64,000 bases of DNA from Streptomyces sp. NBC_01304 (GTDB lineage: Bacteria; Actinomycetota; Actinomycetes; Streptomycetales; Streptomycetaceae), in the NCBI RefSeq assembly GCF_035975855.1, contig NZ_CP109055.1, forward strand, positions 5,084,001-5,148,000. The letters run 5' to 3'. Both the position numbers and the translations under genes were made by a program. The notes under the pieces are model-generated. The model saw nothing but the letters and a program-made list of their open reading frames with translations, did not search any database and was not told the origin of the DNA. Of this stretch, positions 1 to 64,000 are shown one piece after another (positions within the stretch are counted from its first letter, which is position 1; every line of letters begins with the position of its first letter).

Positions 1-512
1 TACGCACGCCCCGCATCGTCATGCACATGTGCTCGCACTCCACGACCACGATCACGCCGCGCGGCTCCAGGATCTCCATCAGGGAGTCCGCGATCTGCGT
101 GGTCAGCCGCTCCTGCACCTGCGGGCGGCGGGCGAACACGTCGACCAGGCGGGCCAGCTTGGACAGCCCCGTGATCTTGCCGTCGGTGGACGGGATGTAG
201 CCGACGTGGGCGACCCCGTGGAACGGCACCAGGTGGTGCTCGCAGGAGCTCATGACCTCGATGTCCTTCACCAGGACCATCTCGTCGTGACCGAGGTCGA
301 AGGTCGTCGTCAGGACGTCCTCGGGCTTCTGCCACAGGCCCGCGAATATCTCCTTGTACGCGCGTGCCACCCGCCCCGGCGTGGCCCGCAGGCCCTCCCG
401 GTCCGGGTCCTCGCCCACGGCGATCAGGAGCTCGCGCACGGCGTTCTCGGCCCGCTTCTCGTCGAACTCGCCGATCGAGCCCTCGCCCTCAAGCGTCACC
501 GGGTCGGTCATC
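1..512 (-). CDS. folE: GTP cyclohydrolase I (3' end outside the window)
   Basis: FolE converts GTP to 7,8-dihydroneopterin triphosphate, the first step of folate and pterin synthesis, in the cytosol. The visible N-terminal ~170 residues start [11 protein letters not shown] and contain the zinc-site segment [10 protein letters not shown] near residue 80 and the later cysteine segment [11 protein letters not shown] just before the window edge. Family members are about 190-200 residues, so only the last ~20-30 residues are missing. The ATG at 510-512 follows a GAGCGAGGCACTG leader. It lies downstream of ftsH on the same strand but is separated from it by a strong hairpin (554-591), so it probably has its own transcription start between the hairpin and the ATG. 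Identification is secure from the motifs. Confidence 0.95.
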
Positions 513-553
513 AGTGCCTCGCTCCTGTTTCGTCTGCGTCCAGGCACGAAAAG

Positions 554-591
554 TGCCGCGCCCCCCAGGCTAGAACCTGGGGGGCGCGGCA
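554..591. terminator. Perfect 16-bp hairpin between ftsH and folE
   Basis: The arms tgccgcgccccccagg (554-569) and its exact complement (576-591) enclose a 6-nt loop. The stem is almost all G+C, with no long T-run, as is usual for Streptomyces terminators. It lies just beyond the ftsH stop on the leftward strand, so the likely role is ending ftsH transcription before folE. The symmetry means it could act in either direction. Confidence 0.8.
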
Positions 592-627
592 TCCATTCCG
601 GGCCCCGTGGGGCCGCTGAGCCGTGGC

Positions 628-2679
628 TCAGCTCTCCGGGCTGTCCTCCGGCGCCGGGGCCTTGGTGAGCTCCGGTGCGGCGGCCTGCTCGGTGGCGGAG
701 GCCGTCACGGCCGGCGTCGCACCGTTCGCGCCGTTCGTCAGTGCCAGCTCCCGGGGGGAGAGCACCGGCGGACGGGTGGACGGCGTACGCCGCGAGGAAC
801 CGGTCCACGCCGGACGGGCCGGACGCTTCACGATCGGCGCGAAGACCTCAGCGATCTGCTCCTTGCTGAGCGTCTCCTTCTCGAGGAGCTCGAGAACCAG
901 GGCGTCGAGGACGTCGCGGTTCTCGACGAGAATCTCCCACGCTTCGTTGTGCGCGGTCTCGATGAGCTTCTTGACCTCTTCGTCGACCAGCGCCGCGACC
1001 TCTTCCGAGTAGTCCCGCGGGTGCGACATCTCGCGGCCCAGGAACGGCTCGGTGTTGTCGCCACCGAACTTGATCGCGCCGAGCCGCTCGGTCATGCCGT
1101 ACTGCGTGACCATGGCTCGCGCCGTGGCCGTGGCCTTCTCGATGTCGTTCGCCGCGCCCGTCGTCGGGTCGTGGAAGACGAGTTCCTCGGCCGCGCGCCC
1201 GCCCAGCATGTATGCCAGCTGGTCGAGCATTTCATTGCGCGTGGTCGAGTACTTGTCCTCGTCCGGGAGCACCATCGTGTATCCGAGGGCACGCCCACGG
1301 GACAGGATCGTGATCTTGTGGACCGGGTCGGAGTTGGGCGAAGCCGCCGCGACCAGGGCGTGGCCGCCCTCGTGGTACGCGGTGATCTTCTTTTCCTTGT
1401 CCGACATGATCCGGGTCCGCTTCTGCGGGCCCGCCACGACGCGGTCGATCGCCTCGTCCAGGGAGTGATTGTCGATCAGCTTCTTGTCGCTGCGCGCCGT
1501 CAGGAGCGCCGCTTCGTTCAGCACGTTCGACAGGTCCGCGCCCGTGAAGCCGGGCGTACGCCGGGCAACCGCGCCCAGGTCGACGTCCGGGGCAACGGGC
1601 TTGCCCTTCTGGTGGACCTTGAGGATCTCCAGGCGGCCCAGCATGTCCGGACGGTCGACCGCGATCTGCCGGTCGAAACGGCCGGGGCGAAGGAGCGCCG
1701 GGTCCAGGATGTCGGGCCGGTTCGTGGCGGCGATCAGGATGACGCCGCCCTTCACGTCGAAGCCGTCCATCTCGACGAGCAGCTGGTTCAGCGTCTGCTC
1801 GCGCTCGTCGTGACCACCGCCGAGGCCGGCGCCGCGGTGGCGGCCGACCGCGTCGATCTCGTCGACGAAGACGATCGCCGGGGCGTTCGCCTTGGCCTGC
1901 TCGAAGAGGTCGCGGACACGGGAGGCACCGACACCGACGAACATCTCGACGAAGTCGGAACCGGAGATCGAGTAGAAGGGGACCCCCGCCTCACCGGCGA
2001 CGGCGCGCGCGAGCAGCGTCTTACCGGTACCGGGCGGGCCGTAGAGCAGCACACCCTTGGGGATCTTGGCGCCGACTGCCTGGAACTTCGCCGGCTCCTG
2101 CAGGAACTCCTTGATCTCGTGGAGTTCCTCGACCGCCTCGTCCGAACCCGCCACATCGGCGAACGTCGTCTTCGGGGTGTCCTTGGTGATCAGCTTGGCC
2201 TTGGACTTCCCGAAGTTCATGACTCGGGAGCCGCCGCCCTGCATCTGATTCATCAGGAACAGGAACACGACAACGATGAGGACGAAGGGCAGCAGCGACA
2301 GCAGCACCCCGACGAACATGTTCTGCTTCGTCGGCGAGACGGTGTAGCCGTCCTTGATGTCGCCGTTGTTGTAGTTCTCCTGCAGCTTGCCGGCGATCTG
2401 GACACCCTGATCGCCGATGTAGCTGGCCTGGATCTTGGTGCTGCCGCCGTACTTGTCCTTGTCGGCGCCGTCCTTCAGATCGACCTTGATGATCTGCTCG
2501 TCGCCGGTGGTCAGCTTGGCGGACTGCACCTGCTTGTCAGTGATCGCCTTGTAGACCTGGCCGGTGTCCACCGTCTTGTAGCCGCCGGACGAGCCGACGA
2601 CCTGCATCAACACGACCACGGCGAGGACGGCCAGCACGATCCACATGACCGGCCCACGGAAGTATCGCTTCACGTCCAT
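628..2679 (-). CDS. ftsH: ATP-dependent zinc metalloprotease FtsH
   Basis: FtsH is a membrane-anchored AAA+ protease that extracts and degrades membrane and misfolded proteins as a hexamer. The protein (683 residues from the ATG) shows a first transmembrane helix near residues 10-30, an extracytoplasmic domain, a second helix near residues 110-135, Walker A GPPGTGKT, Walker [10 protein letters not shown], the second region of homology ending in RPGRFD, and the protease zinc motif HEGGH. The proline- and alanine-rich C-terminal tail is typical of Streptomyces. The start is uncertain: an in-frame GTG at 2713-2715 would add 12 residues, and the only GGAGG lies about 24 nt before the ATG, too far for normal use. 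I chose the ATG because the family begins MDVKRYFRG. It sits downstream of hpt and upstream of folE on the same strand. Confidence 0.96.
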
Positions 2680-2885
2680 CCATACGGAGCGAGAACGCCC
2701 CGTCCCTCCTGCCACAGTGAGTTTGATAAGGCTGATGAGTTACTGAAAAAGACTGTTCTTCGGACGGTACCCCAGCATTGTCACCCGAAGCCGCAGGGGA
2801 CGGCGGGCAATCCCGTCTTCCCCTGCTCCAACGGCGGGAATCGGGTGTGGGTTCCCGGGAGCCGGACTGTGCTGGTCGGGGGGAC

Positions 2886-3446
2886 TCAGCCGCCGTAGAC
2901 GTGCGGCGCGAGCGTTCCGACAAACGGGAGGTTCCGGTACTTCTCGGCGAAGTCCAGGCCGTATCCCACGACGAACTCGTTGGGGATGTCGAAGCCGACC
3001 CACTCGACGTCGATGGAGACCTTGGCCGCCTCGGGCTTGCGCAGGAGGGTGCAGATCTTCAGGGACTCGGGCTCGCGGGAGCCGAGGTTGGAGATCAGCC
3101 AGGACAGGGTCAGGCCGGAGTCGATGATGTCCTCGACGATCAGGACGTGCTTGCCCTTGATGTCGGTGTCGAGGTCCTTGAGGATCCGGACCACGCCGGA
3201 GGACTGGGTCCCGGCGCCGTACGACGACACCGCCATCCAGTCCATCGTGACCGGGGTGGACAACGCACGCGCCAGGTCGGCCATCACCATCACGGCGCCC
3301 TTGAGCACACCGACGATGAGCAGGTCCTTGCCCGCGTACTCCGCGTCGATCTTCGCGGCCAGCTCGGCCAGCTTCGCGTCGATCTCTTCCTTGGTGATGA
3401 GCACCGACTGAAGGTCGGTGCCCATGTCTTTCGCGTCCACCCGCAT
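2886..3446 (-). CDS. hpt: Hypoxanthine phosphoribosyltransferase
   Basis: This enzyme transfers the phosphoribosyl group of PRPP to hypoxanthine or guanine, giving IMP or GMP in purine salvage. The 186-residue protein has the PRPP-binding loop [11 protein letters not shown] near residue 110, the N-terminal segment LIVGVLKGA, and a C-terminal [17 protein letters not shown] segment, all diagnostic of type I PRTases of this family. The start MRVDAKDMG agrees with actinobacterial homologues. It follows tilS by 59 bp and precedes ftsH by about 200 bp on the same strand; the tilS-hpt-ftsH order is widely conserved in bacteria, so co-transcription with tilS is likely. Confidence 0.96.
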
Positions 3447-3505
3447 CACTTTCGATCGTCCCGAGGCGCCGGCCGATCCGACTCCGTGCAGAGAGTCGGC
3501 GTCAG

Positions 3506-4621
3506 TCAGCCTTGCCGGATGACAAGTCTGCCACCCTGCCGCTGCGCCTCCACCCGGCCGGGGAGGTTGATGGCCCCCTGACCGCGCCAACCCGTGATCA
3601 AACGGTCGATCTCCTCGATGTGCCGGGCGAAGAGGGAGCCCGCGGGCGAGCCCGCCTCGATGGCCGAGCGGCGCAGAATCCGACGGCGTACGGCGGGCGG
3701 CAGAGCGAAGAGCTTGGCGCATTCGAGCTGCCCGGCCTCGTCCCGTACGGACGGATCCGCCTGGGCGGCCCAGCTGTCGAGTGCGTCGGCGTCGTCCCGG
3801 GAGAGCTGGGCCGTGCGGGCCAGGGCCTCGACGACGCCCTTGCCGAGCGCCTTCTCCAGCGCGGGCAGGCCCTCGTGGCGCAGCCGGGAGCGGGTGTACG
3901 CCGGGTCGGCGTTGTGCGGGTCGTCCCAGACGGGCAGCGACTGGACCAGGCAGGCCTTGCGGGCGGTCTGCCGGTCCAGGTGCAGGAAGGGACGGCGATA
4001 GCGGCCGGCGGCCCCCGGGCCGCCGGAGACCTCGGCCATGCCGGAGAGCGAGCGGATGCCGGAGCCGCGGGCGAGGCCGAGCAGTACCGTCTCTGCCTGG
4101 TCGTCGCGGGTGTGGCCGAGCAGGATCGCGTCGGCGCCGTACCGCTCGGCGGCGGCGTCAAGGGCGGCGTACCGCGCATCGCGGGCGGCGGCTTCCGGTC
4201 CGCCCTCGCGCCCGACGGACACGGCGATGGCCTCGACCGGGTCGAGCTGCAGGGCGGTGAGGCGGGCGACCACTTCGGCGGCGCGGAGGGCGGAGCCTTC
4301 CTGCAGGCCGTGGTCGACGGTGATGCCACCCGCGCGGATGCCCAGCTTGGGGGCTTCGAAGGCGAGGGCCGAGGCGAGCGCCATGGAGTCGGCCCCGCCG
4401 GAGCAGGCCACCAGGACGAGGGGGCGAACCGGGGACTGGCCCGGTTCGTACGAGGAGTTGGCGCGGGGTGCGGGGGGCGCGCCGGGGGCTGTGTGTGCGG
4501 TGTGCGTCGCGAGATCACGCGCGTCGCGGGCCGCAGAGTCGGTCAGTACGTCATCGAGTACGCGGTGAAGTGCGCGGCGGACCGCCAGGCGTATCGCTGC
4601 GACCGCGGGGTGGGGACCCAT
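3506..4621 (-). CDS. tilS: tRNA(Ile)-lysidine synthetase TilS
   Basis: TilS attaches lysine to C34 of the CAU-anticodon tRNA-Ile, using ATP, so that the tRNA reads AUA codons; the enzyme is essential in most bacteria. The 371-residue protein carries the N-type ATP-pyrophosphatase P-loop [11 protein letters not shown] near residue 75, then TVDHGL and [15 protein letters not shown], which are standard for the family. The C-terminal part is shorter than in E. coli TilS, as expected for actinobacteria. The N-terminal ~70 residues are alanine- and arginine-rich. The ATG at 4619-4621 sits behind a weak GGGAACCGGG. The gene is the first of a tilS-hpt-ftsH group. Confidence 0.94.
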
Positions 4622-4840
4622 TGCCCGGTTCCCTTCGTGAAGTTCGGGAGGCTGTGCCGTCTGGAGCTGAGATCGGGATCTGTCGGCTGGACGTCTGCGG
4701 ATCGAGATCAGTCACTCAGAGTGCCTAGATGGTGACAGAGACGAGCCGTTCCCCGAGCATTGCACGCCTACCCATCGCTCACGGTCCCTCGGAAGGGTGA
4801 TTACGAAGGCTTCGTTCTGCCGACGGCGGCATGGCGCCGC

Positions 4841-5968
4841 TCACTCTCCCTTACGGTGCACCCTCGCGACCCAGTCCGCCGGTTTGGCGATCTCGGTCTT
4901 GGTGGGGAGCGTGTTGGGCGACGTCCAGACGCGGTTGAAGCCGTCCATGCCCACCTCGTCAACGACCGCACGTACGAAACGTTCGCCGTCGCGGTACTGG
5001 CGCAGCTTGGCGTCGAGGCCGAGCAGCTTGCGCAGGGCCAGATCCAGCCGGGACGCGCCCTTGGCCCGGCGCTCCTTGAACTTCTCCCGGATCTCGCCGA
5101 CGGACGGCACGACGGCCGGGCCGACGCCGTCCATCACGTAGTCCGCGTGGCCCTCCAGGAGGGACATCACGGCGGTGAGACGGCCCAGGATCTCGCGCTG
5201 GGCGGGGGTCTGGACGATCTCGACGAGGGAGCGGCCGCCCTCGGCCTCGGCGTCCGCCTCGCCCTGGTTCTTGCCGGCGAGCGAGGCGGCGGCCTCGCGC
5301 AGGCGCTCAAGGACGGTCATGGGGTCGACCTCGGTCTCGCCGAGGAATGACTGGATTTCGCCCTCGAGGTGGTCGCGCAGCCAGGGCACGGCGGTGAACT
5401 GGGTGCGGTGGGTCTCCTCGTGCAGGCAGACCCAGAGCCTGAAGTCGTGCGGGTCCACGTCGAGTTCGCGCTCCACCTGGACGATGTTGGGCGCGACCAG
5501 GAGCAGCCGTCCGCCGCCGTTCGCTCCGGCGGGGAGGTCGCGGGTCGGGGGTGCGAAGGTCTCGTACTGGCCCAGTACGCGGGAGGCCAGGAAGGACAGG
5601 AGCATGCCCAGCTCCACTCCGGTGACCTTGCCGCCGACCGCGCCGAGCACGGCGCCGCCGGGGCCGCCGGGGCGGCGCTCCTGCATCTTCTCCAGGAGGG
5701 GCTTGAGGATTTCCCGGAATCCCGCGACGTTCGCCCGCACCCAGCCGGGGCGGTCGACGACGAGGACGGGGGTGTCGTGCAGGGCGTCCGTGCCCATCTG
5801 CGTGAAGGAACGGACGTGCGCCTCCGACGACTTGGCATGTCGGCGCAGCTCCGTGACGACGGCGCGCGCCTCGTCCCGGCTCACTTCTGGACCCGGCCGC
5901 ATGAGCCGGGTCGCGGTTGCGACAGCGAGGTTCCAGTCGACCATCTCGGCACCACCGATGCTCGTCAT
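4841..5968 (-). CDS. Zinc-dependent metalloprotease family protein (actinobacterial F420-associated type)
   Basis: A 375-residue protein of the conserved actinobacterial family often annotated as zinc-dependent metalloprotease or 'F420 biosynthesis-associated' protein; the true substrate is unknown. The HExxH zinc motif appears as LHEETHRTQF near residue 195, and EGHADYVMDG about 100 residues later could give the third ligand, the arrangement of gluzincin-like peptidases. There is no signal peptide, so it probably acts in the cytosol. The ATG at 5966-5968 was chosen because the protein then starts MTSIGGAEMVDWNLA like its homologues; the open frame continues upstream only through repeat-rich DNA. 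It lies between dacB and tilS on the same strand, with over 200 bp on each side, so it may be transcribed alone. Confidence 0.85.
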   Translation of the reverse strand: MTSIGGAEMVDWNLAVATATRLMRPGPEVSRDEARAVVTELRRHAKSSEAHVRSFTQMGTDALHDTPVLVVDRPGWVRANVAGFREILKPLLEKMQERRPGGPGGAVLGAVGGKVTGVELGMLLSFLASRVLGQYETFAPPTRDLPAGANGGGRLLLVAPNIVQVERELDVDPHDFRLWVCLHEETHRTQFTAVPWLRDHLEGEIQSFLGETEVDPMTVLERLREAAASLAGKNQGEADAEAEGGRSLVEIVQTPAQREILGRLTAVMSLLEGHADYVMDGVGPAVVPSVGEIREKFKERRAKGASRLDLALRKLLGLDAKLRQYRDGERFVRAVVDEVGMDGFNRVWTSPNTLPTKTEIAKPADWVARVHRKGE

Positions 5969-6112
5969 ACGGTCAACCGTACGTTGTCGTGTCCGGCGGC
6001 GGTGAGGGTTGGGGCGGGGCCCGTGTTTTCCGGGCCGGGCCCGGCATGCCCTGCCGGGGTTGAGGTCTGGGGGCTCCGCCCCGCCCCCGGCCCCCGGATC
6101 TTTTCCCCTCCC

Positions 6113-6183
6113 CGCCCCTTCCCGTAAGGCTGCCGCCGGCTTCAACAGCTGTCCCTGATGTCCTCAAACGCCGGACGGGCTGA
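6113..6183. repeat. Dispersed intergenic repeat, copy A
   Basis: The gap between dacB and the metalloprotease gene carries two blocks. Block 1 (6113-6143) reads CGCCCCTTCCCGTAAGG followed by CTGCCGCCGGCTTC. Block 2 (6158-6183) includes TCCTCAAACGCCGGACGGGC. Both recur in the same order at 27509-27601 and block 2 alone at 24480-24504. The blocks lie downstream of dacB on its strand and may contribute to transcript ends. Function is unknown. Confidence 0.75.
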
Positions 6184-6195
6184 CCCGCAGAAGAA

Positions 6196-7737
6196 TCAGG
6201 TCTCCCTGCAGCCGCAGTTCGCCAGCGTCGAGGCCATCCGGTCCAGCGTCGCCTGGGCCGTGTAGCGGTTGGTCGTGTCCATGGCGGTGAAGGCGAAAGC
6301 CAGCAGGCGGCCGTCAGCGTCCACGACCGTGCCGGCCAGGGTGTTCACGCCTGTCAGGGTGCCCGTCTTGGCGCGGACCAGGCCGGTGCCGGGGGAGCTC
6401 GAGGGGTAGCGGTTTTGGAGGGTGCCCGTGAAGCCGGCGATCGGGAGGCCCGTCAGGATCGGGCGAAGTTCGGGGTGCGCGGGGTCGGCGGCGCGGGCGA
6501 GGAGGGCGGTGAGGAGTTCCGCGGTGAGCCGGTCGGCGCGGTTCAGGCCGCTGCCGTCCGCGAACCGGGTCCCGCTCAAAGGGAGTTGGAGCTTCTTGAG
6601 CTGGGCGGCGACGGCCCGCTCCGCCCCGTCGAAGCTCGCCGGTTCGCCTGAGGCGAGTGCGGCCTGGCGGGCCAGGGCCTCGGCGATGTCGTTGTCGCTG
6701 TGCGTCAGCATTCGCTCGACCAGGGCCGAGAGCGGGGCCGACTCGGTCTTGGCGAGGGTGTCGGCGTGGTCGCCCGCCTTGGTCGGGCCGGGCTCGCCCT
6801 CGATCTTGACGCCCTGGTCGCGGAGCAGGTCCGCGAATTTGCGGGCCGCGTCCCCCGCCGGGTCGGTGCTGCGCCAGGCCGTGCCGTGCCGCGAGTCGTC
6901 CAGGCGGGCCTCGTCGGCCATCAGGGCGCTGACCGGCGCGAGGTTCTCGTCCCGGCCGATGGGGTGCAGGTCCGGGCCCGAGTAGAGCGAGGTGTCGTAG
7001 GTGAGGCGGATGCCGTCCTCCGTGCCCCGCTCCTTCAGCGCCTTGGCCGTGTCCGCCGCGAGCGCGCGCAGGCTCGCGTCGCCGTTCGCGTCCTTGCGCG
7101 CCGTCAGGGTCGGGTCGCCCGCGCCGACCAGGGCGACCTCCTTCGAGTCCGGCTCCGCCACGGCCTTGGTGACCAGGCGGTGGTCGGGCCCGAGCGCCTT
7201 GAGCGCCGCCGCGGCGGTGGCGATCTTGGTGGTCGAGGCCGGGGTCACGGCGTCGCCCGCCCCGGCCGCGTACACCTGCTTGCCGGTGGCCACATCCACG
7301 ACGGACGCCGTGCGCCGGGCGCCGAGCGAGGGGTCGCGGAGCAGTGGGTCGAGGACGTCGGCGAGCGCCTGCCCGGTGGGGGCGGGCGCGGAGCCCGCGG
7401 GCGCCCCGAGGGCGGCGAGTACGCCGGGTGCGCTGGGGGCGGGAGCGGGTTCCGCGTCGGCGGGGGCACCGGCGCGGCCGTGATCTGCGCCACCGTCCCG
7501 GTCCCGGGAAGCGGCCAGGTCCCGCTCCGCCGTACGCTGGCCTGAGTCCCAGGGACCGGCCGCGGTCACCGTGCCGACGGCCAGTGCCAGGCCGACCGTG
7601 GCCGCGCCGGCCGTGTACTGCCAGGTCTTGAGCTTGTGGAGCCTGACGGACCGCGGCAGCCGCGACGGTTTCGGGAGCTTCGGAAGCTTCAGTTTGGGAA
7701 GCTGCCGGATCTGCTGCCGAACCTTGAGCTCGGGCAC
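6196..7737 (-). CDS. dacB: D-alanyl-D-alanine carboxypeptidase / endopeptidase (PBP4 type, peptidase family S13)
   Basis: DacB trims the terminal D-alanine from, or cleaves cross-links in, peptidoglycan outside the membrane. The protein has a basic N-terminus, a membrane anchor or signal segment near residues 40-60 (TAGAATVGLALAVGTV), a low-complexity Ala/Pro linker, and then the catalytic domain with STTK (serine nucleophile), SDN and KTG motifs in order, which define serine penicillin-binding proteins. The long insert between SxxK and SxN marks family S13. Start choice is uncertain: GTG at 7735-7737 (VPELKVRQ) has AAAGGGG about 12 nt upstream, while an in-frame GTG at 7780-7782 would add 15 residues. 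It is divergent from ppa with about 180 bp between. Confidence 0.9.
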   Translation of the reverse strand: MPELKVRQQIRQLPKLKLPKLPKPSRLPRSVRLHKLKTWQYTAGAATVGLALAVGTVTAAGPWDSGQRTAERDLAASRDRDGGADHGRAGAPADAEPAPAPSAPGVLAALGAPAGSAPAPTGQALADVLDPLLRDPSLGARRTASVVDVATGKQVYAAGAGDAVTPASTTKIATAAAALKALGPDHRLVTKAVAEPDSKEVALVGAGDPTLTARKDANGDASLRALAADTAKALKERGTEDGIRLTYDTSLYSGPDLHPIGRDENLAPVSALMADEARLDDSRHGTAWRSTDPAGDAARKFADLLRDQGVKIEGEPGPTKAGDHADTLAKTESAPLSALVERMLTHSDNDIAEALARQAALASGEPASFDGAERAVAAQLKKLQLPLSGTRFADGSGLNRADRLTAELLTALLARAADPAHPELRPILTGLPIAGFTGTLQNRYPSSSPGTGLVRAKTGTLTGVNTLAGTVVDADGRLLAFAFTAMDTTNRYTAQATLDRMASTLANCGCRET

Positions 7738-7917
7738 CTCGGACCAGCCCCTTTCGCGATCACACACCTGCGTGAGGGACACTTAATCACTGCGTAATGC
7801 CGAAGTATGACAACCCAGGTGCCAGAGCTGATCGAATCAGCAGAAGGCAGGGGGCGTCATCGCCCGGGAGGACGCAAACATCGCCCAAAGTTTGTGTTGA
7901 TCATGGAGGAGCCACCG

Positions 7918-8409
7918 GTGGAGTTCGACGTCACGATCGAGATTCCGAAGGGTTCGCGGAACAAGTACGAGGTGGACCACGAGACCGGTCGTATCCGTCT
8001 GGACCGCCGCCTGTTCACCTCGACCAGCTACCCGGCCGACTACGGCTTCGTCGAGAACACCCTCGGCGAGGACGGCGACCCGCTGGACGCCCTGGTCATC
8101 CTGGACGAGCCGACCTTCCCGGGCTGCCTCATCAAGTGCCGCGCGATCGGCATGTTCCGGATGACCGACGAGGCGGGCGGCGACGACAAGCTGCTCTGCG
8201 TGCCGGCCTCCGACCCGCGTGTGGAGCACCTGCGGGACATCCACCACGTCTCCGAGTTCGACCGCCTGGAGATCCAGCACTTCTTCGAGGTCTACAAGGA
8301 CCTGGAGCCCGGCAAGTCCGTCGAGGGCGCCAACTGGGTCGGCCGCACCGAGGCCGAGCTCGAGATCGAGGCCTCGTACAAGCGCCTGGAGGCGCAGGGC
8401 GGTCACTGA
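7918..8409 (+). CDS. ppa: Inorganic pyrophosphatase (family I)
   Basis: Ppa hydrolyses pyrophosphate to two phosphates, pulling biosynthetic reactions forward in the cytosol. The 163-residue protein starts [12 protein letters not shown] and carries the family signature [10 protein letters not shown] (the D-x-D-P-x-D metal site) near residue 55, with conserved [11 protein letters not shown] just before it. Length matches bacterial family I enzymes. The GTG at 7918 is preceded at ideal spacing by GGAGGAG, which fixes the start although the frame is open upstream. It is divergent from dacB, and a hairpin (8429-8475) follows the stop. Confidence 0.97.
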
Positions 8410-8428
8410 CCTGCCCCCGGCACGCCGA

Positions 8429-8475
8429 CGAACGGGCCGTGTGATCCCTTGAACGGGGGTCGCGCGGCCCGTTCG
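8429..8475 (+). terminator. Probable ppa terminator hairpin
   Basis: The 11-bp arms cgaacgggccg (8429-8439) and cggcccgttcg (8465-8475) are exact complements around a 25-nt loop, starting 20 bp after the ppa stop. No T-run follows. It lies before the next rightward gene, so it may reduce read-through. Confidence 0.6.
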
Positions 8476-8532
8476 CGTATCAGTACGCATACTGGGCTTA
8501 CTGGAGGTGCGTAAGAGGAGCGCTGGTGTCTG

Positions 8533-10188
8533 GTGTCTGAGCCGGATGTGGAGGACCGCAAGCCGCAGTCCGACGAGGCCCGTAGTGCCTTTTCCCCGGT
8601 CGGGGGTGCGGAGGCGTCGGTGGCCGTCGAGGACGACCAGCCGACTTCGGAGTTCACGATCCCGCAGGGCCTGCGGATTCCGCCCGCGCCCGAGGACCAG
8701 GAACCGAAATCGGCGTTCGCTCCGCCGCCCTCGTACGACGCGCGCCATGCCAACGGCTTCACGCCCGCCGAGGGGTTTCCCAAGGTGCGGCTCACCAAGG
8801 ACGCGCCCTGGCAGGACCGGATGCGCACCATGCTGCGCACCCCGGTGGCCGACCGTCCCGCGCCCGAGGCGACGCAGCGGCACGAGGACGAGGTGGGGCC
8901 CGCCGTCCCGCGCGTGCTCGACATGACGCTGCGTATCGGGGAGCTACTGCTCGCCGGTGGTGAGGGCGCCGAGGACGTGGAGGCGGCGATGTTCGCCGTG
9001 ACCCGCTCCTACGGTCTGGACCGCTGCGAGCCGAACGTCACCTTCACCCAGCTGTCGATCACCCACCAGCCGTCCCTGGTGGACGACCCGGTCACGGCGG
9101 CCCGTACGGTACGCCGCCGGGGCACGGACTACACGCGGCTCCAGGCCGTCTACGGCCTTGTCGCCGACATCAGCTCCGAGGACATCGAGATCTCCCTGGA
9201 GGAGGGCTACCGGCGCCTCGCTGAGATCCGGCGTAACCGCCACCCGTACCCCGGCTGGGCGCTCACGGCCGCCAGCGGGGTGCTCGCGGGTGCGGCTTCC
9301 ACGCTGGTCGGCGGCAGTGTGGTGGTGTTCATCGCCGCCGCCATCGGCGCGATGCTGGGTGACCGGCTCGCCTGGCTGTGTGCGGGGCGCGGGCTGCCGG
9401 AGTTCTACCAGTTCGTGGCCGCCGCGATGCCGCCGGCCGCGGTGGGCGTGGCGATCTCGCTGCTCGACCTGCCCGATGTGCGGGCGTCGGCGGTGATCAC
9501 CGGTGGGCTGTTCGCGCTGATCCCCGGGCGGATGCTGGTGGCCGCCGTGCAGGACGGGCTGACCGGGTACTACATCACCGCGGCGGCCCGGCTGCTCGAG
9601 GTCGCGTATCTGATCGTGGGCATCGTCATCGGCGTGCTCTTCGTGCTCTATCTCGGAGTGACGATCGACGCGGGTCTCAACCCGGAGACCGCGATCCACA
9701 GCAGCAGCAGGCCGGGCGTGCAGACCATGGCCGCGATGGCGCTGAGCGGCGCCTTCGCGGTCCTGCTGCAGCAGGAGCGGCACACGGTGATGTGGGTGAC
9801 GCTCAACGGCGGGGTCGCCTGGGTCGTCTTCGGGGCGCTCTCGGTCAGCGCCCATATGTCGCCGGTGGCGGCCACGGCGATCGCGGCGGGGCTCGTGGGG
9901 CTCTTCGGGCAGTTGCTCTCGCGCTACCGGTTCGCGTCCGCGCTGCCCTTCGTGACGGCCGCGATCGGGCCGCTGCTTCCGGGTAGCGCCACGTACTTCG
10001 GGCTGCTGGAGATCGCGCAGGAGGACCTGAACGCGGGGCTCGCCTCCCTGTCCAAGGCCGCGACGCTCGCGCTCGCCATCGCGATCGGGGTGAACCTCGG
10101 GGGCGAGATGGCCCGGCTGTTCCTCCGGGCGCCGAGCACGGAGGAAGGCGCCGGACGCCGCGCGGCCAAGCGGACACGCGGGTTCTAG
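8533..10188 (+). CDS. Threonine/serine exporter family membrane protein (ThrE-like)
   Basis: A 551-residue inner membrane protein of the ThrE family, whose Corynebacterium member exports threonine and serine; the substrate here is inferred. The N-terminal ~150 residues are charged and proline-rich without membrane helices. The conserved soluble domain follows (MTLRIGELLLAGGEGAEDVE ... NVTFTQLSIT), then about ten hydrophobic segments from residue 240 to 530, matching the two-part ThrE architecture (exporter domain plus C-terminal membrane domain). The GTG at 8533-8535 has GAGGAG about 12 nt upstream. The N-terminal extension is longer than in Corynebacterium but usual for Streptomyces. It stands alone between ppa and a convergent dedA. 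Confidence 0.85.
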   Translation: MSEPDVEDRKPQSDEARSAFSPVGGAEASVAVEDDQPTSEFTIPQGLRIPPAPEDQEPKSAFAPPPSYDARHANGFTPAEGFPKVRLTKDAPWQDRMRTMLRTPVADRPAPEATQRHEDEVGPAVPRVLDMTLRIGELLLAGGEGAEDVEAAMFAVTRSYGLDRCEPNVTFTQLSITHQPSLVDDPVTAARTVRRRGTDYTRLQAVYGLVADISSEDIEISLEEGYRRLAEIRRNRHPYPGWALTAASGVLAGAASTLVGGSVVVFIAAAIGAMLGDRLAWLCAGRGLPEFYQFVAAAMPPAAVGVAISLLDLPDVRASAVITGGLFALIPGRMLVAAVQDGLTGYYITAAARLLEVAYLIVGIVIGVLFVLYLGVTIDAGLNPETAIHSSSRPGVQTMAAMALSGAFAVLLQQERHTVMWVTLNGGVAWVVFGALSVSAHMSPVAATAIAAGLVGLFGQLLSRYRFASALPFVTAAIGPLLPGSATYFGLLEIAQEDLNAGLASLSKAATLALAIAIGVNLGGEMARLFLRAPSTEEGAGRRAAKRTRGF

Positions 10189-10239
10189 CGGCTTCTTCCT
10201 ACGTCGCCGGGTCAGCCGTTACGGGTGCGCAGCCGGGCG

Positions 10240-10944
10240 TCAGCGCTTGGCGTGGCGGCCGCGCTGGGGCTGGGTGGGCGCCGCCGGGGCGCCGGCCTCG
10301 GGGACACCCGTGGTGGCGGCCTTCTTGGACTTGCTGCGGGCCCGCAGGAACTCGATGGCGATCGGGACGACCGAGATCAGCACGATGGCGATCAGGATCA
10401 TCTCGATGTGCTCGTGCACGAACTTGACGTTGCCGAGCGCGGCGCCGAGCAGGGTGACCCCGGCGCCCCAGAGGACGCCGCCGATGACGTTGAACGTGAT
10501 GAACGAGCGGTAGTTCATCTTGCTGACGCCGGCGATGATCGGCGTGAACGTCCGCACGATCGGCACGAAGCGGGCCAGGACCAGGGACTTCGGGCCGTAC
10601 TTCTCGAAGAACTCGTGGGCCTTGACCACGTTCTCCTGCTTGAACAGCTTGGAGTCCGGCCGGTTGAAGAGCGAGGGGCCGACCTTGCGGCCGAAGAGAT
10701 AGCCCGCCTGGTCACCGAGGACGGCCGCGATGCAGATCAGGGTGCAGACGAGCCACAGCGGGTAGTCCAGCTTGTGCGTCGTGACCAGCAGACCGGTCGT
10801 GAACAGCAGCGAGTCGCCCGGCAGGAAGAAGCCGATGAGCAGACCCGACTCGGCGAAGACGATCAGCAGCAGGCCCCAGAGCCCGAACTGGTTCAGGAGG
10901 TAATCCGGATCCAGCCAGCTTGGTCCGAGCGCAAGCGTCGTCAT
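10240..10944 (-). CDS. DedA family membrane protein
   Basis: DedA proteins are polytopic inner membrane proteins linked to lipid-carrier recycling and membrane homeostasis; several family members act as undecaprenyl-phosphate flippases. The 234-residue protein shows the amphipathic re-entrant segment FAESGLLIGFFLPGDSLLF near residue 30 and the family motif ARFVPIVRTFTPIIAG near residue 130, whose arginines and prolines are conserved, then two more membrane helices and a basic C-terminal tail ending RGRHAKR. The ATG at 10942-10944 follows a CAGGAGCC ribosome site. It is convergent with the ThrE-like gene and appears monocistronic. Confidence 0.9.
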   Translation of the reverse strand: MTTLALGPSWLDPDYLLNQFGLWGLLLIVFAESGLLIGFFLPGDSLLFTTGLLVTTHKLDYPLWLVCTLICIAAVLGDQAGYLFGRKVGPSLFNRPDSKLFKQENVVKAHEFFEKYGPKSLVLARFVPIVRTFTPIIAGVSKMNYRSFITFNVIGGVLWGAGVTLLGAALGNVKFVHEHIEMILIAIVLISVVPIAIEFLRARSKSKKAATTGVPEAGAPAAPTQPQRGRHAKR

Positions 10945-11131
10945 GGGTCCGGGCTCCTGAGGGGTGTCGGTGAAGCGGAAACGGCGAAGTGCGGCCGCTC
11001 AAAGTTATCAACGCGAGGAGACGGGACCAGGTTCCACCGCCCTCCCCAGAATGCACCTAGTCCATATCAGGACAAAGCTGTGCAGGTAGAGCAGTCAGGG
11101 CAGGCGCAGCAGGCTGAGAAAGGTGGAAGTC

Positions 11132-11500
11132 ATGGGGATCGAGGATTTCGGCGGCGGTCAGGCGCCGCAGTCCGACGTACTGGTCGTGACCACGAACGAC
11201 GTGCCCGGCTTCCAGGTGCAGCAGGTGATCGGCGAGGTCTTCGGGCTCACCGTGCGGTCGCGGCATCTGGGCAGCCAGATCGGTGCGGGGCTGAAGTCCA
11301 TGATCGGCGGTGAGCTCAAGGGGCTGACGAAGACCCTCGTGGAGACCCGGAACCAGGCCATGGAGCGGCTTGTCGAGCAGGCACGGGCGCGCGGGGCGAA
11401 TGCGGTCCTCATGTTCCGCTTCGATGTGACCGAGGCGTTGGACGGGGCCGCGGAGGTGTGTGCGTACGGCACGGCGGTGGTGATCGCCCGCACGGGCTGA
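11132..11500 (+). CDS. YbjQ / UPF0145 family protein
   Basis: A 122-residue protein of the YbjQ (UPF0145) family, small pentameric proteins often called putative heavy-metal-binding proteins, with no proven function. Typical segments are VVTTNDVPGFQVQQVIGEVFG, the GAGLKSMIGGELKG loop and the C-terminal EVCAYGTAVVI strand. The ATG at 11132 was preferred over GTG 11123 because AGGTGG sits 6 nt before it. It is convergent with tipA, with two hairpins in the 75-bp gap. Confidence 0.85.
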   Translation: MGIEDFGGGQAPQSDVLVVTTNDVPGFQVQQVIGEVFGLTVRSRHLGSQIGAGLKSMIGGELKGLTKTLVETRNQAMERLVEQARARGANAVLMFRFDVTEALDGAAEVCAYGTAVVIARTG

Positions 11501-11566
11501 GCGCCGCGTGTGCGGCGCCTGTGCAGCGCGGTAAGGGGCGACCGCAGTGGCGGGCGCCCCTTACCG
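11501..11566. terminator. Paired hairpins between convergent genes
   Basis: Directly after the UPF0145 stop, gcgccgc/gcggcgc (11501-11507, 11512-11518) forms a 7-bp stem with a 4-nt loop. A second hairpin has 12-bp arms, cggtaaggggcg (11529-11540) and cgccccttaccg (11555-11566), with a 14-nt loop. The second is symmetrical and placed to serve as a bidirectional terminator for the UPF0145 gene and tipA. Confidence 0.75.
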
Positions 11567-11576
11567 GCTGTGCTGG

Positions 11577-12335
11577 TTACGCATGGCGGATGGCGTTGGC
11601 CAGAATCGCCTCACGCAGATACACGGCCAGGCCGGGCTTGTCCTTGTCGATGTTGCGCGTGAAGCGCTCGTCGGCGATGTACATCTCGGCCAGACCCGTG
11701 TGGATCTCGTAGGTGCAGTCGTAGTAGAAGCGGCGGATCTGCCGGCGGTGCTCCTCGGCGAGGTCCATCGCCGCCTCGGACTCCGGCTCGGCGCCGGACT
11801 CCATCACGGCGATCATCCGCCGGTTCCAGTCCGCCTGCTCCTCCTGGATCCGCAGCCAGTCCTCCTTGGTGTACGAGGCCGTCTTTCGCTGCGACTCGGC
11901 CCAGGCGTCGGTGTTGCCCCAGCGCTCCTCGGCCTCCTCGGCGTACTGGTCGGGGTCGTGGTCACCGAAGACCTCGAACTTCTCCTCGGGCGTGAGATTG
12001 ATGCCCATCTTCTTTGCCTCCATGGCGGTTTCGACGGCCTCGGCCATCTTCTGCAGTTGCTCGATCCGGCTGGTCAGCAGCTCGTGCTGGCGGCGCAGGT
12101 GGGCCTGCGGATCCGCGTCCGGGTCGTCGAGCAGGGCCGCGACCTCGTCGAGCGGGAAGCCGAGCTCCCGGTAGAACAGGATCTGCTGCAGCCGGTCCAG
12201 GTCGGCGTCCTCATAACGCCGGTGGCCCGCGTGGCTGCGGCCGCTCGGGCAGAGCAGCCCGATCTCGTCGTAGTGGTGCAGCGCGCGCACCGTGACGCCC
12301 GCGAACTTCGCGACCTGCCCCACGGAGTAGCTCAT
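11577..12335 (-). CDS. tipA: TipA-type MerR regulator (thiopeptide sensor) with Cys214 replaced by Gly
   Basis: TipAL is a MerR-family activator that binds thiopeptide antibiotics such as thiostrepton through its C-terminal TipAS domain and switches on its own promoter. The 252-residue protein has the winged-helix domain (residues 1-70, MSYSVGQVAKFAGVTVRALH), a long coiled coil (75-108), and the TipAS domain from residue 110, where Met110 matches the internal TipAS start known in S. lividans. Cys207 is present (YYDC). Residue 214, the cysteine that forms the covalent thiopeptide bond in S. lividans, is glycine here (IHTGLAEMY, codon GGT at 11694-11696). Promoter elements and an inverted repeat fit TipA autoregulation. 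It is divergent from the CLC gene. Confidence 0.93.
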   Translation of the reverse strand: MSYSVGQVAKFAGVTVRALHHYDEIGLLCPSGRSHAGHRRYEDADLDRLQQILFYRELGFPLDEVAALLDDPDADPQAHLRRQHELLTSRIEQLQKMAEAVETAMEAKKMGINLTPEEKFEVFGDHDPDQYAEEAEERWGNTDAWAESQRKTASYTKEDWLRIQEEQADWNRRMIAVMESGAEPESEAAMDLAEEHRRQIRRFYYDCTYEIHTGLAEMYIADERFTRNIDKDKPGLAVYLREAILANAIRHA

Positions 12336-12385
12336 CGCCGCTCCCTTCTCTGTGTCGCGTACCGGTGTTTCTCGGTACGCGGATC

Positions 12386-12416
12386 AGCCTGAGCCCTCAC
12401 GCCACGTGAGGTGCAA
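12386..12416 (-). promoter_or_regulatory. tipA promoter with 19-bp spacer and MerR-type operator
   Basis: On the leftward strand a -35 TTGCAC (12411-12416) and a -10 CAGGCT (12386-12391) are separated by 19 bp, the overlong spacing that MerR activators correct by distorting DNA. The spacer is filled by the inverted repeat CCTCACG-CCA-CGTGAGG (12395-12411). This matches what I recall of the S. lividans ptipA layout. The transcript leader then carries a 9-bp hairpin (12356-12364 with 12373-12381). Confidence 0.85.
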
Positions 12417-12458
12417 GCCCGATTGCCGCTCGGAGGGTTACGCCTGGTTTATCCCGTT

Positions 12459-13766
12459 ATGGTGAGGCGCGTGGCCACCGACGCTCCCCAGGACGCCTCA
12501 CCCGCTCTTGCCGCGCCACCCGCCGTCACGGCCCGCGCGCTGCTTCCGCTGATCGTTCCCTCGCTGCTCGTCGGGGTGGCCGCCGCCCTGGTCCTGCTCG
12601 GGGTGAGTGCGCTGGCCGAGCGGTTGCAGGACGTGCTCTGGGAGACGCTGCCGGACGCTCTCGGGGTCGGGGCGCACTCCTCGCTCTGGATGATCGCCAT
12701 GCTGACCGCCACCGGGTGTGCGGTAGGCCTTGTCGTGTGGCGGGTCCCTGGGCACGCGGGGCCGGACCCTGCCACCACCGGACTGGTCGATCCGCCGGTG
12801 CCGGCCGGGGTGGTGCCGGGACTGCTGCTCGCCACGGTCCTCGGCCTGGCCGGCGGGGTGAGCCTCGGGCCGGAGAACCCGATCACTGCCGCCAATATCG
12901 CGTTCGCCTACTGGCTCGGGCGCCGGGCGCTGCCCGGGGTGCCGGGCGCGCTGTGGCTGTCGCTCGCGGCGGCGGGCACCATCGGGGCGCTGTTCGGCAC
13001 GCCGGTCGCGGCCGCGCTGATCCTCTCCGAAACCCTGACCGGGCGGCCGGGTCCCGGGCGGCTGTGGGACAAGCTCTTCGGGCCGCTGGTCGCGGCCGGT
13101 GCGGGCGCGCTGACCACGATGCTGATCGCCCACCCCACCTTCGACATCGCCCTGCCCGCCTATCCGGGGCCGGGCTGGGGCGATGTGCTGGCTGCTCTGG
13201 TCATCTCCTCGGTGGGTGCGTTGCTCGCGATGGCCGCCGTGTACGCGTTCCCGTACGTCCATGCCGCCTTCCGGCGCCTCAAGCACCCGGTCCTGATGGG
13301 CACTTGTGGCGGACTACTGCTGGGCCTCCTCGGTGCGCTCGGCGGATATCTGACGCTCTTCAAGGGCCTGGACGAGGTGAAGACGCTGACCGCCGACCCC
13401 GCCGGGCACTCGGCCGGGCAGCTGGCGCTGATGACCGTGGTGAAGCTCGCCGCGCTGACCCTCGCCTCGGCGTGCGGCTTCCGGGGCGGGCGGATCTTCC
13501 CCGCGGTCTTCGCCGGAGTGGCGCTCGGGCTGTGCGCCCACGCCCTGGTGCCGGGGGTGCACCCCACGCTCGCCGTGGTGTGCGGGGTGCTCGGCGTGCT
13601 GCTCGCGGTGACCCGGCAGGGCTGGCTGTCGCTGTTCACCGCGGCCGTGCTGGTGGCCGACCCGGGGGTGCTTCCGCTGTTGTGCGTGGCCACGTTGCCC
13701 GCCTGGCTCCTCGTCACCGGGCGACCGCAGATGCAGCTTCAGGAGGACGGCGCACCTCTTCGCTGA
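12459..13766 (+). CDS. CLC-type chloride channel / transporter family protein
   Basis: A polytopic membrane protein of the CLC family (435 residues), which move chloride through a channel or in exchange for protons. Visible signatures are LGPENP near residue 145, corresponding to the GREGP loop with its gating glutamate kept, and GFRGGRIFPAVFAG near residue 345, corresponding to the GGxFxP loop. About ten hydrophobic segments are present. The first motif departs from consensus (R to P, G to N), so transport properties may differ. ATG 12459 was taken; GTG 12471, which has GGTGAGG just upstream, is a serious alternative. There is no CBS domain. It is divergent from tipA and convergent with the lipoprotein gene. 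Confidence 0.82.
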   Translation: MVRRVATDAPQDASPALAAPPAVTARALLPLIVPSLLVGVAAALVLLGVSALAERLQDVLWETLPDALGVGAHSSLWMIAMLTATGCAVGLVVWRVPGHAGPDPATTGLVDPPVPAGVVPGLLLATVLGLAGGVSLGPENPITAANIAFAYWLGRRALPGVPGALWLSLAAAGTIGALFGTPVAAALILSETLTGRPGPGRLWDKLFGPLVAAGAGALTTMLIAHPTFDIALPAYPGPGWGDVLAALVISSVGALLAMAAVYAFPYVHAAFRRLKHPVLMGTCGGLLLGLLGALGGYLTLFKGLDEVKTLTADPAGHSAGQLALMTVVKLAALTLASACGFRGGRIFPAVFAGVALGLCAHALVPGVHPTLAVVCGVLGVLLAVTRQGWLSLFTAAVLVADPGVLPLLCVATLPAWLLVTGRPQMQLQEDGAPLR

Positions 13767-13791
13767 GGGTGACTCCCCCAGGACGCTCCCG

Positions 13792-13816
13792 GTCAGGCAG
13801 GTCAGGCAGGTCAGGA
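13792..13816. repeat. Short 9-bp tandem repeat at the lipoprotein stop codon
   Basis: GTCAGGCAG occurs twice in tandem (13792-13800, 13801-13809) and a third, broken copy (GTCAGGA) contains the TGA stop of the leftward lipoprotein gene. It lies in the 44-bp gap between two convergent genes. Confidence 0.7.
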
Positions 13817-15025
13817 GGGCCCGCCCAGTTCGAAGGCGTGCCAGTGGGTTCCGTCCGCCGATATGCGATAGCTGCCCTGGCCGAAGCTGCTGCTCCACAG
13901 GTATCCGATCGGGGTCGGCTCGACGCTGCCCGACGGGCCTTCCGTGCCCTCGACCCGGGTGAAGCCACGGGCCCCGTCGGTGCTGCGCCACACACCGTGC
14001 TCGCCGTACACCGTGAGGCTGTGGTCGAGAGCGGCGACCGGCGCGCCCAGTACGGACAGCGGCTCAACTCCCTTGCGGTACTCCCAGACCCGGGTCCAGG
14101 TGTACCCGCCGTCGCTGCTGGCGTGGATGGCGAGCAGACCGTTCTTCACCTTCTCCGCAAGGGGCAGCCCGCCCGACTGGACGGCGTACGTGCCCCCGCG
14201 TCCGGCGACCACGGAGAACCCCCAGCCGTCCTTCGCCGGGCCCGTCATGTGCCCCACATGCCAGGTGCGGCCCCGATCCTCGCTGGTCGCGAGGGTGGGC
14301 AGGCCGGACTTGGGGTCGGTGCCCGAGGCACACAGCATGTTCTCGGCCGGCTCCCCCGCAGGCCGCCGCCAGCCCTTGAGCGCGGGCTGGTGGGCCAGTG
14401 CGCGGTACTGCCCGGTGTCGGGCAGGACGGTGACGAGGCGGCTGCGCTCGCAGCCGTTCCCCTCCCGGTCCATCCGCACGCAGTCGTCGAGCAGGGGCGC
14501 GCCCTTGGGCACGGACGCGATCGTGCCGGCCGGCTCGGCCCTGCCCTCCTTCCAGGTGCGGCCGCCGTCGCGGGTGAACCAGGTGCGGTCCCCCTCGGAG
14601 CGCAGCCCCTCGGTGATCAGCGCCCGCCCGGGCCCCAGCACGATCAGCCCTGCGGTGACTCCGTCCGGCGGGCGGGTGCCGGGTATCGGCGACTCGGCGG
14701 CCAGGCGCCAGGACGATGCGCCCTTGTCCAGGACGGCGACGTCCTGTGTGCAGCCCTCTTCCGGCCGGGCGTCGTCCTCGGGACAGGTCGCGAGCAGCGT
14801 GAAGCCCGAGCCGTCGGCGGCGAAGCCCACGGAGTGGGACCAGCCGGGCAGGCCGGTGCCCGACGGTATGCGGGGTGCGGAGGAGGACCCCGCATCGGTG
14901 GGCGCGGCTCCGGTGGGCCGCTGCCCCGCCCGCCCGGGACCGTCGCCGCCCGAGCAGGCGGCCAGGAGCAGCGCCACCGCGCTCAGCAGCGCCCACCACA
15001 CATACGCGTACGTCCGTCGTTTCAT
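13811..15025 (-). CDS. Secreted lipoprotein with BNR / Asp-box repeats
   Basis: A 404-residue exported lipoprotein: MKRRTYAY is followed by a hydrophobic stretch and the lipobox LLAAC, with Cys near residue 24 as the lipidation site. After a Gly/Pro/Ala linker the protein is a probable beta-propeller with repeated Asp-box motifs such as TRDGGRTWKEG, DRGRTWHVG and SSDGGYTWTRV. Such propellers occur in sialidases and in photosystem assembly factors, but no catalytic sialidase residues stand out, so a specific function cannot be given. The ATG at 15023-15025 follows GGGGGCTCTC. The ribosome site abuts a perfect 13-bp inverted repeat. It lies downstream of, and on the same strand as, the ABC exporter pair. 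Confidence 0.8.
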   Translation of the reverse strand: MKRRTYAYVWWALLSAVALLLAACSGGDGPGRAGQRPTGAAPTDAGSSSAPRIPSGTGLPGWSHSVGFAADGSGFTLLATCPEDDARPEEGCTQDVAVLDKGASSWRLAAESPIPGTRPPDGVTAGLIVLGPGRALITEGLRSEGDRTWFTRDGGRTWKEGRAEPAGTIASVPKGAPLLDDCVRMDREGNGCERSRLVTVLPDTGQYRALAHQPALKGWRRPAGEPAENMLCASGTDPKSGLPTLATSEDRGRTWHVGHMTGPAKDGWGFSVVAGRGGTYAVQSGGLPLAEKVKNGLLAIHASSDGGYTWTRVWEYRKGVEPLSVLGAPVAALDHSLTVYGEHGVWRSTDGARGFTRVEGTEGPSGSVEPTPIGYLWSSSFGQGSYRISADGTHWHAFELGGPS

Positions 15026-15033
15026 GAGAGCCC

Positions 15034-15079
15034 CCGGTCCGCGGTGCACAGCAACTGCCTCTGATACACCGCGGACCGG
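15034..15079 (-). promoter_or_regulatory. Perfect 13-bp inverted repeat before the lipoprotein start
   Basis: Arms ccggtccgcggtg (15034-15046) and caccgcggaccgg (15067-15079) surround a 20-nt loop. The element is downstream of the ABC permease and its proximal arm ends 8 nt before the lipoprotein ATG, running into the G-rich ribosome site. It may terminate the exporter transcript, act as an operator, or fold in the lipoprotein leader RNA. Confidence 0.55.
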
Positions 15080-15160
15080 ATCCGGGTTCCCCTTTCGGCG
15101 CCCCGAATTTCCACGTTCGGTTCCCCGAACTCTCCAGGCGCTCAGCTCACTTGCCGAGCC

Positions 15161-15952
15161 TCACTTGCTCAGCCGCGCGAACCTGCGTACCGCCAGCGGG
15201 AAGAACACCGCCACCAGGACCACCGGCCACACCACCGCGAGCAGCCCCGCATGCTGCGAGGCCCACGAAGTCGCCTCGACCCCGCCCTCGTTGCCGAACA
15301 GGTCGCGCACCGCCGTGGCCGTCGCCGACATCGGGTTCCACTCGACCGTCGCGCCCAGCCAGCCCGGCATGGACTCGGGCGTGGCGAAGGCGTTGGAGAA
15401 GAAGCTCACCGGCCAGACGAGGATCTGCACCGCCATCACCAGCTCCGGCTTGCCCGCGACCATCGCCAGGTGGATGCCCATCCACAGCATCGCGAAGCGC
15501 AGGAGCAGCAGCAGTCCCATCGCGGCGAGGACCGCTCCGAACGAGCCGTGCCAGCGCCAGCCCACCGCGAGCCCGACTCCCATCAGCACCACCAGGGAGA
15601 GCAGCGACTGCAGCATGTCTGCCGCCGAACGGCCCACCAGGACCGCGCCGTTGATCATCGGCATCGAGCGGAACCTGTCGATCACGCCCTTGTTGAGGTC
15701 CTGGGTGACCGCCACCATCGTGGCGTCCAGGCCGAAGGCCATGGTCAGGGCGAACATGCCCGGCACCAGGTACTCGCGGTAGTCGCCCTCGATGCCGAGG
15801 CCGCCGCCCATCAGGTAGCCGAACATCAGCAGCAGCATCACCGGGAAGGCAAGGCCCACCACGACCTGCACCGGCTGCCGCGCCCAGTGGGCGAGTTCAC
15901 GCCGGGTCATGGTCCAGGAATCGGCGACCGCCCAGGTCATCGACGTACTCAC
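15161..15952 (-). CDS. ABC-2 type exporter permease (DrrB-like)
   Basis: Membrane component of a drug-type ABC exporter, 263 residues. It has six hydrophobic segments and the DrrB-like stretches [19 protein letters not shown] and [13 protein letters not shown], ending with the conserved [16 protein letters not shown] loop. It pairs with the ATPase encoded immediately upstream: the GTG at 15950-15952 overlaps the ATPase stop (GTGA), indicating translational coupling. The partners probably export a lipophilic toxic compound, the usual role of DrrAB pairs; the substrate is unknown. Control is probably through the PadR-type operators upstream of the ATPase gene. Confidence 0.9.
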
Positions 15953-16935
15953 GCGTTCTCCTTCGCTGCCTTCACTGCCTTCACTGCCTTCACTGCTTCT
16001 GCTGTGGGCTGCCTGCCGGTCAGGTCCAGGAAGACCTCGTCGAGGGTCGGCCGCCTCAGCGCGATGTCCTCCGCCTCGATCCCGGCGTCCTGCAGCGCCC
16101 GTACGACATGGGTGAGCGCCGCCATCCGGTCCGCGACCGGCGCGCTGACCATGCGGCGGTCCTCGTCCACCGTCACCTCGCCCGGCAACAGGTCGGCCGC
16201 GAGGGCCAGTTGGGCCGCGTCGTGCAGGACCACGTCGATCCGGTCGCCGCCCGTCTTGGCCTTCAGCTCGTCCGCCGTGCCGTCGGCGATGACCCGGCCG
16301 GTGTCGATCACCGAGATGCGGTCGGCCAGTTGGTCGGCCTCCTCCAGGTACTGCGTCGTCAGGAGCACCGTCGTACCGGCGCCGACCAGGGAGCGGACCG
16401 CGCTCCACACCTCCGCGCGCCCGCGCGGGTCGAGACCGGTCGTGGGCTCGTCGAGGAACAGCACCTCGGGGTCGGTGATCAGCGACGCGGCGAGGTCCAG
16501 CCTGCGCCGCATGCCGCCGCTGAACTGCTTGACCGCCTTGCGCCCGGTGTCCGCGAGCCCGAACCGCTCCAGGAGCTCGTCGGCCCGCGCGCCCGCGCGC
16601 CGTCCGCCGAGGTGGTAGAGCCGGCCGAACATCTCCAGGTTCTGCCGGCCGCTGAGGTCCTCGTCCACCGCGGCGTGCTGGCCGAGCAGGCCGATCCGGC
16701 GCCGGACCTCGTCCGCGTGGGTGCGTACGTCGTGACCTGCGACGACGACTCGGCCCTCGTCGAGCCGCAGCAGGGTCGCCATGATGCGCACGATGGTGGT
16801 CTTGCCCGCGCCGTTCGGGCCGAGCACGCCGTGCACGGTGCCGCGGGCGACGGTCAGGTCCAGGCCGTCCAGGGCCTTCTTCTCGCCGTACGACTTCTTT
16901 ACGCCTTCGACGGTGATGGCGTTCGCGTCGGTCAT
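15949..16935 (-). CDS. ABC exporter ATP-binding protein (DrrA-like)
   Basis: ATPase subunit of the exporter, 328 residues. It shows Walker [10 protein letters not shown] near residue 40, Q-loop [17 protein letters not shown] signature [12 protein letters not shown], Walker [13 protein letters not shown] and the switch histidine replaced by Gln in [11 protein letters not shown], as in DrrA proteins. A C-terminal ~90-residue domain follows, also as in DrrA. The last residues are a lysine/alanine/valine repeat made by a 9-bp tandem repeat in the DNA. The ATG at 16933-16935 is preceded by AAAGGAGGC. Two palindromic sites upstream match the one at the padR start, so PadR repression is likely. Confidence 0.94.
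15961..15996. repeat. 9-bp tandem repeat encoding the ATPase C-terminal tail
   Basis: Four tandem copies of CTTCACTGC, the first reading CTTCGCTGC, lie just before the ATPase stop. They encode repeated Ala-Val-Lys units. Because the unit is a multiple of three, slippage would change tail length without shifting frame. Confidence 0.8.
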
Positions 16936-16964
16936 GCGCCTCCTTTTGGGCTCACGAGATCGCT

Positions 16965-16984
16965 TGTAGTCAAACTTGACTACA
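16965..16984. promoter_or_regulatory. PadR-type operator 1, perfect palindrome
   Basis: TGTAGTCAA and TTGACTACA are perfect 9-bp half sites around AC. The site lies 30-49 bp before the DrrA-like start, downstream of the predicted promoter, where a bound repressor would block elongation. The same half site appears in operators 2 and 3. Confidence 0.75.
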
Positions 16985-17019
16985 CTCTCGAACGCCAGAA
17001 GGTACGCCAGAATTCCTGG

Positions 17020-17037
17020 CTAGTCAAACTTGATCAG
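17020..17037. promoter_or_regulatory. PadR-type operator 2 overlapping the exporter -35 box
   Basis: CTAGTCAA-AC-TTGATCAG keeps one full half site and part of the other. On the leftward strand its TTGACT, followed 17 bp later by TACCTT, makes a good -35/-10 pair for the exporter operon. The centre lies 54 bp from operator 1, about five helical turns, which would suit cooperative binding. Confidence 0.65.
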
Positions 17038-17157
17038 CGTGGCCGGTGCGGGACTTCTCGCCGGGGGCGCGGTTCGGCTGTCGGTGGGATGGCTTAATCT
17101 GCGATCTCCGTGCCCGTAGGGCGGGCCGGATCTGATTCCGTGGGGGGATCTCTCATC

Positions 17158-19119
17158 GTGCGCAAGCGCATGCTTTCTACCGCGACGGCGTTCGCGGTTC
17201 TCTTCAGTTCGGTGGCGTTGGTCGCTGCCGCACCGGCATACGGCGACACCACCAGACCCATCCCGGTCTCGGACGCGGACGACTTGGTCGTCGACGGCGC
17301 CCACCAGCGGGTGTATCTCAGCGCCCGGTACCAGAACGAGATCGTCGTCACCGACAACACCGGCAACGTGGTCACCACCCTGGCCGGGCTGCCCCAGGTC
17401 CGGGACCTCGAACTGAGCCCGGACGGCGGCACGCTGTACGCGGCGGTCCAGGGCGCCGACAAGATCGTCGCCATTGACACCGCGACACTGACGCAGACCG
17501 CCGAGTACCCGACCGGCGAGAAGACCATCCCGTCACGGCTCGCGTACACCGAGGGCAAGTTGTGGTTCGGGTACGGCGACCAGTGGGACTCCGGGCTCGG
17601 CGTGGTCGATCTGACCGCGGAGACGCCGGCCGTGACGCTCGACCTGGCGGCAGGCCATGACTGGTCGCACCCGCCCGCGCTGCACGCCGACCCCGACAAC
17701 CCGGGCACGCTGCTCGCCCTCGACGAGGGCATCAGCAACGCCCCGGCCGTCGTCTACGACGTCACCTCCGGCACTCCGGTCATCCGCGTCTCTGCCGAAG
17801 GCGTCGCGGGCAACGACGCGGCGCTCACCCCGGACGGCCGGTCGGTCGTCGTGGCCGGGCCCGGAAACCGGGCGCTCACGGAGTTCCGGCTCTCCGATCT
17901 GCAGAAGGTACGCACCTACCCCGTGCCCGACGAACCGGAGACGGTCAGTGTCGCTCCGGACGGCACCGTCGCGGCCACCGTCCTCGACACCGAGGACGTC
18001 GGCGACACCTATGTCTTCTCCGGCGGCCCCGACGAGCCCGCCAGCGTCCGCAACCTGTCCCACACCTGGATGCCCTGGTTCGGGCACTCGATGAACTGGT
18101 CGGCCGACGGCGCACAGCTCTTCGTGCTGAGCGGGTCCAACGACAGCACCAAGTTCCACACCCTGGACGAACCCCGCAAGTACGTCGGCAACTTGAAGGT
18201 CACCGCCCCGGCCACCGCCACCCGCGCCCGGCCGCTCACCGTCAAGGGCACGCTGACCACGGCGCTCCCGCTGCCCGCCGGCACCCCGCTGACCGTCACG
18301 CGGACGGACCTCGAGTCGCCGGACGGCAAGTCGCTCGGCACCAAGGAGCTCGGGGCGAACGGGGCGTTCTCGTTCTCGGACACCCCGCCGGCCGGCGGCA
18401 AGGTCACCTATGAGGTGGCGTACGCCGGCGACGCCACGCACAGCGCGGCATCCGCCTCCGCCTCGGTCACCGTCTCCCGCACCGCGACCAGCCTCACCCT
18501 CAACAACAACGGCAAGGTCTACAGCTACGGCAAGGACGTCGACTTCGCCGCGCACCTCGGGTCGACGTACAAGAACCGCACCGTCGAGATCTGGGCCGAC
18601 CCCTATGGCTCCGACAAGCCCAAGACCCTGGTGAAGACGGGCAAGGTGAACTCCAGCGGCAATCTCTGGGTCGCCCTCGACATGAAGCGGGACACCACGG
18701 TCACCGCCGTGTTCGCGGGCGACGCCCGCAATGCGCCGAAGACCGCCAAGGTCACGGCGTACGCCAAGGTGAAGGTGTCCACGGCCGTGTCCAAGCACTA
18801 CAAGACGGGCAAGATCGGCTCGACGACGTACCACTACGTCCACAAGCGGACCGACCCGGTCTTCACCACGACGATGAGCTACTACAAGGGCCGCAAGCAG
18901 CGGCTGCAGTTCGAGGTGTACTACCAGGGCCGCTGGCGCGACGCCGACTCGCAGTACTTCGAGCTGGGCACCAGCGGGAAGTCCGCCGTCACGCTGACCG
19001 GTGAGCCGCAGACCGGCATCCGGCTCCGGGCGCGGTCGTCGTACGTCAACGGCAGCTCCGGCGACAACGTGAACAGCACGACCCACGGCTCCTGGAAGTA
19101 CTTCATCTTCACCAGCTAG
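17158..19119 (+). CDS. Secreted beta-propeller protein with Ig-like repeats
   Basis: A 653-residue exported protein. The signal peptide VRKRMLSTATAFAVLFSSVALVAAAPAYG has a cleavage site after AYG or nearby. Residues ~40-350 are YncE/SMP-30-like propeller blades (for example LSPDGGTLYAAVQGADKIVAID, TPDGRSVVVAGPGNRALTEF). Residues ~360-450 form an Ig-like (Big_3) domain with DTPPAGGKVTYEVAYAGDATHS, and two more beta-rich repeats follow to the C-terminus. There is no sortase signal or membrane anchor, so it is probably released. The GTG at 17158 follows GGGGGG at 10-nt spacing. The function is unknown. It lies between the exporter operon and the convergent padR gene. Confidence 0.78.
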   Translation: MRKRMLSTATAFAVLFSSVALVAAAPAYGDTTRPIPVSDADDLVVDGAHQRVYLSARYQNEIVVTDNTGNVVTTLAGLPQVRDLELSPDGGTLYAAVQGADKIVAIDTATLTQTAEYPTGEKTIPSRLAYTEGKLWFGYGDQWDSGLGVVDLTAETPAVTLDLAAGHDWSHPPALHADPDNPGTLLALDEGISNAPAVVYDVTSGTPVIRVSAEGVAGNDAALTPDGRSVVVAGPGNRALTEFRLSDLQKVRTYPVPDEPETVSVAPDGTVAATVLDTEDVGDTYVFSGGPDEPASVRNLSHTWMPWFGHSMNWSADGAQLFVLSGSNDSTKFHTLDEPRKYVGNLKVTAPATATRARPLTVKGTLTTALPLPAGTPLTVTRTDLESPDGKSLGTKELGANGAFSFSDTPPAGGKVTYEVAYAGDATHSAASASASVTVSRTATSLTLNNNGKVYSYGKDVDFAAHLGSTYKNRTVEIWADPYGSDKPKTLVKTGKVNSSGNLWVALDMKRDTTVTAVFAGDARNAPKTAKVTAYAKVKVSTAVSKHYKTGKIGSTTYHYVHKRTDPVFTTTMSYYKGRKQRLQFEVYYQGRWRDADSQYFELGTSGKSAVTLTGEPQTGIRLRARSSYVNGSSGDNVNSTTHGSWKYFIFTS

Positions 19120-19169
19120 CAGGCGGGCCGGCGCATCGCCCGGCGCATCGCAAGAAGGGGGGCCGGGAG

Positions 19170-19811
19170 CTAATCCCGGTCCCCCGCGTGCGTCTCGCCC
19201 GACGCGAACGGGTTCTCCTCGCCCTCGCCGAGTACGCCGACGAACGGCTCGCCCTCGCCCTCGAAGCTGTACGCGCCGCCTTCGATGCGCGCGATCAGGC
19301 CCCGGGTCCACTCCGCGCCCGCGTCGGCCGTGTGCACCCACAGGTGCATGATCTCGCCGATGTGGCCGAGCTGTTCGGGCCCGTCCTCGGGCGTGTAGTA
19401 CTCGGTGACGCTCTTGCGCCAGGCCTCGATGCCCTCGATCCGCTGCTTCAGGAGCGCCACCGCCTCCTCGCGCGGCAGGTGGACGATGAAGCCGATGCCG
19501 GCCGAGACGACGTCCATCTTCTGGTCGTAGGAGACGAGGGCCTCGCGGAGCAGGGAGAGGAATTCCTCGGTGCCCTGCTCGGTGATCTCGTACTCCGTGC
19601 GCGGCGGTCCGCCCGCCGTGGACGGCGCGATCTCGTGGGCCACCAGCAGGCCTTGCTTCGCCATCTGCTTGAGCGCGTGGTAGATCGAGCCGGGCTTCGC
19701 GTTCGACCACTCGTGCGCGCCCCAGTACTCCAGGTCGTTGCGCACTTGGTAACCGTGCGCGCGGCCGTGCTGGCGGACGGCGCCGAGGACGAGCAGGCGG
19801 ATGGCGGACAT
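19170..19811 (-). CDS. PadR family transcriptional regulator
   Basis: A 213-residue winged-helix repressor. The N-terminal domain reads LLVLGAVRQHGRAHGYQVRNDLEYWG ... KPGSIYHALKQMAKQGLL, with the PadR dimer/wing segment RTEYEITEQGTEEFLSLL; the C-terminal half is the PadR-C helical domain. Members repress efflux or stress genes and release DNA on binding small aromatic or cationic drugs. A palindrome (19828-19845) directly upstream resembles two sites before the DrrAB-like exporter operon, so the protein most likely represses itself and that exporter. The C-terminal ~35 residues are Gly/Glu-rich and probably disordered. Confidence 0.92.
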   Translation of the reverse strand: MSAIRLLVLGAVRQHGRAHGYQVRNDLEYWGAHEWSNAKPGSIYHALKQMAKQGLLVAHEIAPSTAGGPPRTEYEITEQGTEEFLSLLREALVSYDQKMDVVSAGIGFIVHLPREEAVALLKQRIEGIEAWRKSVTEYYTPEDGPEQLGHIGEIMHLWVHTADAGAEWTRGLIARIEGGAYSFEGEGEPFVGVLGEGEENPFASGETHAGDRD

Positions 19812-19862
19812 GGAGGGACCCTACTTCCTATTCAACTTTGACTAGAGTAGCGGGTCCCTCCA
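19811..19862. promoter_or_regulatory. PadR operator 3 inside a larger inverted repeat
   Basis: The operator CTATTCAA-CT-TTGACTAG (19828-19845) lies just upstream of padR and shares its half site with operators 1 and 2. It is enclosed by exact 11-bp inverted arms, tggagggaccc (19811-19821) and gggtccctcca (19852-19862). The left arm begins at the padR start codon, and the right arm ends 9 bp before the end of the upstream DinB-like gene, so the outer repeat may also form that gene's terminator. Confidence 0.65.
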
Positions 19863-19870
19863 GACACGCC

Positions 19871-20419
19871 CTAGCCCCAGTACCCGCCGCCGCTCTCCTC
19901 GGCGACGAGCTCGAAGGCGGTCTTGCCGTCGAGGGACTCGCGGACGATGTCCGCGTGCCCGGCGTGCCGGTCCATCTCGCTGATCAGGCGGAGCAGCACC
20001 CAGCGCAGCGACACGTTCTCCTTGGGGAACCAGGGCTCGTCCGGGAGGGCGAAGGTCTCGTTCAGGCTGGGGGCGGAGCGGATGAACTCCTCGGTCTGCG
20101 CGGCGACTTGCTCCCAGTACGCGAGCTGGGAGGCGACCGTCTCCTCGCGGACGAGCTCGAAGCACTCGTGCCAGGTGTCCTCGGTCCGCTGCACCGCCGG
20201 AGCCTCGCCCTTGGCGCGGGCGATCCAGCTCTGCTCGACCTCGGCGACATGCTTGACCAACCCGGAGAGCGAGAGCTCGCTCGCGCTGGGCTTGGTGGCG
20301 GCCTGCTCGTCGGTCAGCCCGAGGAGGGAGCGGCGGATGCCGCCGCGGGCCTCGTCGAGGAAGCCGAGCAGCGCGCCGATCTCATCGCCGTGGGCCTCTG
20401 CGGGAACGTGAGCAACCAT
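19871..20419 (-). CDS. DinB / DUF664 family protein
   Basis: A 182-residue protein of the DinB-like four-helix family (DUF664 group), metal-dependent proteins that include mycothiol- and bacillithiol-dependent transferases. Histidines in positions typical of the metal site occur in SGLVKHVAEVEQSW near residue 55 and in EMDRHAGHADIVRE near residue 150. Most streptomycete members have no assigned reaction; a mycothiol-dependent detoxification role is only a guess. The ATG at 20417-20419 is used. It is upstream of padR on the same strand with 59 bp between, and the PadR operator lies in that gap. Confidence 0.85.
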   Translation of the reverse strand: MVAHVPAEAHGDEIGALLGFLDEARGGIRRSLLGLTDEQAATKPSASELSLSGLVKHVAEVEQSWIARAKGEAPAVQRTEDTWHECFELVREETVASQLAYWEQVAAQTEEFIRSAPSLNETFALPDEPWFPKENVSLRWVLLRLISEMDRHAGHADIVRESLDGKTAFELVAEESGGGYWG

Positions 20420-20536
20420 GAGAAGTCCGCCTTCCGGGGCGCCGGGGGCCCTGTGCCCTTGCCGACAACACCTAAGTTACGGACCCTTGCGGTCAGGTTC
20501 TGTCCGCAATGACCTCAAGGGCGGAAACCCGCGCGA

Positions 20537-21994
20537 CTACAGCGGGAATTCGCTGCGCCCGTGCTGCACCGAGATCCACTTCTGCGTGGTGAACGCGTCG
20601 ACCGACGCGTCCCCGTTGAGCCGCCCGAGCCCCGAGAGCTTCTCGCCGCCGAAGGCGACGAACGGCTCGTCGTGCACCGTGCCGTCGTTGATGTGCATCA
20701 TCCCGGTCTCGATGCGGCGCGCGAAGTCCACACCGCGCTCCACGTTGGCGGTGTGGACGGCGCCGCTCAGTCCGTACGGGGAGTCGTTGACGAGACGTAC
20801 CGCCTGGTCCTCGCCGTCGAAGGGGACGAGCAGCGCGACCGGGCCGAAGATCTCCTGGCGCAGGATCGGGGAGTCGTCCGGGAGGCCGGTGAGGACGGTG
20901 GGCTCGACGAGATTGCCGACCGTGGTGCCGCGGACCAGCGCGGTCGCGCCCTCCGCGAGGGCCTGGTCGACCAGGGTGGTCAGGGCGTCGGCCTGGAAGG
21001 CGTTGATGACCGGGCCGATCTGGATGTCCGGGTCACGCGGGTCGCCGGTCTTCAGGGACCGTACGCGGGCCACGAACTTGTCGGTGAACTCGGTGAGCAC
21101 CGAGCGGTCCACCAGGATGCGGTTGGCGGCCATGCAGACCTGGCCCTGGTAGACGAAGCGGCTGAAGACGGCCGCGTCCACCGCGTAGTCCACGTCCGCG
21201 TCCTCGAGCACGACCAGCGCGCTGTTGCCGCTCAGCTCCAGGATGGCCTTCTTGAAGTGGCTCGCGGTGACCGCGCCGACATGGCGGCCCACGCGGTCCG
21301 AGCCGGCGAAGGAGATGACCTTCGGGACGGGGTGCTCGATCAGAGCGTCGCCGATCTCGGCTATGTCCGTGACGACGACGTTGAGCAGGCCGGGCGGCAG
21401 GCCCGCGTCCTCGAAGATCTTGGCTATGAGGCCGCCGCCCACGACCGGGGTGTTCTGGTTGGGCTTGATCACCACGCCGTTGCCGAGGGCGAGCGCGGGG
21501 GCCACCGACTTGAGCGTCACCAGGAACGGGAAGTTGAAGGGGCTGATCACACCGATCACGCCGACCGGCAGGCGGTAGACGCGGTTCTCCTTGCCGTCGA
21601 TCGGCGAGGGGAAGATCCGGCCCTCGGGGCGCAGCGCGAGGGCGATCGCCTCGCGCAGGAACTCCTTGGCGAGGTGGACCTCGTACTGTGCCTTGAGCCG
21701 GGTGCCGCCGAGTTCGTCGATGATGGCCTCGACGATGTCGGCCTCGCGGTCCTCCGTCAGGCGCAGGGCGCGCTCGATGACGGCCCGTCTGACGTACGGG
21801 TTCTCCTTGGCCCAGGCCTTCTGGGTGCGCTCGGCCGCGCGATAGGCCTCATCGACCTCGTAGCGCGTGGCGACGGTCAGGGAGGCCAGCTTCTCGCCGT
21901 TGTACGGGTTGAAGTCGATGATGTCCCACGAGCCGCTGCCGGACCGCCACTCGCCGTCGATGTACTGCTGGGCCAGGTCGGTGAAGAAGGACAT
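20537..21994 (-). CDS. Aldehyde dehydrogenase family protein
   Basis: An NAD(P)-dependent aldehyde dehydrogenase, 485 residues, oxidising an aldehyde to the acid in the cytosol. Diagnostic segments are PFNFPFLVTLKSVAPALALGN (with the conserved Asn), FAGSDRVGRHVG for the cofactor, the general base in AILELSGNSALVV and the nucleophile in YQGQVCMAANRILV, then QEIFGPVALLVPF. The ELSGNS in place of the commoner ELGGKS places it near the benzaldehyde or salicylaldehyde dehydrogenase-like group; the substrate is inferred only loosely. The ATG at 21992-21994 has a GGAACGGGG leader. It is flanked by the XRE regulator gene on the same strand 113 bp upstream. Confidence 0.92.
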   Translation of the reverse strand: MSFFTDLAQQYIDGEWRSGSGSWDIIDFNPYNGEKLASLTVATRYEVDEAYRAAERTQKAWAKENPYVRRAVIERALRLTEDREADIVEAIIDELGGTRLKAQYEVHLAKEFLREAIALALRPEGRIFPSPIDGKENRVYRLPVGVIGVISPFNFPFLVTLKSVAPALALGNGVVIKPNQNTPVVGGGLIAKIFEDAGLPPGLLNVVVTDIAEIGDALIEHPVPKVISFAGSDRVGRHVGAVTASHFKKAILELSGNSALVVLEDADVDYAVDAAVFSRFVYQGQVCMAANRILVDRSVLTEFTDKFVARVRSLKTGDPRDPDIQIGPVINAFQADALTTLVDQALAEGATALVRGTTVGNLVEPTVLTGLPDDSPILRQEIFGPVALLVPFDGEDQAVRLVNDSPYGLSGAVHTANVERGVDFARRIETGMMHINDGTVHDEPFVAFGGEKLSGLGRLNGDASVDAFTTQKWISVQHGRSEFPL

Positions 21995-22107
21995 GCGACC
22001 CCGTTCCGCGGGCGTGGTCTACGCCGTCGATGCCGTTACTGCTCCCTGGTACTGCACCCTGATGACTCGTCATCGTACTTGTGTTTCAAGCCAGTTGAAG
22101 GGGTTCA

Positions 22108-22971
22108 TCAGGACAGTTGGAGTAGACCACGCAGAAGATCGCGGGTCTGGGCCGGGCTCGGGCTGTCCTTCTGGAGCCGTTCCATGGCCTTCTCGTACTG
22201 CGTGACCTCTTCGCGCTTGTCCAGATAGAGCGCGCTGGTCAGCTGCTCCAGATAGACGACGTCCGAGAGGTCCGACTCGGGAAAGCGGAGGAGGGCGAAG
22301 GATCCGGACTCGCCGGAGTGGCCGCCGAAGCTGAACGGCATCACCTGCAGCGTGACGTTCGCGCGCTCGGAGATCTCGATGAGATGCTCCAACTGCCCCC
22401 GCATCACTGCCCGGTCGCCGTACGGCCTGCGCAGGGCCGCCTCGTCGAGTACGCAGTGGAAGCGCGGCCCGCGCTCCGACACGAGCAGCTTCTGGCGCTC
22501 CAGGCGCAGCGCGACCCGGCGCTCGACCTCGGCCCGGCTCAGCTTGCCGGCGCCGCGCGTGACGACCGCGTGCGCGTACGCCTCGGTCTGCAACAGGCCG
22601 TGCACGAACTGGACTTCATAGACCCGGATGAGCGAGGCGGCGCCCTCCAGACCGACGTACGTCTGGAACCAACCCGGCAGAACGTCCGAGTAACTGTGCC
22701 ACCAACCAGCGACGTTGGCCTCCTTGGCCAGGTCGAGCAGGGGGCCTCGCTCGGCCTCGTCCGTCACGCCGTACAGCGTGAGGAGGTCCTCCACGTCCCT
22801 CGCCTTGAAGCTCACCCGTCCCAACTCCATGCGGCTGATCTTCGACTCGGAAGCACGGATCGAGTAGCCGGCCTGCTCGCGCGTGATGCCGCGGGACTCC
22901 CGCAGGCGCCGCAGCTGGGAACCCAGCAGGATGCGCCGCACCACCGATCCGCTCGACTCTCCTGCACTCAC
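22108..22971 (-). CDS. XRE family regulator with DUF5753 domain
   Basis: A 287-residue DNA-binding protein: helix-turn-helix near residues 15-60 (LRRLRESRGITREQAGYSIRASESKISRMELG), then the DUF5753 domain (WFQTYVGLEGAASLIRVYE, VQFVHGLLQTEAYA, VTLQVMPFSFGGHSG). Streptomycetes have dozens of such proteins, typically beside a small DUF397 protein and an RsbW-like ATPase, forming regulatory trios involved in development and antibiotic control. Both partner types lie just to the right here. The GTG at 22969-22971 follows GGGAGGG. The gene is divergent from the ATP-binding protein gene. Confidence 0.92.
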   Translation of the reverse strand: MSAGESSGSVVRRILLGSQLRRLRESRGITREQAGYSIRASESKISRMELGRVSFKARDVEDLLTLYGVTDEAERGPLLDLAKEANVAGWWHSYSDVLPGWFQTYVGLEGAASLIRVYEVQFVHGLLQTEAYAHAVVTRGAGKLSRAEVERRVALRLERQKLLVSERGPRFHCVLDEAALRRPYGDRAVMRGQLEHLIEISERANVTLQVMPFSFGGHSGESGSFALLRFPESDLSDVVYLEQLTSALYLDKREEVTQYEKAMERLQKDSPSPAQTRDLLRGLLQLS

Positions 22972-23093
22972 CTTGGTCGACCCTCCCCAGACTTCAGGCC
23001 CCGCAGTCTGCCATTAAACGCTCCACCGCGTACTCATTCGGTTACAGAAACAGTCCCCTCACAGAACAGCTACGAAATCGAACGTAGGAAGAA

Positions 23094-23216
23094 ATGAGCA
23101 AGAACCGGTACGGGAACGTCCAACTCCGGCGCGTGCACGTGCATCTGCCCTTGCATCCGCTCATCGCATTCGGAACCATGGGCGGCGCGCACCACCGCAA
23201 CATCGCTACAGGCTGA
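23094..23216 (+). CDS. Candidate 40-residue small ORF
   Basis: In the 273-bp gap between the XRE regulator and the ATP-binding protein, an ATG at 23094 is preceded by AGGAAGAA and opens a 40-codon frame ending with TGA at 23214-23216. The peptide begins MSKNRYGNVQLRRVHVH, is rich in histidine and arginine, and has no membrane segment. I know no homologue. It might be a leader peptide or chance; the ribosome site is the only positive sign. Confidence 0.25.
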   Translation: MSKNRYGNVQLRRVHVHLPLHPLIAFGTMGGAHHRNIATG

Positions 23217-23244
23217 CCGGCCGCGAAATCGGGGAGTGCCTCGC

Positions 23245-23748
23245 ATGGGGACGAATGGATCGACCATGCTCGAGCCGTTACGGCAGGGGCTTCCCCCCAT
23301 CGACCCCTCAGCCGTGTCGAGCGCAGCATCCTGCGCGCTGCCGGCCCGCTATGAAGCGGTGCGCGGAGCACGGAAGTTCACTCAGCGGACGCTACGCGAG
23401 TGGAATCTTGAGGACCGCTTCGACGACATCGCCCTGGTCGTCTCCGAACTCGTCACCAACGCGCTGCGCCATGCCCTGCCGGCCGACACGGTGCGCGACG
23501 AGGACCCGCCGGTCCGGCTGCATCTGATGCGCTGGACCTCACGGCTGGTGTGTGCGGTACGCGACCCCAGTGCGCAGAGCCCCATCACCCGGGACACCGA
23601 CGAACTCGCCGACTTCTCCGCGGAGTCGGGGCGCGGGCTGTTCCTGGTGGACTCGTTCAGCGACAGCTGGGGGTGGCATCCACTCGCGGGCGCGCTCAGC
23701 GGCAAGGTCGTATGGGCACTGTTCCGGCTGCAGCCGGAACCTTCTTGA
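23245..23748 (+). CDS. RsbW-like ATP-binding regulatory protein
   Basis: A 167-residue protein with the GHKL/HATPase_c_2 fold of anti-sigma kinase type. The N-box is IALVVSELVTNALRHA near residue 75, and the glycine-rich lid is SAESGRGLFLVDSFSDSWGW near residue 130, with a conserved W-rich end. Streptomycetes encode many such free-standing ATPases beside XRE/DUF397 pairs; they are thought to bind or phosphorylate regulatory partners, but few have been tested. The ATG at 23245 follows GGGGAG at 8-nt spacing. It is convergent with the DUF397 gene, 43 bp apart. Confidence 0.9.
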   Translation: MGTNGSTMLEPLRQGLPPIDPSAVSSAASCALPARYEAVRGARKFTQRTLREWNLEDRFDDIALVVSELVTNALRHALPADTVRDEDPPVRLHLMRWTSRLVCAVRDPSAQSPITRDTDELADFSAESGRGLFLVDSFSDSWGWHPLAGALSGKVVWALFRLQPEPS

Positions 23749-23791
23749 GCGAACCGGCACCTTCTTGAACGAAGGGGCGCCCGGACACGCC

Positions 23792-24034
23792 CTAGGCGCC
23801 CGCTATCAGGTGGTCGAACTCCCCGTCCTTTATGCCGAGGAGCATCGCCTCTATCTCGGCGCGCGTATAGACGAGCGCGGGGCCGTCCGGGAAGCGCGAA
23901 TTGCGCACCGCGACGCTGCCGTCCGCCAGCCTCGCGAACTCCACACAGGAGCCCTGCGAGTTGCTGTGCCGGCTCTTCTGCCAGGCCACACCGTCAAGAT
24001 CTGTGGCCGCCATGCCGTTGTACGCGTGGTGCAC
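23792..24034 (-). CDS. DUF397 domain protein
   Basis: An 80-residue protein of the DUF397 family. It contains the hallmark WQKSRHSNSQGSCVEFARLADGSVAVRNSRFPDGPAL in two typical parts (a KSxxSxxxxxCVEVA-like strand and an R(N/D)S strand). DUF397 proteins are small partners of XRE/DUF5753 regulators, the best known being the BldB/WhiJ-type systems in S. coelicolor. The GTG at 24032-24034 was chosen because GGGGAG lies 5 nt before it. The XRE partner is encoded about 800 bp to the left. Confidence 0.88.
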   Translation of the reverse strand: MHHAYNGMAATDLDGVAWQKSRHSNSQGSCVEFARLADGSVAVRNSRFPDGPALVYTRAEIEAMLLGIKDGEFDHLIAGA

Positions 24035-24229
24035 AGTCGCTCCCCGGTGGTGCCGTGACTCGTTCTTCCAGCGGTTACTGATGCGCCGTTCAGCGATGAT
24101 TCGGTGGTGATTCGGTGGTGGACGGCGCATCGACGACAGTCAACTGCCCCGGATCATAGCCGTGTTCAGGGACGGCGTGCATGGGAAGATGCATGCGCAG
24201 ATGCACGTGCACGCGCTGTTGTCCTGCGG

Positions 24230-24430
24230 TTACAGGTCCGCGAGTACGTTTTCCCACGCGTCGATGACGGGGGAACGCCGGCCTCCGCCCACGATCCGAT
24301 GGGCCGCCCCCTGCGCCGGACCGTCCGGATCGAACCCCTCGTTCACTAGGAAGAGACGCGTGCCGCGCCCTTCCGGCTCCAGGTCCTGGGCCTGGTGTTC
24401 GTCTGTCGTAACGAACGTGATCCCCCGCAC
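24230..24430 (-). pseudogene. Remnant of an AHSA1/SRPBCC-type gene (C-terminal part only)
   Basis: A 66-codon frame whose last two thirds resemble the end of AHSA1-like SRPBCC proteins: RGTRLFLVNEGFDPDGPAQ followed by a GGGRRS turn and a final amphipathic helix ending VLADL. The N-terminal ~90 residues expected for the family are not found in any frame upstream; the DNA there runs into a dispersed repeat copy (24480-24504). I read it as a decayed, truncated gene. A short real gene starting at the GTG of 24428-24430 cannot be excluded, but no ribosome site is evident. The 195 bp between it and the DUF397 start hold only an 11-bp tandem duplication (attcggtggtg, about 24099-24120). Confidence 0.45.
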
Positions 24431-24479
24431 GGTTCCGGACCCGCGCCTTCCCGAAAGTCCTGCGGACGGCCTCGAAGAC

Positions 24480-24504
24480 TGTCCTCAAACGCCGGACGGG
24501 CTGA
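24480..24504. repeat. Dispersed intergenic repeat, copy B
   Basis: A 25-bp copy including TCCTCAAACGCCGGACGGGC, identical to block 2 of the element at 6158-6183 and 27575-27601. It separates the AHSA1-like remnant from the lipoprotein gene. Confidence 0.75.
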
Positions 24505-24577
24505 AAGCGCGAGGTCGTCCTGGTAGCTTGGCGGCGCTTTTCGGATCGACCGATCTTTGGCTTTGGGGGACTTCACC

Positions 24578-25081
24578 GTGTTCAAGTACGTACGTACCTG
24601 CGCCGCCGCCGCGACCGTCGTGGCCGCGCTCGCCCTGACCGGATGCAGCAGCGACGGCGACGGAGGCAAGAAGGGCGGCTCGTCGTCGGGCGGGCAGGAG
24701 GCGACCGGCGGTGGCACGGGAGGTTCGGGCGCCACCGGTGACATCGACGGGACCTGGGTCAAGACGGACGGCTCCGCCGTCGTCGGGCTCACCGTCGCCG
24801 ACGGCGGCAAGATGGTCTCGCTCGTGGAACTCGGCGGGGACGCCGGGGCCACCTGCACCGGGACGGCCGCCTCGAAGACCATCACGCTGACCTGCCAGGG
24901 CGGCGGCAAGCGCACGAAGGGCACGATCGAGTCCGTGGACTCCTCGACGCTGAAGGTCGCGTGGGACGGAGTGGGCACGGACGAGTTCAAGAAGTCCGAC
25001 GGGAAGGAGATGCCCGGGCTGCCCACCGACCTCCCCACGGATCTCGACCTGCCGTCGGACTTCGAGATCCCCGAGGGCTGA
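24578..25081 (+). CDS. Small secreted lipoprotein
   Basis: A 167-residue lipoprotein. The signal sequence VFKYVRTCAAAATVVAALALTGC ends in the lipobox LTGC at about residue 23, followed by a Gly/Ser-rich linker of 30 residues and a compact beta-rich domain (IDGTWVKTDGSAVVGLTVADGGKMVSLV ... CTGTAASKTITLTC) with two cysteines that could form a disulfide. The C-terminus is acidic and proline-rich. It resembles hypothetical streptomycete lipoproteins without assigned function. The GTG at 24578 follows GGGGGA at about 8 nt. It is convergent with the FUSC-type gene, 38 bp apart. Confidence 0.8.
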   Translation: MFKYVRTCAAAATVVAALALTGCSSDGDGGKKGGSSSGGQEATGGGTGGSGATGDIDGTWVKTDGSAVVGLTVADGGKMVSLVELGGDAGATCTGTAASKTITLTCQGGGKRTKGTIESVDSSTLKVAWDGVGTDEFKKSDGKEMPGLPTDLPTDLDLPSDFEIPEG

Positions 25082-25119
25082 GCTGCCGACAGGGACCTGC
25101 CGACACAACTGCACGGCTT

Positions 25120-27324
25120 TCAGCGGGCCGCGGACTCCTTGGGGGTTCGCGGCCCGTTGCCGTCCACGGTCATCGGGGGCGGGGTCGTGCCGAGGGCCTC
25201 GGAGAGTTCGTCCAGGGACTCCAGGAGCAGGCGCGTGCCCCTGCGCACGACACGGTCCGGGACGCCCTCGCCGTCCCACTCGGCCAGGGCGGCGCGGACC
25301 GGTTCCCAGGTGGGGACGCGGCGTTCGCGTACCGCCTTCGCGGCCTGTTCGGTGGACTCCCGCAGGACGGTGGCCAGTTGGGCCGCGGCCGGGACGGGGG
25401 TGGTGCCGCGGTCCGGGAGGTGGGCCTCCATCAGCATCGCGACGCGGGCGATCTGGGCGAGCGCGTGCTCGGCGTCGTCGGCCGCGGCGCGGGAGAGGCC
25501 TCGGTGGCGGACCGGCTCGTTCTGGGCGCGGGCGGCCGCGTCCTGCCAGGCGATACGGGCGTTGCGGGCCTCGAGCAGGGCCTCGCGGACGTCCGGGCAG
25601 ACCTTGCCGGCGGGCTCGGCGTAGTGACGTACGACCGCCGCCGCATAACGGCCGTCGGCGACCAGCCAGTCGGCGAGGCGGGTGCGCAGACGGGGGGTCT
25701 CCCAGGCCGGGTAGACGGCGTACGACAGCATCGCGAGGAGGCCGCCGATCAGGGTGAGGAGCACGCGCTCGCGGACCGTCTGGCTCCACTCGATGCCGCC
25801 CATGCCGAGCAGGAACACGACGTACGCGGACACCATCACCTGGACCGTCACATAGCCCGTGCGCATGAAGAGGTACGTCAGGCCGGCGGCGGCCACCGCG
25901 AGAACGCCCGAGAAGTACGCGCCGGGGTGGGCGAGTTGGACGACGCCGGTCGCCAGGGCCACGCCGATCAGGGTGCCGCCGAAGCGGGCCACCGCGCGGC
26001 CGTACGTCTGGGAGAAGTCGGGGCGCATCACCATGACGGAGGCCATGGGGGCCCAGTAGCCGTGGCCGAAGCCCAGGTGGACGTTGAGGGCGTGGCCGAT
26101 GAGGTAGCCCGTGACGGCGACCGCGGTGACGCGGATCGCGTGGCGCAGGATCGCGGACTTGTGGGTCAGTTCCTTGCGCATCGCTCGGGCCGCGACGGGG
26201 GCGAGGGCCGGGAGGGTGGGGCGGATCAGGGGGATGGGGCGGGTGTCGGACTGGTCCGGTGGGGTGGGTGCCGGCTCTGGTGCCGGTTCTGGTTGTGGTG
26301 GCCGGGTGCCGTCGGGGGGCGGGGCTTCGGGGGCGGTGGATTTGGGGTCGGCTGTTTCCACCACGTCGTGGAGGAGTTTGCCGAGGCGGGTGGCGGCGCG
26401 GTGGGCCGGGCCGCTCAGGATCGCGCCCGTGTCGGGGGTCTTGAAGGTGGCGATCGCGGCCGGGGGGAGCTTCACCGCCTCGCCGTGGCGGATCGCGCGG
26501 GCCGCCGCGTCCAGGATCTGGCCTGCCGCGGCCAGGAGCTCGCGCACCCTGTCCCGCTCGACGCCCTCCTCGGGGACGCCCACCGCCGGGTCGGCGAGGG
26601 AGGCGAGGACGGGGCGGATGCGTTCCGCGAGGCCTCGGGCTCCGTGCAGTTCGGCGGGGCGGGTGCGGGCCTGGCGGGGGGTGACCGCGGCCGCGCTGCG
26701 GGCGTTCATCAGGGGCGCGGGGTCGAAGGCGGCGACCGGGTCGTGGCGCAGCCTGCGGGCGTAGTCGGCCTCGCCGGCCAGGGCGTCGGCCAGGGCGTCC
26801 CGCTGGGCTCCCCATCTGCGTACCGGGAAGGCGACGATCAGTGCCGCCTGTACGAGGCCGCCGACCGCGATCATCGCGGCGTGGCCCGCCGCCTGGGCGA
26901 TCGTGGTGGGGAGCGTGATGGTCACCAGCATCATCGCGACGTTCGAGGACGCGATGATGCCGACCGTCGGGCCGACGGACCAGCTCAGGCCCGCGAGGAA
27001 GGTCCACAGGGCGAGCAGGGCGAGGAAGAGGATCAGGTTCGCGCCGGTGAGGTAGCCGAGGAAGGTGCTGATGCCGAGGCTGACGCCGGAGGCCAGGGCC
27101 AGGACGGGGCGGGGGCGCCAGCTGCGCTGGAAGGTGGCGATGGCTGCCTGGAAGGCGCCGAAGGCGGAGCTTGCCGCTACCGCGGGGTCGAAGAAGTAGA
27201 GGCTCAGGCCTACGACCAGGGCGAGGCCTGCGGTGGCTCTGATCGCGATGAGGGGTTCGAGGCGGCGGCGCTCGACCTTCAGCCCTGAGCGGGCGGTCTC
27301 CTTTAGTGCGTTGCGCCAGCTCAC
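25120..27324 (-). CDS. FUSC family integral membrane protein
   Basis: A 734-residue membrane protein of the FUSC / aromatic acid exporter (AaeB-like) type. Two blocks of hydrophobic segments are visible: residues ~25-165 (LIAIRATAGLALVVGLSLYF onward) and ~360-500 (LRHAIRVTAVAVTGYLIGHAL ... GHGYWAPMASVMVMRPDFSQTYGRAVARFGGTLIGV), the second containing the FUSC signature WAPMxxxxVMRPDFxxTxxRAxxRxxGT. A cytosolic helical domain and a proline-rich linker lie between, and a helical domain ends the protein. FUSC proteins are thought to export aromatic acids or other toxic anions. The GTG at 27322-27324 has no clear ribosome site, so translation may be leaderless. A G-rich repeat lies about 70 bp upstream. 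Confidence 0.85.
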   Translation of the reverse strand: MSWRNALKETARSGLKVERRRLEPLIAIRATAGLALVVGLSLYFFDPAVAASSAFGAFQAAIATFQRSWRPRPVLALASGVSLGISTFLGYLTGANLILFLALLALWTFLAGLSWSVGPTVGIIASSNVAMMLVTITLPTTIAQAAGHAAMIAVGGLVQAALIVAFPVRRWGAQRDALADALAGEADYARRLRHDPVAAFDPAPLMNARSAAAVTPRQARTRPAELHGARGLAERIRPVLASLADPAVGVPEEGVERDRVRELLAAAGQILDAAARAIRHGEAVKLPPAAIATFKTPDTGAILSGPAHRAATRLGKLLHDVVETADPKSTAPEAPPPDGTRPPQPEPAPEPAPTPPDQSDTRPIPLIRPTLPALAPVAARAMRKELTHKSAILRHAIRVTAVAVTGYLIGHALNVHLGFGHGYWAPMASVMVMRPDFSQTYGRAVARFGGTLIGVALATGVVQLAHPGAYFSGVLAVAAAGLTYLFMRTGYVTVQVMVSAYVVFLLGMGGIEWSQTVRERVLLTLIGGLLAMLSYAVYPAWETPRLRTRLADWLVADGRYAAAVVRHYAEPAGKVCPDVREALLEARNARIAWQDAAARAQNEPVRHRGLSRAAADDAEHALAQIARVAMLMEAHLPDRGTTPVPAAAQLATVLRESTEQAAKAVRERRVPTWEPVRAALAEWDGEGVPDRVVRRGTRLLLESLDELSEALGTTPPPMTVDGNGPRTPKESAAR

Positions 27325-27394
27325 GTGTGTGAGTTTACGTGGGTTGTGGGGTTGGTCATGGTTTGGGGGGTGTGGGTGGGTGGGTGCGGGCCGG

Positions 27395-27475
27395 GGTGGG
27401 TGCGGGTGTGAGGTGGGTGCGGGTGTGAGGTGGGTGCGGGTGTGAGGTGGGTGCGGGTGTGAGGTGGGTGCGGGT
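27395..27475 (+). repeat. 17-bp G-rich tandem repeat upstream of the FUSC gene
   Basis: Four full copies of GGTGGGTGCGGGTGTGA (27395-27462) and most of a fifth follow one another without variation. Each copy holds two GGG runs, so the + strand could form G-quadruplexes. The array lies in the probable promoter region of the FUSC gene. The remaining DNA to 27508 is also G-rich and shows no gene. Confidence 0.9.
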
Positions 27476-27508
27476 TCGTTGCGCCTGCGGCGGGCTGGGT
27501 CCCCTACC

Positions 27509-27650
27509 CGCCCCTTCCCGTAAGACTGCCGCCGGCTTTCGAGGGTGGGGGTGGGTGGGAATCCGTCCGTCAAAGATGTCCTCAAACGCCGGACGGGCTG
27601 AAGAACAGCCGGACGGGCTGAAGGACAGGCGGGCGGGCTGAATGAGGGCC
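27509..27650. repeat. Dispersed intergenic repeat, copy C, with degenerate satellites
   Basis: Both blocks of the element at 6113-6183 recur here in the same order (27509-27539 and 27575-27601). They are followed by shortened echoes of GCCGGACGGGCTGAAG (about 27608-27650). No coding frame is convincing in 27325-27701. Confidence 0.75.
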
Positions 27651-27701
27651 GGCGCGCGCTGGATGAGGGCCGGCGCGAGCTGGATGGGGCCACGCGAGCA
27701 G

Positions 27702-27925
27702 TCACGTGCTCAGCGCCACCGTCGGGTCCAGGCGGGACGCCCGGATCGCCGGGTACAGGCCCGCCAGCGCGCCGATCGTGAGGGTGGCCGTCAGGGCCGC
27801 CGCCAAGGACCAGGGCGGGATCACCGTGGTCCAGGCCTGGGCCCGGGCGAAGGCGAAGGTGGCCGCGGTGCCGAGGAGTGCGCCCGCCGCGCCGCCCAGT
27901 GCGGACAGGAGCAGTGATTCCATCA
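27702..27925 (-). pseudogene. C-terminal remnant of a MacB/FtsX-type ABC permease
   Basis: The last ~74 codons of a FtsX-like permease are intact and end normally: SQFLMESLLLSALGGAAGALLG, then a second hydrophobic segment and the typical close GLYPAIRASRLDPTVALST. The preceding ~300 residues are missing; upstream of about 27930 the frame enters unrelated DNA belonging to an opposing gene remnant. The whole ATPase partner is also absent. This is a truncated gene, not a start-site problem, because FtsX C-termini need the rest of the membrane domain. Confidence 0.75.
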
Positions 27926-27956
27926 GGAACTGCGAGCGCCGCGGGGGAGGCCGCGA

Positions 27957-28164
27957 CCGGGGTGACCAAGGGGCTGCACTGAAGCTGCTGCACGCCGGGC
28001 CCACGGCGGCCGAGCAGGTGACCGGGCTCACCACGCTGGTGCACGACGATCTGCCGATCAGTGCGTCCGGCGACGGCAAGAAGGTCACCGTCGCCCTCGG
28101 GGCGGCGAAGGTCGGGCCCGAACAGACCGGGCTGCTCGGCCAGTTGGGCAACCGGAGTTGCTAG
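27957..28164 (+). pseudogene. 3' remnant of a rightward gene, possibly GerMN-like
   Basis: Reading rightward, about 60 codons to TAG at 28162-28164 look like a real protein end: LLHAGPTAAEQVTGLTTLV, then a beta-hairpin and GLLGQLGNRSC. The LxAGPT...GLTT pattern recalls GerMN-type lipoprotein domains, but the match is weak. The frame upstream of about 27957 lacks plausible coding sequence and runs antisense through the permease remnant, so the 5' part of the gene has been lost. Confidence 0.5.
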
Positions 28165-28985
28165 CGGACGGCTTCCAGGTAGGCGTCCAGCGCGGGGCGG
28201 GGCTCGCGGCCGAGGAGGGTGCGCAGGGCGTTGTCCTCGATCCCGTTGCCCTCGATTGCTGTGCCGTCCATGAAGCCAGCGGCTATCGCCGAGTAGGTGC
28301 CGACGATCATCGGGACCTGGAAGTCCTTGAGCGCGCCCGAGGCGGACAGCGCGGCGCGGGCCTCGGCGAGGGTCGACGGCTCGTACGAACCGTCGACCGC
28401 CGCCGCCAGCTCGGCGCCGCCCAACGCCACTTCACCCACCAGCTCATAGACCTGGCCCGCGTGCGCGGCCGGGTCGAGGGCCACTCGTGCGGCCGCCTCC
28501 GCGAGGTCCGCGCGGGCCACCGCCGCGAGCCGGCCCTCGCCGAGCGGGGCCGCGATCGTGCCGTCGGGGCCGGGGGCGGCGATCACCGCGAGGAACTCCG
28601 CGTACAGGCCGTTGCGCAGCACCGTCCACGCGAGCGGCGACTCGCGCAGGCGGCGCTCGGTCCAGCGGTGGGCGAGGGCGTAGGTGAGGTGGTCGCCGTC
28701 GCCGCTGAGGCTGGTGTAGACGACGTGGCGTACGCCCGCCTTCTCGGCCGCCGATATCGCCGCCTCGTGCCGGGCCTGTACGACGTCGTCCTCGCCCTCC
28801 CCCGCCGAGATCAGGAGCAGCGTGTCCACGCCGGTCAGGTCGAGGGAGTCCGGGGCGTCGAAGTCGACGCGCCGCTCGACCGCGGAGCGCGGGGTGCGGG
28901 TGCCGAACACGACGTCGTCGCGGCCGGCCAGCTCCTTGGCAACGAGGGTGCCGAGTGCGCCCGTGGCGCCGGTGACGAGAAGCAT
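28161..28985 (-). CDS. NmrA-like NAD(P)-binding protein (QOR2 type)
   Basis: A 274-residue Rossmann-fold protein starting MLLVTGATGALGTLVAKEL, the GxxGxxG dinucleotide motif of atypical short-chain dehydrogenases. Later segments (GVRHVVYTSLSGDGDHL, RWTERRLRESPLAWTVLRNGLYAEFL) match NmrA / quinone oxidoreductase 2-like proteins, which reduce quinones or sense NADP(H). The active-site YxxxK is not conserved, as usual in this group. The ATG at 28983-28985 follows GAAGGGG. It is divergent from an HxlR regulator 101 bp away, the common arrangement in which HxlR controls the reductase. The 3' end overlaps the TAG of the rightward remnant by 4 bp. Confidence 0.9.
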   Translation of the reverse strand: MLLVTGATGALGTLVAKELAGRDDVVFGTRTPRSAVERRVDFDAPDSLDLTGVDTLLLISAGEGEDDVVQARHEAAISAAEKAGVRHVVYTSLSGDGDHLTYALAHRWTERRLRESPLAWTVLRNGLYAEFLAVIAAPGPDGTIAAPLGEGRLAAVARADLAEAAARVALDPAAHAGQVYELVGEVALGGAELAAAVDGSYEPSTLAEARAALSASGALKDFQVPMIVGTYSAIAAGFMDGTAIEGNGIEDNALRTLLGREPRPALDAYLEAVR

Positions 28986-29086
28986 GGAAGCCCCTTCCGA
29001 GGGTTGCCGCAGGTTGTGCCCGAGGTGTGTCCGGGGCGTGCTCCTATCCTTGACGGCGCGGCTCGATCGCATAAGGAGGCACTTCC

Positions 29087-29536
29087 ATGTCAGCAGGGCA
29101 CACCGCGGTAACCGCCCCCGCCCAGGTCACGGGCGAGGTCACGGGCGAGGTCATCGTCTGTGAGACGCCGCAGGACGAGTGCGGCGTACGCGACGTCCTG
29201 GACCGGCTCGGCGACAAGTGGTCGGTGTACGTGGTGGTCGAGCTGTCGAGCGGGAAGCTGCGCTTCAAGGAGTTGCAGCGCCGGATCCACGGGGACATCT
29301 CGCAGCGCATGCTGACCCTGACCGTGCGCAGGCTGGAGCGCGACGGGCTGGTCAAGCGGACCGTGTATCCGACGGTGCCGCCGCAGGTCGAGTACGAGCT
29401 GACCGAGCTGGGCCGCAGCATGACCCACCTGGTGAAGGCCCTCGCGGACTGGTCGATCGAACACCGTCCGGTGATCGCCGAGGCGCGGCGCGCGTACGAC
29501 GAGGTCCAGGACGAGGCGAAGGCCGGGTCCGCGTGA
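29087..29536 (+). CDS. HxlR family transcriptional regulator
   Basis: A 149-residue winged-helix regulator of the HxlR (MarR-related) family. It has the N-terminal cysteine segment DECGVRDVLDRLGDKWSV, then LRFKELQRRIHGDISQRMLTLTVRRLERDGLV as the recognition helix and VEYELTELGRSM as the wing. HxlR proteins sense aldehydes, quinones or disulfide stress, often through the N-terminal cysteine. It probably represses the divergent NmrA-like gene. The ATG at 29087 has AAGGAGG at ideal spacing. The stop overlaps the next start (GTGA), so the DUF2786 gene is translationally coupled. Confidence 0.93.
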   Translation: MSAGHTAVTAPAQVTGEVTGEVIVCETPQDECGVRDVLDRLGDKWSVYVVVELSSGKLRFKELQRRIHGDISQRMLTLTVRRLERDGLVKRTVYPTVPPQVEYELTELGRSMTHLVKALADWSIEHRPVIAEARRAYDEVQDEAKAGSA

Positions 29537-30648
29537 GTGATGCCGTCGACCGGGCCTTCGCCGCCGCGCTCTACGCGGACGGCGACGACGGTCTGGACAC
29601 GGGTGCCTCGCTGATAGCCGCCGCCGACCCGGCGACCGAGGCCGAACTGCTGCGTCGCGGCGAGGAGTTCGTACGGCGGGCGTGGGAGCGGGGCTGGGCT
29701 CCTGCCGATGTCGTACGTCTGGTCGCGCGCGAGCTCGACGAGACGCATGTCGATCTCGCCGCCATGCTGATCGTCCGCGAGACCGGGCGGTACGGCGAGA
29801 AGCTGCCGCCCCGCTGGGCCGGTCAGCTCGGCGACCTCGCGCCCGGGCCGGGGCCGGCCGACCGGTTCCTGCGCGCGACGGCGCTCCTTGAGCTGTACCG
29901 GCTGCTGCTTCGGCTGCCCGCGATCGAGGCGGTCGGGCCGGTGCCCGGCTCCCCCGTCCACGTACCGGCGTCCGTTCATGGGGAACCGAAGATGCTGGCC
30001 CGGATCCGGGCGCTGCTCGCCAAGGCCGAGGCGACCGGCTTCCCTCAGGAGGCGGAGGCGCTGTCGGCGAAGGCGCAGGAGCTGATGGCGCGGCACAGCG
30101 TCGACGAGGCGCTGCTCGCGCATCGGGCGGGGGCGAAGGACGTGCCGACCGCCTGCCGGATCGGGGTGGACGCCCCGTACGAGACGGCGAAGGCGATCCT
30201 GCTCGACGCGGTGGCGGGCGCGAACCGGTGCCGTGCGGTGTGGGATCAGGCGCTCGGGTTCTCGACGGTGGTCGGGTTCGAGTCGGATCTGGACTCGGTC
30301 GAGCTGCTGTACACGTCGCTGCTTGTGCAGGGGACGGCCGCCATGACCAAGGCGGAGGCGGGGCAGCGGGCCGGGGGGCGGAAGCGGACGAAGGCCTTCC
30401 GGCAGGCGTTCTTGATGGCGTATGCGGATCGGATCGGGCATCGGCTTGCCCGGACCTCCTCGGAGGCCGTTGCGGCCGAGGCGGGTGAGCGGCTTCCCGT
30501 GCTTGCGGCGCGGGAGGTCGCGGTTTCGTCGCGGGCCGAGGAGATGTTTCCGCAGACGCGGAGCACGCGGGTTCGGGGGGTCTCCGATCTGGCGGGTTGG
30601 GAGCATGGCGTGGCGGCTGCCGACCGGGCCCATGTGCAGGGTGGTTGA
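29533..30648 (+). CDS. DUF2786 domain protein
   Basis: A 371-residue soluble protein. A DUF2786 domain lies near residues 155-195 (MLARIRALLAKAEATGFPQEAEALSAKAQELMARHSVD), preceded by an alpha-helical N-terminal region and followed by DUF7168-like sequence (AILLDAVAGANRCRAVW ... VVGFESDLDSVELLYTSLLVQG). DUF2786 proteins occur in phages and actinobacteria with no known activity. The GTG at 29533 overlaps the HxlR stop by 4 bp, so the two are made together; a functional link is not obvious. The stop codon lies inside the first unit of a 17-bp tandem repeat. Confidence 0.85.
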   Translation: MSDAVDRAFAAALYADGDDGLDTGASLIAAADPATEAELLRRGEEFVRRAWERGWAPADVVRLVARELDETHVDLAAMLIVRETGRYGEKLPPRWAGQLGDLAPGPGPADRFLRATALLELYRLLLRLPAIEAVGPVPGSPVHVPASVHGEPKMLARIRALLAKAEATGFPQEAEALSAKAQELMARHSVDEALLAHRAGAKDVPTACRIGVDAPYETAKAILLDAVAGANRCRAVWDQALGFSTVVGFESDLDSVELLYTSLLVQGTAAMTKAEAGQRAGGRKRTKAFRQAFLMAYADRIGHRLARTSSEAVAAEAGERLPVLAAREVAVSSRAEEMFPQTRSTRVRGVSDLAGWEHGVAAADRAHVQGG

Positions 30649-30710
30649 CCGTCCCGGTCGGTTGACCGTCCCGGTCGGTTGACCGTCCTTGTCGGCTGAC
30701 CGTCCTTGTC
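30643..30710. repeat. 17-bp tandem repeat spanning the DUF2786 stop codon
   Basis: Four consecutive 17-bp units, GGTTGACCGTCCCGGTC twice and then two variants with CTTGTC, begin 3 nt before the TGA stop (30646-30648). The TTGACC in each unit resembles a -35 box, but no matching -10 is seen. Confidence 0.85.
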
Positions 30711-30720
30711 GGCTTCCGTC

Positions 30721-30832
30721 AAAGACTCGGGGCTCCGCCCCGGACCCCGTTCGCGCAGTTCCCCGCGCCCCTTGAAGACCAAAGACTCGGGGCCCGCCCC
30801 GGACCCCGTTCGCGCAGTTCCCCGCGCCCCTT
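30721..30832. repeat. Direct duplication of an intergenic hairpin element (60-bp period)
   Basis: AAAGACTCGGGGCTCCGCCC and the next ~33 bases (30721-30773) are repeated at 30781-30832 with one base deleted. Each copy contains the hairpin GGGGC/GCCCC and the phrase CGCAGTTCCCCGCGCCCC, a third partial copy of which follows. The type is common in streptomycete intergenic DNA. It lies between convergent genes and may terminate both. Confidence 0.8.
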
Positions 30833-30856
30833 ATCGGCTGTTCCCCGCGCCCCTTG

Positions 30857-31696
30857 TCAGCTGTCGCCGCCCTCGTCGATCAGGCGGCGGACCTCTCTGT
30901 CCACCATGCCCAGGCGGGCCTCCGCCACCAGCGGGACCGCGCGACGCTGGCGGCGGGCCTCGTGGACGTCGATGTCTACCGTGACCAGGCCCGGCTCCCA
31001 CTTGGGGGCCTGGGCGACGACCGTGCCGCGTGGGTCGACGACTCGGGAGCCGCCCCAGAAGGACGCGCCGTTCTCATTGCCTACGCGGTTCACGAAGACG
31101 ACCCAGCACTGGAGCATCCGGGCCGTGTACGACAGGAGCGTGTCCCAGTACAGGCCCGTGCCCATCGCCTCCGGGTCGAGGCTGGCCGCGCTGTTCGTCG
31201 GGACGATGATGACCTCGGCGCCGTCCTGCACCGCCAGCCAGGGCAGCACCGGCTGCCAGGCGTCGTTGCACACCAGGGTCGCGGCCCGGCCGTGCCCGCC
31301 CGGCAGGTCGTACGCGCGCATCGCCTGGCCGGGGCTGACGTGCTTGCGCTCCTCCCAGGCCAGGTAGTTGGGCAGGTAGAGCTTGCGGTGCGGGTGCAGC
31401 AGCTCGCCGTTCGCGTAGTACGCCGAGGTGTTGTACGCCCGCAGGCTGGTGTGCTCGTGGAGGCCGACGATGACGTCGGCCCCCAGCGTCGAGAGCTCAA
31501 GCAGACGCGGGTCCTTGGCCTCGATGGACGTGTCCTTCTTCAGACCGCCCAAGTGGTAGCCGTGCAGGCTCAGCTCCGGGAAGACCACCAGGTCGGAGCC
31601 CTGCGCGACGGCCTGCTCGATCTGCTCCCTGGCGGTTTCGAGGTTCTTGTCGACCTCGCCGAGTTCACAGTCGGTCTGCGCAAGCGCGACGCGCAT
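30857..31696 (-). CDS. Carbon-nitrogen hydrolase (nitrilase superfamily)
   Basis: A 279-residue amidase/carbamoylase-type enzyme. The Glu-Lys-Cys triad is visible: Glu in VVFPELSLHGY (~residue 42), Lys in HPHRKLYLPNY (~105) and Cys in ATLVCNDAWQ (~143). The segment WGGSRVVDPRGTVVAQAPKWEPGL is typical of the C-terminal sheet. It hydrolyses a non-peptide C-N bond; the substrate cannot be read from the sequence. Length is normal and there is no signal peptide. The ATG at 31694-31696 has GGAGAG upstream. It is downstream of the aldo/keto reductase on the same strand, with about 150 bp of repeat DNA upstream of its ATG. Confidence 0.92.
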   Translation of the reverse strand: MRVALAQTDCELGEVDKNLETAREQIEQAVAQGSDLVVFPELSLHGYHLGGLKKDTSIEAKDPRLLELSTLGADVIVGLHEHTSLRAYNTSAYYANGELLHPHRKLYLPNYLAWEERKHVSPGQAMRAYDLPGGHGRAATLVCNDAWQPVLPWLAVQDGAEVIIVPTNSAASLDPEAMGTGLYWDTLLSYTARMLQCWVVFVNRVGNENGASFWGGSRVVDPRGTVVAQAPKWEPGLVTVDIDVHEARRQRRAVPLVAEARLGMVDREVRRLIDEGGDS

Positions 31697-31777
31697 CCAG
31701 GCTCTCCTTCGTGCAGTTCAGGCTGATGTGCTGGGGTTCGTCCAGTATGTCAGCCCCTGCCTGTCCCAGCCCTCGTT

Positions 31778-31843
31778 CAGTCCTCTCCCGACCCTCTCCC
31801 GGCCCTCGCTCAGTCCTCTCCCGACCCTCTCCCGGCCCTCGCT
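31778..31843. repeat. 33-bp tandem duplication at the aldo/keto reductase stop
   Basis: A 33-bp unit starting CAGTCCTCTCCCGACCCTCT occurs twice (31778-31810, 31811-31843), and its end abuts the TGA stop of the leftward aldo/keto reductase. The pyrimidine-rich unit itself contains two CTCTCCCG boxes. Confidence 0.85.
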
Positions 31844-32829
31844 CAGCCCGCCTCGTCCAGCTTGGCGCGCTGCTCCGCCGTCAGCTCCAGGTCGACCGCC
31901 GCCAGGCTCTCGTTCAGCTGGGCCACCGAAGAGGCGCCGACCAGCGGGAAGCACGGGACCTCGGCGCCGATCAGCCAGGCCAGGACCACCTGGTTGACCG
32001 TCGCGCCCGTCTCCTTGGCGACCATGTGGAGGGCCTTGAGACGGGTGTGCGTGCCGGGGTGCTCCAGCTCGTGGCCCAGCGTCTTGTCCGTGCGGACGTA
32101 CGCGCCCCCGAGCAGCGGCGAGTACGCCACCAGGGCGAGGCCCGGCTCCTCGCGTACGTAGCTGAGCAGGTCGCCGCCCGTCGCACCCGGGGCGCCGTCG
32201 GGGCTCAGCTCGCTGGGCAAATCCATCCGGCGGCGCAGGTAGGTGTGGTGGTACTGCAGCACCTCATAGCCGGGCACCCCGGCCGCGGCGGCCAGATTGC
32301 GGGCCCGCTCGATGCGCCAGGCCCACTGGTTGCTGACGCCCAGGAGGCCGACGGTGCCCTCCCCCACGAGCTCGCCGAAGGCTTCGACGGTCTCCTGCTG
32401 GGGGGTGGTGTAGTCGTCGATGTGCGCGTAGAGCAGGTCCAGCTTCTCCACGCCGAGCTGCTCGCGGCTGCGCTCCGCGGACTCCCTGATGACCTTCGCG
32501 GACAGGCCCTCGGGGTTGTCGATGTATCCGGTGCCGGGGGCGAGCGGGCGTGCTCCCAGCTTGGTGGCGATGAAGATCTCGTCGCCGATGCCGCGGCTGC
32601 GGCGCCAGCGGCCGAGCAGCTTCTCGCTCTCGCCGCCCTGGGTGCTGTTGATCCAGAACGCGTAGTTGTCGGACGTGTCGATGAAGGTGCCGCCGGCTTC
32701 GACGTACCGGTCGAGGATCGCGTACGACGTCTCCTCGTCGGTGAGCGTCCCGAACAGCATGGCGCCGAGGCTCAGGACGCTGACCTCGCGGCGGGTGGTG
32801 CCGGCTCCACCGATGGTGCGGTATTTCAT
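31843..32829 (-). CDS. Aldo/keto reductase
   Basis: A 328-residue NADPH-dependent oxidoreductase with the (beta/alpha)8 fold. Catalytic residues are visible: Asp and Tyr in FIDTSDNYAFW (~50-57), Lys in FIATKLGARP and His in LLYAHIDDY. The start MKYRTIGGAGTTRREVSVLSLG is typical. It reduces aldehydes or ketones, but the exact substrate is unknown. ATG 32827-32829 has GGGGAG at 5-nt spacing and was preferred to an upstream GTG. It probably forms a short unit with the downstream nitrilase-family gene. The 136 bp between it and the next gene to the right show no feature. Confidence 0.93.
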   Translation of the reverse strand: MKYRTIGGAGTTRREVSVLSLGAMLFGTLTDEETSYAILDRYVEAGGTFIDTSDNYAFWINSTQGGESEKLLGRWRRSRGIGDEIFIATKLGARPLAPGTGYIDNPEGLSAKVIRESAERSREQLGVEKLDLLYAHIDDYTTPQQETVEAFGELVGEGTVGLLGVSNQWAWRIERARNLAAAAGVPGYEVLQYHHTYLRRRMDLPSELSPDGAPGATGGDLLSYVREEPGLALVAYSPLLGGAYVRTDKTLGHELEHPGTHTRLKALHMVAKETGATVNQVVLAWLIGAEVPCFPLVGASSVAQLNESLAAVDLELTAEQRAKLDEAG

Positions 32830-32965
32830 CCGAACTCCCCTCAAGTGGCCCGGTTTCCGCGGGCCTTGAGGGGAGTCTGGATGCTCGCGTGCACTTCAAC
32901 GCAAGCCCCGGCGGGGCGGCTCTTGCGGCGAGCGTGCGTGCCAGCGGGGGTTCAAAGACAGGCTC

Positions 32966-34240
32966 TTACGCGCCCACCTTCAGCCATGCCTTGCTGGTGG
33001 CTATCTCGACGAGCGCCCTCAGGTTGAGCGCCGGGGTCTCCCGGGACGGGGCCGACTTCTGGTCCGCCGCGTTGAACGCGCTCACCACCACCCGCAGGCC
33101 GTCCTGGCGCAGGGTGTCGGCGGTCCACATCTGCACGCCCTCGATGCCCTTGTCGCCGGGGCCCTGCCGGGTGGTGAACAGCGTGGTGCCGTCCGGGGTC
33201 GTCTCCGCGTCCTTGAAGAGCTCGCCCGCCACGTCGTCCATGCCGGGCTGCACATTGACCTGGACGTAGCTCTTGCCGTCGCCGTCGTCGACCACGAGAT
33301 ACGCCCACTCGCCGTCGCCGCCCCGGTCGGTGACCTTGAAGCCCTTGGGGAGCAGGCCCGCGAGGGTCGCCGAGATCTTGGCGTTGTCCGCTGCGGGCGG
33401 CGCCTCCGTCTGGCCGGGGGTGCCGCCCGGCTTCATCCCCTTGGGGTCCTTGGGTATGGCCTGCAGCGTGCGCTGCCACTCCTTCGCGGTGACCACGGAC
33501 TGCAGTTGGGCGACGGAGAGCGGCGGGTTGGGGCGGGTGATCGGGGAGTCCTTCTCCGCCGCCGCGTTCCACTCGCTCATGTCGATCAGATAGCCGTCGT
33601 CCCTGACCAGCGTGGCGCGCCAGTTCTTGGTGTCCACGCGGCGGTCCGGGTACTCATAGCCCTTGAAGAGCATGAGCTGCGAGCCGTCGGGCAGCGTCTT
33701 GCTGGAGCAGAAGTCGTACTCCACCAGCGTGTTGTCCGGGCACTCGGTCATCTCCCGGGCCTGCTCGCTGTCCGGGTCGATGCGGCTGAAGCTGATGCCC
33801 ATGGCCGCCTTGCCGTGCCCGTCGTCGAAGACGCCGGACGCCATCGGGCCCAGCTCGTCCGCGGAGCCACGGGCCGACTCCAGCTTGAACTTCCCTTGCG
33901 GAAGCAGGGACTTGAAGACCTTGGCCACCTCGCGGGCGCCGGGCGCGGGCGTCTTCGCCGTCGCGGCGGAGCGCGAGCTCGCCGCCGGGCCTGCCGCCGG
34001 GCTCCGGTCGCCGCCGTCGAGCGCGCCCGGGACGAGCAGCGCGCCGCCCACGCCCACCGCGGCGATCGCCGCGACGCCACCGGTGATGGCGGCCCGACGG
34101 CGGTACCTGAGCCGCCGACCGCGGGTATGGCCCGCCTGGGTCAGGGCGAGGGTGTCGGGCCTGAAGGTGTCGCCGGTCTCGCGCAGGGCTTCGGCGAGGT
34201 GCTGCTCAAGAGGGGTGCGGGAGTCGTCGTCCACGGACAT
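32966..34240 (-). CDS. Membrane-anchored protein, probable partner of the adjacent SigE-family sigma factor
   Basis: A 424-residue single-pass protein. The first ~45 residues are cytosolic and charged (EQHLAEALRETGDTFRPDTLALTQAGHTRG), a basic RYRRR precedes one membrane helix (~50-70, AAITGGVAAIAAVGVGGALLV), and the rest is extracytoplasmic. Two related ~140-residue units can be aligned: LLPQGKFKLES...VFDDGHGKAAMGISF and LLPKGFKVTDR...VVDDGDGKSYVQVNV, each ending in an AKEW- or SKAW-type helix. It lies 106 bp after a SigE-family sigma gene on the same strand, the usual place for such proteins. No classical zinc anti-sigma motif is present, so an anti-sigma role is inferred from context. Confidence 0.75.
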   Translation of the reverse strand: MSVDDDSRTPLEQHLAEALRETGDTFRPDTLALTQAGHTRGRRLRYRRRAAITGGVAAIAAVGVGGALLVPGALDGGDRSPAAGPAASSRSAATAKTPAPGAREVAKVFKSLLPQGKFKLESARGSADELGPMASGVFDDGHGKAAMGISFSRIDPDSEQAREMTECPDNTLVEYDFCSSKTLPDGSQLMLFKGYEYPDRRVDTKNWRATLVRDDGYLIDMSEWNAAAEKDSPITRPNPPLSVAQLQSVVTAKEWQRTLQAIPKDPKGMKPGGTPGQTEAPPAADNAKISATLAGLLPKGFKVTDRGGDGEWAYLVVDDGDGKSYVQVNVQPGMDDVAGELFKDAETTPDGTTLFTTRQGPGDKGIEGVQMWTADTLRQDGLRVVVSAFNAADQKSAPSRETPALNLRALVEIATSKAWLKVGA

Positions 34241-34346
34241 TTGAACCACCGTTTCGGGCAGAGGAGTTGAGGGGTCAGGGCAGGCAGGGCCGGCAGGGCG
34301 TTGCACAGGAAGTCGAGTGGGGCGTGCGGTGGCGGCAGCCGGGGTG

Positions 34347-34862
34347 TCAGGGCCTGGCGAGCTCGCCGATGCTGTCGCCGAGCAGTGCGCGCAGCTGGGC
34401 CAGCGCCCTGGTGGAGCGGGTGCGCACGGCGGCCGAGCTCGTGTGCAGGGCGTCCGCGGTCGCCTCGATGGAGCGGTCCTCCCAGTACCGCAGGACCACC
34501 ACCGCGCGGTCCTTGGGGGACAGCTGCCGCAGCGCCTCGATCAGGGTCAGCCGCAGCGCGGGGTCGCCGGACACGCCGAACTCCGGTCCGGCATCCGGAA
34601 GTTCACCGGTCGGGGCCTCGGCGCTGCTGTGTCTGCGGCGCTGCGTCAGGAACGTACGTATGAGAACGGTCTGGGCATAGCCCGCCGGGTTGTCGATCCG
34701 GTCGATGCGCGTCCAGGTGACATACATCCGCCCGAGGGTCTCCTGCACGAGATCCTCGGCGAAGTGTGTGTCCCCGCCCGTGAGCAGGCATGCCGAGCGG
34801 AAGAGGTGCCCGGAGCGCGCCGCGGCGAACTCCAGGTAGGCCTCCGTGCTGGCCTGTCTCAT
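34347..34862 (-). CDS. SigE family ECF-like RNA polymerase sigma factor
   Basis: A 171-residue sigma-70 family protein of the actinobacterial SigE group (ECF41/SigE-like). Region 2 is at residues ~10-75 (EAYLEFAAARSGHLFRSACLLTGG ... DLVQETLGRMYVTW) and region 4 at ~110-165 (EALRQLSPKDRAVVVLRYWEDRSIEATADAL). It directs RNA polymerase to a small regulon, held in check by a partner, probably the downstream membrane protein. The ATG at 34860-34862 gives the typical start MRQASTEAYLEF. The next gene upstream is divergent. Confidence 0.92.
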   Translation of the reverse strand: MRQASTEAYLEFAAARSGHLFRSACLLTGGDTHFAEDLVQETLGRMYVTWTRIDRIDNPAGYAQTVLIRTFLTQRRRHSSAEAPTGELPDAGPEFGVSGDPALRLTLIEALRQLSPKDRAVVVLRYWEDRSIEATADALHTSSAAVRTRSTRALAQLRALLGDSIGELARP

Positions 34863-35029
34863 ATGCGTCCCCGTCCCCCCCGCCCCCCGACCGGCCGTCC
34901 GGACCCGCCGCACGACCGCTTACACCTCATTGACGCGATGACCGCGCCGAAATGTTTCATGCGAATCGGAAATGCTTCCGCCGCCTGGCCAGCGGGTCGA
35001 TGTCAGACCCCCCTGCCACACTCGCAAAC

Positions 35030-36751
35030 GTGAGCGGACGCATGCTGCTGGCCCCCGCGGAGGAGGGCGACGGAGCGCTGCTCGTCCCCGTGGACGGGGC
35101 CGGGCAGCCGGTCGGTGCTGCCGTCGAGGAGCCGGATCTCGTGGCGGCCGTCCGGGCGCGGCCCGAGGTGGTGCGGTGGGTGTGGCGGTCGACCGCCGAG
35201 GTGTACCCCCGGCTGCTGCGGGCGGGCGTGCGGGTCGAGCGGTGTTACGACATCGAGGACGCGGAGCTGCTGCTTCTCGGCCACGAGGGACGGCTCGGCG
35301 AACCCCGTTCGGCCGCCGCGGCCTGGGCCCGGCTGCACCGGCAGGCCGTACCCCCTGATCCCCCGCAGCGCGCGGCCGAGCCCGGCTCGCAGTCCTCGCT
35401 GTTCGAGCCGAAGGCCGTGCCGCTGCCCGTGGAGGCGCTGCTAGAGGTGTACGCGGACCAGCTGCGGCGGCACGACGCGGCGGCCGACCCGGCCCGGATG
35501 CGGCTGCTCACGGCGGCCGAGTCGGCGGGGATGCTGGTCGCCGCCGAGATGAACCGGTCGGGACTGCCGTGGAGCGCCGAGGTCCACCGCGAGCTCCTGC
35601 GCGAACTGCTCGGCGAGCGGTACGCGGGCGGGGGTCGGAACTCGGGCGGGGGCGAGCCGCGCCGCCTCGCCGAGCTGGCGGACGAGGTGTCGGCCGCCTT
35701 CGGACGCAGGGTGCGGCCGGACCTGCCCGCCGAAGTGATCAAGGCCTTCGCGGGGGCCGGGATCAGGATCAAGTCGACCCGGCGCTGGGAGATCGAGGAA
35801 ATCGACCACCCGGCGGTGAAGCCCTTGATCGAGTACAAGAAGCTGTACCGGATCTGGGTGGCGCACGGCTGGTCGTGGCTGCAGGACTGGGTGCGCGAGG
35901 GGCGGTTCCGGCCCGAGTTCCAGGCGGGCGGCACCGTGACCGGTCGCTGGACGACCAATGGCGGCGGGGGCCTGCAGATCCCCAAGGTGATCCGCCGCGC
36001 GGTGGTCGCCGACCCGGGCTGGCGGCTCGTGGTGGCGGACGCCGACCAGATGGAGCCGCGGGTGCTTGCCGCGATCTCCCGCGATCCGGGCCTGATGGAG
36101 GTCGCGGGCCGGCCGACGGACCTCTATCAGGAGGTCTCCGACCGGGCGTTCTCCGGCGACCGGGACATGGCCAAGCTCGCGGTGCTCGGGGCGGTGTACG
36201 GGCAGACGTCGGGGGACGGCCTGAAGAACCTCGCCCTGCTGCGACGCCGCTTCCCGCGCGCGGTGGCGTACGTGGACGACGCGGCCCGTGCGGGCGAGGA
36301 GGGGCGGCTGGTGCGGACCTGGCTCGGCCGCACCTGCCCGCCGGCGCCGGGTGCGGGCGCCCAGGAGGAGGCGGGAATCCCGCAGGAGGAGGCCGCGAAT
36401 CCGGCAGGGTCCGTCGACCGGGAGTCGGAGGAGTGGCTGCCCGGGTACGCCTCGCCGCCCGGCCGGGCACGCGGGCGGTTCACGCGGAACTTCGTCGTGC
36501 AGGGCAGCGCCTCGGACTGGGCCCTGCTGATGCTCGCCGCGCTGCGGCAGTCGCTCTGGGACCGGTCGGCCGAGCTGGTCTTCTTCCAGCACGACGAGGT
36601 GATCGTGCACTGCCCCGAACAGGAGGCGGACGCCGTGGCCCTGGCGATACGCGAGGCGGCGGAGCTGGCGGGGCGGATCGCCTTCGGGGACACACCGGTC
36701 CGCTTTCCCTTCACCACGGCAGTGGTGCGGTGCTACGCCGATGCGAAGTGA
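35030..36751 (+). CDS. Family A DNA polymerase (bifunctional 3'-5' exonuclease/polymerase type)
   Basis: A 573-residue family A DNA polymerase, shorter than PolI and lacking the 5'-3' exonuclease. The polymerase motifs are clear: motif A LVVADADQMEPRVLA, motif B region DMAKLAVLGAVYGQTSGDG and motif C FFQHDEVIVHCP with the catalytic Asp. The N-terminal ~180 residues correspond to the 3'-5' exonuclease-like domain, where catalytic carboxylates are not obvious. Actinobacteria carry such a second PolA-like enzyme of unclear role, presumably in repair. The start is uncertain: GTG 35030, ATG 35000 and ATG 35041 all lack a strong ribosome site. The gene stands alone. Confidence 0.87.
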   Translation: MSGRMLLAPAEEGDGALLVPVDGAGQPVGAAVEEPDLVAAVRARPEVVRWVWRSTAEVYPRLLRAGVRVERCYDIEDAELLLLGHEGRLGEPRSAAAAWARLHRQAVPPDPPQRAAEPGSQSSLFEPKAVPLPVEALLEVYADQLRRHDAAADPARMRLLTAAESAGMLVAAEMNRSGLPWSAEVHRELLRELLGERYAGGGRNSGGGEPRRLAELADEVSAAFGRRVRPDLPAEVIKAFAGAGIRIKSTRRWEIEEIDHPAVKPLIEYKKLYRIWVAHGWSWLQDWVREGRFRPEFQAGGTVTGRWTTNGGGGLQIPKVIRRAVVADPGWRLVVADADQMEPRVLAAISRDPGLMEVAGRPTDLYQEVSDRAFSGDRDMAKLAVLGAVYGQTSGDGLKNLALLRRRFPRAVAYVDDAARAGEEGRLVRTWLGRTCPPAPGAGAQEEAGIPQEEAANPAGSVDRESEEWLPGYASPPGRARGRFTRNFVVQGSASDWALLMLAALRQSLWDRSAELVFFQHDEVIVHCPEQEADAVALAIREAAELAGRIAFGDTPVRFPFTTAVVRCYADAK

Positions 36752-36838
36752 AGTGAACTAGGCGTCCGGCCAACTCTCAGCCCACTGCAGCCATTTCGGC
36801 AATCTCGCCGACGCGCCTTCTCGCTAACGTAATTCCAA

Positions 36839-36888
36839 GGGCCCTCCGGCCGCACTCAATTCCCCGCTGCCACGCGGGCGGAGGGCCC
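36839..36888 (+). terminator. Possible terminator between the polymerase and glgM genes
   Basis: Arms gggccctccg (36839-36848) and cggagggccc (36879-36888) are exact complements around a 30-nt loop. They lie 88 bp beyond the polymerase stop. The loop is long, so strength is uncertain. Confidence 0.45.
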
Positions 36889-36962
36889 CATCACACCAGG
36901 CCAGCCCGCACAGGGCGGGGCCGGTGAAGGGAATCGCAGGAACTCGACCTCAGGAAGTACTC

Positions 36963-38177
36963 ATGACCGCAGCGCCGAATGCACCACGCGTCGATCTGCT
37001 CACCAAAGAGTTTCCCCCCGAGGTTTACGGGGGCGCCGGAGTTCATGTCGCCGAATTGTCAAAGGAGTTGCGCGGACTGGTTGACCTCCGGGTGCGCTGC
37101 TTCGGCGAACCGCGTCCCGAACCGGGCGTCCTCGCGTACCGCGAACCGCATCTCGCGGACGGCGCCAACCCGGCGCTGCGCACGCTCGGCGCCAATGTGG
37201 AGATGGCGGCCGCCTGCGCGGGCGCGGACCTGGTGCACAGCCACACCTGGTACGCGAACGCGGCGGGCCGGCTCGCGCAGACGTTGTACGGCATTCCGCA
37301 CGTGGTGACGACGCACAGCCTGGAGCCGCTACGGCCCTGGAAGGCAGAGCAGTTGGGCGGCGGGTACGCGCTGTCCTCGCTGGTGGAACGCGGCGCCCTT
37401 GAGCACGCCGACGCGCTCATAGCCGTCTCGCGCGGGATGCGGGACGACATCCTGCGGGTCTACCCGGACGTCGACCCGGCCCGCGTGCACGTCGTGCACA
37501 ACGGCATCGACACGGACGCGCACCGCCCCGATCACGGCACGGCCGCCCTGGAGCGGCACGGCATCGACCCGGACCGGCCGATCGTCCTCTTCGTCGGCCG
37601 CGTCACCCGCCAGAAGGGCCTGCCCCAGCTGCTCCGGGCCGCCTTCGAGCTGGACGCCGACGCCCAGCTGGTGCTCTGCTGCGGCCAGCCCGACACCCCG
37701 GAGATCGCGGCCGAAACGGCGGGCCTGGTCGAGGAGCTGAGCCGGGTCAGGAGCGGTGTCGTACGCATCGACGGCATGCTCGACCAGGTCTCCCTGCGCC
37801 AGCTGCTCACGCACGCCACGGTGTTCGTCTGCCCTTCCCTGTACGAGCCCATGGGCATCGTCAACCTGGAGGCGATGGCCTGCGGCACGGCGGTCGTGGC
37901 CACGGCCACGGGCGGCATCCCGGAGGTGGTGGCCGACGGGGAGACGGGGCTGCTCGTCCCCGTCGAGCAGGAGCAGGACGGGACGGGCACCCCGCTGGAC
38001 GAGAAGCGCTTCGCCACCGACTTCGCGGCCGCGGTGAACGCCCTGCTTGCCGAGCCCGCCCGCGCCGAGGCGCTGGGCAAGGCGGGCCGGGTCCGGGCCG
38101 AGGAGCACTTCGGATGGGACCGGGCGGCGCAGAAGACGCACGCCATCTACCGCTCGGCGCTGGGGGGCGAGGTATGA
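36963..38177 (+). CDS. glgM: GlgM/GlgA-type alpha-glucan synthase (GT4 family)
   Basis: A 404-residue GT4 glycosyltransferase of the actinobacterial 'glgA_Coryne' group. The related mycobacterial Rv1212c makes maltose-1-phosphate from ADP-glucose and glucose-1-phosphate. Motifs: donor-site loop KEFPPEVYGGAGVHV at residue 15, HSHTWYAN, VTTHSLEPLRPWK, FVGRVTRQKGLPQLL, and the GT4 glutamate segment PSLYEPMGIVNLEAMACGTAVVA. The ATG at 36963 follows AGGAAG at 6 nt. It is about 1.4 kb from, and convergent with, glgB and glgE, so maltose-1-phosphate for GlgE is a plausible product. True glycogen synthase activity is the alternative. Confidence 0.9.
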   Translation: MTAAPNAPRVDLLTKEFPPEVYGGAGVHVAELSKELRGLVDLRVRCFGEPRPEPGVLAYREPHLADGANPALRTLGANVEMAAACAGADLVHSHTWYANAAGRLAQTLYGIPHVVTTHSLEPLRPWKAEQLGGGYALSSLVERGALEHADALIAVSRGMRDDILRVYPDVDPARVHVVHNGIDTDAHRPDHGTAALERHGIDPDRPIVLFVGRVTRQKGLPQLLRAAFELDADAQLVLCCGQPDTPEIAAETAGLVEELSRVRSGVVRIDGMLDQVSLRQLLTHATVFVCPSLYEPMGIVNLEAMACGTAVVATATGGIPEVVADGETGLLVPVEQEQDGTGTPLDEKRFATDFAAAVNALLAEPARAEALGKAGRVRAEEHFGWDRAAQKTHAIYRSALGGEV

Positions 38178-38277
38178 CGTGGGGCTTGTGGGGGAAAACG
38201 GGCCGCGATAGCGGACATACCGGGCGGGATTGGGCCCCTTTCCCCCCACTAGGCGCACCTCAGGTGGTGGGCGCCCC

Positions 38278-39717
38278 GTGAGCCCCGATTCGCTCGGCCT
38301 CGACGCCACCACCCGCTTCCTCCTGGGCCTCGCCTGCCTCCTGCTGCTCACGCACGCGGCGGGCCGGCTGGCCCGTCGGGTCGGGCAGCCCGCGATCCTC
38401 GCCGAGCTTGCGGCGGGGGTGCTGCTCGGGCCGGCCTTCCTCGGCGAGCTGGCACCGGGAGCGCACGAGCTGCTGTTCGGGCCTGAGGTGTTGCCGCTGC
38501 TCGACGGGCTGGCCCAACTCGGGCTCGTACTGCTCGCCTTGCAGATAGGGCGGCTGCTCGTGGCCCCGGTGGCGGGTGTGGCGCGGGCGGGGGCCACGGT
38601 CGCGACCGTGAGCGCCTTCTCGTTCCTGGTGCCGCTCGCCGTCGGCGCGGCACTCGCCCCCGCCCTGACCGGCGGACACCCCGGCCCGGTGGACTCGCCC
38701 CTCGGCCGGGCGCTCTTCCTGGGCTGCGCGCTGAGCATCACCGCGCTGCCCGTCCTGGCCCGGCTGCTGCAGGACGAGGGGCTCACCCACACTCCGGCCG
38801 GGCGGATATCCCTGGCCGCGGCGGCCGTCGGCGACGCGGCGGCCTGGTGCGTGCTGACCGCGGCGCTGGTCGTGGCCGGGTCGGTGTCCGCGGTGCGGCT
38901 GCTGCCGGCCGCGGCGGGGGTGGTCCTCGTGGCGGTCCTCCTGCGGTGGCACCGGTCCCGCCGTACCCGGGGATCGGGCACGCTCGACCTGGCCGTCCTG
39001 GTCGCCGGGGCGCTGCTCGCCGCCGGGGCCTCCTCGGCGGCCGGGCTGCACCAGCTGCTCGGGGCGCTGCTCTTCGGGTACGTGTGGCAGCGCGGCCGAC
39101 CGCAGCACAAGCAGGGCCAGGCGAAGGGGCAGGAACAGGGGCAGAGGCAGGAGCAGGAGCAGGAGCAGGGCCAGGCGAAGGGGCAGGGGCAGGAGCAGGC
39201 CGACGACCCCCTGGACCGCATCGCCCCCTTGGGCGCCAAGGTGCTGCTGCCCTGCTTCTTCCTGGGCTTCGGGCAGAAGCTGGACCTGCGCGCGGTGGAG
39301 TGGAGCGGCGGATTCCTGCGCCTGGTCCTCGTGCTGCTCCTGATCGCCGTGGCGGTCAAGTCCGTGAGCTGCGCCGTCGCCGGGGTCCTGCGCGGACTGC
39401 CGAGGCCGGAGTGGCTGCGGCTCGCGGTGCTGATGAACTCGCGCGGCCTCACCGAGATCGTGGTGCTCTCGGTGGGCTACGACGCCGGGCTCATCGACCG
39501 CACGCTCCTCATCGCCCTCACCCTGGTCGCGCTCCTCACGACCGGGATGGCGGGCCCGGGGCTGCGGCTCCTCGACCGCCACATACCCGCCGGGCCCGCC
39601 GGAACGGAGGTCAAGCAGGCCGCAGCCACACCGCCCCCAGCGGCGGCAGGGTCAGCTCCGCACTCCGCGCGAGCCCCTGCCACGGCACGTCCTGAGCGGC
39701 GATCCGCCCGGAGTTGA
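38278..39717 (+). CDS. Cation:proton antiporter (CPA2 / Na+/H+ exchanger type)
   Basis: A 479-residue membrane protein with about twelve hydrophobic segments, starting LGLACLLLLTHAAGRLARRVGQPAILAELAAGVLLGP, the classic CPA2 opening. LSITALPVLARLLQDEGL and LMNSRGLTEIVVLSVGYDAGLI are also typical. In CPA2 proteins these exchange K+ or Na+ for protons. Odd points: a ~33-residue Gln/Glu/Gly/Lys insert (39102-39201) between membrane segments, and a ~45-residue Ala/Pro/Arg tail whose last 35 codons run antisense to the end of glgB (107-bp convergent overlap). The GTG at 38278 follows AGGTGG. Confidence 0.85.
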   Translation: MSPDSLGLDATTRFLLGLACLLLLTHAAGRLARRVGQPAILAELAAGVLLGPAFLGELAPGAHELLFGPEVLPLLDGLAQLGLVLLALQIGRLLVAPVAGVARAGATVATVSAFSFLVPLAVGAALAPALTGGHPGPVDSPLGRALFLGCALSITALPVLARLLQDEGLTHTPAGRISLAAAAVGDAAAWCVLTAALVVAGSVSAVRLLPAAAGVVLVAVLLRWHRSRRTRGSGTLDLAVLVAGALLAAGASSAAGLHQLLGALLFGYVWQRGRPQHKQGQAKGQEQGQRQEQEQEQGQAKGQGQEQADDPLDRIAPLGAKVLLPCFFLGFGQKLDLRAVEWSGGFLRLVLVLLLIAVAVKSVSCAVAGVLRGLPRPEWLRLAVLMNSRGLTEIVVLSVGYDAGLIDRTLLIALTLVALLTTGMAGPGLRLLDRHIPAGPAGTEVKQAAATPPPAAAGSAPHSARAPATARPERRSARS

Positions 39718-41953
39718 GGGCCCCGCCGCCGCCGTACGCCACCGCATCCGTGCTCAGCACCTCGGTCCAGTCGCCGCCCGCCGGGAGGCCGACGCGGTAG
39801 TGGTGGCGTACGCCCGGCTGGAAGTTGAAGACGCAGACCAGCGGGCAGCCTGCGGCGTCGTACCGGACGAACGAGTACACGTTGTCCTGAGCGGCGTCGG
39901 CGTCGATCCACGTGAAACCGTCCGGGCTCGCGTCCCGCTCCCACAGGGCGGGCAGCTCCAGATAGCGGCGGTTCAGGTCGCGCACGAGGTCGCGCACGGC
40001 CTCGTGGGGCGCGTACCGGGAGACGCCCCAGTCCACGCCCGCCTCGTGCGACCACTCGCTGTCCTGCGCGAACTCCTGGCCCATGAAGAGGAGTTGCTTG
40101 CCCGGGAAGGACCACATGAAGGCCAGATAGGCGCGCAGGCCGGCGAACTGCTGCCAACGGTCGCCGGGCATCTTCCCCAGTAGGGAGCCCTTGCCGTGCA
40201 CGACCTCGTCGTGGCTGATCGGCAACATGTAGTTCTCGGCGTACGCGTACACCATCGGGAAGGTCATCGCGTGGTGGTGGAACTGGCGGTGCACGGGGTC
40301 CTCGGCCATGTAGGACAGCGAGTCGTGCATCCAGCCCATGTTCCACTTCAGGCCGAAGCCGAGGCCGCCGTGGTCGGTGCGGCGGGTCACGCCGTCCCAT
40401 GCGGTGGACTCCTCGGCGATGGTGAGGGCGCCGGGCGAGCGGCGGTAGACGGTGGCGTTCATCTCCTGCAGGAACTCCACCGCGTCCAGGTTCTCCCGGC
40501 CGCCGTACTCGTTCGGCAGCCATTGGCCGTCGGCGCGCGAGTAGTCGAGGTAGAGCATGGAGGCGACGGCGTCCACGCGCAGGCCGTCGATGTGGAACTC
40601 CTCGCACCAGTAAGTGGCGTTGGCGACAAGGAAGTTACGGACTTCGGTGCGGCCGAAGTCGAAGACGTACGTTCCCCAGTCGGGGTGTTCGCCGCGGCGC
40701 GGGTCGGGGTGTTCGTAGAGCGGGGTGCCGTCGAAGCGGGCCAGGGCCCAGTCGTCGCGCGGGAAGTGCGCGGGCACCCAGTCGACGATGACGCCGATGC
40801 CGGCCCTGTGCAGGGCGTCGACGAGGTGGCGGAAGTCGTCCGGGCTGCCGAGGGCCGCCATGGGGGCGAAGTAGGAGGTGACCTGGTAGCCCCAGGAGCC
40901 GCCGAAGGGGTGCTCGGCGACCGGCAGGAACTCGACGTGGGTGAAGCCCAACGCCTTGATGTACGCCGGGAGTTCGAGGGCGAGATCGCGGTAGCCGAGG
41001 CCCGGGCGCCACGACCCGAGGTGCATCTCGTACACACTCATCGGCGCCTGCTCGACCGGACGTGCGCCGCGCGCCGCCAGCCAGTCCGCGTCCTGCCACT
41101 CGTAGTGCGAGGTCTCCACGATCGACGCTGTGCCGGGGGCGGACTCGGCCGCGCGAGCGAGGGGGTCGGCCTTCTGGATCCAGTCGCCGTCGCGGGTGAG
41201 CAGCTCGTACTTGTAGCGGGTGCCGTCGCCGACGCCCGGGACGAACAGCTCCCAGATGCCGCTCGCGCCGAGGGAGCGCATCGGGTGGGCGGCGCCGTGC
41301 CAGTGGTTGAAGTCGCCGATCAGGCGGACGGCGCGGGCGTTCGGGGCCCAGACGGCGAAGGTCGTTCCGGTCACCGGGGCCCAACCTGCCGTCACTTGCC
41401 CGGTGTTGGCGCCGAGGACCTGCCAGAGCTGCTCGTGGCGGCCCTCTCGGATCAGGTGCAGGTCCAGTTCTCCGAGGGAGGGTGGGAAGCGGTAGGGGTC
41501 GTCGTGGACGAAGAGGTCTTCGCCGTAGCGGGCGGCGACGCGGTAGTCGGGTATCTCGGTGGTGGGGAGCAGGCCGGTGAAGACGCCTCCGGCCTCGTGC
41601 GTCAGCTCGGCCAAGGGCTCGCCCTCGGGGGTCATCAGCTGGACTGCGTCCGCGAGGGGGCGTAGGACGCGGACGGTCACCCCGGTGGGGCCCGGGTGGG
41701 GGCCCAGCAGGGCGTGCGGGTCGCTGACCTCGCCGGTGGTGAGGCGCTTGAGGTCTGTGGGGGCCAGCGGCGGGGCTTTCAGGGCGAGCGGCGCCGGGGT
41801 GGGGCTTGCCATGCGTTCAGCGCACTCGGCGCCTTCGTGCTGTGCCCACCCGTTCCGCCCTGCGGAACGATTGCCCACAGCGGTGGCGGTAGCGGTAGCG
41901 GTAGCGGAACGACTGCCCACAGCGCGGGGAGCGGAGGGGTCGGTGAGGGTCAC
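39611..41953 (-). CDS. glgB: 1,4-alpha-glucan branching enzyme
   Basis: GlgB moves alpha-1,4 chain ends to alpha-1,6 positions in glycogen. The 780-residue protein has an N-terminal carbohydrate-binding beta domain (~65-160, DPHALLGPHPGPTGVTVRVL), CBM48 (~170-270, TTFAVWAPNARAVRLIGDFNHW) and the GH13 barrel with Asp in GLRVDAVASMLY, Glu in LTIAEESTAWDGV and the transition-state Asp in PISHDEVVHGKG, ending in a beta sandwich. The first ~60 residues are low-complexity (SRSATATATATAVGNRSAG), partly encoded by hexamer repeats. The GTG at 41951-41953 overlaps the glgE stop (GTGA). A shorter start at ATG 41811-41813 (MASPTPAP) would drop the odd tail. Confidence 0.95.
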   Translation of the reverse strand: MTLTDPSAPRAVGSRSATATATATAVGNRSAGRNGWAQHEGAECAERMASPTPAPLALKAPPLAPTDLKRLTTGEVSDPHALLGPHPGPTGVTVRVLRPLADAVQLMTPEGEPLAELTHEAGGVFTGLLPTTEIPDYRVAARYGEDLFVHDDPYRFPPSLGELDLHLIREGRHEQLWQVLGANTGQVTAGWAPVTGTTFAVWAPNARAVRLIGDFNHWHGAAHPMRSLGASGIWELFVPGVGDGTRYKYELLTRDGDWIQKADPLARAAESAPGTASIVETSHYEWQDADWLAARGARPVEQAPMSVYEMHLGSWRPGLGYRDLALELPAYIKALGFTHVEFLPVAEHPFGGSWGYQVTSYFAPMAALGSPDDFRHLVDALHRAGIGVIVDWVPAHFPRDDWALARFDGTPLYEHPDPRRGEHPDWGTYVFDFGRTEVRNFLVANATYWCEEFHIDGLRVDAVASMLYLDYSRADGQWLPNEYGGRENLDAVEFLQEMNATVYRRSPGALTIAEESTAWDGVTRRTDHGGLGFGLKWNMGWMHDSLSYMAEDPVHRQFHHHAMTFPMVYAYAENYMLPISHDEVVHGKGSLLGKMPGDRWQQFAGLRAYLAFMWSFPGKQLLFMGQEFAQDSEWSHEAGVDWGVSRYAPHEAVRDLVRDLNRRYLELPALWERDASPDGFTWIDADAAQDNVYSFVRYDAAGCPLVCVFNFQPGVRHHYRVGLPAGGDWTEVLSTDAVAYGGGGALNSGRIAAQDVPWQGLARSAELTLPPLGAVWLRPA
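41862..41930. repeat. Hexamer array and 21-bp direct repeat within the glgB 5' end
   Basis: Five tandem hexamers (GGTGGC then GGTAGC four times, 41882-41911) are bracketed by near-identical 21-bp repeats starting GCGGAACGA (41862-41882 and 41910-41930, one mismatch, 48-bp period). They encode the Ala-Thr run and the paired VGSRSAT/VGNRSAG sequences of the GlgB leader. Confidence 0.85.
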
Positions 41954-44007
41954 GACTGGGAGTTCCTGTCCGTGGTCGACGTGAAGATGTGGGCCACCTG
42001 CTGCTGTGGATCGAGGCGTACGTAGTTGTCGCGGGCCCAGTGGTACGTCTCGCCGGTGAGTGCGTCGTGGGCGTCGAAGGTGTCGGCGCGGTCGAGGCCG
42101 AGGGCCGGCAGGTCGAGGGAGACGGTGGCCTCGCGGACGCTGTGCGGGTCGAGGCTGAGGACGACCAGGACCCAGTCGTCGCCGTCCTCGGTCACGGAAC
42201 GCTTGGAGAAGGCGACCACCGCGTCGTTGTCCGTCCGGTGGAAGCGCAGGTTGCGCAGCTGGTGCAGGGCCGGGTGGGCGCGGCGCAGTTCGTTCAAGGT
42301 GCGCAGGAGCGGGGCCAGTGAGCGGCCCTCCGCCTCGGCCGACTCCCAGTCCCTGGGCCGGTACTGGAACTTCTCCGAGTCCAGGTACTCCTCGCTGCCG
42401 GGCCCGGCCGGCACGTTCTCGTACAGCTCGTAGCCCGCGTACACCCCCCAGGTCGGCGCCGCCATGGCGGCGAGCACAGCCCGGACCGCGAAGGCGGGAC
42501 GGCCCCCGTACTGGAGGTAGGCGTTGAGGATGTCCGGGGTGTTCACGAAGAGGTTGGGTCGCAGATAGGCCGCGCTGTCCTCGCCGCCCAGGCCCGCCAG
42601 TTCGCTCAGGTACGACTCGACCTCGTCCTTCGAGTTCCGCCAGGTGAAGTACGTATAGGACTGGTGGAAGCCGGTCCGGGCGAGGGCGTGCATCATCGCG
42701 GGGCGGGTGAACGCCTCGGCCAGGAAAAGGACATCGGGGTCGGTCGTGTGCACGGCCTCGATGAGGCGCTCCCAGAAGGCGACCGGCTTGGTGTGGGGGT
42801 TGTCGACGCGGAAGATGCGTACGCCGTGATCCATCCAGTGGCGGAGGACGCGCAGGCATTCGTCGTGCAGGCCGTCCGGGTCGGTGTCGAAGTCGATGGG
42901 GTAGATGTCCTGGTACTTCTTCGGCGGGTTCTCCGCGTAGGCGATGGTGCCGTCCACGCGGTGCTTGAACCACTCGGGGTGCGCCTCGACCCAGGGGTGG
43001 TCGGGCGAGCACTGCAGGGCGAAGTCGAGGGCGATCTCCAGGCCCAACTCGCCTGCGTGGGCGACGAATGCGTCGAAGTCCTCGATCGTTCCCAGGTCGG
43101 GGTGGATCGCGTCGTGGCCGCCGTCGGCCGAGCCGATCGCCCAGGGCGAGCCCGGGTCGTGCCGGCCGGGAGTGAGGGTGTTGCCCGCGCCCTTGCGGTG
43201 GGTGGTGCCGATCGGGTGGACGGGCGGGAGGTAGACGACATCGAAGCCCATGTCCGCTACGGCGGGCAGCCGTTCGGCGGCCGTGCGGAAGGTACCCGAG
43301 CGCGGGGCGCCGAGCACGCCGTCGGCGTCCCGGGTCGCGGGCAGGGCGCCCTCGGAGCGCGGGAAGAACTCGTACCAGGCGCCGTACAGGGCCCGCTCGC
43401 GGTCGACCCGCAGCGGCAGTTCGGGCGAGCGCGTCACCAGGTCGCGCAGCGGGCGGGCCGCCAGATGGGCGGTGACCACGGGGGTGAGGGCGGCGGCCAG
43501 GCGCTCGTCGGGGGTGAGGTGTTCGTCGCCGATGAGGTCGAGGGCGCGCTTCAGGACCGATACGGCGCCCGCGGTCTCGGCCTCGTCCAGGGCGCGCTCC
43601 AGGAGCAACGCACCTTCGGTGAGCACCAGTTCGGTGTCGAGGCCGGCCGGTATCTTCACCTCGGCGGTGTGCCGCCAGGTGGCGACGGGGTCGGTCCAGG
43701 CCTCCACCCGGTACGTCCAGTCGCCCTCGCGGCCGGCGCGGATCTGCGCGGCATAGCGGTCGGTGCCGGGGGCGAGGAGCCGCATCGGGGTCCAGTCGTC
43801 CACCGCCACCCCGTCCGGGCCGGTGAGCACGACATTGGCGCCCACCGCGTCGTGCCCCTCGCGGAACACGGTCGCCGACACCTCGAAGGTCTCCCCCGGC
43901 ACGGCCCGGGCGGGGCGGCGGCCCGCGTCCACCTGGGGGCGTACGTCCACGATGGGGATGCGGCCGACGGTCGCGCCGAAACGGTGGGCGGCGGGCGTGC
44001 CTTGCAT
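41950..44007 (-). CDS. glgE: Alpha-1,4-glucan:maltose-1-phosphate maltosyltransferase
   Basis: GlgE adds maltose from maltose-1-phosphate to the ends of alpha-glucan chains. The 685-residue protein has the N-terminal beta domain (VGRIPIVDVRPQVDAGRRPARAV), helical insert 1, and the GH13_3 core with nucleophile Asp402 in FRVDNPHTKP, acid/base Glu431 in FLAEAFTRP and Asp492 in NTPDILNAYLQ. HPIGTTHRKG and ENPPKKYQDIYPI are GlgE signatures. ATG 44005-44007 has GGAGG at about 8 nt; an in-frame ATG at 44041-44043 overlaps the MinD-like stop (ATGA) and would add 12 residues. glgB follows with a 4-bp overlap. TreS and Pep2, usual partners, are not nearby. Confidence 0.96.
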   Translation of the reverse strand: MQGTPAAHRFGATVGRIPIVDVRPQVDAGRRPARAVPGETFEVSATVFREGHDAVGANVVLTGPDGVAVDDWTPMRLLAPGTDRYAAQIRAGREGDWTYRVEAWTDPVATWRHTAEVKIPAGLDTELVLTEGALLLERALDEAETAGAVSVLKRALDLIGDEHLTPDERLAAALTPVVTAHLAARPLRDLVTRSPELPLRVDRERALYGAWYEFFPRSEGALPATRDADGVLGAPRSGTFRTAAERLPAVADMGFDVVYLPPVHPIGTTHRKGAGNTLTPGRHDPGSPWAIGSADGGHDAIHPDLGTIEDFDAFVAHAGELGLEIALDFALQCSPDHPWVEAHPEWFKHRVDGTIAYAENPPKKYQDIYPIDFDTDPDGLHDECLRVLRHWMDHGVRIFRVDNPHTKPVAFWERLIEAVHTTDPDVLFLAEAFTRPAMMHALARTGFHQSYTYFTWRNSKDEVESYLSELAGLGGEDSAAYLRPNLFVNTPDILNAYLQYGGRPAFAVRAVLAAMAAPTWGVYAGYELYENVPAGPGSEEYLDSEKFQYRPRDWESAEAEGRSLAPLLRTLNELRRAHPALHQLRNLRFHRTDNDAVVAFSKRSVTEDGDDWVLVVLSLDPHSVREATVSLDLPALGLDRADTFDAHDALTGETYHWARDNYVRLDPQQQVAHIFTSTTDRNSQS

Positions 44008-44039
44008 GGTCTTGCCTCCTGTTGAAGTTCCCGGCGCGC

Positions 44040-44807
44040 TCATCGACGTATCCCTGAAGTCCCGTTGCTCACTGCGGAGATGATCCGGCGATAGCCCGTC
44101 ACCAGCGGATGCTGCGGATACGCCGTGCTGAACAGCCGCTCCCCCGCGAGCACCGACATCTCGGGGGCGTACGGCAGGACCGCCGTGAGGCGGGTGTCAT
44201 AGGCGGACTCGACCTCGCCGCGCAGCCGCTCGCCGATCCCCCCGTCCGGCACCATGTTCACGGTGACGCTGAGGCGGTGACAGCCGAGGCGGCGGGCGAG
44301 CGCCATGGTCTCGCGGGCGCCCGCGAGGTCGAGGCGGTCGGCGCGGGTCATGATGACCAGGGCGTCGGCGCTGGCCATCGCGGTGACCGTCTCGTTGTTG
44401 AAGCCCGCGTGGGTGTCCAGGATCAGGACGTCCAGGGCGAGCGAGTCGATGAGCCGGTCGAAGCCCTCGCGCAGCAGGCCCACGTCGTAGCCGCGCCCCA
44501 TGATCTCGTTGACGCCCGCGGCCCGGCTGCGGGCCGGCACCAGGAACAGCCCGTCGTGCCCCGCGTCCGCCCGCGCCGGGGCGGCGGCGTCCTCGATCTC
44601 GCAGCGGCCCATCAGGTAGTCGGTGAGCGAGCGGCGCACCGGGGCCCCCGCGGGGCCGAACATCACGTCCAGGCACGGCGTCTGGATGTCCGTGTCCACC
44701 AGGGCGACCCGGCGGCCCGCCGAGGCGAGCAGCAGCGCGAGGTTGGCGGCCGTGCTGGATTTGCCCGTTCCTCCTCGGTAGGAGTGCATGGTGATGATCT
44801 GCGACAT
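44040..44807 (-). CDS. MinD/ParA-like ATPase with arginine in the deviant Walker A
   Basis: A 255-residue P-loop ATPase of the SIMIBI (MinD/ParA) class. The deviant Walker A motif is YRGGTGKSS at residue 10, with Arg where the signature lysine of KGGxGK normally sits; switch I VDTDIQTPCLD and Walker B DVLILDTHAG follow, then the NMVPDGG segment. No C-terminal amphipathic helix like that of MinD is obvious. Genes of this 'HSYRGGTGK' type often sit beside SpoIIE phosphatase genes in Streptomyces. Here it lies between the phosphatase gene and glgE in one operon. Whether it positions a complex in the cell or has a signalling role is unknown. Confidence 0.85.
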   Translation of the reverse strand: MSQIITMHSYRGGTGKSSTAANLALLLASAGRRVALVDTDIQTPCLDVMFGPAGAPVRRSLTDYLMGRCEIEDAAAPARADAGHDGLFLVPARSRAAGVNEIMGRGYDVGLLREGFDRLIDSLALDVLILDTHAGFNNETVTAMASADALVIMTRADRLDLAGARETMALARRLGCHRLSVTVNMVPDGGIGERLRGEVESAYDTRLTAVLPYAPEMSVLAGERLFSTAYPQHPLVTGYRRIISAVSNGTSGIRR

Positions 44808-44843
44808 GGTGTCCCTGAGTGAGAGAAGAGAGAGGCGAGCCGG

Positions 44844-46097
44844 TCAGTCGGAGGCCGGGTCGGTGGCAGGGGGTCGCCAGTGCACGGCGAGCATGGTGAT
44901 GTCGTCGGACTGTTCCGCCGGGCCGACGAACTCGCCGAGCGCCCCGTCCATGTGGTCGAGCAGTTCCTCGCCGCGCACCGCGGCCGCCGTCAGGTGCTTG
45001 AGCATCTGGTCCTCGCCGAAGAACCGGCCCGACGGCGAGCGCGCCTCGGTCACGCCGTCCGTGTAGACGAACAGCGTGTCGCCGGGGCTGACCTGCGCGT
45101 ACCCGAGGGAGAAGCTGACGTCGGGGATCACTCCGACGGCCGGTCCGGTGGGTTCGAGGAGCACCGGTTCGCCGCCGGAGGCGCTGACCAGGACCGGCGG
45201 GTTGTGGCCGCCGTTGATGTAGACGAGGTTGCCGGTGAGCGGGTCGAGTACGCCGAAGAACATGGTGGCGAAGTAGCCCTGCCGGATGTGGTTGCGGGTG
45301 AGGTAGTTGTTGGTGCCGACCACGGCGTTGAGCAGCGGGGTCGCGCCGACCACGGGGATGGCCCGGCTCTGCTCCTGCCAGACCCCCGCCGTCTCCTCGC
45401 CGAGCAGATCGGCGGCGATCAGGCTCTGCAGCCCGGACTGCTCGGCGGTGTGCCGCAGCAGGCTGCGGATCAGGGCCATGAACAGCGCGGCCCCGACGCC
45501 CTTGTCGCAGACGTCGGCCACGACGAGCGCGAGCCGGCGCCGGTTGGCCAGCTCGAACACGTCGTAGAAGTCCCCGGCGACGGTCCGCGCGGGACGGAAG
45601 CGGACGCTGATCTCCCAGTCGTCGGGCTCGGGCAGCGAGTCGGGCAGGAAGCCCAGCTGGATCTCCCGGCCGATCTCCAACTCCCGCTCGTAGCCGAGCA
45701 GTTCGGCGGTGGCGGCGACGTCCTCGATGGTCCGGCTGATCTCCAGGCGCTCATGGCAGCTGCGCAGCCGGGCCCGCACCAGCTCGGGGTGGAAGGGCGG
45801 CACCAGATACTCGGAGCCCGCGTTCACATGGCCGCCGAGCAGATGCAGATCGTGCTCCGCGAAGGCCACGACGGTCGGCTGCTGCCCCTCGTCGTCGAGG
45901 CGCCGGGCGACCGCGCGCACGCTGTGCGGGGACAGGCCCGCGTGCGCGAGGAGCACCTGGGTGTCGGGCAGTTCGCCGGTCGGCATGGTCAGTACGTCGC
46001 CGGGGGTGCGGACCCGTACGTCCGCGCCCACGGTCTGAAGGGCCTCGGCCAGCGCCGGGGGCGCATGGCGGTGTTCGTCGAGGAGCAGCACTTTCAT
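44844..46097 (-). CDS. SpoIIE-type PP2C phosphatase with a degenerate receiver domain
   Basis: A 417-residue serine phosphatase. Residues 1-120 look like a response-regulator receiver (MKVLLLDEHRHAPPALAEALQTVGADV), but the phosphorylated Asp position reads LLAHAG, so it is probably not phosphorylated. A coiled linker (~120-145) leads to the PP2C core: GDFYDVFELANRR, VADVCDKGVGAALFMALIR, YINGGHNPP, FVYTDGVTEAR and SDDITMLAV, containing the metal aspartates. RsbU/SpoIIE phosphatases dephosphorylate STAS antagonists, and two STAS proteins and an RsbW-like kinase are encoded just upstream. The ATG overlaps the kinase stop (ATGA) and follows GGAGA. Confidence 0.93.
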   Translation of the reverse strand: MKVLLLDEHRHAPPALAEALQTVGADVRVRTPGDVLTMPTGELPDTQVLLAHAGLSPHSVRAVARRLDDEGQQPTVVAFAEHDLHLLGGHVNAGSEYLVPPFHPELVRARLRSCHERLEISRTIEDVAATAELLGYERELEIGREIQLGFLPDSLPEPDDWEISVRFRPARTVAGDFYDVFELANRRRLALVVADVCDKGVGAALFMALIRSLLRHTAEQSGLQSLIAADLLGEETAGVWQEQSRAIPVVGATPLLNAVVGTNNYLTRNHIRQGYFATMFFGVLDPLTGNLVYINGGHNPPVLVSASGGEPVLLEPTGPAVGVIPDVSFSLGYAQVSPGDTLFVYTDGVTEARSPSGRFFGEDQMLKHLTAAAVRGEELLDHMDGALGEFVGPAEQSDDITMLAVHWRPPATDPASD

Positions 46098-46687
46098 GGT
46101 GTTCGTCTCCGCTGTTCCTGGGCCGGGGCCGAGTCCTGGACCCCGGCCGCCGAGGACCGCCGCATGGTGAGGGTGCTGACGTTGCGGCCCGCCACCAGCT
46201 CGTAGTCGAAGGTGTCCACCGAGGTGAAGGCGAGGTAGACGCCGAGCCCCCCGATCTCCCGCTGCTCCAGCGGCATGTCCCGGTCCGGGGCCCGCATGCC
46301 CTGCCGCGGGTCGAAGGCGGGGGCGTCGTCCACGAACCGGACCCAGACCCGGTCTGCCTCGATCCCGCCGGCCACCGAGACCCGGCCGCCCGGGATGTCC
46401 CGGTAGCCGTGCATGACGATGTTGGTCGCCAGCTCGTCGGCGGCGAGCCGCAGCCGGTACAGGGCACTGTCGGCGAGCCCGGCCTGCCCGCCGAGCCGCA
46501 GCACGAACTCGGCCACCCTGTCGAGCTCGGCGAGCTCGGCAGGCACGGTGATCGCGGTCGCGGTCGCGACCGTGAGCGGGGGCCACTCGGGCTCGTACCG
46601 GACACAGGCCTCGGACCGTACGCGGCCCGCCGGGCCGGAGACGGCCCGGACGCCACCCTCGGACGCGGAAACGGAATCGAAAGCCAT
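46094..46687 (-). CDS. RsbW-like anti-sigma kinase / ATP-binding protein
   Basis: A 197-residue GHKL ATPase. After a ~45-residue unstructured leader it shows the N-box LRLAADELATNIVMHGYRDI, the G1 box WVRFVDDAPAFDP and the G2 lid REIGGLGVYLAFTSVDTFDYE. These fit the SpoIIAB/RsbW kinases that phosphorylate STAS antagonists and bind a sigma factor. No sigma-B type factor is encoded in the window, so the target is either encoded elsewhere or is not a sigma factor. It is 14 bp after a STAS gene and overlaps the phosphatase gene by 4 bp, forming a complete partner-switch set. Confidence 0.92.
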   Translation of the reverse strand: MAFDSVSASEGGVRAVSGPAGRVRSEACVRYEPEWPPLTVATATAITVPAELAELDRVAEFVLRLGGQAGLADSALYRLRLAADELATNIVMHGYRDIPGGRVSVAGGIEADRVWVRFVDDAPAFDPRQGMRAPDRDMPLEQREIGGLGVYLAFTSVDTFDYELVAGRNVSTLTMRRSSAAGVQDSAPAQEQRRRTP

Positions 46688-46701
46688 CTCCCCGGTCCCC
46701 C

Positions 46702-47013
46702 TCAGGCGTCGACTAGATCGATGCTGTGGTCGAACCCGGCCAGCCTGATGGTCCGCGCCACCGGCTCGGCCGCGCCGACCACGGCGATGCGCACCTCGTC
46801 GCCCATCTTCTGGCGGGCCACGACCAGGGAGCGCAGTCCGGCGGAGGCCAGATAGGTCAGGTTCTCCGCCCTGATCACCAGCTCGATCGCGCCGAGCTGC
46901 GCCGCCTCGTCGATCACGTCGTGGAAGCGGCCCGCCGTGGAGGCGTCCAGCTCGCCCTTGAGCTCGATGCTGGCGACCTTGTCGTTGATCCTGAGCCGTA
47001 CGTCGAAAGACAT
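46702..47013 (-). CDS. STAS domain antagonist protein (first)
   Basis: A 103-residue stand-alone STAS domain (SpoIIAA/RsbV fold): MSFDVRLRINDKVASIELKGELDASTAGRFHDVID and the key loop LTYLASAGLRSLVVARQKM. A serine in the LASAGLR loop is the usual kinase target, though the preceding consensus Asp-x-Ser is not ideal. It should cycle between phosphorylated and free forms through the kinase and phosphatase encoded immediately downstream. The ATG at 47011-47013 is 29 bp after the glgX stop, with a CAAGGGACTCCC leader. Confidence 0.92.
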   Translation of the reverse strand: MSFDVRLRINDKVASIELKGELDASTAGRFHDVIDEAAQLGAIELVIRAENLTYLASAGLRSLVVARQKMGDEVRIAVVGAAEPVARTIRLAGFDHSIDLVDA

Positions 47014-47042
47014 GGGAGTCCCTTGCGTAGAAGCAGAGTTGA

Positions 47043-49162
<2,120 letters not shown>

Positions 49163-49166
<4 letters not shown>

Positions 49167-49504
49167 CGGCCTGCCCGCGCCAGCTCGGAGCCGACGTCCT
49201 CGCCGATCCGGAAGAAGTCCAGGAACCCGGTCGCGTTCATCACGAACCGGACCTCCTCCGACAGGCCGACCAGGGTGATCTCCGCGTCCACCTGCTGGGC
49301 GCGGCGGTGCACGATCAGCAGGGTGCGCAGGCCTGCGCTGGAGACGTACGAGACTCCGGTCAGATCGATGAGGACGGCGCTGCCCGGCCGCACGAAGGGC
49401 AGCAGCTGGGCCTGCAGGCCGCCCGAGGTGGTGGAGTTGATCTCCCCCTCCAGGACGACGACCGAGGTGTCGCCCTCGGCGCGCGAGGTCACCTTGACGG
49501 TCAT
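49163..49504 (-). CDS. STAS domain antagonist protein (second)
   Basis: A 113-residue stand-alone STAS domain: MTVKVTSRAEGDTSVVVLEGEINSTTSG, then the loop IDLTGVSYVSSAGLRTLLIVHRRA, close to the SpoIIAA consensus with phosphorylatable serine in VSSAGLR, and a C-terminal helix EEVRFVMNATGFLDFFRIG. It differs clearly from the other STAS protein of the operon, so the two may answer different inputs or bind different partners. It overlaps the preceding AGE-family gene (stop 49501-49503) and glgX (ATG 49164-49166) by 4 bp each. Confidence 0.93.
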
Positions 49505-51372
49505 CCGGTCACCTCTGCCTTGCCAGTAGAGGAGTTGGGGGCGAGCCGCACCTTGATCTTCACGCGGCCCGAGGTCTCCGGAAGGCGCACGGTCAGCGCG
49601 TCCGCGTCGAAGTCGGCGTACGGCTCGCCCTCGATCTCGACGGAGTCGATGCGCACCGAACCGGCCGGCAGCAGATCCGGCGCCACCCGCAGCGTGCGGT
49701 CCTCGACCAGGGCGGGGTCGGGCTTGAACCAGAAGTCCATCGGCTTCCCGCTGATCAGCAGGTTGTTGTAGACCGCGGCGAGGAAGCACAGCTCCGCCGA
49801 GTGGTACATCGACATCGAGTGGCTGCCCTTGTGGCGCTCGACGCCGAGCAGGTACGGCAGGCCGCTCGCGAGGACGTTGAAGTAGACGGCGCCCTCGTCG
49901 TGGTCGAGGAAGAAGGCGTTGTAGAACGACTGGGCGTCGCGCGCCTCGGTGCGGAACTCCTCGCGCCCGGTGATCCCGTGCAGGATCAGGTAGGCCAGGA
50001 TCGCCTGCTCCTGCTGCCACCAGGCCTTGCGGTCGTGCCAGGTGAAGCGGAAGCGGTCCTCGCCGTCGACCTTGAGCCGCTCGACGACGTCGTACCAGCC
50101 ACCGCGCTGCCGGTCGCCGCCGACCTCGGGCATGGTCTCGCCGATGGCGGCGGCCGTGTCGAGGTAGGCGTCCTTGGCGCGCAGCGAGTGCATGCGCATC
50201 AGGTTCCAGGCGATCTTCAGGTTGTGCCCGACGACCGCCCGGTCCTGCTGCCAGCCGTGCGTGGTGTCGGCCGACCAGTCCTTGTGGAAGCGCTCCTGCA
50301 CGAAGGGGCTGTTCTTGGTGTCCGGGAAGCGCTCGACGATGGTGTCGAAGGTGTACTCCAGCATGTCGGCGTAACTCTGCTCGCCGGTCGCCAGATAGAG
50401 GTTGATCAGGTACGCGGGTGCGTGGTCACCGACCGAATTCCAGTTCTTGCGGGCCTTGTTGGGGCCGAGCGAGTCGTGCTCGGGGCTGAGCAGGATCGGG
50501 TCGATGTGCGAGAAGTAGCCGCCCTGCTCGGGGTCGAGGTAGAAGCGGTCGAAGAGCCGGATGGTGGCGTCGGCGTCGGCCTTGATCCGGGGGTCGCCGG
50601 TGACGCGGAAGGTCTGGACGGGGCCGGCGAGGGCGTAGATCTGCTCGTACGCGGGCAGCGCGTCGTAGTCGTCGTCGAACTCCGAGGTGAACAGCTTCGT
50701 CTCGACGTCGCCGTCGACCTTGAGGCCGTGGTACCAGTACGTGACGTTCTCGTCGGTGTCGACGAAGCGCATGTGCTCGCGCAGATACTCGGTGCCGCGC
50801 TCGGCGACCTCCAAGTACTCGTCGTTGCCGGTGAGTTGGAAGGCCGAGGCCATGCCGTAGACGAGCCGCGAGATGGTGTCCGTCTCCTGGACGTGGCTGC
50901 CGGTCTTCTCACCGCTGAGCCGGATCTCGGTGCGGTACTGCTTGAAGTCAATGGGTCCTTCGCCGAACTGGGCCTTGCGGTAGAAGTCGGCGATCTCCTC
51001 GATCTGCTTGACCCACCAGAGCGACTCCTCGAACCGGAAGTCGGTGGCGTCGCGGCCGACGAAGACCAGCCGCTTGGCCTCGAAGCGCAGTCCGCCCGCG
51101 GCCGGGTCCCTCGTGGCCGGGCCCTTCGGATAGAAGATCCCGTACGCGAAGACGAAGGCGCCCTCCGTCAGGAGTTCGTCGATGTGGCCGGAGGCGTCCT
51201 GGTACGGCTCGCCCAGGTTGTGCAGGAGCTCCGCGCTGGGGCCGCCGTCGAGGGATATCTCGAAGCTGCGGCCGTCCGCGCCGGCCACCGTGAAGAGGCG
51301 GGCGGCGCGGTCGAAGCCGGTGACCCGGCCCGCGATGGTGTCGGAGAACGTGAAGTTCACTTCATTGGTCAT
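49501..51372 (-). CDS. AGE-family (N-acylglucosamine 2-epimerase-like) protein with extra N-terminal domain
   Basis: A 623-residue protein. Residues ~130-530 form an (alpha/alpha)6 barrel of the N-acylglucosamine 2-epimerase / cellobiose epimerase superfamily, shown by FRFTWHDRKAWWQQEQAILAYL, GDHAPAYLINLYLATGEQSYAD and the His-containing HGWQQDRAVVGHNLKIAWN. An N-terminal ~115-residue beta-rich domain (FSDTIAGRVTGFDRAARLFTVAGADG) and a C-terminal ~80-residue beta domain are added. Family enzymes epimerise or isomerise sugars; the substrate here may be an oligosaccharide linked to the glucan genes, which is inference. The ATG overlaps the LtrA-type stop by 4 bp. Confidence 0.78.
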   Translation of the reverse strand: MTNEVNFTFSDTIAGRVTGFDRAARLFTVAGADGRSFEISLDGGPSAELLHNLGEPYQDASGHIDELLTEGAFVFAYGIFYPKGPATRDPAAGGLRFEAKRLVFVGRDATDFRFEESLWWVKQIEEIADFYRKAQFGEGPIDFKQYRTEIRLSGEKTGSHVQETDTISRLVYGMASAFQLTGNDEYLEVAERGTEYLREHMRFVDTDENVTYWYHGLKVDGDVETKLFTSEFDDDYDALPAYEQIYALAGPVQTFRVTGDPRIKADADATIRLFDRFYLDPEQGGYFSHIDPILLSPEHDSLGPNKARKNWNSVGDHAPAYLINLYLATGEQSYADMLEYTFDTIVERFPDTKNSPFVQERFHKDWSADTTHGWQQDRAVVGHNLKIAWNLMRMHSLRAKDAYLDTAAAIGETMPEVGGDRQRGGWYDVVERLKVDGEDRFRFTWHDRKAWWQQEQAILAYLILHGITGREEFRTEARDAQSFYNAFFLDHDEGAVYFNVLASGLPYLLGVERHKGSHSMSMYHSAELCFLAAVYNNLLISGKPMDFWFKPDPALVEDRTLRVAPDLLPAGSVRIDSVEIEGEPYADFDADALTVRLPETSGRVKIKVRLAPNSSTGKAEVTG

Positions 51373-52601
51373 GTCAGTCTCCCAGGTGCGGGTTCGGTGG
51401 GACCTGCGGTCCGGGTCTCGATGAGGATCTGGCCGCTCAGGCCGGCGATCAGGACGGCCTCGTAGAGCACCGGGTCGAGGGCCGGGTCGACGGCCGCGAG
51501 GACCAGGCAGGCCAGGCCCAGGCCGATCCGCGTCCAGCCCCGCAGGTCCCCGCGGTGGCCGCTGTTGAGCAGATGGATCAGCCCGATGGCGAGCAGGAAC
51601 ACGGCAACGCCGGTGCACAGCACCGGACCCCAATTGGCCCCGTGTCCCCCGCCCTTGAGGGCGTCCGCCGCGAGCAGCCCGCCGACACCGGTCATCCCGA
51701 TGCCGCAGCAGACGGCCAGATGCCCGTACACATAGCCCTGGCCGCCGAGGCGCCAGCTGCGCAGCTGTGCCGAGTCCACATGGTCGAAGACGAGCCACCA
51801 CTGGGCCGCGGCGAGGAAGAAGGTCCCGGCCACCACCGCGAGGGCCTTGGGCCGCAGGTCGCTCTCGTCGAGCCCGATCGCGTTGAGGGCGATGACCTCG
51901 CCGAGCGCGATGATGGTGAACATCCCGAACCGCTCCGGGATGTGCTCCAGATCGAACGGGACCTGCGCGATCACCCCGGCAGACAGGAACGGCACCAGGA
52001 ACTCGGCCGCAAGCCCGGTCACCCACAGCAGATAGCAGTACGGCTGCGGCACGAACACCGCCGCGGTCCAGATGGCGGCGCCGGCCGCGAAGCCCGTCAT
52101 GTAGCGGCGGGTCAGCGGGCGGGCCTTGGGGATGTGGTAGTGCGCCCGGGCATAGAGCCCCACCAGCAGGAGCCGCCCGGCCACATAGCCGACGGCGAAC
52201 CCGACGGCCCCCTGCCGGGAGCTGAACGCCTCGTAGATCGACACCGCCATCACCAGGACGGCGAGCATCGCCCCGAGCATCATCAGGCGGTGCAGCCGGT
52301 CGTCGTTGTCGAACCGGTCCCCGTAGAAGGTGTAGGTGACCCAGGTCCACCAGATGGCCGCGAACAGCGCCACGTACTGCAGCCCGCCCGACCAGGACGG
52401 TACGTGCCGCAGAAACTCGACGAGCCCGGCGACGGCTACGACGAAGACCAGGTCGAAGAGGAGCTCCAGCGGGCTGACCCGGCGGTCCTGCTCCTCCTCG
52501 TCGATCCGGAACTTCAGCTGGCCCCGGCGCGGCCGCAGCGCGCCGATCCGCAGCCGGGGACTGTCGTCCTCGGCCGCATCCGGTGAATCCAGGACAGCCA
52601 T
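51369..52601 (-). CDS. LtrA family (low temperature requirement A) membrane protein
   Basis: A 410-residue polytopic protein of the LtrA family, first linked to low-temperature growth in Listeria; its biochemical function is unknown. The family opening RVSPLELLFDLVFVVAVAGL lies near residue 40, followed by WWTWVTYTFYGDRFDNDDRLHRLMML and the central FTIIALGEVIALNAIG, with about eleven hydrophobic segments in all. The ATG at 52599-52601 is 2 bp after the NTF2-like stop, and the stop overlaps the AGE-family start, so it is in the middle of the operon. Confidence 0.9.
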   Translation of the reverse strand: MAVLDSPDAAEDDSPRLRIGALRPRRGQLKFRIDEEEQDRRVSPLELLFDLVFVVAVAGLVEFLRHVPSWSGGLQYVALFAAIWWTWVTYTFYGDRFDNDDRLHRLMMLGAMLAVLVMAVSIYEAFSSRQGAVGFAVGYVAGRLLLVGLYARAHYHIPKARPLTRRYMTGFAAGAAIWTAAVFVPQPYCYLLWVTGLAAEFLVPFLSAGVIAQVPFDLEHIPERFGMFTIIALGEVIALNAIGLDESDLRPKALAVVAGTFFLAAAQWWLVFDHVDSAQLRSWRLGGQGYVYGHLAVCCGIGMTGVGGLLAADALKGGGHGANWGPVLCTGVAVFLLAIGLIHLLNSGHRGDLRGWTRIGLGLACLVLAAVDPALDPVLYEAVLIAGLSGQILIETRTAGPTEPAPGRLT

Positions 52602-52603
52602 CG

Positions 52604-52990
52604 TCAGGCCTCGGTGACCTGGGTGTGCGCGGCGTCGTGGTAGCCCTTGGCCTCGGTGACCAGGCCGGCGTCGTCCACCTTGAAGGTGTCGATGCCGGTC
52701 TCGCGGACCACGCCGCCGTCCTTCTTGTACGCAGTGATGCCGAAGACGAAGGCCGCCTCGTCACCGGTGACGATCAGGTCCTTGAGCTCGAACTCCACCC
52801 GGTCGATGACGTCGAAGAGACCGTCGAAGAAGCCGAGGACCGCGTCCCGGCCCCGGTTGGGCGTCGAGCCCACCGGCTCGTAGTGCACGACGTTCTCGGC
52901 GAACAGGCCGGCGAACTTCTCCCGGTCCTGCTTGTTGAAGCTGTCGACGTATCCCTCGACGGCCTCGCGTATCTGCGCTTCAGTCGGCAT
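52604..52990 (-). CDS. NTF2-like / SnoaL-type small protein
   Basis: A 128-residue protein of the NTF2-like (ketosteroid isomerase, SnoaL) fold, opening MPTEAQIREAVEGYVDSFNKQDREKFAGLFAENVVHYEPVGS and later VEFELKDLIVTGDEAAFVFGITAYKK. Such folds serve as small enzymes or ligand-binding scaffolds; no catalytic Asp/His pair can be assigned with certainty. It is 18 bp after the DJ-1/PfpI gene and 2 bp before the LtrA-type gene. Confidence 0.87.
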   Translation of the reverse strand: MPTEAQIREAVEGYVDSFNKQDREKFAGLFAENVVHYEPVGSTPNRGRDAVLGFFDGLFDVIDRVEFELKDLIVTGDEAAFVFGITAYKKDGGVVRETGIDTFKVDDAGLVTEAKGYHDAAHTQVTEA

Positions 52991-53008
52991 GACTGCTCCC
53001 CAACTCCC

Positions 53009-53617
53009 TTACTTAGAGCTTGTTTCGATCTCGCGGACGAACGTGTCCATGAACCGCTCGGTCACCTCGGGGTGCTTGGCGGTGATCAGGTCCCCGTCGA
53101 CGACGAGCTCCGCGGTGCCCGAGCCCTCGTAGACGACCTCGGCGCCGGCGTTCTCCACATCGCAGACGATGTTGTGCGCGCAGGTCACCCGGCGCCCGGC
53201 GAGCAGCTCCCGGTCGGCGCAGAGCAGCCACAGCGAATGGCAGATCGTGCCGATCTTCAGCCCGTCCACGGCCGCGGCGGACCGCAGGAACTCCACGGCC
53301 GGTGCCTTGTTGCGGCTGCCCGGACCGGGGATCTCGACCTGGTAGCGCAGCCGGTCCATGGCGTACGCGCCGATCAGGATGACACCCACGTAGTCGGCGG
53401 GGTCGATGGCGGTGAGCTCGGTGGTCACCGTGACGTGGTCCTCGACGGTCCCGTTGTCCGGGTTGCTGCCGAAGGTCAGCGACGGCTGGTCCCACAGGTG
53501 GGAGACGTACTCCACCTCGTAGCCGTGGGCCGGGAAGTACGCGTTGAACGCCCGGTATTCGGTCTGGTCGAAGTGGTCCTCGATGAGGACGGCGATCCTG
53601 CCCTTGGCCTCCGCCAC
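53009..53617 (-). CDS. DJ-1/PfpI family protein (PfpI type)
   Basis: A 202-residue DJ-1/PfpI domain protein. The conserved acid is in IAVLIEDHFDQTEYRAF (~residue 14) and the nucleophile elbow is IGTICHSLWLLCADREL with Cys near residue 120 followed by His, as in PfpI-type proteins; HNIVCDVENAGAEVVYEG matches the following helix. Members act as peptidases, glyoxalase III or detoxifying hydrolases; which applies is not visible. The GTG at 53615-53617 is 4 bp after the SnoaL-like stop. This is one of three divergent DJ-1/PfpI members in the cluster. Confidence 0.9.
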   Translation of the reverse strand: MAEAKGRIAVLIEDHFDQTEYRAFNAYFPAHGYEVEYVSHLWDQPSLTFGSNPDNGTVEDHVTVTTELTAIDPADYVGVILIGAYAMDRLRYQVEIPGPGSRNKAPAVEFLRSAAAVDGLKIGTICHSLWLLCADRELLAGRRVTCAHNIVCDVENAGAEVVYEGSGTAELVVDGDLITAKHPEVTERFMDTFVREIETSSK

Positions 53618-53621
53618 GGCG

Positions 53622-54038
53622 TCAGGCCCCGAGACCGAGCGGCTTGAGCAGCTGGCCGGGATCGAAGAAGGCGGTGACCTCCTTGATCAGGCCGTCCTCG
53701 ATCCGGAAGATGTTCATCCCCCGCACCTCGATGTGCTCGCCGGTCGGGGCCGCGCCCATGAAGACACCCCGGTGGGTGCCGGTGATGGTGAACGAGGCGG
53801 CGACCTTGTCGTCCTGTTCCAGGAGGTCGTCGATGGTGAAGACACGGTCCGGGAAGCCGCCGTACCAGCGCAGCGCGAACTCCTTGTACGCGGGCAGGCC
53901 GTGGATGCCGTTCGGTGAGATCGGGTTGTTGAACACCACATCGGGCGCCATGATCTTGTCGGCAATCTGCAGATCGCCGGGAGCGGTCAGGAACTCCTCG
54001 TAGTACGTGTGGACAAGCTTGGTCCCCTCGTCGGCCAT
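53622..54038 (-). CDS. SnoaL-like polyketide cyclase / ester cyclase family protein
   Basis: A 138-residue SnoaL-like protein: KLVHTYYEEFLTAPGDLQIADKIMAPDVVFNNPI, then GLPAYKEFALRWYGGFPDRVFTIDDLLEQDDKVA and GHIEVRG-type beta strands ending GLIKEVTAFFDPGQLLKPLGL. SnoaL enzymes catalyse ring closures in aromatic polyketide pathways, but many relatives have other or no activity. Together with the GMC oxidoreductase and ABM-VOC genes upstream it suggests modification of a small molecule. AAGGAGG precedes the ATG at good spacing; the GMC stop is 31 bp upstream. Confidence 0.88.
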   Translation of the reverse strand: MADEGTKLVHTYYEEFLTAPGDLQIADKIMAPDVVFNNPISPNGIHGLPAYKEFALRWYGGFPDRVFTIDDLLEQDDKVAASFTITGTHRGVFMGAAPTGEHIEVRGMNIFRIEDGLIKEVTAFFDPGQLLKPLGLGA

Positions 54039-54069
54039 GGGACCCTCCTTCGCGAGTGAGTGGCTGGGA

Positions 54070-55578
54070 TCAGGCGTCCTGCAGGAACCATTCGGCAGCG
54101 CGCTCGCCGATGACGTAGCAGGTCAGATTGGGGTTGGCGCTGACGTGGGTCGGCATCACCGATGCGTCGACCACATTCAGGTTCTGCACTCCGTGCACCC
54201 GCAGCCGCTGGTCGACCACCGCGGTCGGGTCGCCGGCCGCGCCCATCTTGGCGGTGCCGACCGGGTGCCACAGGGTGGCGGAGTTCTCCCGGATGTAGTC
54301 GAGCAGCAGGGCGTCGTCGTCGACCTGGCGCTGGGTGAGCTTGTCCGAGAGACCGGACGACAGGTCCTGGATCTGCTTGGAGTTGGCGATCTCCCAGGAC
54401 AGTCGTACGCCGTCCATGGCGATCTTCTGGTCCGCCGCGGTGCCGTACGAGTTGAGGACGATCTCGGGCTGCACCGCCGGGTCGGCGCTGCGCAGCGAGA
54501 CCCGGCCCCGGCACTCGGGCTTCTGCAGCACGCTCATCACGCTGATGGGGCGGTGGGTGACCGGTACATAGCGGCTGACGAAGTACAGCTGCATGTCGTT
54601 GAACTGCTCGGAGCCCGGGTTGGTGTAGCGCACCAGGACCTGGACGTCCGGGTCGTTCGGGTCGGTGACGCCCTCCTTGGGCAGCAGGCCGACCGTGATC
54701 TGCTGGTGCTCGATCAGGTTGGCGCCGACGTTCGGCTGGTCGAGCACGACGTCGATGCCGAGCTCGCGCAGCTCGTCCTTCGGGCCGATGCCCGAACGCA
54801 GCAGGATGGCGGGCGAGTTGAGGGCGCCGGCGGACAGCGTGATCTGGTCGCCGTAGACCTTCTCCAGCGTGCCGCCGGTTTCCACCTCCACGCCGACGGC
54901 CCTGGTGCCCTCGAAGAGCACCCGGTGCACGGTGGCACCCGCCTTGATGGTGAGGTTCTTCCGCTTGCGGGCCTCGGTGAGGTAGGCGATCGCGGTCGAG
55001 ATCCGCAGGTCGCCCCTGCGGTTCATCGGGATCGGGCCGACACCCGTGGACTGGGGGTCGTTGTGGTCCTCGACGTAGCCGAAGCCCTGGTCGAGGCAGG
55101 CCTCCAGATAGGCGGCCTGGAACGGCACCAGCTCGTCACGGGTGGCGCGGACGACCGGGGTCGGACCGCCCTTGCCGTGGAACGGGCCGTCGAAGTCCTG
55201 GTCGTCCTCGATTCGGCGGAAGTACGGCAGCAGTGAGCTCCACGCCCACTCGTCGTTGCCCAGCTGGGCCCACTCGTCGTAGTCCGCCGGGATGCCGCGC
55301 AGCGCGATGGCGCCGTTGACCGCGGAGCAGCCACCGGCCACCTTGCCACGGGCGTACGTCAGCGAACGGCCGGGGACCGCCTCGGCGGTGTAGCCCCAGT
55401 CGTGGTCCTCGACGGACACGGTCCGGGCGTTGGTGAGGTCGGCGGGGATGGCGGAGTTGTCGGCCCAGTCCGGGCCGGCCTCCAGGAGCAGGACGCTGAC
55501 GCCGGAGTTCTCGGTGAGCCTGCTGGCGAGGACGGCGCCGGAGGAGCCGGCACCCACGACTATGTGGTCGTAACGCAT
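54070..55578 (-). CDS. GMC family FAD-dependent oxidoreductase
   Basis: A 502-residue flavoenzyme of the glucose-methanol-choline family. The FAD-binding GxGxxG is at the N-terminus (YDHIVVGAGSSGAVLASRL), with GMC signature 1 ARGKVAGGCSAVNGAI and signature 2 GALNSPAILLRSGIG. The catalytic His is in SATLWHPVGTAKMG, with the Asn partner near PNLTCYVIGERAAEW. Such enzymes oxidise primary alcohols, including choline-like, aryl and sugar alcohols; the substrate is unknown. No signal peptide. ATG 55576-55578 follows GGAAGGGAA and is 118 bp after the ABM-VOC stop, the widest gap in the operon. Confidence 0.94.
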   Translation of the reverse strand: MRYDHIVVGAGSSGAVLASRLTENSGVSVLLLEAGPDWADNSAIPADLTNARTVSVEDHDWGYTAEAVPGRSLTYARGKVAGGCSAVNGAIALRGIPADYDEWAQLGNDEWAWSSLLPYFRRIEDDQDFDGPFHGKGGPTPVVRATRDELVPFQAAYLEACLDQGFGYVEDHNDPQSTGVGPIPMNRRGDLRISTAIAYLTEARKRKNLTIKAGATVHRVLFEGTRAVGVEVETGGTLEKVYGDQITLSAGALNSPAILLRSGIGPKDELRELGIDVVLDQPNVGANLIEHQQITVGLLPKEGVTDPNDPDVQVLVRYTNPGSEQFNDMQLYFVSRYVPVTHRPISVMSVLQKPECRGRVSLRSADPAVQPEIVLNSYGTAADQKIAMDGVRLSWEIANSKQIQDLSSGLSDKLTQRQVDDDALLLDYIRENSATLWHPVGTAKMGAAGDPTAVVDQRLRVHGVQNLNVVDASVMPTHVSANPNLTCYVIGERAAEWFLQDA

Positions 55579-55696
55579 GGAAGAGTTCCCTTCCGGGTTC
55601 ACTGATGGGTCACGCCCGGGAACGGACCCGGGCAGTGGTGGCTGTTGGTCCGAGGAGGCGGCCCGGCCGGACCAGCCGCCTCCTCGGACCCGGCGG

Positions 55697-56476
55697 CTAC
55701 TCGGACTCGAGGCCACCGGGGTACACGCCGGTGCGCACCCACTCGTCGATGGGGCCGCGGTCGCCGGTGTCCACGTACTCGATGCGCGCGCCCATCAGAT
55801 CGGGCGCAGTGATCACGGCGAACGGAGTGGAGTCGGCATCCTTGCGGAAGGCCGCATCGACGCCCACGCCCTGCTTCTCGAGGAGTTCGAGCCGCCCGGC
55901 CATGTCGTCCTCCCAGACGCCGTAGTACAGGATCTGCCCGGCGTTCTTCGCCGAGACGATCCCGTCCCCGTCGGCCTGGATCAGCTCGTAGTACGGCGCG
56001 CCCGTCTTGGAGAACGCGCAGACCAGCTCGAAGGGGTGCGGCTCGGGGTCCTCCAGGCGCGGCACCTTGAAGGTGGCGGGCTCGGTGAACTCGATGCCGA
56101 ACACCTCGGAGTAGCGGGCGATCGCCGCCTCCAGGTCCGGGACCACGATGCCCACGTGGAAGAACGAGTCGGGCAGCTGCGGGCCCGGTGTGACGTCGCG
56201 GTGGACGGTCACCTCCGGGAACTCCTCAAGGCATTCCAGAAGATTCGGAATGAAGTCGCGGAGGTAGTCGGTCGACTTGTGGAATTCCAGGGCGGCGTAG
56301 TCCCGGTAGCGCTCCACGACGAGGCGGGTATTACCGCCCTCCTCCGGGCGCACATAGTCGAAGCCGACACAACCAGGCTCATTGGCGCGGATCTTGGCGG
56401 CCAGGGCGGACATGAGGATTTCCAGCTCGGCCTCCTTTCCCGCCTTGACGATCTGCTTTGCGGTGACGGTGATCAT
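55697..56476 (-). CDS. Fusion of ABM monooxygenase-like and VOC (glyoxalase-like) domains
   Basis: A 259-residue two-domain protein. Residues 1-95 are an antibiotic biosynthesis monooxygenase (ABM) ferredoxin-like fold (MITVTAKQIVKAGKEAELEILMSALAAKIRANEPGC ... VVERYRDYAALEFHKSTDYL). Residues ~100-255 are a VOC fold (DSFFHVGIVVPDLEAAIARYSEVFGIEF ... GAPYYELIQADG ... IEYVDTGDRG) with a His, Glu and Glu suited to metal binding. ABM domains oxidise aromatic rings without cofactors; VOC domains use a metal. The fusion suggests sequential steps on one substrate. It overlaps the DJ-1/PfpI stop by 4 bp (ATGA). Confidence 0.88.
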   Translation of the reverse strand: MITVTAKQIVKAGKEAELEILMSALAAKIRANEPGCVGFDYVRPEEGGNTRLVVERYRDYAALEFHKSTDYLRDFIPNLLECLEEFPEVTVHRDVTPGPQLPDSFFHVGIVVPDLEAAIARYSEVFGIEFTEPATFKVPRLEDPEPHPFELVCAFSKTGAPYYELIQADGDGIVSAKNAGQILYYGVWEDDMAGRLELLEKQGVGVDAAFRKDADSTPFAVITAPDLMGARIEYVDTGDRGPIDEWVRTGVYPGGLESE

Positions 56477-57213
56477 GCCTGACCACCGCGGCCCGGAAGG
56501 AGCATCGGCTCGAAGAAGTCGGTGAACTTCTCCTCGAGTTCGGGGTGCTGGTAGAACTCCGGACCGGTCTGCTGGAAGATCTGGTCACCGATTCCGCCGA
56601 AGGTGTCGAACATCATCGAGACGACGGTGCCGACCTCCTTGCCGAAGTAGTTGGCGACCAGCGCGACGGTGGATCCGTTCACTCCGTACGAACCGGTGGT
56701 GGTCCAGATCTTCTTGGCCTCGTCGTGCAGCCACATGTGGCGCGGCGAGGGGACGTTGGTGCCCTCGGCACGCAACCCACGGGCCACTGCTGCGACGCAG
56801 GTCACCGGGGTGTCGCCGAGGATTCCGGAGCGGGAGAGGATGCCGATGCCGGAGCAGTTGCCGGCGATGACCTTCCCGTTCACGTGGTGGTGACGGATCG
56901 CGTCGAGAATGCGGCCGTCCTGGGTCATCTTCCCGGAGCCGACACCGCCGGGAACGTAGAGGATGTCGAAGAGCTGACCCTCCTCGAGCACGGCGTCCGG
57001 CACCACCTGGGTGCCCATCTGCATGACGACATTGCCCGGGTCGAGCGACACGAACTTGACGTCGAGTTCGCGCGGCTCCTCCGCGAGCGGCCACGGTGCG
57101 ATCTGGTGGGCGAGCACCATTGCGGTGCCCTTGAAGATTTCGAGCGGGGTGATGGTGTCCTGCTCGCTGCAGCTCTCGTAACCGAGAACGGCCACGGTTT
57201 TGATCTCGGCCAT
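56473..57213 (-). CDS. DJ-1/PfpI family protein (isonitrile hydratase-like)
   Basis: A 246-residue DJ-1/PfpI protein, first gene of the long leftward operon. It opens IKTVAVLGYESCSEQDTITPLEIFKG, and the nucleophile elbow is VNGKVIAGNCSGIGILSRSG with Cys near residue 120. This resembles the isonitrile-hydratase and AraC-N-terminal type of the superfamily, in which the Cys attacks a small carbon-nitrogen substrate. ATG 57211-57213 follows GGAGG at 8 nt. The 234-bp divergent gap to the MFS gene should hold the promoters of both transcription units; I could not assign boxes with confidence. Confidence 0.88.
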   Translation of the reverse strand: MAEIKTVAVLGYESCSEQDTITPLEIFKGTAMVLAHQIAPWPLAEEPRELDVKFVSLDPGNVVMQMGTQVVPDAVLEEGQLFDILYVPGGVGSGKMTQDGRILDAIRHHHVNGKVIAGNCSGIGILSRSGILGDTPVTCVAAVARGLRAEGTNVPSPRHMWLHDEAKKIWTTTGSYGVNGSTVALVANYFGKEVGTVVSMMFDTFGGIGDQIFQQTGPEFYQHPELEEKFTDFFEPMLLPGRGGQA

Positions 57214-57447
57214 TTCTGAAGCCTCCAGAGAATCCACTGCGGGGATTCCGGCGTCGGGATTCCGAAGGCGCCCGGCAGGGCGCGCATTTCGGCGAGTAGC
57301 CGGAAGCTAGCAGCCGCCGAATACCAACTCCCCATCACTCAGACGTACTTCCTGACCTCCGCAGCGCCCACTGGCCAGCCCGCTGAGGTCATGAAGTCTC
57401 CACGGCTGCCTTGGCCGCCCGCTCGCCCGTGCAGGACCCTGCGGGGC

Positions 57448-58848
57448 ATGACAACCGAGAGCATCGACGTCACTTCTGAGGCGCCCGCCGGGGGCGGGCA
57501 GCCTGCCGCGAAGCCGCGCACCGCCGGCCGATTCCTCGGTATCGCGGTCGGCAACTTCCTCGTCCTGATGGACGCGTCCATCCTGAATGTCGCCCTGCCC
57601 GATCTGCAGAGCAGCCTGGACGCCTCGACCGGCGCCCTGGCCTGGACCGTCGACGCGTACACCGTCGTCTTCGCCGGTCTGATGCTGGCGTCCGGGTCCT
57701 TCGCGGACCGCTGGGGACCGCGCCGGGTCTACCGTACGTCGCTGATCGCGTTCGGTGCCGTGTCGCTGCTGTGCGCCCTGGCGGCCTCGGCCGGGCTGCT
57801 CATCGCGGGCCGCGCCCTGCTCGGCGTGGCCGCCGCCGGACTGGTCCCGGCCTCGCTGGCACTGCTCGGCGGGCTCTACCCCGACCCGGCCAAGAAGGCG
57901 CGGGCGGTCGGTGCCTGGGCCGCGGTCAGCTCGCTCGGCCTGGTGTCGGGTCCCGTGCTCGGCGGCGCGCTGGTCTCGCTCGGCGGCTGGGAGCTGGTCT
58001 TCCTCGTCAACCCGCCCATCGCCCTGGTCACTTGGCTGGCAGCACGCGGTTTCGCCGCCGACGGGGACCGTCCGCACCGCCCGGTCGACGTGGCCGGTCT
58101 GGTGCTGTCCATCGTGGGGCTGAGCGCGCTCACCTTCGGGCTCGTCGAGGGCGGCACCAACGGCTGGGGCCACCTGGTGCCGGTGATCGCAGTCGTGGCC
58201 GCCGTCGCCGCGTTCATCGCGCTCGGCCTGGTCGAGCGGAAGTCCCCGCACCCGGTGCTGCCGCCCGCTCTCCTGGTCAAGGCCAGGGTGCAGGCCGACA
58301 TGATCACCGGCACCGCGGCCTCGTTCGTCTTCTACGGGCTGCTGTTCGCGATGACCCAGTGGATGGTGAACGAGCGCTCCATGTCGCCCCTGGAGACCGG
58401 GCTCGCCTTCCTGCCGATGACACTGCCGCTCGCTGTGCTGCCGCTGTTCACCGGCCGGCTGGTGTCCCGCATCGGCACCCGGCCGCTGATCCTGTTCGGC
58501 CTGACCTGCGGGGTGCTGTCCGGCGTCATCCTGGCGTTCTCCGGCACCGAGACCCCCTTCGCGCTGCTCGTCGCCGCACAGCTGATGCTGGCGCTCGGCT
58601 CGACCACTGCGATCCCGGCCTCCACCGCCGACATGGCCATGGCCGCCCCCACCGAGTACGCGGCCACCGCGCAGGGCGCCCTCAACGCCTCCCGGCAGGC
58701 CGGTTCGGCGCTCGGCGTCGCGGTCCTCGGCACCTTGGCCTCCATGCACCAGATCGGCCTCGGCGTCGCGCTGTTCGCGGCCGGGGCGCTCCTCGTGGTC
58801 CTCGTACTGCTCGGCCGGTCCCGCAGCCAGGCCCTCGCCGCCAACTGA
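57448..58848 (+). CDS. MFS drug/metabolite exporter (DHA2 type, 14 TMS)
   Basis: A 466-residue major facilitator of the DHA2 family: [26 protein letters not shown] in helix 1, the motif A loop [12 protein letters not shown], and motif [12 protein letters not shown] in helix 5, with about fourteen membrane segments. It is probably a proton-driven exporter of a toxic or secreted compound. It is the first gene of the rightward unit, divergent from the DJ-1/PfpI operon; the ATG at 57448 follows GCGGGG. The nearness to the ferritin-like biosynthetic-type gene suggests export of its product, which is inference. Confidence 0.92.
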
Positions 58849-58927
58849 CGGGCGCCACAGCCCAGTTCCACACCTCGTGCGGAGATCGTCGACGTACGAC
58901 CGTAAAGCCAACGAAAGGAACACCACC

Positions 58928-60094
58928 ATGGCCACCGCACAGGAGGAGGCCGTCCGGGCCCCGGAGCGGCGCTCCGTCGGATGGATCCGTGAGGCGCTGC
59001 AGACGGCGATCGAGCTGGAGCACTCCACGCTCCCGATCTACACCGCGGCGATGCTCTCGCTCGAGACGCAGAACTACACCAGCTACAACACCATCCGCAG
59101 CGTGCTGATGGAGGAGATGGTGCACATGTCCATCGCCGCCAACATGCTCGCGGCGATCGGCGGCCGCCCGCGCATCAAGGACCTCGACCCGAAGTTCCCG
59201 TCGCACGGCCTGCCCGGCGGTGTCGAGCCCGATCTGCACATCGGGCTCGCCAAACTGTCCAAGCCGCAGCTGCACAACTTCATGCGCCTGGAGTCACCGC
59301 TCTTCCTGCTGCCCGAGCAGTACTCGCACGAGGACTTCCCGACCATCGGCAAGCTGTACGCGGAGATCAAGGAAGCGATCCTGCAGAACGCCGATGAGCT
59401 CCGGGTGGCGGTGCGCGGCGGCGGGATCGCCAACCAGGTCGGCGACAACATCGGCTTCAAGACCATCGTGCCGACCCCCGGCATCGACCCGCTCGACCAG
59501 CTCATCGAGGGGATCGACGAGATCCTCGAGCAGGGCGAGGGCGCGACCAGCGGCACCATCCAGGCCGGCGCCGCCTACCAGCACGAGGAGTCCCACTACG
59601 GGAAGTTCGCCGAGCTCTGGTACGGCCGCACCTACCGGGCGCCCGAGCCGGCGATCGAGCTGACCCCGGAGACCGAGGCCGTGCACTTCCAGGGCCCGAA
59701 GATCAGCTGGCCGTCCGTGGTCAACACGCTCGCGGTGCCCGCGGACGGCTACGAGAAGCTGCTCGCCGAGGATCCGGACGGGGCCGAGATCTCCGCGGAG
59801 ATGCTGGTCTTCGACCAGGACTACTCGGAGATGCTGGCCAACCTCGACACCATGTGGAACGGCAACCCCGACACCCAGTGGCCCACCTTCGGCGAGGCCG
59901 TGCACCACATGATGAAGCTGCGGGTCTTCTCCTGCTTCACGTTCATGCAGCGCGAGATCCCGCGGCACCTCATCGACGACCTGCCGCGCCTCTACCCGGC
60001 CGAGTACGGCTTCCTGCACACCTACACCGACCTCGACCAGCCGGTGTTCTACGGCCCGCGGTTCCGCAACCTCAACGCCCGCCCCGTGGCCTGA
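58928..60094 (+). CDS. Ferritin-like protein of the VioB / iminophenyl-pyruvate dimer synthase family
   Basis: A 388-residue protein with the ferritin-like domain of the VioB/StaD/RebD group: IREALQTAIELEHSTLPIYTAAMLSLE (residues ~20-45) and LMEEMVHMSIAANMLAAIGGRP (~60-80) carry the Glu/His residues of a possible metal site. GAAYQHEESHYGKF near residue 220 supplies more. VioB/StaD/RebD couple indole-3-pyruvate imines in violacein and indolocarbazole synthesis, using haem and a much larger protein; this one is short and no amino-acid oxidase partner is visible, so another reaction is likely. AAAGGA precedes the ATG at 58928. The downstream DJ-1/PfpI gene is 60 bp away. Confidence 0.85.
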   Translation: MATAQEEAVRAPERRSVGWIREALQTAIELEHSTLPIYTAAMLSLETQNYTSYNTIRSVLMEEMVHMSIAANMLAAIGGRPRIKDLDPKFPSHGLPGGVEPDLHIGLAKLSKPQLHNFMRLESPLFLLPEQYSHEDFPTIGKLYAEIKEAILQNADELRVAVRGGGIANQVGDNIGFKTIVPTPGIDPLDQLIEGIDEILEQGEGATSGTIQAGAAYQHEESHYGKFAELWYGRTYRAPEPAIELTPETEAVHFQGPKISWPSVVNTLAVPADGYEKLLAEDPDGAEISAEMLVFDQDYSEMLANLDTMWNGNPDTQWPTFGEAVHHMMKLRVFSCFTFMQREIPRHLIDDLPRLYPAEYGFLHTYTDLDQPVFYGPRFRNLNARPVA

Positions 60095-60154
60095 CACATC
60101 AACCCGCGCTGCCACGGCCGGACTTGGCCGGGCAGTGCCTCTTGGAGAGCAACC

Positions 60155-60838
60155 ATGCCCCCTGCCAAGCGGATCCTCATCGTGCTCACCAGCCATGGCG
60201 AGCTCGGCAGCACCGGCCGTCCCACCGGCTACTACCTGCCGGAAGTCGCCCTGCCCTGGAAGGTGTTCAGCGAGGCCGGCCACCGCACCGACCTGGTCTC
60301 CATACAGGGCGGTGAGCCGCCCGTCTCCGGGATCGACCCCACCGACCCGGACCAGCAGGCGTTCCTCGCCGACCCCGAGATGAGCGCCAAGCTCAGGAAC
60401 ACCCCCCGGCCCGAGGACATCGACGCGGCACAGTACGACGCGATCTTCTACGCGGGCGGGCACGGCAGCATGTGGGACTTCGCGGGCAACACACAACTGG
60501 CCGGCCTCGGCCGGGACGTCTACGAGGCCGGCGGTGTGGTCGCCGCGCTCTGCCACGGCCCGGCGGGGCTGGTCGACATCGTGCTGTCCGACGGCAGTCA
60601 CCTCGTCGACGGCAAGCGCCTGGCAGCCTTCACCAATGACGAGGAGGCCGCGGTCGGCCTCACCGACATCGTGCCGTTCCCGCTGCAGACGACGCTCGAA
60701 CAGCGCGGCGCCAAGCACGAGGCCGCGGAGAACTTCACGGCACATGCCGTGGTGGACGGCCGTCTGGTCACCGGGCAGAACCCGGCCTCGGCGGTACAGA
60801 CCGCCGAGGCGGTCGTCCGCGTACTGGCCGGCGCGTGA
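60155..60838 (+). CDS. DJ-1/PfpI family protein (Hsp31 / glutamine amidotransferase-like type)
   Basis: A 227-residue protein of the Hsp31-like type: ILIVLTSHGELGSTGRPTGYYLPEVALPWKVFSEAGH at the N-terminus, with the acid Glu near residue 30, and the nucleophile elbow VVAALCHGPAGLVDI with Cys near residue 132. Class members act as glyoxalase III or chaperones, destroying methylglyoxal-type dicarbonyls. GAGAGCAACC precedes the ATG at 60155. Its stop overlaps the start of the second MFS gene (GTGA), so the two are coupled. It is the third DJ-1/PfpI member in 8 kb. Confidence 0.92.
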   Translation: MPPAKRILIVLTSHGELGSTGRPTGYYLPEVALPWKVFSEAGHRTDLVSIQGGEPPVSGIDPTDPDQQAFLADPEMSAKLRNTPRPEDIDAAQYDAIFYAGGHGSMWDFAGNTQLAGLGRDVYEAGGVVAALCHGPAGLVDIVLSDGSHLVDGKRLAAFTNDEEAAVGLTDIVPFPLQTTLEQRGAKHEAAENFTAHAVVDGRLVTGQNPASAVQTAEAVVRVLAGA

Positions 60839-62613
60839 CCCTGCACCCCACGGGTCCGCGCACCGAGGAGCAGGCTGCCGGCTCCGCGGCGGCCGACGCG
60901 ACCGCGGAGCCCGCACCGGCCATCGGACCCGCGCCGGCCGCCGGTCCGGCGGGCAGCGTTGCGCGGGCCCCGGACACGGTCGGCCCGCCCGCCGCACCTG
61001 CCACCGGCCAGGGGCGCTGGGTCGTGCTCGGCGTGGGGCTGGTCTGCGCCTTCCTCGTCATCGGCGGGGTCTCCGTGGTCAATCTGGCGATGCCGTCCCT
61101 GCAGCGGAGCCTCCAAGTCGGCTTCGGAACCGCACAGTTCGTGATCGCCGGGTACGGACTGGTCTACGCGATCTTCCTCATCACCGGCGGCCGCCTCGGC
61201 GACGTGCTCGGCCGCAAGCGGGTCCTGCTGACCGGGCTCGCCCTGTTCACCCTCGCGGTCGCCGTCTGCGGGATCGCGCCGAACGCCCCGGTGCTCATCG
61301 GGGCCAGGCTCGTGCAGGGCTTCGGTGCCGCGCTGGTCTATCCACAGATCCTGTCGATCATCCAGGACACCTTCGAGGGCCGGGAACGGAACTTCGCCCT
61401 CGGCTTGTTCGGGGCGACCATCGGCGTCGCCCTCGTCGCGGGCCAGCTCATCGGCGGCGCCCTGATCCAGCTCGACCTGGCCGGGCTCGGCTGGCGCCCC
61501 GCGTTCCTGGTCCTGGTGCCGATCGGGGCCGCGGCGCTGCTCGCCGGCCGGCGGGTGATGGCGCCGGACCGGCCCCCGGGCACGGCTCACATCGACCACA
61601 TCGGCACCGGCCTGCTGGGCACGGCACTGCTCTTCCTCACGCTGCCCCTGCTCATCGGCCCCGGGACCGGCTGGGCCTGGTGGACCTGGGCCATGCTCGG
61701 CGCGGCCCCGCCCGTCCTCGCGCTCTTCATGCGCCATGAGCAGCGCCTCGTCCGCGCGGCACGCACACCCCTGCTGCGCCCCGAGCTCTTCCGCCAACGG
61801 GCCTTCTCCGTGGGCATGTCGATCGGCCTGGTCTTCTTCATCAGCACGGTCGGCCTCGCCGTCTACGCCTCGTTGACCCTGCAGGCCGGCCTCGGACTCG
61901 ACCCGCTGCGGGCGGGCCTGGCCTTCGCCCCGGTCGGCGTCGCCTTCTTCGGCGCCTCCCTGGTGGTGCCCCAGCTGGTGCCCCGGCTCGGCCGGTCCGT
62001 CCTGACCTTCGGCTATGCGTTGCTCACGGTCGGCCTGGTGGCCACCTGGTACACCGTGCGGGTCCAGGGCAGCGGGCTGACCGCGGCCGCGCTTGCCGCC
62101 CCGCTGCTCCTTGTCGGCGCCGGTCAGGGCTTCACCATGTCCCCGCTGATCGGCATCGTGCTCACCGGCATCCGGCCCGACGACAAGGGCTCGGCCTCCG
62201 GCGCGCTGACCACCGCCTTCCAGGTGGGGCAGGCCCTCGGAGTGGCCGGGATCGGTACCATTTTCTCCGTCATGGGGGCGAGTCCGGGGGCGGGCGCAGA
62301 CACCGCGCGCTATCTGGCCGCCTTCCGGACCGCACTCCTGGTCATGGTCGCCCTGACCGTGCTCTCGCTGCTTCTGGTGGCCCTGCTGCCCGGAGCCCAC
62401 GGCGGCCAACGGCACCACCACTTCCTGTGGCTGCGGCACGGCCGGCGCACCGGCCTCTCACACGCCTTCTATCTGCTGACCGGCGGCCATGCCGTGGGCC
62501 GCCTCGCGCACTGGTTCCATCATCACGACAGTCACAAGGACCACGACCGTCACCACTACGGCCTTCACAGGACCGGTGACCACCACAACAGGATTCACCA
62601 CCAAGGGAAGTGA
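60835..62613 (+). CDS. MFS exporter (DHA2 type) with histidine-rich C-terminal tail
   Basis: A 592-residue major facilitator with about fourteen membrane segments. After a ~60-residue Ala/Pro/Glu-rich leader, VVLGVGLVCAFLVIGGVSVVNLAMPSLQ is helix 1, GGRLGDVLGRKRVLL is motif A, and LIGGALIQL follows helix 5. The final ~75 residues are cytosolic and unusually rich in histidine (GGQRHHHFLWL, HWFHHHDSHKDHDRHHYG), with roughly eighteen His, suggesting metal binding or sensing. The GTG at 60835-60837 overlaps the DJ-1/PfpI stop. The substrate is unknown; the tail is not standard for DHA2 exporters. Confidence 0.9.
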   Translation: MTLHPTGPRTEEQAAGSAAADATAEPAPAIGPAPAAGPAGSVARAPDTVGPPAAPATGQGRWVVLGVGLVCAFLVIGGVSVVNLAMPSLQRSLQVGFGTAQFVIAGYGLVYAIFLITGGRLGDVLGRKRVLLTGLALFTLAVAVCGIAPNAPVLIGARLVQGFGAALVYPQILSIIQDTFEGRERNFALGLFGATIGVALVAGQLIGGALIQLDLAGLGWRPAFLVLVPIGAAALLAGRRVMAPDRPPGTAHIDHIGTGLLGTALLFLTLPLLIGPGTGWAWWTWAMLGAAPPVLALFMRHEQRLVRAARTPLLRPELFRQRAFSVGMSIGLVFFISTVGLAVYASLTLQAGLGLDPLRAGLAFAPVGVAFFGASLVVPQLVPRLGRSVLTFGYALLTVGLVATWYTVRVQGSGLTAAALAAPLLLVGAGQGFTMSPLIGIVLTGIRPDDKGSASGALTTAFQVGQALGVAGIGTIFSVMGASPGAGADTARYLAAFRTALLVMVALTVLSLLLVALLPGAHGGQRHHHFLWLRHGRRTGLSHAFYLLTGGHAVGRLAHWFHHHDSHKDHDRHHYGLHRTGDHHNRIHHQGK

Positions 62614-62615
62614 CA

Positions 62616-63584
62616 ATGCATCAGATCACTCTGGGCAGCCAGGGCCTCGAAGTCTCCGCACAGGGCCTCGGCTGCATGGGCATGAGCCAGTCCTACGGCG
62701 TCGGCAACGACATCGAGTCGATCGCCACCGTCCACCGCGCCCTGGACCTCGGCGTGACCCTCATCGACACCGCGAACGTGTACGGCGCCACCGGCCTGTA
62801 CGGCGTCGGTGCGAACGAGAAGCTCCTCGGCCATGCCCTCAAGGACCGCCGCGACGAGGCCGTCCTCGCCTCCAAGTGCGGCATCGTGGACGTCAGGCCC
62901 GGCACCGGAATGGTGCTGCAGGCCGACCCGGACTACGTCCGCCGCTCGTGCGACGAGTCCCTGACCCGGCTGGGTGTCGACCACATCGACCTGTACTACC
63001 TGCACCGCGTCGACCCCAAGACCCCCATCGAGGAGTCCATCGGGGCGATGGCCGAGCTCGTCGCCGCCGGCAAGATCCGTTACGTCGGTGTCTCCGAGGT
63101 CTCCGCCGAGGAGCTGGAGCGCGCACACGCCGTGCACCCGGTCAGCGCCGTGCAGAGCGAGTACTCGCTGTGGACCCGCGGCATCGAGGACGCCGTCCTG
63201 CCGACGGCACGCCGCCTCGGCATCGGCCTGGTGCCGTTCTCGCCGCTCGGCCGCGGCTTCCTGACCGGCGCCGTGACCTCCCGCGACGGGTTCGACTCGA
63301 ACGACATGCGGCGCAACATGCCGCGCTTCCAGCAGGAGAACCTCGACGCCAACCTCAAGCTCGTGACGGTCGTCAAGGAGATCGCCGAGGGCAAGGGCGT
63401 GCTGCCCGGCCAGATCGCCCTCGCCTGGGTACACGCCCAGGGCGACGACGTCGTCCCGATCCCCGGCACCAAGCGGATCGCGTACCTGGAGCAGAACGCC
63501 GCGGCAGCCGATGTCAGGCTCACCGAGGAGGAGTTGACGCGGCTCGACGCCTTCGCGGCGGAGGTCTCCGGCACCCGCCGCTGA
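62616..63584 (+). CDS. Aldo/keto reductase
   Basis: A 322-residue NADP-dependent aldo/keto reductase. It opens ITLGSQGLEVSAQGLGCMGMSQSYG, with Asp and Tyr in LIDTANVYG, Lys in LASKCGIVDVRP, and His in DLYYLHRVDP; QSEYSLWTRGIEDAVLPTARRLGIGLVPFSPLGRGFLTG and VPIPGTKRIAYLEQNAAA are typical of the AKR11/13-like group. It probably reduces aldehydes arising from the pathway encoded around it. ATG 62616 follows AAGGGAAG and is 2 bp after the MFS stop, so it ends the rightward unit, before the strong terminator at 63619-63661. Confidence 0.94.
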   Translation: MHQITLGSQGLEVSAQGLGCMGMSQSYGVGNDIESIATVHRALDLGVTLIDTANVYGATGLYGVGANEKLLGHALKDRRDEAVLASKCGIVDVRPGTGMVLQADPDYVRRSCDESLTRLGVDHIDLYYLHRVDPKTPIEESIGAMAELVAAGKIRYVGVSEVSAEELERAHAVHPVSAVQSEYSLWTRGIEDAVLPTARRLGIGLVPFSPLGRGFLTGAVTSRDGFDSNDMRRNMPRFQQENLDANLKLVTVVKEIAEGKGVLPGQIALAWVHAQGDDVVPIPGTKRIAYLEQNAAAADVRLTEEELTRLDAFAAEVSGTRR

Positions 63585-63618
63585 GCGGATCAGGGGCCCG
63601 GCCCCGGACTCGCACGCG

Positions 63619-63661
63619 CAAGAGGAAGGGGACCGCCCAGCGGGCGGTCCCCTTCCTCTTG
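63619..63661. terminator. Strong bidirectional terminator (20-bp perfect stem, 3-nt loop)
   Basis: Arms of 20 bp (63619-63638 and 63642-63661) are exact complements around AGC. The stem begins caagaggaagggg and ends ccccttcctcttg, so each direction ends in a pyrimidine-rich TTCCTCTTG run. It lies between the convergent aldo/keto reductase and TrxB-like genes. Confidence 0.9.
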
Positions 63662-63681
63662 TTCCCCTTGCGCCGCCGTGC

Positions 63682-64000
63682 TCAGTCGGCCTTCAGCTCC
63701 GGCGGGTACAGGAAGTAGTTGGCCGCCGACGCCGCCTGGGCACCCTCGTGCACCGCGGTGGTCACCTGGTGGGAGTGCAGAGCGGTCACGTCTCCGGCCG
63801 CGTACACCCCCGCCACCGAGGTCTTCTGTTCCGAGTCCACCGCGATGTACCCCGACTCCGCGAGCCGGACGCCGAGTTGGCCGGCCAGCAAGGTCTCGGG
63901 CGTCGCCCCCTGGATCGAGAACAGCGCATCCAGTGCCAGCCGCCGGCCACCGCGCGTGACGATCGCCTCCAGCACACCGTCGGCTCCCTGCGCTTCCTGG
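63682..64000 (-). CDS. TrxB-like FAD/NAD(P) oxidoreductase (5' part outside the window)
   Basis: The last ~105 residues of a thioredoxin reductase-like flavoprotein. It contains ALFSIQGATPETLLAGQLGV, then the C-terminal FAD motif TSVAGVYAAGDVTALHSHQVTTAVHEGAQAASAANYFL, typical of the TrxB/AhpF superfamily and of ferredoxin-NADP-reductase-like members. The redox CxxC, if present, lies beyond the edge, so thioredoxin reductase activity cannot be confirmed. It reads leftward, convergent with the aldo/keto reductase, and stops 20 bp from the shared terminator. Confidence 0.85.
   Translation of the reverse strand, partial: QEAQGADGVLEAIVTRGGRRLALDALFSIQGATPETLLAGQLGVRLAESGYIAVDSEQKTSVAGVYAAGDVTALHSHQVTTAVHEGAQAASAANYFLYPPELKAD

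Follow-up and report, generated by a model that had tools for sequence, protein, structure and literature searches.

The core of a 16-gene unit in Streptomyces sp. NBC_01304, made up of the genes for DJ1b, an AGE-family protein, STAS1, GlgX, STAS2, a kinase and a phosphatase, is almost certainly an icfG-type cluster, judging from sequence comparison. The original prediction had not recognised the combination; its core is that of the Synechocystis icfG cluster (slr1855-slr1861). The system is deeply conserved and of a known kind; its occurrence in this lineage was unexpected, and its form is new.

Two papers (PMC12329169, PMC8670252) describe a Synechocystis PCC 6803 operon, slr1852-1862, in which Slr1855 is an N-acetylglucosamine 2-epimerase, Slr1856 and Slr1859 are putative anti-sigma factor antagonists, Slr1857 is an isoamylase (GlgX2), Slr1860 is the phosphatase IcfG and Slr1861 is a kinase. 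Slr1861 is an anti-SigC factor according to PMC12329169; that paper and PMC11619594 further report that it is a kinase for Ssr1600, Slr1856 and Slr1859, that IcfG dephosphorylates Slr1856 and not Slr1859, and, for the switch as a whole, STAS phosphorylation, its reversal and a carbon-source growth phenotype. Work from the 1990s onwards (Beuf 1994 and Shi 1999, both cited by PMC12329169) connects the Synechocystis cluster with carbon and glucose metabolism. Among the matches listed from the open-licence literature, there was no report of an icfG-type cluster outside cyanobacteria, and the accessible sections of PMC6458275 describe no such cluster.

Layout of the sixteen-gene unit

In the window, that is, the whole 64,000-nucleotide stretch of DNA that was analysed, 16 co-directional ORFs run from 57213 to 39611 on the minus strand, as originally described, and each family then named has a Pfam match. 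The LtrA gene, located between SnoaL2 and AGE, was absent from that list. The features are as follows (window coordinates, strand, description).

57347..57397, no strand: inverted repeat in the divergent promoter region, operator candidate (repeat and pattern searches)
56473..57213, minus: DJ-1/PfpI family protein DJ1a, first gene (PF01965; ATG at 57213 with GGAGG upstream; syntenic in loci L180 and L181)
55697..56476, minus: ABM + glyoxalase-like (VOC) protein (PF03992, PF13669)
54070..55578, minus: GMC oxidoreductase, MftG-like (PF00732/PF05199; TIGR03970)
53622..54038, minus: SnoaL-like protein 1 (PF07366)
53009..53617, minus: DJ-1/PfpI protein DJ1b (PF01965)
52604..52990, minus: SnoaL-like protein 2 (PF12680)
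51369..52601, minus: LtrA family membrane protein (PF06772, E 2.4e-80)
49501..51372, minus: AGE-family sugar epimerase/isomerase-like protein, 623 aa, counterpart of Slr1855
49163..49504, minus: STAS1, RsbV-like, 113 aa, counterpart of Slr1856 (TIGR00377 66.4 bits, cut-off 53.45)
47043..49166, minus: GlgX, isoamylase-type debranching enzyme, counterpart of Slr1857 (TIGR02100 692.5 bits, cut-off 640.9)
46702..47013, minus: STAS2, RsbV-like, 103 aa, counterpart of Slr1859 (TIGR00377 70.7 bits)
46094..46687, minus: RsbW/SpoIIAB-like HATPase kinase, counterpart of Slr1861 (PF13581)
44844..46097, minus: receiver-like domain + SpoIIE/PP2C phosphatase, counterpart of IcfG (Slr1860) (PF07228)
44040..44807, minus: MinD/ParA-type ATPase with RGGTGKS P-loop (PF13614/PF10609; profile matches MinD, FleN)
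41950..44007, minus: GlgE maltosyltransferase (PF11896, PF21702; 965 bits to solved GlgE isoform 1)
39611..41953, minus: GlgB branching enzyme (TIGR01515 931.6 bits, cut-off 463.95)
36924..38177, plus: GlgM-type (glgA_Coryne) glycosyltransferase, convergent neighbour (TIGR02149 544.5 bits, cut-off 302.4)

The widest gap, at the ABM-VOC/GMC junction, is 118 bp, in agreement with the limit originally given. The accompanying statement that most junctions are 4-bp overlaps was overstated: with the start codons chosen in this analysis, on which these counts depend, 6 of the 15 junctions overlap by 4 bp (DJ1a/ABM, LtrA/AGE, AGE/STAS1, STAS1/GlgX, kinase/phosphatase and GlgE/GlgB), and gaps of 2-118 bp separate the genes at the other 9. 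The GlgX and GlgE starts had both been described as coupled to signalling genes. The GlgX start overlaps STAS1 by 4 bp here and likewise in 10 of 11 actinobacterial loci and in L116 (the overlap is absent from L086, L093 and L096). For GlgE the coupling is doubtful: it requires the ATG at 44043, but AGGAGG immediately precedes the ATG at 44007, and in six relatives there are 41-197 bp between MinD and the GlgE start that lies closest to the match. In favour of coupling, L033 does have a longest-ORF GlgE start that overlaps MinD by 4 bp.

By its layout, the run has the appearance of one operon-like unit, as had been proposed. Internal promoters and terminators had been named as evidence that would count against this, and a pattern scan of 39000-58500 revealed none that clearly divides it (no sigma-70-like and two terminator-like sites, with 0.7 and 5.1 in shuffles), although such a scan covers few Streptomyces promoters and says little in this genus. 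No SigB-like G(T/G)TT-N-GGGTA box was found on the operon strand, a weak result because only 0.26 are expected in mononucleotide shuffles. Rfam (gathering thresholds) and tRNA scans gave no matches. Minus-strand ORFs of 1133 and 1087 aa were rejected as over-long readings, the starts at 41953 and 51372 fitting the neighbouring genes, and plus-strand ORFs proposed by composition inside the operon were set aside, as Pfam-matched minus-strand genes occupy the same DNA. Elsewhere in the window, a SigE-family (ECF) sigma factor gene (34347-34913, minus) adjoins the gene for a 446-aa protein (32966-34306, minus) that has no Pfam or NCBIfam match.

Distribution of the core and of the upstream redox genes

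A MinD similarity search of genomes gave 560 confirmed stretches, and the best 80 of the 560 yielded 79 loci (L038-L116). Among these are 28 loci (L038-L065) from Streptomyces, Streptacidiphilus, Sphaerisporangium and Planobispora (Streptomycetaceae/Streptosporangiaceae), 27 of which have the full order AGE-STAS1-GlgX-STAS2-kinase-phosphatase-MinD; in the exception, L048, the contig starts at the kinase. The same core order with MinD occurs in another family of the order (G045, L035). Four Chloroflexota loci (L086, L093, L096 and L116) carry the whole module in order, with AGE cut by the contig end in L096 and an extra MinD between phosphatase and MinD in L086 and L093. A Contendobacter MAG contig (L115, extended as L171) also contains the module, interrupted by an insertion of about 6 kb ahead of the phosphatase; as this is a single MAG contig, its assignment may reflect a binning error. 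Conserved synteny, suggested earlier as a check, therefore extends to other actinobacteria and beyond. The shared order in Actinomycetota, Chloroflexota and the Contendobacter MAG shows that the association is independent of oxygenic photosynthesis, with glucan turnover as the likely common factor.

What follows MinD is more variable. GlgE-GlgB follows it in L038-L051 (13 loci by a strict script, 14 including L046, where the matches are in pieces); L052 instead has genes for a DJ-1 protein, an aldehyde dehydrogenase and a molybdopterin-binding protein, and L059 a nucleotidyl transferase and a DJ-1 protein. MinD-type relatives with the RGGTGKS P-loop form a broad family, with many members in Chloroflexota and cyanobacteria, mostly outside the module. 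In 46 of the 51 loci L066-L116, several of which are so short that absence of the module is weak evidence, and in L036, a MinD relative occurs without the AGE module, which indicates that the MinD family is broader than the module. One AGE-less locus comes from a Thermoleophilia (actinobacterial) MAG (L107), and single module pieces accompany MinD in L088, L089, L090, L106 and L108. An Arg present in all five aligned MinD rows occupies what we take to be the position of the usual signature Lys.

Of 396 Actinomycetota genomes sampled, an AGE alignment search (E up to 1e-60, this genome counted in) detected matches in 2; the figures were 36 of 295 for Streptomyces and 12 of 146 for cyanobacteria, the last sample having been defined as the phylum to which a Microcoleus locus belongs. 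STAS1 and GlgX lie beside AGE in all 21 of the Streptomyces cases that score at least 1195 bits. Nine loci were examined for the 15 lower-scoring AGE, of which one has STAS1 (L155) and eight have AGE-GlgX without STAS (L156-L163); two further lower-scoring loci are L170, with DJ-1/AGE/GlgX and no STAS, and L172, which ends after AGE. In cyanobacteria, AGE-STAS1-GlgX is present in 9 of the 12 AGE-bearing genomes (G475 with AGE in two pieces); G467 has AGE-GlgX without STAS, G585 has AGE-STAS2-kinase plus a separate AGE-GlgX pair, and G605 has a distant AGE (36%) with DJ-1 only. L130 and L134 are cyanobacterial loci with AGE-GlgX and no STAS. Such switch-less pairs point to a metabolic link between both enzymes and argue against the switch being required for it. 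Cyanobacterial gene order varies, with phosphatase-kinase in L164, kinase-phosphatase in L166 and both genes upstream of DJ-1 in L165, and MinD, GlgE and GlgB were not found in L164-L166 and L176. In L164, a GH13 amylase with a CBM20 starch-binding domain (12128-13999) is encoded after the kinase.

The genes upstream of AGE are distributed differently. Of the loci L038-L065, 26 extend upstream of AGE, and 2 of these (L039 and L051) have the full upstream set; core and redox genes thus behave like two distinct blocks. It is conceivable, though we think it unlikely, that the redox genes from DJ1a to LtrA merely lie upstream of an icfG-type unit and share no role with it, a reading that bears on the upstream half alone and does not conflict with our main reading of the core. 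Consistent with it, there could be a promoter in the 118-bp gap that precedes GMC, a distant GMC occurs in 14 loci, and DJ1b is only 31-35% identical to the DJ-1 of 22 of the 24 DJ-1-bearing loci of L038-L065 (75% and 84% in the remaining two). However, the whole 16-gene unit, together with divergent MFS and ferritin-like genes, is intact and in the same order in two more genomes, Streptomyces NBC_00083 and, in another genus, Streptacidiphilus fuscans, and the presence of a DJ-1 gene ahead of AGE is the rule (24 of the 28 loci L038-L065 and nine cyanobacterial genomes). With the AGE-adjacent DJ-1 of these nine, DJ1b shares 55-70% identity, and the window may have kept an older DJ-1 or acquired it separately. 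The ABM-VOC protein is 92% identical in NBC_00083 and was matched as two pieces in S. fuscans; the MftG-like match of GMC is narrow (393.3 bits, with a cut-off of 387.45 for mycofactocin MftG).

All three 16-gene genomes also share the inverted repeat, whose high-coordinate arm overlaps the MFS longest-ORF start at 57391 in the window. The repeat search recovered two of the three, and that of Streptacidiphilus (L181) was found by pattern alone. This pattern, which was drawn from these same sequences, matches 5 of 205 loci, all from NBC_00083 and Streptacidiphilus, most other loci not including this region. To the right of the operon, ferritin-like (PF12902), DJ-1, MFS and aldo-keto reductase genes occupy 58877-63584 (plus); in Streptomyces sp. 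RB17 (L040), this set lies downstream of GlgB, another arrangement beside the module.

Switch proteins, glucan enzymes and output

The original proposal of a complete partner switch interleaved with glucan enzymes was borne out, with two STAS genes, a kinase and a phosphatase around GlgX. STAS1 and STAS2 each carry an invariant Ser in the alignment. They form separate clades, each spanning phyla and each kept in its own gene position, and represent two ancient STAS lineages. ExxxN and GGLG are invariant in the aligned kinase rows, and the kinase profile matches RsbW (6m36) and anti-sigma F factors. The residues of Rsb/Spo switches are present, namely the phosphorylatable STAS Ser, the kinase N-box and the PP2C metal-site residues. 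The phosphatase model has a receiver-type beta/alpha domain at about residues 1-103, with P. aeruginosa RssB as the best fold match; the actinobacterial rows lack the phospho-acceptor Asp. Pfam found no GAF domain in the window phosphatase, which has the receiver-like fold instead, whereas the phosphatases of the cyanobacterial loci L164 and L166 have GAF domains; that GAF is the defining mark of the icfG phosphatase family is our own assumption.

The AGE protein, whose folding and search on its own covered about residues 103-543, has the (alpha/alpha)6 barrel and the paired catalytic His. It is 59-62% identical to eight cyanobacterial proteins and 36-64% to those from the other places, and it scores below the cut-offs of the NCBIfam equivalogs for N-acylglucosamine 2-epimerase (28.8 of 600 bits) and cellobiose 2-epimerase (25 of 800 bits). 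The Glu of the GHxxE motif of a solved glucose 2-epimerase is replaced by Lys, invariant in 24 aligned rows, which may indicate a different reaction. Among solved structures, GlgX best matches plant chloroplast isoamylase 1 (666 bits), followed at 462 bits by the glycogen debranching enzyme 2wsk, presumably E. coli GlgX. A 100/99 branch of the GlgX tree places the module enzymes on one side and the three further GlgX of this genome on the other, the latter together with the STAS-less AGE-GlgX pairs L158, L161, L168, L169 and L175; the STAS-less pairs L163/L173 and L170, by contrast, group with the module enzymes. GlgB scores above its family cut-off, and the active-site stretches of GlgE agree with solved GlgE. 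A GlgM-type gene lies beyond a Na/H exchanger gene at the convergent end and, in NBC_00083 (L039), directly after GlgB, also convergent (81%); with GlgC at C1 1.89 Mb, it could supply maltose-1-phosphate for GlgE.

We consider it probable that the unit works as a partner switch of the icfG type, adjusting alpha-glucan turnover to the state of the cell via a sigma factor encoded elsewhere; taken separately, the sigma-factor output is an evenly balanced question. A role in glucan storage under stress or at sporulation, as first suggested, is conjectural. No SigB-type (SigBFG) sigma gene is present in the window and eight above cut-off are encoded elsewhere in the genome, which, with SigC as a target in Synechocystis, makes an unlinked sigma factor the first guess. 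From the gene set and its order, the STAS lineages and the switch and enzyme motifs, all read from the sequence, we infer the following steps. The kinase would phosphorylate STAS1 and STAS2 at the conserved Ser, and the phosphatase, with its receiver-like domain as input, would dephosphorylate at least one of them. Unphosphorylated STAS would hold the kinase and free the effector, most likely an unlinked alternative sigma factor, while phosphorylated STAS would leave the kinase free to hold its target, as in Rsb systems. GlgX would trim alpha-glucan branches, AGE would epimerise or isomerise the released sugar or reducing-end glucose, and GlgE-GlgB, with GlgM nearby, would rebuild the glucan; MinD may place or gate the phosphatase, the least certain step. 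One transcript would then bear both the switch and the enzymes whose output the switch must track. As IcfG acts on Slr1856 but not on Slr1859, one simple loop may not apply. Against this reading, the STAS-less pairs mean that the enzymes do not need the switch, and the cyanobacterial loci vary in gene order, with no MinD found in L164-L166 or L176. The lack of a SigB-type gene in the window, the missing phospho-acceptor Asp and the many MinD relatives outside the module also weigh against it.

The main rival, less probable but a serious alternative, is direct control of GlgX and/or AGE through binding by the STAS proteins or the kinase, with no sigma output, the STAS-GlgX-STAS order reflecting co-production of partners. 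STAS1 and STAS2 flank GlgX in every complete module examined, which favours it, as do the frequent STAS1/GlgX overlap in actinobacterial loci and the lack of a SigB-type factor in the window; the anti-SigC activity described for Slr1861 and the AGE-GlgX pairs without STAS speak against it. We regard as unlikely the joint claim that the phosphorylation state of STAS1 and STAS2 governs their binding to GlgX and/or AGE and that MinD and the receiver-like phosphatase place the switch on glycogen or at a site in the cell. If this were real, glucan trimming and GlgE rebuilding would be toggled after translation and any sigma branch would be secondary. Streptomyces genomes contain many co-directional gene runs, but a chance run in a dense genome with no functional unit is scarcely credible, given that the core order is kept across phyla and the two STAS lineages are kept in place.

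Relation to known systems

What sets the Streptomyces form apart from the cyanobacterial one is the receiver-like domain of the phosphatase, the MinD that follows it and the appended GlgE-GlgB. Why switch genes lie among those for GlgX and AGE is not explained in the literature searched. A carbon-control system known from cyanobacteria is now open to study in a very different bacterium, and Streptomyces offers a tractable non-photosynthetic host for testing switch, signal and target. The SCO7325-SCO7338 region of S. coelicolor may or may not be a counterpart.

As in the Bacillus RsbV/RsbW/RsbU and SpoIIAA/SpoIIAB/SpoIIE systems, the unit combines STAS proteins with a conserved Ser, a HATPase kinase and a PP2C phosphatase; it differs in having two STAS proteins, glucan enzymes between them and no SigB-type gene in the window. 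With P. aeruginosa RssB, the modelled phosphatase appears to share a receiver domain, a long helix and a PP2C domain, but the actinobacterial proteins do not have the phospho-acceptor residue. GlgE and GlgB are common to the window and to the GlgE pathway loci of Streptomyces. A second GlgE-GlgB locus near C1 3.91 Mb (67% and 60% identical) has about 3.3 kb between the two genes, which we assume to be TreS-Pep2, in contrast to the 4-bp overlap in the window.

The closest likeness is to the icfG cluster, for which the sequence comparison used other cyanobacterial genomes and not Synechocystis 6803 itself. In both, AGE, STAS, GlgX/isoamylase, STAS, a SpoIIE-type phosphatase and an RsbW-like kinase are encoded together, and a DJ-1 gene lies beside AGE in the cyanobacterial loci L164-L166; slr1854 presumably encodes DJ-1 as well. 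By locus numbers, the phosphatase precedes the kinase in Synechocystis, whereas the kinase comes first in the window, which moreover has the receiver-like domain in place of GAF (L164, L166) and adds MinD, GlgE-GlgB and the upstream redox block.
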